DNA of 22,478 nucleotides from a virus. Under the pieces are notes generated by a model. That model worked only from the letters and a program-made list of their open reading frames with translations. It searched no databases and was not told the DNA's origin. The stretch lies in IMG/VR virus record IMGVR_UViG_3300046000_004453, positions 1 through 22,478 of that record. One strand, given 5' to 3'. The position numbers and the translations under genes were made by a program. Below are positions 1 to 22,478 of this stretch, piece after piece. Numbering within the stretch: the first letter of the stretch is position 1; every line of letters begins with the position of its first letter.

Positions 1-1
1 C

Positions 2-328
2 TACATCGCCATTGAAGAAGCAGCGGCGGGGTACAACCTGATGATGGAGATGCGCAAGAAAGGCATCCCCGCCAAGGGCATCGTGCGGCTCACCGACAAG
101 GTGTCTCGCGTGATGACCGCACTTCCGTATCAAGCGACGGGGATGGTGTACCTACCCAAGACCGCTAACTGGCTCGCAGCGTTCGAGGTCGAGGCTGCGA
201 GCTTCCGAGCCGATGGCAAGAGTACCCATGACGACCAAGTGGACGCCATGACCGACGGCATCAGTCTGTTGCTGGGCAAGGGGACTTCGATTCTGAACGT
301 GCTGGGATCTGCGAAGCCGCAGCGGTGA
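2..328 (+). CDS. Phage terminase large subunit, C-terminal nuclease end (partial)
   Basis: The 5' end lies outside the window. The frame is open from base 2 and stops at 326-328, leaving about 108 residues. The large terminase is the ATP-driven motor and endonuclease that cuts concatemeric phage DNA and pumps it into the prohead through the portal. Seen here: a start resembling YIAIEEAAAGYNL, a central segment on residue turnover (KVSRVMTALPYQATG) and the closing HDDQVDAMTDGI motif. That Asp-rich motif is the usual end of the RNase H-like nuclease domain, where the acidic residues bind metal. The ATPase domain must lie upstream. The last 68 bases are overlapped by the opposite-strand gene that ends at 261. 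Position directly upstream of portal and head genes, apart from the inverted cassette, fits the role. Confidence 0.9.
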   Translation, partial: YIAIEEAAAGYNLMMEMRKKGIPAKGIVRLTDKVSRVMTALPYQATGMVYLPKTANWLAAFEVEAASFRADGKSTHDDQVDAMTDGISLLLGKGTSILNVLGSAKPQR

Positions 329-554
329 CACGCGCATCCACCATCTTATTGATCTGCTCATTAAACGCAGTAATCAACATTTTGGCAGCCTCTTGCGTGG
401 CTTCCTCTGTGGACAAGCCTTCGCCAATAATCATGCGACCATCGTGGGTGATGCGTAGCACTTCGCGGTTCGCATGATTAAAACTCAGCAAAGAGTCTGG
501 TGAAAATGCACCGTTACAAGTCTCAACCGTTAATTTTGTTTCTGGCGTATTCAT
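261..554 (-). CDS. Small phage protein of unknown function (97 aa)
   Basis: Last gene of a three-gene cassette on the minus strand. Its ATG (552-554) overlaps the stop of the preceding gene (551-553) as ATGA. A GAGGA-type ribosome binding sequence lies about 6 bases before the ATG. The protein has a predicted beta-rich N-terminal half with the segment REVLRITHDGRMIIGEG, then a helical segment (STEEATQEAAKMLITAFNEQI) and a polar tail. Short proteins with an 'I..DG.....GEG.s..EA...' pattern occur as hypothetical genes in many tailed phages, so I think the gene is real, but I know no function. The 3' end runs 68 bases into the terminase gene on the other strand, giving a convergent overlap; the last 20 or so residues, lying in that overlap, are low-complexity and may be functionally unimportant. 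Confidence 0.7.
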   Translation of the reverse strand: MNTPETKLTVETCNGAFSPDSLLSFNHANREVLRITHDGRMIIGEGLSTEEATQEAAKMLITAFNEQINKMVDARVTAAASQIPARSESKSPCPATD

Positions 555-766
555 TTGATTTCCTCGCTTGCGAGACGGTTTTGGTTAAAATGGTCGAGGC
601 CACGGGCAATGTCGCCGTGACCGACAAACTCACCCCAGAGGTTAGTCTGACTGCCCTTGTCGAATCTCGACGAGGCACGTTCCTTACGTTTGCGTAATCG
701 GTCGGCCTCAGCGCGATTTCGCTTATATACGTCCTGACGTTTAGAGGGAACACCTTTGTTGTTCAT
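551..766 (-). CDS. Small basic protein of unknown function (71 aa)
   Basis: Middle gene of the inverted cassette. It starts with ATG at 764-766, overlapping the stop of the glycosyltransferase-like gene (763-765) as ATGA. It stops at 551-553, overlapping the next ATG. The N-terminal half is strongly basic (KRQDVYKRNRAEADRLRKRKERASSRFDKG) and probably forms one helix. The C-terminal half has aromatic and acidic residues (NLWGEFVGHGDIARGLDHF). No signal peptide or membrane segment is visible, and I do not recognise a family. The back-to-back overlaps on both sides are the main evidence that it is translated; no Shine-Dalgarno sequence precedes it, so translational coupling is the likely mode of initiation. 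Nucleic-acid binding is possible from charge alone, but this is a guess. Confidence 0.6.
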   Translation of the reverse strand: MNNKGVPSKRQDVYKRNRAEADRLRKRKERASSRFDKGSQTNLWGEFVGHGDIARGLDHFNQNRLASEEIK

Positions 767-1446
767 AGTGCTTTTACGGTTTGTGGGTTTTTTAGTGATT
801 CCTCGATCTGCTCTTTCGTGTAACGGTTCAAAAGCCCATTCATCTTGTGGTGGTTCATCCAGCAGCGGGTATCGACGTAAATGCTGTATCCCGCTTCGCG
901 GATAATCTTGCTCAAATAAAAATCCTCTGAATACCGGCGACGGTTAAAAACCCCCATCTTGGTGATCTCGTACCCGACTTCTCCACGGTATTCTGCATCC
1001 TCGATAATAAACTCATCCTCGGGGCGTATCAGCTTTTCCAACACGTCCCACGTCAGAGACAGAGCACCCGTGCAAACTTCTTCAACTACGAGGTAAGTCT
1101 TATACAAATTCTCAACTTTACCTTGGAAACTCCAACGCAGAAAACTGTCCGAAAGTGGATAGCAACCTGCGACCACTGGGAAATCCGAATCCCAAAGCAG
1201 TTTCAGCTTCTCCGGCGTCCACGACAGATCCGAGTCGAGAAATTGTAACCGCCCCGCATCGCTGCGCGTCCGCCAATGGTGAAACGCTAGATTCCGCGCA
1301 TGGCAGACATCGCATCCGCCAAACGGGATAATGTTCACCTCATAGCCAATTTCCGCTGTCCGCAGTAACGAGAACAGGGTTTCCCAGCGAAGCATCCCGT
1401 CTTTGATCGGAATGGCGATTAACACTTTCTTTGGATTTCGTTTCAT
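763..1446 (-). CDS. Glycosyltransferase-like protein (GT-A fold, phage type)
   Basis: First gene of the inverted cassette, 227 aa. The sequence reads like a GT-A nucleotide-sugar glycosyltransferase: an N-terminal beta strand (VLIAIPIKDG, residues 8-17), CHARNLA (48-54), the metal and sugar-nucleotide motif FLDSDLSW (69-76, with D71 and D73), VVAGCYPL (91-98), a CTGALSLTWDVLEKL segment (125-139) and SEDFYL (173-178), where an acidic residue could act in catalysis. His199/His200 near the end may help bind metal. Phage enzymes of this kind modify phage DNA, virion proteins or host surface polymers; which applies here cannot be told. AGGAGG touches the ATG with no spacer, which is abnormal, yet no better in-frame start exists. 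It lies against the direction of all structural genes, like a moron gene. Confidence 0.75.
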   Translation of the reverse strand: MKRNPKKVLIAIPIKDGMLRWETLFSLLRTAEIGYEVNIIPFGGCDVCHARNLAFHHWRTRSDAGRLQFLDSDLSWTPEKLKLLWDSDFPVVAGCYPLSDSFLRWSFQGKVENLYKTYLVVEEVCTGALSLTWDVLEKLIRPEDEFIIEDAEYRGEVGYEITKMGVFNRRRYSEDFYLSKIIREAGYSIYVDTRCWMNHHKMNGLLNRYTKEQIEESLKNPQTVKAL

Positions 1447-1458
1447 CCTCCTCAGTAA

Positions 1459-1475
1459 GATACAACTTTTGTATC
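1459..1475. promoter_or_regulatory. Palindrome upstream of the inverted cassette, possible operator
   Basis: GATACAA (1459-1465) and TTGTATC (1469-1475) form a perfect 7-base inverted repeat around CTT, starting 13 bases before the minus-strand ATG. On the minus strand it falls between a TTGACG hexamer (1478-1483) and a weak TATCTT hexamer (1457-1462), with 15 bases between them. That spacing is short for a sigma-70 promoter, and a start from it would leave almost no leader. An operator site or small mRNA hairpin is plausible; neither is proven. Confidence 0.35.
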
Positions 1476-1509
1476 ACCGTCAACTCTGTTATTGCACAAA
1501 AGTTCGGGC

Positions 1510-1541
1510 GCAGCCCGCCCACGGGGAATTGGGCGGGCTGC
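1510..1541. terminator. Strong GC-rich hairpin between divergent operons
   Basis: GCAGCCCGCCC (1510-1520) pairs perfectly with GGGCGGGCTGC (1531-1541) around a 10-base loop. No U-tract follows directly on either strand: a T5 run on + comes only about 14 bases later (1556-1561), and the minus strand continues GCCCGAACTTTTG. So it is not a textbook intrinsic terminator. It lies 47 bases before the portal ATG, and may separate transcription from the terminase side from the portal operon, or structure the portal leader. Confidence 0.4.
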
Positions 1542-1587
1542 AATTATCTCTTGCAGTTTTTCCCAAAACAAGCGATACGCACTCAAG

Positions 1588-3000
1588 ATGACCGCTATCG
1601 CTACCCGGCTCAATACTTTGACCAATCTGATCGAGGGCACGTTTGCACAAGGCAATAACCTCAATCAGACCATCGCGTACCCGTTCACACTGGGCGAAGG
1701 CAACGCTTACACCCCATGCACGCTGAACCGCATTTTGCTTTCTTACTCGTACATGAGTCAGGGACTGGTGCAAACCGTCATCCGCCAACCCGTCGATGAC
1801 GCTTTCCGAGGTGGCATTAGCATCAAGACGAACGAACTGAGTGAAGATGAGACTAAGAGTCTGCTTTTGGATTTCAAGCGTTCGCGTAAACCCAACCGCA
1901 AACTTTCGCGCAAGCTGAACCCGAACGCCGCCATCAACGAAGGCTATTCGGATATGCGCGTCGCGAAAGACGTGTTGTGCTGGTCGCGGCTATTCGGCGG
2001 TTCGGGCCTGATCGTCAACACGGCGCAGGACTTTCGCACCCCTTTGAACGTAGAAGCGATCAACGAGGATACTCCACTGGAGTTCATCGCCGCCGACCGC
2101 TGGGAGTTGATCCTCTCCCAGATGAACATTTTCGATCCGCGCAACCCATGCCCGTTCAACTTCTACGGCGCACCGCTGCATCGCAGTCGCGTCATCAAGG
2201 TACTCGGCGCGGAGGCACCTAGCTTCATCCGTCTGCGGCTCCAAGGTTGGGGCTTCTCCGAGATCGAGCGTTGCATCCGAGCGATCAACTCATTCGTAAA
2301 ATTTGAAAACGTCATTTTTGAACTCCTCGATGAAGCCAAGATCGACGTGTACAAGATCCAAGGCTTCAACGACAGCCTTCTGACCGACGACGGCACGGCC
2401 AACACCCAGAAGCGCATCGCGCTGTCCAATCGCCTCAAGAACTACCAGAACGCCCTCGCGATGGACGTGGAGGACGACTACACCCAGAAGCAACTCTCTT
2501 TCGGCGGGCTGGCCGAGATCTGGAACGAACTGCGACTCAATCTTTCCTCGGCCCTAAAAATTCCGATGAACAAGCTGTTCGGCCAATCGGCTACCGGCTT
2601 CGGCGGCGGCGAGGACGCACTGGAGAATTACAACGCCATCGTCGAACAGATCCGCGAAGACGCTAATCCCGTCATCAGCGAGATCCTCGATCTGCGTTGT
2701 CAGCAGAAGTTTGGCTTCATCCCCGAGTATGAGATCATCTGGGAACCGCTCAAGATCCTTGACGGCGTGCAGCAGGAGCAAGTCATGTCTTCCAAGCAAA
2801 CGCGTATCCTCGAACAGTTCCGCGAGCGTCTGCTCACGGGCGTCGAGGCGTCCAAGGTACTCAAAGCCGAAGGTCTCCTCCACATGGACACCGAGGTCTC
2901 CAAAGGTCTGCGCGACGTTGAGCCGATGCAGATGATGGAGATGCAGCAGAACGCCGACGCTCCGAATACCAAGCCCGATGGCAAGAAGTCTGACAAGTGA
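1588..3000 (+). CDS. Phage portal protein, DUF1073 type
   Basis: 470 aa from the ATG at 1588. The portal is the dodecameric ring at one head vertex through which DNA enters and leaves, and it is the seed for capsid assembly. The family is recognised from QTVIRQPVDDAFRGG (N-terminal region), the LFGGSGLIV segment, EIERCIRAINSF and especially IPMNKLFGQSATGFGGGEDALENYNAIVEQ, which matches the 'IP.TkLFGqSp.G....Ge.dl..YYd' pattern of DUF1073 portals. The length agrees with the family. The frame is open further upstream to a TTG at 1492, but that stretch translates the GC hairpin into a low-complexity, non-conserved peptide, so I prefer 1588. No Shine-Dalgarno sequence is present. The stop overlaps the next gene as GTGA (2997-3000). 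Confidence 0.93.
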   Translation: MTAIATRLNTLTNLIEGTFAQGNNLNQTIAYPFTLGEGNAYTPCTLNRILLSYSYMSQGLVQTVIRQPVDDAFRGGISIKTNELSEDETKSLLLDFKRSRKPNRKLSRKLNPNAAINEGYSDMRVAKDVLCWSRLFGGSGLIVNTAQDFRTPLNVEAINEDTPLEFIAADRWELILSQMNIFDPRNPCPFNFYGAPLHRSRVIKVLGAEAPSFIRLRLQGWGFSEIERCIRAINSFVKFENVIFELLDEAKIDVYKIQGFNDSLLTDDGTANTQKRIALSNRLKNYQNALAMDVEDDYTQKQLSFGGLAEIWNELRLNLSSALKIPMNKLFGQSATGFGGGEDALENYNAIVEQIREDANPVISEILDLRCQQKFGFIPEYEIIWEPLKILDGVQQEQVMSSKQTRILEQFRERLLTGVEASKVLKAEGLLHMDTEVSKGLRDVEPMQMMEMQQNADAPNTKPDGKKSDK

Positions 3001-3950
3001 CGCTACCGCCCATCATCCATCGGGACAGCTACACGGAGTATGTAGAAAAGCTCTTGCTGGTTTATCTGCAAGAAGTGCTGTTTGCGCCCGTTGAGGCGAT
3101 GTTGTCCGCCGCCGACGTGCGGCAAAATGGCATCGACGTAATTCGCGAAGCTCTCACGACCGGCCAGATCTGGTATGCCGACGGCGTGTTCTCGGGCCGG
3201 TTCAACGCCGCCATTAGCCGCGAACTGCGCAAACTTGGCGCAGTCAAGAAACAGGATACTTTCGTCATCGAGCAAGAAAAACTGCCCTACGCTCTGCGGG
3301 GCTTTATCGCCGAGTCCAAGATGCGCGGCGAGGAGCTACACGCTGCGATTATAGCGACCCTGCTCATCATGCAGCAGAACATCGCCACCGCGCCGACTGG
3401 AATTAGATATACGGATTTTGTTGACGTATTGAGCCAAGACCTACAAAAGCAATTTTCAGAATCAGTATCTGTTCTCGATCTGTCACAAGCCTCAACCGAA
3501 AATCCTCCCGGATTGGAAGAAGAAATCTTGCAGCAGTTCGCCAGAGAAACGGATGCTGAAATCAAAAAATTTACCGCAGAAGAAGCCGCTCGCCTCAGTG
3601 CAAAAATCGAACAAAATCTCCAAGAAGGAGGTCGCACCGACCGTCTCGACGAAATCGTCGAAGCGGAGCACGGCGTTGCGCAGCGCAAAGCCCGCTTCGT
3701 CGCGGAAAACGAAACCAGTCGTGTCGTTTCACAGTATCGACAAAAGCGGTTTGAGTCTGTCGGAAGCACTCAATACGTCTGGCAAACTTCCGAAGATGAG
3801 CGAGTCCGCACCGACCACCGCGCTCTCAATGGTCGCACGTTCAGTTGGTCGTCTCCGCCGGTGGTGGATACAGCTACTGGTCGCCGTGCTCATCCCGGTG
3901 AAGATTACAACTGCCGCTGCATCGCTCGCGCTGTAATTCCTGACGTATGA
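2997..3950 (+). CDS. Minor head protein, Mu F / SPP1 gp7-like head morphogenesis protein
   Basis: 317 aa from GTG at 2997, which overlaps the portal stop (GTGA). The C-terminal 110 or so residues carry the hallmark pattern of the Mu gpF / SPP1 gp7 family: SEDERVRTDHRALNGRTFSW, then HPGEDYNCRCIARAVIP, meaning 'D..VR..H..lnG..f' followed by 'PG.d.nCRC'. These proteins are carried inside or near the portal vertex and help head maturation or DNA delivery. The N-terminal two-thirds are helical and variable. A stretch around 3400-3620 is more AT-rich than its flanks, but the frame is intact. The gene sits between portal and protease as in Mu-like and related phages, and ends in an ATGA overlap with the following gene. 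Confidence 0.88.
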   Translation: MTLPPIIHRDSYTEYVEKLLLVYLQEVLFAPVEAMLSAADVRQNGIDVIREALTTGQIWYADGVFSGRFNAAISRELRKLGAVKKQDTFVIEQEKLPYALRGFIAESKMRGEELHAAIIATLLIMQQNIATAPTGIRYTDFVDVLSQDLQKQFSESVSVLDLSQASTENPPGLEEEILQQFARETDAEIKKFTAEEAARLSAKIEQNLQEGGRTDRLDEIVEAEHGVAQRKARFVAENETSRVVSQYRQKRFESVGSTQYVWQTSEDERVRTDHRALNGRTFSWSSPPVVDTATGRRAHPGEDYNCRCIARAVIPDV

Positions 3951-5077
3951 GCACCACCCTAGAATTTACTCCTGAGACGATCCGCGAATCCTCTGTGGTT
4001 CATCGGTTCAACCTTGCCCCCGGTACGAAGAAGTTTCGGTGCAAGTTCATCGAACCCGGCCTTGTTTCCTACCGCGATGTCCCCGGCGGCGGCTTAGAGC
4101 TGCTTCGCAAGGAAACTATCGACGCTGCGCTGGAAAGCGCCCTCGATAACCCTCTCACCATCGGCCACGTCCAAGTCACTCCTGAGAACCGCATCGACGT
4201 TGAGAATGGCGTCGTGACGGGCGTGGACTACAATTCCGAGGATGGCTGGTATTACGCCAACGGCACCGCCGATACCGACCAAGCCATCTCCAAGATCCAG
4301 CAAGGTCAGCGCCCGTCCTGCGCTTACGCCGTCCGTGCTTTCGGCCCCGGCGGAGTCTATCACGGCATCAAGTACGACCGCGAAATCATGGACATCGAAT
4401 TTCAGCATTTAGCCATTGTCGAAAAGCCCCGCTACGAAGGCGCGGATTTCAGACTCAACTCATTAACCAATCCCATGAAACTATTCAAGTTCATCAAAAA
4501 CCTCCTCGTCCGCGAAAACGGTATCGAGTCGTCCAAAACTGAAGTCAGCGAAATGTCGGGCAACACGGTCGTCGAAATCGACGGCGTTCCTGTCCGCCTC
4601 AACGATCTTGCCGCCGTCTGGGAAGCCCAGAAGGGTCAGATCTTCCAAGGTTCGATGGACGACATGATCGAGATTGACGGTCAATGCGTCAAAATGAACG
4701 AGCTGGTCGCCACCTACAAAAAGAACCGCTGCAACGAAGGCATGGCCGGTCACGAAAAGAAAGAGACCCCGGCTCAAGAAAAAGCCGAGCACAAGAAAGA
4801 AAACGCCGCTCCCGCCGCTGTTGCGCCGGTCGAGGTCGTTAAAGAAAACGCCGCTCCCGCCGCTGTTGCGCCGGTCGAGGTCGTTAAAGAAAACGCCGCC
4901 CCTGCTCCTGCCGTCGAAGAAGGCTTGAAGCACTTCCAAACTCTCCACAACGCTCGTGAAAACGCTGCGTCGCTCATGGTCGAAGAACCAAGCCTCGGGG
5001 CCGGTTCCCTTCCTGATCGTGTGAAGAACGGACAGAACAAGTATGGTTCTGCCCCTGTCATTGTCGCAGCTAAATAA
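3947..5077 (+). CDS. DUF2213 prohead protease/scaffold-type protein
   Basis: 376 aa starting at an ATGA overlap with the minor head gene. Residues 1-170 are the DUF2213 domain: ALDNPLTIGHV, GWYYANGTADTDQAISKIQQG, RPSCAYAV and HLAIVEKPRYEGAD. H74 or H154 with S124 are candidate His/Ser catalytic residues if, as is often inferred, DUF2213 is a prohead protease. Residues 208-260 contain a twice-repeated segment (VEIDGVPVRLNDL and IEIDGQCVKMNEL). Residues 265-326 are Ala/Lys/Glu/Pro rich and include a near-exact tandem repeat; this region may act as scaffold. The C-terminal ending SLGAGSLPDRVKNGQNKYG is typical of the family. Its place between minor head protein and capsid protein fits a maturation protease carrying a fused scaffold. 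Confidence 0.85.
   Translation: MSTTLEFTPETIRESSVVHRFNLAPGTKKFRCKFIEPGLVSYRDVPGGGLELLRKETIDAALESALDNPLTIGHVQVTPENRIDVENGVVTGVDYNSEDGWYYANGTADTDQAISKIQQGQRPSCAYAVRAFGPGGVYHGIKYDREIMDIEFQHLAIVEKPRYEGADFRLNSLTNPMKLFKFIKNLLVRENGIESSKTEVSEMSGNTVVEIDGVPVRLNDLAAVWEAQKGQIFQGSMDDMIEIDGQCVKMNELVATYKKNRCNEGMAGHEKKETPAQEKAEHKKENAAPAAVAPVEVVKENAAPAAVAPVEVVKENAAPAPAVEEGLKHFQTLHNARENAASLMVEEPSLGAGSLPDRVKNGQNKYGSAPVIVAAK
4796..4916 (+). repeat. 45-base tandem repeat inside the DUF2213 gene
   Basis: Two exact 45-base copies (4796-4840 and 4841-4885) encode KENAAPAAVAPVEVV twice, followed by a shortened third copy from 4886 (KENAAPAPAVEE). The unit is a multiple of three, so copy number can change without breaking the frame. 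The exact identity suggests recent duplication or ongoing slippage. Confidence 0.95.
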
Positions 5078-5081
5078 TCAA

Positions 5082-5090
5082 CCTTAACCC
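5082..5090 (+). promoter_or_regulatory. CCTTAACCC leader motif before the cement protein gene
   Basis: CCTTAACCC sits in the 22-base gap after the DUF2213 stop, 9 bases before the ATG at 5100. No Shine-Dalgarno sequence is present. The same or a similar word precedes four other major structural genes in this window, which suggests a translation or mRNA-processing signal. Confidence 0.4.
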
Positions 5091-5099
5091 ACCACTAAA

Positions 5100-5597
5100 A
5101 TGGCTCAAGTAGTCCAAAATCAAAATCAGTTCGCACAGACGCCAATCTTGGCTCAAGTGTCGATGCTTCCGAATCCCGACATCGTGTCGGCGCTTCTTAA
5201 CCCGTCTTCCACGGCGGTTCTCCAAGCTGGTTCTTCCGTCAAACTTATCGCTTCTACCGGTCTCGGTACGCAAGTGGTTGTTGATGCAGTTTCCGGCCCC
5301 ACCGACGGCCCAGTGTTCGGCGTCATCGCTTACAATCTCCGCAAGAATCTTTATTCTCCCGGCGATGTTTGCGAAGTCGCGTGCAACCTTTCCTACATCA
5401 CCCTCCTCTCGTCCGCTGCTATCGCTCGCGGTGCGAAAGTTACGGCTACCGCCGCCACCACGGGTAATGACCCAACCGTCGCTACGGTCACGGTTCCAAG
5501 CACCCAGTACGTCACTGGCGTCGCTATCGACCCTGCCTCCGGCGCTGGTTCGCTTATCCGCATCAAAGTTCAGCCCTCGTTCAACGGCGGCGTCTAA
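5100..5597 (+). CDS. Capsid decoration / structural cement protein (probable)
   Basis: 165 aa, beta-rich, with little charge and no signal peptide. The pattern PGDVCEVACNLSYITLLSSAAIARGAKVTATAA, then VTGVAIDPASGAGSLIRIKVQPS resembles small DUF2190-like cement proteins that bind the outside of the capsid lattice ('G...~pvsG.A...a..G..v.V...p'). In phages with DUF1073 portal, DUF2213 and DUF2184 capsid genes, a small abundant protein is usually encoded at exactly this place, which is the main support. The gene has its own leader instead of overlapping its neighbours, as do the other genes expected to be made in high amounts. A short tail-tube-like or other head protein cannot be excluded from sequence alone. 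Confidence 0.72.
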   Translation: MAQVVQNQNQFAQTPILAQVSMLPNPDIVSALLNPSSTAVLQAGSSVKLIASTGLGTQVVVDAVSGPTDGPVFGVIAYNLRKNLYSPGDVCEVACNLSYITLLSSAAIARGAKVTATAATTGNDPTVATVTVPSTQYVTGVAIDPASGAGSLIRIKVQPSFNGGV

Positions 5598-5598
5598 T

Positions 5599-5607
5599 CC
5601 TTAACCC
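5599..5607 (+). promoter_or_regulatory. CCTTAACCC leader motif before the major capsid gene
   Basis: An exact second copy of the 9-base word in the 25-base gap before the capsid ATG (5623), with 15 bases between motif and ATG. The rest of the leader (TATAAAATACTCACC) has no Shine-Dalgarno sequence. TATAAAAT could be read as a -10 element, but no -35 partner is evident in the coding sequence upstream. Confidence 0.4.
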
Positions 5608-5622
5608 TATAAAATACTCACC

Positions 5623-6720
5623 ATGAAAAGCGTATTCTACCAGACCGTTCGCCACAACTCTGCGGGCCAACCCGTAAAGGAACCGGTCTTCCTTAACCAC
5701 ACCAACCGTCTCTCGATCTTCAAAGATCGTAACCAGAGCAACGGTCTTGATCTCCGTCTCAACGCCGTTGGCGATACCGCCGACAGCGCGACCGGTTATC
5801 AAATCGTAATCGACACCCTGACCTACATCAAAAAGCAGGTCAGCGAGCAGAAATTCTACGAAGTTGCTCCAGCCGACTTCATCCCCGTGTCCGTGGGCGA
5901 TGGCGCGTTTGCCGCGAACATCCTCACGAACCGCACCTATCAGGTGGCGGATGATTTCGAGAGCGGTAACATCCGTACCGGCGCTGACAGCTCCCGTCTC
6001 GCTGGTGTCGATGTCGCTATCGACTCCAAGACGATGGCCGTCATCAACTGGGCTAAATCCGTTGATTACTCCATCTTCGACATCGAACAAGCCCTCGTTG
6101 CTAACAACTGGGACCCCATCGAGCAGAAACATCGTTCGCGTAAAAAGAACTGGGATCTCGGTATCCAAAAGATCGCCTTCCTCGGCTCGACGCTCACCCC
6201 GTCCACCGTCCCCGGTCTTTTCACCACGACCTCCGTCAACACCGACACGAGCACCATCCAGAAACTCATCAGCTCGATGAGCGCTTCTGAGTTCTCGACG
6301 TTCGTGCAGAACATCCTTGCGGTGTACTTCGCGAACACGAACAGCACCGTGCTGCCGACCTCCTTCATCATCCCGTATGATGACTACCTCGGCTTGATGA
6401 CCCCTGTCAGCTCGACCTACCCGAACATTCCAAAGCTCAACTACCTTGAGCAAGCGTTCAAGGCGATCTGCGGGCCAAACTTCAAGATCCTGCCCAATGC
6501 CTACGGTACTCCGGCGAACAACGCCGTCGCTGGCTTGAACAAGCACGTTTACTGCTTGCTCCGCTACGACCCAGAGTCCATCCGCATGGACATTCCAGTG
6601 GACTACACCACGACCCAACCAAACAGCGTCAATAACTTCCAGTTCCAAGACGTTGCTTACGGTCAATACACGGGCGTCGGTTTCTACCGCGCTCTTGAAA
6701 CCCTGCTGTTCACGTTCTAA
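5623..6720 (+). CDS. Major capsid protein, DUF2184 family
   Basis: 365 aa. This is the HK97-fold shell protein that builds the icosahedral head. Recognisable family features: an N-terminal arm (residues 1-60), EVAPADFIPVSVGDGAFA, the DSKTMAVINWAKSVDYSIFDIEQA segment, HRSRKKNWDLGIQKIAFLG, and the C-terminal YCLLRYDPESIRMDIPVDY followed by a VAYGQYTGVGFYRALETLLF ending. The length is normal for the family. Codon use is strongly C-ending, as in the sheath and tube genes. A 634-codon open frame on the opposite strand across this gene is a by-product of that codon bias. The stop overlaps the next ATG by one base (TAATG). Confidence 0.9.
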   Translation: MKSVFYQTVRHNSAGQPVKEPVFLNHTNRLSIFKDRNQSNGLDLRLNAVGDTADSATGYQIVIDTLTYIKKQVSEQKFYEVAPADFIPVSVGDGAFAANILTNRTYQVADDFESGNIRTGADSSRLAGVDVAIDSKTMAVINWAKSVDYSIFDIEQALVANNWDPIEQKHRSRKKNWDLGIQKIAFLGSTLTPSTVPGLFTTTSVNTDTSTIQKLISSMSASEFSTFVQNILAVYFANTNSTVLPTSFIIPYDDYLGLMTPVSSTYPNIPKLNYLEQAFKAICGPNFKILPNAYGTPANNAVAGLNKHVYCLLRYDPESIRMDIPVDYTTTQPNSVNNFQFQDVAYGQYTGVGFYRALETLLFTF

Positions 6721-7067
6721 TGAAAGCCCAACCCGAACTCCGTAAAAAAGCTCCTTCCCCCGAGGAGCTTGTCCGCATCTACAATAGCGCCGAAGGTGCC
6801 CTCCGACACGATCTGGTGTTGGCGGACGGCAGCAAAGTTTCATACTTTGTTGCAGGGGGTTCCTTCGGTAAAGTTGCTCCTGAGATTGCTGCGCAATGGA
6901 TGCAGATGTTCCCCAACCGTGTTTCCACGGACAAGGAAGCCATCGAATCCGCCGGTCGCAAAGACGCTGACCTCGCCGCCGCTCAGAAGCGCATCGAAGA
7001 ACTAGAAGCCCAGCTTGCTGCCAAGCCCGCGAAAGCGAGCAAGGCCAAGGCTGAAGCCTCGGTTTAA
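6720..7067 (+). CDS. Small head-associated protein with coiled-coil tail (unknown)
   Basis: 115 aa. Its ATG shares a base with the capsid stop codon. Residues 5-70 look like a small folded domain (ELVRIYNSAEGALRH, then FVAGGSFGKVAPEIAAQWMQMFPNRV). Residues 75-112 form a likely coiled coil or long helix (DLAAAQKRIEELEAQLAA) that ends in a Lys/Ala tail. Genes of this size with a 'g....vP.e.A..l...fP..v' segment commonly lie between capsid and connector genes in tailed phages, but their role is not established to my knowledge. A head-completion or capsid accessory role is a guess from position. Confidence 0.7.
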   Translation: MKAQPELRKKAPSPEELVRIYNSAEGALRHDLVLADGSKVSYFVAGGSFGKVAPEIAAQWMQMFPNRVSTDKEAIESAGRKDADLAAAQKRIEELEAQLAAKPAKASKAKAEASV

Positions 7068-7074
7068 TGTTCCT

Positions 7075-7779
7075 GTGGCCTACATCCTCCCAACCGTCCC
7101 CGATTTCAAAACACAGTTCGTAAGGGATTTCCCTTACGCTGTGCCGGTCGCGGGCGGCGGGAGCGGTGCAGTGCTCACTCCCACCATTGGATCTAACCCC
7201 AATGGTGGCATACTTTCCATCGCGATCACCGCTGGCGGTTCCGGCTATCCCGGAACCCCCACCGTTATCGCCCAGAGCGGCAACGGTATTGGCTCGGCCA
7301 TTACCGCTTCGCTTACCGCCGGTGTTGTCACCGGTGTCACTATCGTCCGTGAGGGTTACGGCTACACCCAAGTACCGACGATCTACGTTTCCAATGGTCG
7401 CGGCGACAATACGGACACCTCGAAGGTGACGGATTTCGACATCGCCAGCGCACAGAACAAAGCCGCCAGTTTCAACATGACCCAATCCCTGTGGAGTTCA
7501 CAGGCGGGTTTCACCATCGCCTACGGTCTTTTGTCCGCGCATTACCTGTGCGAAGACCTCCTCGCGGGCGGCATGGGCATGAACGGCAAAGCCGAATGGC
7601 TCACCCAAAGCAAGACGGTGGGCAACGTCACGGAGTCTTACAGCATCCCCGACCGGATCTTGAAGAGTCCCTACCTTTCCAAGTTGTCGAAAACGACCTA
7701 CGGGGCGCAGTTCTTGGAACTGATCTCGCCTCAACTCATCGGCAATTTCGCGAGCTTCCATCGCGATACCCTGCCGTGA
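7075..7779 (+). CDS. Head-tail connector, DUF4054 type, with inserted Gly-rich beta domain
   Basis: 234 aa from GTG at 7075. The same frame is open upstream to an ATG at 7015 inside the previous gene, but conserved DUF4054 sequence begins at AYILPTVPDFKTQFVRDFPY, so GTG is chosen. Residues 2-23 and about 113-234 make up a complete DUF4054 protein: KVTDFDIASAQNKAASF, LLSAHYLCEDL, SKTVGNVTESYSIPDRIL, TTYGAQFLELISPQLIGN. These proteins are thought to be adaptors under the portal. Between the two parts, residues 24-112 are a Gly-rich beta repeat (GGILSIAITAGGSGYPG...TGVTIVREGYGYTQVPTIYV), a module usually found in phage tail or surface proteins. The stop overlaps the next GTG. Confidence 0.82.
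   Translation: MAYILPTVPDFKTQFVRDFPYAVPVAGGGSGAVLTPTIGSNPNGGILSIAITAGGSGYPGTPTVIAQSGNGIGSAITASLTAGVVTGVTIVREGYGYTQVPTIYVSNGRGDNTDTSKVTDFDIASAQNKAASFNMTQSLWSSQAGFTIAYGLLSAHYLCEDLLAGGMGMNGKAEWLTQSKTVGNVTESYSIPDRILKSPYLSKLSKTTYGAQFLELISPQLIGNFASFHRDTLP
7181..7208 (+). repeat. Perfect inverted repeat inside the connector gene
   Basis: CCACCATTGG (7181-7190) pairs with CCAATGGTGG (7199-7208) around an 8-base loop. It encodes residues 36-45, at the N-terminal edge of the inserted beta domain. It may be chance, an mRNA structure, or a trace of the insertion event. Confidence 0.8.
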
Positions 7780-8237
7780 ACGCTGTCAAAAGAGACTTCT
7801 CAGGCTTCGCCAAGCTGCGCAAGCAGCTCCACGATCTCCAAACCTACAAAGCCGAAGTGGGCTTGTTTGATGACACGGCTTTTCGCAAACCCGGACGTGG
7901 GCAGATCACCGACAATCCGTCTCTCGGTTTCCAACATGAGTTCGGCAACCCTGACACGAATTTGCCCGAGCGGTCGTTTCTGCGGATGCCGCTTATGACG
8001 CAAATGGGCGAAGTCCTAAAGTTCGATTGGCTTCGTCGCATCCGCGCATCTGGCGTCAAATCTGCCGTCAAACTGCTTGGCGTTCTCGGCGAGGAAACCG
8101 TGCAAGAAGCGTTTGCCACCGGCGGATTCGGTCAATGGGCCGCACTCAAGCCTCGCACGATTCAACGCAAAGGTTCCTCGCGTATCCTGATTGATACCGC
8201 TCAACTCCGAAAAGCAGTCACTTCCCGAGTCGTATGA
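7776..8237 (+). CDS. Neck / virion morphogenesis protein, HK97 gp10 / Mu G-like
   Basis: 153 aa from GTG at 7776, which forms a GTGA overlap with the connector stop. The frame is open further upstream, but that part is the shadow of the connector gene. Visible family pattern: EVGLFDD, then GFQHEFGNPDTNLPERSFLRMPL ('~hEfG....iPeRpflr'), then EAFATGGFGQWAALKPRTIQRKGSSRILIDTAQLRKAVTSRV ('W..L...T...Kgs...L..Tg.Lr..it'). This is shared by HK97 gp10-type and Mu-type virion morphogenesis proteins that join head and tail. N-terminal residues are basic and helical. Its order, directly after the DUF4054 connector, supports a neck role. The stop overlaps the following ATG. Confidence 0.82.
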   Translation: MNAVKRDFSGFAKLRKQLHDLQTYKAEVGLFDDTAFRKPGRGQITDNPSLGFQHEFGNPDTNLPERSFLRMPLMTQMGEVLKFDWLRRIRASGVKSAVKLLGVLGEETVQEAFATGGFGQWAALKPRTIQRKGSSRILIDTAQLRKAVTSRVV

Positions 8238-8632
8238 TTCCCAGTCTAGGCATCCCCTCTGCAAACAAAGGTTCGGTCTCCGCTGCGAGTCCGCTGCCCA
8301 ACATGGGCTTTACCATCACCGGATGGTTCCGCCCGATGGAACTGGTGCGCCGCATCACCACGCTAGTTGATCGCGAAGCGCAGGTCGTATTCGTGCCGCT
8401 GCAATGCCAAGGCGTGATCCAGCCGCTGACTGGGCGCGAACTGAAGATCAAGCCCGAAGGTCAACGTGCGTGGAACTGGAATATGCTTCACACGACGCCC
8501 AACGTGAATTTGGCACCGGGCGAAGATTTCACTTTAGACGGTAAAAAATACCGAGTAATGTCGGACAAGGGGTATTCGGATTACGGATACATCTATTACG
8601 AACTCGTCCAAGATTATGTCGTCACAAGTTGA
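8234..8632 (+). CDS. Head-tail joining / collar protein (probable)
   Basis: 132 aa starting at an ATGA overlap. The protein is predicted to be mostly beta: an N-terminal segment (FTITGWFRPMELVRRITT), a middle strand region (GVIQPLTGRELKIKPEGQRAWNW) and the C-terminal PGEDFTLDGKKYRVM followed by GYIYYELVQDY. The pattern 'G...p.....L...peG.R.w......l..gD.i...g..YrV......y...y' is common among small phage neck proteins encoded between the HK97 gp10-like gene and the tail terminator. A head-closure or neck function is inferred from this and from gene order. The gene ends 17 bases inside the next gene. Confidence 0.65.
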   Translation: MIPSLGIPSANKGSVSAASPLPNMGFTITGWFRPMELVRRITTLVDREAQVVFVPLQCQGVIQPLTGRELKIKPEGQRAWNWNMLHTTPNVNLAPGEDFTLDGKKYRVMSDKGYSDYGYIYYELVQDYVVTS

Positions 8633-9134
8633 GTACATCAAAGTCATCGCGGATCTGATCCAAACCCAGATGGATTTGGCTCCTAATCGCGTGTACCTGT
8701 ACAACCAAGCGTGGAACCTTCCGCCAGACGACGGTCTATTTGTAAACGTCGGTTTGATCTCAAAAAAGCCTTTTGGTCTCAGCAAGACTTACCAATCCGT
8801 CACGGAAGAACAGGGCGGACTTTTGCAGGTTCAGTCGATGAACGTGCAGGAAACGTACTCAGTTTTGATTTTTAGCCAGAACAACACCGCCCGCATCCGT
8901 AATCACGAAGTTTTGTACGCCCTCAACGGCGACGCCGCTGAACAGGCTCAAGAACGCTTTTCTTTCAAGATCGGTTATCTGCCCACCTCGCTCATGGACG
9001 TTTCTGAGATCGACGGCGCGTCACGACTTAACCGATACAATTTGACCTTTAACATCCTTTGTGGCTACTCACAGTCACGGAGAGTGGAGTATTACAGCAC
9101 CATTCAAGATCCATCCATTTACACTCAACCTTAA
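8616..9134 (+). CDS. Tail terminator-like protein (probable)
   Basis: 172 aa with ATG at 8616, overlapping the previous gene by 17 bases. The segments VYLYNQAWNLPPDDGLFVNVGLISKKPFG, VQSMNVQETYSVLIFSQNNTARIRNHEVLYALNGD and YNLTFNILCGYSQSRRVEYY show the usual layout of a tail terminator or tail-to-head joining protein in contractile-tailed phages: a short N-terminal helix, a strand pair, a helix around 'R..ev..AL', and a final strand. Tail terminators cap the tube when it reaches the length set by the tape measure. The gene lies directly before the sheath gene, as expected. The assignment is by position and pattern, not by a decisive motif. Confidence 0.65.
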   Translation: MSSQVEYIKVIADLIQTQMDLAPNRVYLYNQAWNLPPDDGLFVNVGLISKKPFGLSKTYQSVTEEQGGLLQVQSMNVQETYSVLIFSQNNTARIRNHEVLYALNGDAAEQAQERFSFKIGYLPTSLMDVSEIDGASRLNRYNLTFNILCGYSQSRRVEYYSTIQDPSIYTQP

Positions 9135-9136
9135 AC
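9129..9136 (+). promoter_or_regulatory. CCTTAAAC leader variant before the sheath gene
   Basis: A CCTTAA core followed by AC, overlapping the TAA stop (9132-9134) of the tail terminator gene and ending 4 bases before the sheath ATG (9141). It is closer to the ATG than the other copies and one base different from CCTTAACC, so it is the weakest member of the set. Confidence 0.25.
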
Positions 9137-9140
9137 TATC

Positions 9141-10268
9141 ATGGCTAACCCAATCGACATCAGTAACGTCGTTACGATTTCCGTGTCCGAAGCTCCTGCG
9201 GGCTTGTCGGATTTTCAAGTCAACAACCTCCTCATTCTTACCCGCGAAACTGCTGTGGTCTCCCCCGGCAATTTTGGCGTCTATCTCAACCCTACCGATG
9301 TCGGTACGGATTGGGGTACTTCCTCCGAAGTGTACGCGATGGCGAATCTTATTTTCTCGCAGCAACCCAACATCATCACCGGTGGTGGTTCGCTCATCAT
9401 CGCCGCTCAAGGTTCCAGCGAAACGCTGGCTGCGGCCATCGCCCGCCTCGAACCCTTGGTGTTTTTCGGCGGCGTGCTCTGGGCGGGATATGCTCCTTCC
9501 GATGGTGACATCCTTGCCGCTGGCGCAGTGGTTCAACCTCTCCGCAAAATGCTGTTCGCTTCTTCGTATCTCGCGGCGTCTGTCGATACTGGCGAGATAT
9601 TTGACGATGTTAAAGCTGCGGGTTACACCTACGTCCGTTGCTTGCTTTACACGGTCAGTGCTCAAGCCGCTCGCTACATGGCGGCAGCTTATGCCGGTCG
9701 TGCTATGTCCACGGATTTCTCGGGTAGCCTTACGACTGCCACGATTCACATGAAAGAGTTGATCGGTGTCTTACCCGATCCGAACATCACCCAAGCGATC
9801 CTCAACAAGTGCAAAACGGTCGGCGCGGACGTGTACATCAACATCGGCGGTCTTTCCAAAGTGTTTTGCACCGGCGGCAACACCTACTACGATTCGGTGT
9901 ACAATCTCACTTGGTTGGTGTTCGCCCTCCAAGTCGCCGGTTTTAACGCCATCGCGACGACCTCGACCAAGCTCCCACAAACCGAGACCGGCATGGCCGT
10001 TCTCCGTGGCGCTTACCTCAATGTCCTCACGCAAGCCGTGGTCAACGGTTACTCCGCCCCCGGCACTTGGAATGGTGCGATCCCATTCGGCAGTCCTGCC
10101 GTCTTTGCTCGCAACGTCGCCCAACTCGGTTTCTACCTCTACTCGGCTCCGGTCAGCACCCAATCCCAAGCGGATCGTTTGGATCGCAAAGCCCCGCTCG
10201 TTCAGATCGCCGTCAAGGAAGCTGGTGCAATCCAATCCAGCTCGGTCATCGTCAACGTCCAAGCCTAA
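9141..10268 (+). CDS. Contractile tail sheath protein, DUF3383 family
   Basis: 375 aa. Sheath subunits surround the tube in helical rings and contract to drive the tube through the cell envelope. DUF3383 is recognised from the N-terminal VVTISVSEAPAGLSDFQVNNLLILT, from AAAYAGRAMSTDFSGSLTTATIHMKELIGVLPDPNIT in the middle, and from the well conserved C-terminal half: ALQVAGFNAIATTSTKLPQTETGM, GAYLNVLTQAVVNGY, GFYLYSAPVSTQSQADR and KEAGAIQSSSVIVNV. The length fits a compact sheath without surface extensions. Its presence settles that the phage has a contractile tail. The gene has its own non-overlapping start, as does the tube gene. Confidence 0.92.
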   Translation: MANPIDISNVVTISVSEAPAGLSDFQVNNLLILTRETAVVSPGNFGVYLNPTDVGTDWGTSSEVYAMANLIFSQQPNIITGGGSLIIAAQGSSETLAAAIARLEPLVFFGGVLWAGYAPSDGDILAAGAVVQPLRKMLFASSYLAASVDTGEIFDDVKAAGYTYVRCLLYTVSAQAARYMAAAYAGRAMSTDFSGSLTTATIHMKELIGVLPDPNITQAILNKCKTVGADVYINIGGLSKVFCTGGNTYYDSVYNLTWLVFALQVAGFNAIATTSTKLPQTETGMAVLRGAYLNVLTQAVVNGYSAPGTWNGAIPFGSPAVFARNVAQLGFYLYSAPVSTQSQADRLDRKAPLVQIAVKEAGAIQSSSVIVNVQA

Positions 10269-10277
10269 CCCTTAACC
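10269..10277 (+). promoter_or_regulatory. CCCTTAACC leader motif before the tube gene
   Basis: It lies in the 19-base gap after the sheath stop, 10 bases before the ATG at 10288. It contains CCTTAACC exactly. The rest of the leader, AAATCCAACC, has no Shine-Dalgarno sequence. Confidence 0.4.
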
Positions 10278-10287
10278 AAATCCAACC

Positions 10288-10743
10288 ATGTCTGTCGTCT
10301 CTCTTACTGGTAACGATACCATCGTAATCGCGGGCCGAGTCCTTACGGATTTCGGTGATGCCGATAACGCCACCTTGGAGTTCCCGAATGATCTCGCCGC
10401 CGTCAAGGTGGGCAAGAACGGTAACGCCATTTACGCTCTTAACGCCACCGGTCGCATGGCCGATGTCGTGCTTCGCCTCATTCGCGGCTCGAATGACGAT
10501 GCCTTCCTCAATAGCCTCCTAGCCAGTCAAAACGCCAATTTCGCGGCTACCGTGCTTCTCACGGGTCAGTTCGTGAAACGGGTCGGCAATGGTCTGGGCG
10601 GCGTGATGAGCGATACCTACTTCACGTCTGGCGGCATCTTCTCGAAAGCTGTCAACGCCAAGTCGAACGTCGAAGGTGACACCGAGCAATCGCTCGCGAT
10701 CTACACCTTGAAGTTCTCGAACGCTGACCGCGCTCAATTGTAA
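10288..10743 (+). CDS. Tail tube protein (DUF3277-like)
   Basis: 151 aa. Tube proteins stack as hexamers to form the DNA channel inside the sheath. Seen here: an N-terminal strand (TIVIAGRVLTDFGDADNATLEF), LAAVKVGKNGNAIYALNATGRMADVVLRLIRGSNDDAFLNSLL, and a C-terminal strand pair ending in LAIYTLKFSNADR. This resembles the DUF3277 pattern ('kv.~g~~G~...a.n..~~~~vtltL...S..n..L..L'), which normally follows DUF3383 sheath genes. Size and position between sheath and chaperone agree. The gene was expected to be highly expressed, and has a separate leader and strongly C-ending codons. Confidence 0.82.
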   Translation: MSVVSLTGNDTIVIAGRVLTDFGDADNATLEFPNDLAAVKVGKNGNAIYALNATGRMADVVLRLIRGSNDDAFLNSLLASQNANFAATVLLTGQFVKRVGNGLGGVMSDTYFTSGGIFSKAVNAKSNVEGDTEQSLAIYTLKFSNADRAQL

Positions 10744-10746
10744 CGT

Positions 10747-11160
10747 ATGAGCGAGCCGATCACGCTTAAAAGTGGGGCTATCCTCGTTCTGGGGACGCCC
10801 TCCTTTGCCCACGGGATGAAGCTGTTCAAGGTCATCGTCAACGAACTCAAACTCGTTGACCTCGACATGAGCACGCTCGACCTGCGGGCCTTTGCGGGTA
10901 AGGACATCAACAGTCTGAAGAACGCTATTTTCCAGCTCCTCGGTTCCGATGCGCTGGAGAACGCGATCTTCGACTGTGCGATGAAATCGACCTACAACAG
11001 TTTGAAGATCACTCGCGACACGTTCACCCCCGATGAAGCACGCGCCGACTATCTGCCGGTAGCGTGGGAGGTGATTAAGCACTCGCTGCGCCCTTTTTTT
11101 GCGAACCTAGACTTGTCGTTCTTGAGCGCCGACAAGCCGCAGCAAAGCGACCCGCAGTAA
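10747..11160 (+). CDS. Tail assembly chaperone, short (G-like) product
   Basis: 137 aa in the zero frame, starting 3 bases after the tube stop. Tail assembly chaperones bind the tape measure and recruit tube subunits; typically the gene is read in two forms, with a small share of ribosomes slipping back one base near the end. Here the protein opens with ITLKSGAILVLGTPSFAHGMKLFKVIVNELK, a beta then helical layout. Codon 116 onward reads CCT TTT TTT, giving the heptamer T_TTT_TTT at 11094-11100 in the correct phase for slippage. Normal termination is at 11158-11160. The C-terminal residues after the slip site (ANLDLSFLSADKPQQSDPQ) are low-complexity, as is common for the short product. Confidence 0.82.
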   Translation: MSEPITLKSGAILVLGTPSFAHGMKLFKVIVNELKLVDLDMSTLDLRAFAGKDINSLKNAIFQLLGSDALENAIFDCAMKSTYNSLKITRDTFTPDEARADYLPVAWEVIKHSLRPFFANLDLSFLSADKPQQSDPQ

Positions 11161-11333
11161 AGATCACAATGGACAATGCGTTGTTCATCGCCCTCCGGCT
11201 ATCGAAGGAGGGCTTTGGCAGCGTAGAAGCCATTTTGGGTATGAGCTTGGACGTGGTTCTTGCCACGTTGGAGTATTCGACATTTCTTGCCGAGTACGAG
11301 GAAACTGCTATCGAGCTTAACAAAGAACCGTGA
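10747..11333 (+). CDS. Tail assembly chaperone, -1 frameshift (GT-like) product
   Basis: Predicted fusion of 195 aa: codons 1-118 in the zero frame (to 11100), then a one-base step back and 77 codons from 11100 to 11330, with stop at 11331-11333. The -1 frame has no stop codon between the slip site and 11331, so the fusion is possible without gaps. The added part ends LATLEYSTFLAEYEETAIELNKEP, the sort of ending seen in the T part of lambda-like and Mu-like chaperone fusions. A separate ATG at 11169 within that frame would give a 54-aa protein (MDNALFIALRLSKEG...) if read on its own. The tape measure GTG overlaps the stop (11330-11333). Shown by sequence phase, not by experiment. Confidence 0.75.
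11094..11100 (+). promoter_or_regulatory. Slippery heptamer for -1 ribosomal frameshift
   Basis: Seven T residues, read in the zero frame as (CC)T TTT TTT, so they form X_XXY_YYZ in the exact phase needed for both tRNAs to re-pair after a one-base backward slip. The site lies 60 bases before the zero-frame stop. Confidence 0.75.
11112..11136 (+). promoter_or_regulatory. Possible frameshift-stimulating hairpin
   Basis: CTTGTCG (11112-11118) pairs perfectly with CGACAAG (11130-11136) around an 11-base loop. It starts 11 bases after the slippery heptamer, within or slightly beyond the usual range for stimulatory structures. A short 7-pair stem is modest, so its role is uncertain. Confidence 0.45.
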
Positions 11334-12619
11334 AAATTTCGTCCCTATTCGTCGAGCTAGGTTTTAAGGTCGAAGGCAGCGACCTAGATTCCTTGCGCTC
11401 ATTTGAGACGGTGCTAAACAAGATTGCGGATGCGGCTGATCGAGCCGTGGCGTCTTTGAAGCAATTACAGGGGATCAAGATCAAAGCACCTTCGGTATCC
11501 GCTCAACCGGCTCCGTCGGCCCCATCTGCTCCATCGGCCCCAGTTCCACCGATGTTCTTGGTTCCGACCGGTGGTATGGTACCGGGAGGAGGCAGAGGCG
11601 CGGGTGGTGGAAATGTCCCACCGACTCCCTCAACAGCTCCTGCTTCTCCCCCGAGTTTTGGATCTCAGATTTTTACCGGACTCCAAAAGGCTTTTCCGCT
11701 TCTTCGACTTGCCGCTCAAATCGGTGTAGTTGCCACGGTCGTATCCGCTTTAGCCAAAGCTGCGATGAACGCAGTCAAAGCTATGATCGGGATGACCGAT
11801 GCTGCTATTCGCGCTACTAAGGATAACGAAAAGCTCCGCACGCTGACGGGTCTTAGCCGCGAACAAATAAAAGATTTTGAGCTGTTTGCTACGACTGCGG
11901 GCATTGGCGTGGAGTCCGTAACGGATGCGGTAAAGTCGATTCAACTGGAGATCGCCAAGATCAAAATGGGCGGCGGCGATGTTTTTGGGTTTAGTGCCCT
12001 TGGCATCGACATGAGAAAATCGGCAGACGAGATCTTCAAATCTTTTGCCGAAAAAACGAAGTACATGAACGCAGCGGATGCGCGTATGTACGCCGAGCGT
12101 TTAGGGGTCAATGAAGACCTATTTTTTGCCTTACGAAAATACTCTGACGAGTTCGGCAAACAAGTAGATCGGAGATTGATTACCACCGACCGAGAAAATG
12201 AGCAGGTTAGAAAAACTGCCAGATCGTTAGACGATCTTGCTCGGGTTTCTCGACTTCTCTATGATCGGCTTGCGGCTGATTTTGCTCCAGCAATAGAATT
12301 TTCTGCTCAGGTTTTGACTAAATTTGCTACGGCAATCTTGCGATTGTCTGATATGCTTCGTGGTGCTCCAGACGCATTTAATTTTAAGGACTTTAAGGAT
12401 AAAATTTTATCGTCTCCAAAAGTAACTCCTACGCCCTCGGCCCTCCCGAACAACATCACCGCTGGCGGAATGTCCAATTCTAAGGTCGAAGTGAACAACG
12501 AATTTAACATCGTTGAATCCAAGAATCCTACAAATACTTCTAATCTTGTTAGTCGGGAAATCAAACGGGGGTTAGCTAACGCTTACTACCAAACTCCGGC
12601 TTACACCGCCATTCGCTAA
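11330..12619 (+). CDS. Tail tape measure protein (short)
   Basis: 429 aa from a GTG that overlaps the chaperone stop (GTGA). Tape measure proteins set tail length and are ejected with the DNA. Residues 1-50 are helical (LFVELGFKVEGSDLDSLRSFETVLNKI, typical of tape measure N-termini). Residues 53-109 are a Pro/Ala/Ser/Gly linker. Residues 121-155 form a hydrophobic segment (LLRLAAQIGVVATVVSALAK) that may act on the membrane. Residues 160-360 are helical. The C-terminal end, NEFNIVESKNPTNTSNLVSREIKRGL, is the usual beta strand and helix. At 429 residues it is short for the role; by the rough rule of about 1.5 angstrom per residue, the tail would be near 60-65 nm. Confidence 0.85.
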   Translation: MKISSLFVELGFKVEGSDLDSLRSFETVLNKIADAADRAVASLKQLQGIKIKAPSVSAQPAPSAPSAPSAPVPPMFLVPTGGMVPGGGRGAGGGNVPPTPSTAPASPPSFGSQIFTGLQKAFPLLRLAAQIGVVATVVSALAKAAMNAVKAMIGMTDAAIRATKDNEKLRTLTGLSREQIKDFELFATTAGIGVESVTDAVKSIQLEIAKIKMGGGDVFGFSALGIDMRKSADEIFKSFAEKTKYMNAADARMYAERLGVNEDLFFALRKYSDEFGKQVDRRLITTDRENEQVRKTARSLDDLARVSRLLYDRLAADFAPAIEFSAQVLTKFATAILRLSDMLRGAPDAFNFKDFKDKILSSPKVTPTPSALPNNITAGGMSNSKVEVNNEFNIVESKNPTNTSNLVSREIKRGLANAYYQTPAYTAIR

Positions 12620-12620
12620 C

Positions 12621-13424
12621 GTGAGCACCAACATCGTCCCTACCCAGACTATTGATATTTTTTCAGCGACGAGCACGCTGGTAGTTCAAACATCACGTCT
12701 GGCAATCGTGCGTCCTAATAATCCTCCTCCGGGAGTTGCGGGGTATTTGTTCAACATCGTCACGGATGATGCAGTGGATCTGGAAAGCGAGATCACTGAC
12801 CATTACACTGAGAACAATAGTGCCGTCCAAGATCATATCGCCCTTCGACCCGAGATAATTAGCGTGCGGGGGTTAGTGGCGGAGTTATCGGGAATTCAGC
12901 CTTTAGAGGGGAACATATCGCAACAACCCAATGCGCTGCCCATAATTCCCGGTTACTTGCCCCAACTGACACCGGGAGCGGTTCAAACTACGGTTCAATT
13001 AGCAATCGCTCCTGAGCGTCAAAAAGCCGCAGTTTCTGATTCCCAAAGTCTTTACGGGTATTACGAGTCCCGCACTCCTCAACAACCCAATCAAACCAAA
13101 CAGAGTTACATTTTTGGGTACTTCTATCAGCTTTGGAAAGGTCGCCAGCTATTCAGTGTCGAGACCCCGTGGGGTGTCTGGAATAACATGGCGATCATGT
13201 CTCTCAACGCTAATCAAGGTGAAGACACTCGTTCCGTTTCGGACATGAGTATCCAGTTTAAGCGAATCAGTGTGACCGAAAGTGTGTCGTATTCTCAAAC
13301 CGACGTAGCCGACCGAGCTGCTGCTCAACGAGCAGGTTTCACGCAAAACGGAAATATTGGTCTTAGGAATTTTTCTTATACCGAAACTGCAACTGCCATT
13401 GCTCGGATGAATCCCAATCCGTAG
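12621..13424 (+). CDS. Dit-like baseplate/distal tail protein
   Basis: 267 aa from GTG at 12621, one base after the tape measure stop. The segment DDAVDLESEITDHYTENNSAVQDHIALRPEIISVRGLVAEL matches the Dit-like pattern of 'E.tdH.vE..s.i.DH....P..i.v.G', and PWGVWNNMAIMSLNANQGEDTRSVSDMSIQFKRISVTESVSY follows as expected ('..Y.nm.i.....~d....~~~~i.~~f~qi'). These proteins form the ring at the tail end on which the hub and baseplate are built. The insert between the two halves contains a Gln/Pro-rich stretch (residues about 130-155). Position between tape measure and hub supports this. The next gene begins 2 bases after the stop. Confidence 0.75.
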   Translation: MSTNIVPTQTIDIFSATSTLVVQTSRLAIVRPNNPPPGVAGYLFNIVTDDAVDLESEITDHYTENNSAVQDHIALRPEIISVRGLVAELSGIQPLEGNISQQPNALPIIPGYLPQLTPGAVQTTVQLAIAPERQKAAVSDSQSLYGYYESRTPQQPNQTKQSYIFGYFYQLWKGRQLFSVETPWGVWNNMAIMSLNANQGEDTRSVSDMSIQFKRISVTESVSYSQTDVADRAAAQRAGFTQNGNIGLRNFSYTETATAIARMNPNP

Positions 13425-13426
13425 TC

Positions 13427-14350
13427 ATGCAAAAATTTAATCGGGTATATTCGTTATCTGTCCAAGTGGATAACGGGGTAAATACTTCCCCGTTACGTCC
13501 GGAGTTTTTTGCCAATAAAAGCGTAACGATAACTCTGCCATTTACGATTGAATTTCAGATTACTCGAAAAGCGTTAGCCACAGCTCAAACGGCGTCTTTT
13601 AAACTTTTCAATCTGGCAGAAGCTACCCGCAACGCTCTTCAGAAAGATGCGTTCAATACCACGCAACTTCGGGCTATTCAATTTCGTGCCGGATACGAAT
13701 CCCCCGCAGGGGATTTCATGCCTTTGGTTTTTAACGGGACGGTGTTATCGGCTAACTCGTATCGTAAGGGGGTAGATTTTATTACGGAGATCGAGGCTTT
13801 TGATGGGGGTTGGCAGATGAATAACATCAACCTCATTTCGATGAGTACTGCTCCGGGCACTACGGCAGCTCAGTCATTGCGGGATCTTTCGTATCAATTA
13901 ACGGGGCTTTCGGGCGAACCTATCATCGGCAGTTACCCCGTAAGAAATAAACGAGGTGAAGTACTTTTTGGAAACGCTTGGCAGATTATCCAACTAAAAA
14001 GTAACTCCCAAGCGATCATCGACAATGGTCAGGTAAAAGCCCTTAACCTAAATGAGATCATCGTAGGCGAGATCCCCGTTATTTCTTCAGCCACGGGTTT
14101 GCTTGGCAGTCCTCGACGGGGAAATGCGACTCTGGAATTTGACATGATTTTTGAACCACGGCTCACCATTTATCAGTTGGTGAGATTGGACAGCACTACT
14201 CAGCCGCTGTACAACCGGAATTGGAAAGTCATGGGTATCGAGCATCAAGGGACAATTTCCCCTCGGATTAGCGGAGATGCGTTGACCAAAGTTACCCTTC
14301 TTTTTACCAACACTGATTTTGTTCCGATCACCGCTACCTTAGTCCAATGA
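13427..14350 (+). CDS. Baseplate hub protein, gp27/Mu gp44-like
   Basis: 307 aa. The hub is a trimer that links tube to spike. Characteristic pattern seen in residues 35-110: ITLPFTIEFQITRKALATAQTASFKLFNLAEATRNAL, then IQFRAGYESPAGDFMPLVFNGTV, that is 'i.F.i.k......n...i.i.Nls..tr..l' followed by '..AGY......~i~~G.i'. The middle portion (residues 150-215) is variable. The C-terminal half has VISSATGLLGSPRRGNATLEFDMIFEPRLTIYQLVRLDS and KVMGIEHQGTI, which match hub proteins of many myoviruses. The gene is moderately AT-rich relative to the capsid genes. It stops inside an ATGA overlap with the spike gene. Confidence 0.82.
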   Translation: MQKFNRVYSLSVQVDNGVNTSPLRPEFFANKSVTITLPFTIEFQITRKALATAQTASFKLFNLAEATRNALQKDAFNTTQLRAIQFRAGYESPAGDFMPLVFNGTVLSANSYRKGVDFITEIEAFDGGWQMNNINLISMSTAPGTTAAQSLRDLSYQLTGLSGEPIIGSYPVRNKRGEVLFGNAWQIIQLKSNSQAIIDNGQVKALNLNEIIVGEIPVISSATGLLGSPRRGNATLEFDMIFEPRLTIYQLVRLDSTTQPLYNRNWKVMGIEHQGTISPRISGDALTKVTLLFTNTDFVPITATLVQ

Positions 14351-14979
14351 TTAACGAACCCCCTATTTCCTCGGTCGTTGAGCCGGATATGCGGAGACTG
14401 TTGGATAATTATATGACTCTTTCAGCTCTAAAGCTGAACTGCCACCGGATCGGCACCATCGTTTCTTTTGATTCTACTAAGCAGACGGCATCCGTCCAGA
14501 TCGCTGCCCTTGCAGTTTTTGGCGACAAGACTGTGCCGTATCCCGTCCTGACTCAATGTCCGGTGTTCGTACCCTCTGGCGGTAACGGATGCTTGACCAT
14601 GCCGGTCAGTCCGGGCGATTCCTGCCTCGTCCTGTTTAACGACCGCGACATCGACAACTGGTACGAGTCGGGCGCGGTTACGGCTCCCAACACTGCACGC
14701 ACGCACGACCTAAGCGATGGACTGGTGATCGTGGGGTTCAGGCATCAGGCCAACCCCATCGTCGATTACTCGGTGGACGTGGAAATGCGACACGGCACCG
14801 CCATTGTCGGACTGGAAGATAGCGGCAAAATAAGTATCCGCAATCAAGATACTACCTTGAAAAACGTGCTGACTACCCTCATAACCGCGCTAAACAAACT
14901 AGATGAGAAGTCACCCAGCGGCAGTGCAGCCGTACAGATTGCTGACGTGAATACGCTCATTTACCAACTCCTCAAATGA
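14347..14979 (+). CDS. Baseplate spike protein, gp138/Mu gp45-like
   Basis: 210 aa from an ATGA overlap. This is the central spike at the tail tip. Residues 30-140 match the gp138 N-terminal (OB-fold) domain: IGTIVSFDSTKQTASVQI, YPVLTQCPVFVPSGGNGCLTMPVSPGDSCLVLFNDRDIDNWYESG, then ARTHDLSDGLVIVG. Residues 145-170 (MRHGTAIVGLEDSGKISIRNQD) are the start of a short beta-helix needle. The protein ends in a helix (LKNVLTTLITALNKLDEKSP) after which family members often have more needle repeats, so the spike is short. No His-x-His iron site of the kind seen in phi92 gp138 tip domains is visible. The gene ends in an ATGA overlap with the tailspike gene. Confidence 0.85.
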   Translation: MINEPPISSVVEPDMRRLLDNYMTLSALKLNCHRIGTIVSFDSTKQTASVQIAALAVFGDKTVPYPVLTQCPVFVPSGGNGCLTMPVSPGDSCLVLFNDRDIDNWYESGAVTAPNTARTHDLSDGLVIVGFRHQANPIVDYSVDVEMRHGTAIVGLEDSGKISIRNQDTTLKNVLTTLITALNKLDEKSPSGSAAVQIADVNTLIYQLLK

Positions 14980-17900
14980 AGATCATCACGGGCCTATCGG
15001 AGCAACCGAAACAACAGTCCACGCTCGTCCTTGCCGACGGGACTCGGGCAGTTTGGTCGATCTCCTACGTCTCACAGCAGACGGGTTGGTTCTACGATCT
15101 GAGTTGGAATGGCACGGTGATCGCCACCGGTCAGCGCATGGTGTCCTCCCCGAACATCCTTCGGCAGTACATCAACAAAATCTCTTTCGGCATCGCGGTC
15201 GTTTCGCCCAATCAGCTCGAACCGACGACCCAGACGGCGTTGGTCGATGGCACCGTCACCTGCTATCTCCTCGAAGGCGCGGATCTTCAAGCGATCGAGA
15301 CGACGATATTTAACGCCCCCGCCGGTCAAGTGCAGCCCGTTGGCTCGACGACTGCGGGTTTGCCCGTCGTGGTGCTACCGGCGAACTGGGGGCCAGCGGG
15401 CGGGGATCTCGCGTATGCGTATCCCAATCCCCAAGTCATCGCCATGCACGACGGCACCGGTCAGCGGTTGGCCTTTGGTACGGTTGCGGATAACCAGTTT
15501 CTTAAACGAGTCGGAGCAACCGTCGTCGGGGCTACCGTTGCTCCCGGCACTGGCGATGTCACCGGCCCAGCTTCCTCGACCATCGGCAATGTCGCGCTGT
15601 GGGCAGATGCAGCCGGTACGGAGATTGCGGATGGCGGCACTCTCGGTACGGCGGCGTTCGCCAACAGTTCTTCTTTTCTCGGCGCTACTGCCGCCGCCTC
15701 GGGCGACCTGTCCGGTAATTACCCCGGCCCGAATGTCGCAGCCATCCACACTACCTCTGACGGCGGAACCCAGCTCACGATTGGCGCGATTGCCGACGGA
15801 GAGTATCTTGTTCGCAGCGGTGGTACTTTAATTGGCAGCGTCCCCAGTGGTGCTGGTGACGTGTTCGGCCCCAGCTCGACGGTAACAGTCGGCACTGTGG
15901 CGCTATTCGCTACAACCGACGGCAAGACCCTCGGGCCATCGAGCATCACGCTAGGCACCATCGCTTCTCAAGCGGCAAGCAACGTCACGATCACCGGCGG
16001 CTCGATTGCCGGTGCGGTGATTACGTCGGGTGTGGGTGGCTCGATCAGCGGCGTACCGATCAACGGTTCGACCATTGGTGCCGTTACTGCCAGCAGTGGC
16101 AGATTTACTTCCGTAGTTTCAACCGGCAACATCTCCGCTTCTGGAACGATTACTGCCACCGGAGCGATTGGAGCTTCTAACTTTAGCGGCACTTCCAGTG
16201 GCACTAATACGGGAGATCAAACGATCTCAATCATTGGCGATGTTACAGCGTCGGGCAGCACCGGCGTTCTCACCTCTACCGTCACCCGTATTAACGGTCA
16301 GGCTTTGGCGACGCTGGCAACCGGTATCCTCAAAAACACTACTAGCACCGGCGTTCCCAGCATCGCGATTGCTACTGATTTTCCGACGCTTAATCAAAAC
16401 ACTACGGGCAATGCGGCTACGGCTACCGCTCTGGCAAACGCCCGCACGATTGGTGGCATCAGTTTCAACGGTACGGACAATGTTACGTCATTCCCTGTGC
16501 CCGGGCCTATCGGTGTCACTACACCAGCGGCAGGTAATTTTACGTCTATCGGCGTTACGACACAAGGTACCGGCGCGTTCACGACATTGAGCGCGAGTGG
16601 AACGACAACTATTGGGACTAACGCAGCGGCTGGTCGCCTTATTATAAATGGCCCATCAACCGCTTCAACAGGTGCAACTTTAACTGGTCAATTTGCTGGA
16701 ACGGATAAATTTATTATTGGCACTCAAAATGCAATTTATGGCGGAACAAGTGCTAATCTAATTATTCGCAGCATTTCGGATAATGTTTTAATCGGCGCGG
16801 CAGGAACAGAGATGGCTACCTTTTCCTCCACCGGACTCGCTGTTACTGGCGCGTTGTCGAGCACCACAGGAGCCAACTTTGCGACGAGCAGCGGAGCGGT
16901 TAATATTGGCACGGCCACTTCTGTAACAGATACAAGGCTCACCGTTCAGGCTACTGGGGATTACTCTCCCGCGATTTCTGTAAGAGGAAATGCAAGTGCC
17001 GGAAATTGGGCGCGAATGGATTTAGTTAATCCCAATACGGCTGGGCCGATGATCTTTGCTCAAGTCGCCAGTGGTGAAACCATTTTTCGCAACGAGGGAA
17101 CCAATTCATCAATCTATCTTCAAACCGCTGGTGGCGTAACTCGCGCCACGGTTTCAACCACCGGCCTCGCCGTGACTGGGGCGTTGAGCGCGACTGGAAT
17201 TGTTACTGCTGGTGACTATTTTAACGCAACTGCGGCGGACAATGGTTATCGTTTAAGCGGCACAACAATTATTGGCGGCAGCGGAACTAACCTTTTTATT
17301 AAAGGAGCAACTTCAGTAAATTTTCAGGTTCCAAATGGCACAACGGTTGGCACCTTCTCCTCCACCGGACTCGCGGTGACGGGAGACGTATATCCTTCAA
17401 CTCTTACTTTTAATCGAGGCGGGGGAGCTGCATGGGATAGCAACGGTATTCGTTTTCAAATTGATGGAACGACGTATGGAAAATTAGCACTTAATGACGT
17501 TGGTGTTTTGAGAACCGACTGCTCTATTATGTCCACCGGACTTTCGGTGACGGGCAACGTGTCTGCTTCTGGATTGCTTACCGGAACCCTAACCAACTCC
17601 ACGGGTCTTCCTCTTTCTACGGGCGTTACTGGCTTTCTTCCAATCGCCAATGGTGGCACCGGACTTACGTCTCTTGGTACGGCGGGACAAGTATTGCGAG
17701 TCAATGCTGGCGCAACGGCTTTGGAATACGCTACCATCAGCAGCGGCAGTGGTACGGTTACGAGTGTTTCGGTTGTAAACGCTAACGGCTTTGATGGCAC
17801 GGTTGCAACCCCAACGGTAGCTGCCGCCATCACCTTAAAGACGACGGTCAATGGAATCTTAAAGGGCAATTCAACCAGCGGGGTTGTTAGCGCGGCTACC

Positions 17901-19472
17901 TCTGGAACAGATTACGCTCCGGCTACCTCGGGTAGCTCAATTCTTTATGGCAACAGCGCGGGCGGATTTAGCAACGTCACCGTTGGAACGGGGCTTACTT
18001 TTACCAGTGGTACTCTTACGGCTACGGGCGGTAGCAGCAGTGGGGTATTTAACATCGTAAGTTATGGCGCGTCTCCTTCTGCTAGTACCGCCACAAATAC
18101 CACCGCTATTCAAAATGCTATCAACGCTGCTTGCAGCGCCACTAATGGCGGTGCGGTGTATGTTCCTGCGGGGAGCTATAATACTAACAAATTAACGGTT
18201 TCTTCTGCGGGTAAAGCCATCGTTATTTTTGGAGATGGGGATTGTTCTATACTTCGGGCACAAGATTCCACGGGGCTATTGGTATTCACCGATACTTCTA
18301 ATTACGCTACTTTTGGGGTACACGATTTATTTTTGCAATGCGATGTATCTTGTTTGGCTTTGAAATTTAATTGCCAACCTACTGCCGCTATTCATGTCCG
18401 AAATTTAGTACAAATAAACAGGATAACAGTTACTGCAGGAAATACAAATTGGACGGGAGCTATAGAAGCCAGCAATGCCTCCAATATGTTAATAAGTAAT
18501 TCCCTTTTTGAAGGGGGAAGTCAATCGGTGGTATTGGGAAATACTGCAGTAAAATTTACTTCTATTTGCGTAAATACCCTCATATCAAATTGTAACTTTA
18601 ATTTTTGGACGTATGGTATTTATTGCGACGTTTATCAAGAAGGCGTGTTTATTTCTAATAGCTATTTTATTGCCAATTTAATAAGCGCATATTTTAGCCG
18701 ATCTAGTGATGCTCTCCGCATTGCTTCGCTACAATTTACTAACTGTAATTTTGATGCTAGAGCGGGTAGTTTCTCTAGCACAACTTCCATGAATTTGCCC
18801 AGTGTGGGAGGATCAGTTACTATGACTATCCCCACAAATTTAACCTCAATCGTTACGGCTGCGGGTCAATATATGCGGGCTATTGCCGATGGCTCAAATT
18901 ATTTTGAATTTCAAATTTCTGGATATACTCCCTCAACTGGAGTAATTACCGGAACAGCTACAAACGTCACTGGAACCCCCGGCAGCGGCCCATATGCGTC
19001 TTGGGGAATACAAACTATGAACAATGTTTATAGCATCCAGACCAACAATGTTCAAGGACTGCTGTGTAATAATTGTTATTTTATTGGGGGATCTGATACC
19101 AGTGGTAATCTTCGGCTTACTCAAACTCAGTTTTCTGCCATAACGGGAAGTAAATTTTTTAATAGCGGAGCATACGGAATTAGTTTAGAAAACTCCGATC
19201 CAGCCGTATATGTCCCAACTAGCCCCACTGATCCAACTCTTCAACAAAGTGCTTGCAACGCCGTAGCCATAACTGGAAATAGTTTCTATGGTTCGGCATA
19301 TTCTGTAAAAGTTGCGTCGAAGAATATGAACATCGTTTTTCAAAATAACGTGAGATCTTTGGCTTATGGCGGTAATACCGTTCCTTATCAATCCGCATAC
19401 ATGGCTCCGGTGAATCTAAATTCCTCAGATGCCAGCCCCGGAGTTAGCTTCGGAAATTATATCCAACCATGA
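14976..19472 (+). CDS. Baseplate plug domain fused to a giant tailspike with beta-helix
   Basis: 1498 aa in one frame, the largest gene in the window. Residues 1-108 look like the stand-alone baseplate plug protein (TLVLADGTRAVWSISYVSQQTGWFYDL...NILRQY...DGTVTCYLLEG). Residues 142-330 hold two 90-100 residue repeats, followed by shaft repeats of common phage type: TGNAATATALANARTIGG, four STGLxVTG units, FLPIANGGTGLTSLGTAGQVL and GTVTSVSVVNANGFDGTV. From about residue 1023 the protein starts a pectate-lyase-like right-handed beta-helix (FNIVSYGASPSAST...TTAIQNAINAAC...GGAVYVPAGSY), a fold used by host-polysaccharide depolymerase spikes. Catalytic residues cannot be placed. The beta-helix DNA is far more AT-rich than its neighbours. 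It starts and ends in ATGA overlaps. Confidence 0.8.
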   Translation: MKIITGLSEQPKQQSTLVLADGTRAVWSISYVSQQTGWFYDLSWNGTVIATGQRMVSSPNILRQYINKISFGIAVVSPNQLEPTTQTALVDGTVTCYLLEGADLQAIETTIFNAPAGQVQPVGSTTAGLPVVVLPANWGPAGGDLAYAYPNPQVIAMHDGTGQRLAFGTVADNQFLKRVGATVVGATVAPGTGDVTGPASSTIGNVALWADAAGTEIADGGTLGTAAFANSSSFLGATAAASGDLSGNYPGPNVAAIHTTSDGGTQLTIGAIADGEYLVRSGGTLIGSVPSGAGDVFGPSSTVTVGTVALFATTDGKTLGPSSITLGTIASQAASNVTITGGSIAGAVITSGVGGSISGVPINGSTIGAVTASSGRFTSVVSTGNISASGTITATGAIGASNFSGTSSGTNTGDQTISIIGDVTASGSTGVLTSTVTRINGQALATLATGILKNTTSTGVPSIAIATDFPTLNQNTTGNAATATALANARTIGGISFNGTDNVTSFPVPGPIGVTTPAAGNFTSIGVTTQGTGAFTTLSASGTTTIGTNAAAGRLIINGPSTASTGATLTGQFAGTDKFIIGTQNAIYGGTSANLIIRSISDNVLIGAAGTEMATFSSTGLAVTGALSSTTGANFATSSGAVNIGTATSVTDTRLTVQATGDYSPAISVRGNASAGNWARMDLVNPNTAGPMIFAQVASGETIFRNEGTNSSIYLQTAGGVTRATVSTTGLAVTGALSATGIVTAGDYFNATAADNGYRLSGTTIIGGSGTNLFIKGATSVNFQVPNGTTVGTFSSTGLAVTGDVYPSTLTFNRGGGAAWDSNGIRFQIDGTTYGKLALNDVGVLRTDCSIMSTGLSVTGNVSASGLLTGTLTNSTGLPLSTGVTGFLPIANGGTGLTSLGTAGQVLRVNAGATALEYATISSGSGTVTSVSVVNANGFDGTVATPTVAAAITLKTTVNGILKGNSTSGVVSAATSGTDYAPATSGSSILYGNSAGGFSNVTVGTGLTFTSGTLTATGGSSSGVFNIVSYGASPSASTATNTTAIQNAINAACSATNGGAVYVPAGSYNTNKLTVSSAGKAIVIFGDGDCSILRAQDSTGLLVFTDTSNYATFGVHDLFLQCDVSCLALKFNCQPTAAIHVRNLVQINRITVTAGNTNWTGAIEASNASNMLISNSLFEGGSQSVVLGNTAVKFTSICVNTLISNCNFNFWTYGIYCDVYQEGVFISNSYFIANLISAYFSRSSDALRIASLQFTNCNFDARAGSFSSTTSMNLPSVGGSVTMTIPTNLTSIVTAAGQYMRAIADGSNYFEFQISGYTPSTGVITGTATNVTGTPGSGPYASWGIQTMNNVYSIQTNNVQGLLCNNCYFIGGSDTSGNLRLTQTQFSAITGSKFFNSGAYGISLENSDPAVYVPTSPTDPTLQQSACNAVAITGNSFYGSAYSVKVASKNMNIVFQNNVRSLAYGGNTVPYQSAYMAPVNLNSSDASPGVSFGNYIQP
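15399..15965 (+). repeat. Tandem ~100-residue repeat in the tailspike N-terminal shaft
   Basis: Two diverged copies: residues 142-230 and 242-330. They align as GGDLAYAYPNPQVIAMHD / SGDLSGNYPGPNVAAIHT, ADNQFLKRVGATVVGA / ADGEYLVRSGGTLIGS, GDVTGPASSTIGNVALWAD / GDVFGPSSTVTVGTVALFAT and GTLGTAAF / ITLGTIAS. Spacing and order of motifs are the same in both copies. Confidence 0.8.
16827..17562 (+). repeat. Four dispersed STGLxVTG repeats in the tailspike shaft
   Basis: TCCACCGGACT-type units at 16827, 17158, 17361 and 17532 encode SSTGLAVTGALS, STTGLAVTGALS, SSTGLAVTGDVY and MSTGLSVTGNVS. Each precedes or follows a variable segment, so they mark the joints of a modular shaft, and their DNA similarity gives sites for recombination. 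Confidence 0.8.
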
Positions 19473-19831
19473 TCTTTCGAGCCATAGATTCCACTAACGA
19501 CTGGTCGTTCGGCAACGGCGTGCAAAGCTACTTTCGCAACGAGAAAGCCATTGCCGCCAACTTGAAGACCCGACTGCAAGTCTGGCTGGGCGAGTGCTTC
19601 TTTGCCACAGCGGATGGCATCGACTGGCGCAATCTGCTTGGGGGTAAGAACCCCGCCGCTCAGCAAGGCATCGTCCTGCAATGCCGTACCGTCATCGTGC
19701 AAAGTTACGGAGTGGTGCGGGTCAATTCCGTGACACCTACCTTCAATGCCGCTTCGCGAGCCTTGACCGTGACCTACAACATTGACACGATCTTTTCTAG
19801 AAACGTGACCAACGCCGTTCAACTTCTCTGA
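19469..19831 (+). CDS. Baseplate wedge / sheath initiator, gp25/Mu gp46-like
   Basis: 120 aa starting at ATGA (19469-19472). The N-terminal pattern DWSFGNGVQSYFRNEKAIAANLKTRLQVWLGECFFATADGIDWRNLLGGKN matches gp25-like and Mu gp46-like wedge proteins ('wlfG......~~~AI...I.tRL.~~~gE~ff~~~~GiDw~~ll~'). The C-terminal part (QCRTVIVQSYGVVRVNSVTPTFNAASRALTVTYNIDTIF) is the usual second half. In T4, gp25 links wedges to the first sheath ring. The gene lies directly before baseplate J as expected. GC content returns to the general level (35 of 60 bases in 19561-19620) immediately after the AT-rich tailspike. Confidence 0.85.
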   Translation: MIFRAIDSTNDWSFGNGVQSYFRNEKAIAANLKTRLQVWLGECFFATADGIDWRNLLGGKNPAAQQGIVLQCRTVIVQSYGVVRVNSVTPTFNAASRALTVTYNIDTIFSRNVTNAVQLL

Positions 19832-19833
19832 CC

Positions 19834-21018
19834 ATGCCTAACGCCATCGACAGTTCCGGTCTGACGATTCAGACAACTCCCGAGATCATCGCGGAGATCC
19901 TTGACGGCGCTCCCGGCTATCCGGGTATGCGCCAGATCTACGGTGCGGACATCAACGTCGATGCCAACTCGCCCGACGGTCAGATGGTGAACATCATCGC
20001 GCAAGCGAAGACGGACGTGCTGGAACTCTCACAGCAAATTTACAATTCGTTCGATCCAGACAAAGCGGTGGGCACGTCCCTCGATGCCCGCTGCGCGATC
20101 AACGGTGTCATCCGTAATGCTGGCACCAAAACAATTCAAAGCGTCGTCGTCACGACGGATCGGGCGCTGACATTGCCCGGCCTCGATACCTCCGTCACGC
20201 CGTTCACGGTTGCGGATACGAGCGGCAATCAATACCAGCTCGTCTCGACGTATGCCTTCGTAGGCGCGGCTTCGACCTCGTTAGTTTTTCAAGCGGCGTT
20301 GATTGGTGCGGTCAGCTCTCTGCCCAACACGATCATCTCCATTGTGACGGTTACGCTGGGCGTTACCGGCGTCAACAATCCCGCGACCTACACGACGTTG
20401 GGTCTCAACGAAGAAACCGATTACGCTCTGCGCATCCGTCGTCAGAAGTCGGTCGCTTTGCCCAGCCAAGGCTATCTCGAAGGATTGATTGGCGCACTGC
20501 TCGACACGACCGACGTCACCGAGGCAATGGTGTACGAGAACGACACTAACACGATTGACGCCAACGGCATCCCCGGTCACTCGATTTGGTGCATCGTGAA
20601 AGGCGGCACGAACCAAGCCGTTGCCAATGCGATCTACGTCAAACGCAATGCCGGTTGCGGCATGAAGGGAACCGTTACGGTGTCCGTGCCTCAAGTAGAT
20701 GGAACGTACTTTCCCATCAAATTTGATCGGCCTACTTCCCAAAACCTTTACATCTCGTTCGACATTATTGCGGTCACAGGTTCGGTCGATGCCAACTTCA
20801 TCCGCAGCCAGATCCTCGCTCAACTCAGCTACACGATTGCTCAACCTGCCGTGGCTTCCGAAATCACTTCATTGGTCGAGTCGATTGCGCCCAATGGTTC
20901 AATCAGCGACATGGGTGTGAGCGACGATGGTATCACTTACGTTTCTCTCCTCGATACCGCCGCCATTAACAATCTCTGGGCTTTAGCTTCTGCCCGAATC
21001 ATTATCAATGGCAGCTAA
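19834..21018 (+). CDS. Baseplate J-like protein
   Basis: 394 aa starting 2 bases after the wedge stop. Baseplate J proteins (Mu gp47, P2 gpJ) form the outer wedge ring. The N-terminal LTIQTTPEIIAEILDGAPGYPGMRQIYGADINVDANSPDGQMVNIIAQAKTDV is typical ('Gp....~I~~~~~~~~~~~~g~~~~~~~~sp~gql~~i~A'), as are TSLDARCAINGVIRNAGT, GLNEETDYALRIRRQKS, YLEGLIGALLDTTDVTEAMVYEND and the C-terminal region ANFIRSQILAQLSYTIAQPAVASEITSLVESI. The length is normal. It overlaps the next gene by 11 bases. Confidence 0.88.
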   Translation: MPNAIDSSGLTIQTTPEIIAEILDGAPGYPGMRQIYGADINVDANSPDGQMVNIIAQAKTDVLELSQQIYNSFDPDKAVGTSLDARCAINGVIRNAGTKTIQSVVVTTDRALTLPGLDTSVTPFTVADTSGNQYQLVSTYAFVGAASTSLVFQAALIGAVSSLPNTIISIVTVTLGVTGVNNPATYTTLGLNEETDYALRIRRQKSVALPSQGYLEGLIGALLDTTDVTEAMVYENDTNTIDANGIPGHSIWCIVKGGTNQAVANAIYVKRNAGCGMKGTVTVSVPQVDGTYFPIKFDRPTSQNLYISFDIIAVTGSVDANFIRSQILAQLSYTIAQPAVASEITSLVESIAPNGSISDMGVSDDGITYVSLLDTAAINNLWALASARIIINGS

Positions 21019-21955
21019 TCTCGCCAACGTAATTTCGTATTACTGCGATCTGCTTTTGCTCCAGTACAAATGGCAGACCCGTGCGCGGGCTAACATCGCC
21101 ATTTACTCCAAGCAAGCGGTCGGAGACTTGGTGATTCAAGACATCGACGACGCTTTCAACATCAACACGGCTATCGGCGTCCAGCTCGACACGCTGGGCA
21201 AATACGTCGGTGTTCCTCGCAACTCTGGCCCGCCCGAGGATCTGCCCTACTATGGTTTTTGGGATTATCTTATTACGGTTCCGTCTGAACAAAACACGAA
21301 CGGGTTTCGCGATTACACCAATACCTCGACCAACGCTGCGGCGATATTTTACAACTATTCGGATTACGGCACCCGCAACACGGATCTCACGGATGCAGCG
21401 TATCGCCTAGCAATCCAGCTTAAAATCATCCTCAACTCCAACAACAGCACGTTGGCGTCGATTCAAGATTACCTGCATACCTTTTTCCCCGGTCTCGTCC
21501 TCTTGGCGGATAACGCTGACATGACCATGACGTACACGATCCAAGAAGGTACGCCACTTCCCTTGGAGACGTTGAAGGCTTTCCTGCCTAAACCAATGGG
21601 CGTCAGTCTTACCTTCCTTACCCTGACTGCTTCGTTGTCGTCCTCGACCTCAACTAAAACGGTGACGGGTGGTTCGGGTACTATTACGATTACCACGGAC
21701 ACGCCTATCTCAGTAACTGTTACCAATGGTGTCGAACCCTATTCGTACAACTGGCAGTTGCTTACTTCAAGTGGTGCCACTTCTGGATATGTTACTGAGG
21801 CAACTGTCCCCGATGGATCTTCGACTTACTTTACCCGTATTGCCCCTCTTGATACCACGAACGTCACTACTTGGCGTTGCGTAGTAACTGATTCTCGCGG
21901 ACTCATCGCCACTGCTCAACCTTTGACGGTCACTCTGGCGAATCAGAATGTTTAG
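21008..21955 (+). CDS. DUF2612 (gp48-like) baseplate wedge protein with C-terminal Ig-like domain
   Basis: 315 aa. Residues 1-205 read as DUF2612: INTAIGVQLDTLGKYVGVPRN, GFWDY, LTDAAYRLAIQLKIILNSNNSTLASIQDYLHTFFPGLVLLADNADMTMTYTI and FLPKPMGVSLTF. This protein follows baseplate J in many contractile-tailed phages and is the likely gpI/gp48 counterpart that connects baseplate wedge and fibre. Residues 217-315 are an added beta-rich domain (ITITTDTPISVTVTNGVEPYSYNWQLL, then TTWRCVVTDSRGLIATAQPLTVTL) with the Trp and Cys spacing of Ig-like or PKD-like domains. Such surface domains are often exposed on virions and may bind polysaccharide weakly. The overlap with baseplate J is 11 bases. Confidence 0.82.
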   Translation: MAANLANVISYYCDLLLLQYKWQTRARANIAIYSKQAVGDLVIQDIDDAFNINTAIGVQLDTLGKYVGVPRNSGPPEDLPYYGFWDYLITVPSEQNTNGFRDYTNTSTNAAAIFYNYSDYGTRNTDLTDAAYRLAIQLKIILNSNNSTLASIQDYLHTFFPGLVLLADNADMTMTYTIQEGTPLPLETLKAFLPKPMGVSLTFLTLTASLSSSTSTKTVTGGSGTITITTDTPISVTVTNGVEPYSYNWQLLTSSGATSGYVTEATVPDGSSTYFTRIAPLDTTNVTTWRCVVTDSRGLIATAQPLTVTLANQNV

Positions 21956-21971
21956 TAATCCGCTTGAACTA

Positions 21972-21979
21972 ACTTAACG
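21972..21979 (+). promoter_or_regulatory. CTTAAC-type leader motif before the fibre gene
   Basis: ACTTAACG in the 44-base gap, 20 bases before the ATG at 22000. It shares only the CTTAAC core with the others and is further from the start. No Shine-Dalgarno sequence is present in this gap, and I see nothing else in it. Confidence 0.25.
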
Positions 21980-21999
21980 TCTCCACTAATTCGATACCC

Positions 22000-22478
22000 A
22001 TGTCCAAGATCTCGCGTGCGATTCAGAAAATTTTCGGCGGTTCTCTGACCCCCTCGGGCAACATTGCTCAGTTTGGCTCGCTCGCGGCTGGCTCCATCGC
22101 GTACTCCAGCGATCCCGCTGTCATCCAAGCCCTGAGTCAGTACCTCAATGGTTGGTCGGCGGCGGTGCAAGGCTCCAACTCTCCCGCGCTGCAAGACCGC
22201 AACGCTCTCGACTTCTTGTTCTCCCGTCAGCTCGCGTACCTCATGCAAGCGGGTTTGGCCGAGTGGGACAGTGCCACGACATATTACACGGGTTCATGGT
22301 GTCAGGTTGACGGCGTGCCTTACGTCTCGCTTACCGATACCAATCTCAACAACAACCCCACGACCGAGACGAACGACTGGCGCTTGGTCGCGACGACGCT
22401 GGCTCCCTCGATGCCGGGCGTCGCTAAAGCGTGGATCATCTTTAACGGTCAAGGCGGCGGCAGCACTTACGATTCGTA
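22000..22478 (+). CDS. Tail fibre protein, N-terminal part (partial)
   Basis: Open from ATG 22000 to the window end, 159 codons visible. The pattern KIFGGSLTPSGNIAQFGSLAAGSIAYSSDPAVIQALSQYLNGWSAAVQGSNSPALQDRNALDFLFSRQLAYLMQAGLAEWDSATTYYTGSW is characteristic of the base of phage tail fibres ('F...p...~~.FGS..ag...~s.dp..Iqs...w..GW..A...~n.Pa..d.NAl.~~~~~QlaYl~Q.GipeWd..t.Y'), followed by a carbohydrate-binding-like stretch (YVSLTDTNLNNNPT). The position after the DUF2612 baseplate gene is the normal place for the main fibre. The receptor-binding tip is outside the window. Confidence 0.85.
   Translation, partial: MSKISRAIQKIFGGSLTPSGNIAQFGSLAAGSIAYSSDPAVIQALSQYLNGWSAAVQGSNSPALQDRNALDFLFSRQLAYLMQAGLAEWDSATTYYTGSWCQVDGVPYVSLTDTNLNNNPTTETNDWRLVATTLAPSMPGVAKAWIIFNGQGGGSTYDS

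Follow-up and report, generated by a model that had tools for sequence, protein, structure and literature searches.

Why should one eight-base word stand before several structural genes of a phage, in leaders that offer the ribosome no Shine-Dalgarno (SD) site? The window analysed here, a 22,478-base IMG/VR virus record, carries the structural module of a contractile-tail phage, in which Pfam and PHROG matches give the order portal, Mu F-like, DUF2213, cement, major capsid, sheath, tube, baseplate and fibres. On general grounds of phage biology, four of these products (the cement, capsid, sheath and tube proteins) are taken here to be the high-copy virion proteins. A glycosyltransferase-like gene (PHROG match) at 763-1446 on the minus strand separates the left-end genes from the portal gene. 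Within the DUF2213 gene, a direct repeat (GTTAAAGAAAACGCCGC..., twice) was seen by eye only at 4786-4890, and positions 14976-19472 encode a fibre-like protein of 1498 aa with repeated segments, the sole PHROG match of which is weak and covers residues 7-91.

A sequence-only reading had placed the exact word CCTTAACC before the cement, capsid and tube genes, and it is indeed found there, on the plus strand. The cement gene (5100-5597), encoding a cement/decoration-type head protein with a weak, below-cut-off match to Pfam Phage_cement and a PHROG match to head scaffolding, is preceded by a G-free leader at 5078-5099, with the word at 5082-5089 and its TAACC core at -15 to -11 relative to the start codon. 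The major capsid protein gene (5623-6720; Pfam Major_capside, PHROG major head protein) follows a G-free leader at 5598-5622 with the word at 5599-5606 and the core at -21 to -17, which is out of register. The third leader, at 10269-10287 and also G-free, has the word at 10270-10277, one base from the position first reported (10269), and the core again at -15 to -11; the gene behind it (10288-10743) encodes a tube-type protein with a PHROG match to virion structural proteins and the conserved place after the sheath gene. Near forms had been claimed before two further plus-strand genes. The one at 9129, before the tail sheath gene (9141-10268; DUF3383, PHROG tail sheath), stands with one mismatch; the start region of this gene (9111-9140) has no G in 30 nt, consists mostly of the coding end of the upstream gene and contains CAACC at -15 to -11 (9126-9130). 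The other, at about 21972, does not appear among the one-mismatch matches and so has at least two mismatches; in the G-poor fibre leader (21956-21999) ACTTAACG is a two-mismatch form of the word, out of register.

Five exact copies of CCTTAACC, all on the plus strand, are present in the window against 0.42 expected for both strands along its whole length. Three of them are the leader copies (5082, 5599 and 10270), and two are located inside genes, outside any leader: at 5691-5698 in the capsid gene and at 14041-14048 in the gene beginning at 13427. With one mismatch allowed, the count (19 versus 13.8 +/- 3.8) is near chance. For the four plus-strand intergenic leaders of 15-60 nt, an 8-mer common to three of them has P = 0.0006 in mononucleotide and 0.0013 in dinucleotide shuffles. 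The suggestion that the word is confined to bulk genes is confounded, since the other plus-strand genes mostly overlap or abut and hence have no leader.

The start regions of the four bulk genes are set apart by more than the word. In the 30 nt before the ATG the cement, capsid and sheath genes have no G and the tube gene has one, versus 2-7 in the other 18 starts; the four are thus exactly the four lowest of 22 starts, an outcome with a chance of 1/7315. Their predicted unpaired probability is 0.73-0.82, compared with 0.33-0.69 for the remaining 18. Neither the portal nor the fibre leader is as G-poor as those of the bulk genes. The sheath start, with a gap of only 6 nt to the upstream gene, indicates that the G-free composition is not merely due to an intergenic gap, because the region is mostly coding and yet G-free. 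As had been claimed, the bulk-gene leaders lack SD sites.

The bulk-gene leaders can probably be considered SD-independent translation start regions, unstructured, A/C-rich and tuned for the production of bulk proteins. The roughly 30 nt before the ATG of each of the four bulk genes would provide an A/C-rich, nearly G-free and weakly folded stretch in which adenines stand near -14/-13 and -3, a C precedes the ATG at -1 and a YAACC core often occupies -15 to -11. The 30S subunit of a host not reliant on SD pairing would load on this single-stranded leader RNA, perhaps helped by contacts of protein S1 around the upstream adenines. In such a scheme CCTTAACC would be the version that the lineage of this phage has come to repeat and not an obligatory signal. 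An effect of the leaders on translation is what their composition and predicted folding suggest.

The comparison with related phages, for which a simple script was used to call gene starts, as in the host genomes, separates the word from its surroundings. In L001-L005, with capsid proteins 98-99% identical to that of the window, the cement leader retains CCTTAACC, but the capsid leader has CCCTCAACC in its place, the tube leader carries CCCTTAACC or CCTTTAACC, and that of the sheath gene CAACCATAAAC. In L014 (72%) CCTTTAACCC is found before the capsid gene. From the leaders of more distant relatives the word is mostly absent, while their A/C-rich composition is retained; still, the cement leader of L053 contains exact CCTTAACC in the same register as that of the window, and a 37-kb relative has two copies, both in leaders. 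A count against shuffled sequence speaks for the word in the leaders of the window, and its conservation among related phages largely does not. At the sequence level the conserved unit is the whole start region and not the exact word.

Wider scans for the exact word were also performed. As a class-wide signal it was rejected, because in most of 188 genomes from the class to which the closest MAG belongs it does not exceed a mirrored control, itself a rough one in which the ATG is reversed too. Global use by viruses was rejected as well: among the matches listed, a leader context was found for 7 of 81 matches and 4 of 80 mirrored ones (Fisher p = 0.53). A dedicated translation enhancer or processing site consisting of the exact word, as had been proposed, is therefore not upheld, since the word varies among relatives 98-99% identical, is mostly absent from distant ones, generally does not exceed the control in the class of the closest MAG and, among the viral matches listed, is no commoner in leader context than the mirrored word. 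What survives of the proposal is the distinct character of the leaders before bulk structural genes, which appear best read as bearing a host-type signal for non-SD initiation.

The start regions of the relatives share the properties seen in the window. The 27 intergenic leaders pooled from eight non-redundant related phages contain 5.5% G versus 26.5% overall, and only one of them has an SD-like site; YAACC is over-represented in them (15 versus 6.0 expected). Their start regions are more accessible than tight starts (p = 5e-7), with an unpaired probability of 0.677 versus 0.569 in shuffled sequences (p = 9e-4). In 30 ortholog leaders, A is present at -14 in 73%, at -13 in 60% and at -3 in 63%, but at -12 and -11 in only 33%, and C occupies -1 in 90%; the shuffle P of the largest A column, at -14, is 0.0015, a significance that is approximate because the leaders share ancestry and are not independent. 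TAA is found at -15 in 11 of the 30 leaders, where it is partly the upstream stop codon. The tube leaders of L014, L045, L049 and L011 each have a 12-nt gap, and the upstream TAA stop is therefore at -15.

SD-like sites are not foreign to the related phages. They occur in 9 of 23 leaders of the group comprising L028, L031, L011, L043 and L020, in which homologous capsid and tube leaders have an SD-like AAGGA or GGAG in some phages and none in others. Judged from these leaders, close relatives appear to have switched from one initiation mode to another.

The closest genome matches to the capsid are mixed, two of eight being Opitutae MAGs, and a capsid profile search of 373 genomes of the candidate host order found nothing beyond the MAG already known. 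The start context resembles that of Opitutae-order genomes and of P8625, the one phage isolate found for which an Opitutae-type host is known (PMC4642752). We infer a host of Opitutae type (Verrucomicrobiota) with reserve, because the Opitutae MAG contig L020 has an SD-like site ahead of its capsid gene and sister phages use such sites too. Some Verrucomicrobia are reported to be SD-scarce (PMC10783764). SD sites are at background level and leaders are G-poor in G100 and G124, two genomes of the candidate order sampled over 1.34 and 0.82 Mb, respectively. TTAACC is mildly in excess in their leaders (11 versus 2.3 expected in G100, 5 versus 1.6 in G124), most clearly in operon-internal genes, which speaks for translation over promoters. 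The last 30 nt before G100 atpD, groEL and rpoC contain 0, 1 and 2 G, respectively, and those before an EF-Tu-like gene of G124 contain one; CCTTAACC is absent from these four leaders. All these effects are much weaker than those in the phages. None of the 25 intergenic leaders of P8625 has an SD-like site; they contain 0-10 G, the coat gene alone having none at -30 to -1, and TTTAACC extends across the upstream stop codon in the coat leader region. YAACC is weakly enriched in this phage (5 versus 2.3, P = 0.07).

A different reading takes the word or its YAACC core as a sequence-specific recruiter of the ribosome, acting through CTTAACCC:GGGUUAAG pairing with helix 37 of 16S rRNA or through S1 binding, as for the T7 epsilon. 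The word does repeat beyond composition, by the shuffles of the window leaders given above. Of the pooled leaders, four have CCTTAACC versus 0.06 expected and 15 have YAACC, in the excess already noted; AACC starts most often at -14 (seven times in the 30 ortholog leaders), and CTTAACCC has an 8-nt match in a conserved segment of 16S rRNA. Against this, the 16S matches of the three word leaders are no better than those of shuffles (P 0.10, 0.33 and 0.76), CAACC variants in the same register disrupt the match, the word in the capsid leader is 6 nt out of register, and neither most relatives' leaders nor the four host-order genes named above have it, so that a specific recruiter is unlikely. We are equally doubtful of a position-locked form of the idea, in which YAACC at -15 to -11 within a G-free context would serve Opitutae and their phages as a non-SD motif for ribosome recruitment, its TAA often supplied by the upstream stop codon.

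It is less probable still that composition is neutral, the spacers having drifted to low G and the word being chance or copied sequence. Apart from its two copies inside genes, the word is indeed limited to places with a spacer, and the ortholog leaders have common ancestry. Drift in spacers would not, however, readily account for a sheath region that is G-free though mostly coding, for portal and fibre leaders that are less G-poor, for the coat gene being alone at zero G among the P8625 leaders, or for leaders less folded than their own shuffles. An internal promoter or RNA-processing site before each bulk gene is very improbable: the position before these genes and TATAAAAT in the capsid leader would suit it, but TATAAAAT is not kept in the 98-99% identical relatives, promoter-like sites (sigma-70-type only) number 1 versus 2.5 in shuffles and terminator-like sites 5 versus 6.2 between 4900 and 10800, and an Rfam scan gave no match.

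SD-independent initiation on unstructured, G-free leaders is already known in other bacteria, and the phage pattern is probably a variant of it. In Flavobacterium johnsoniae, A at -3, -6 and -12/-13 together with low structure raises translation (PMC6847099). This Bacteroidetes system resembles the phage leaders in the lack of SD, the adenines at -3 and about -12/-13, and the low structure; the phage leaders differ in their richness in C and A, in the C at -1 and in a YAACC core at about -15 to -11. They also agree with the unstructured-start model for SD-less mRNAs (PMC3121790), in which the start is less folded than controls and no general replacement motif is expected, except that the phage pattern centres on a small number of bulk virion genes and includes a repeated word. 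The epsilon enhancer of T7 gene 10, UUAACUUUAA (described in PMC9590205), is likewise a UUAAC-type word in the leader of a phage structural gene, but it lies upstream of a strong SD, whereas the leaders described here have none and 16S pairing is unsupported. P8625 offers a parallel in its SD-less intergenic leaders and in the G-free last 30 bases of its coat leader, with TTTAACC immediately upstream, spanning the previous stop; it is nevertheless another phage, with a coat gene annotated as P22-type and only weak YAACC enrichment overall.

How start codons are chosen and graded without SD sites is poorly understood outside Bacteroidetes, and the bulk genes of this phage provide natural examples of putatively strong non-SD leaders in a phylum with few genetic tools. 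Simple G-free leaders are suggested for expression vectors, and the homologous capsid leaders with and without SD sites would allow the switch of initiation mode to be studied.
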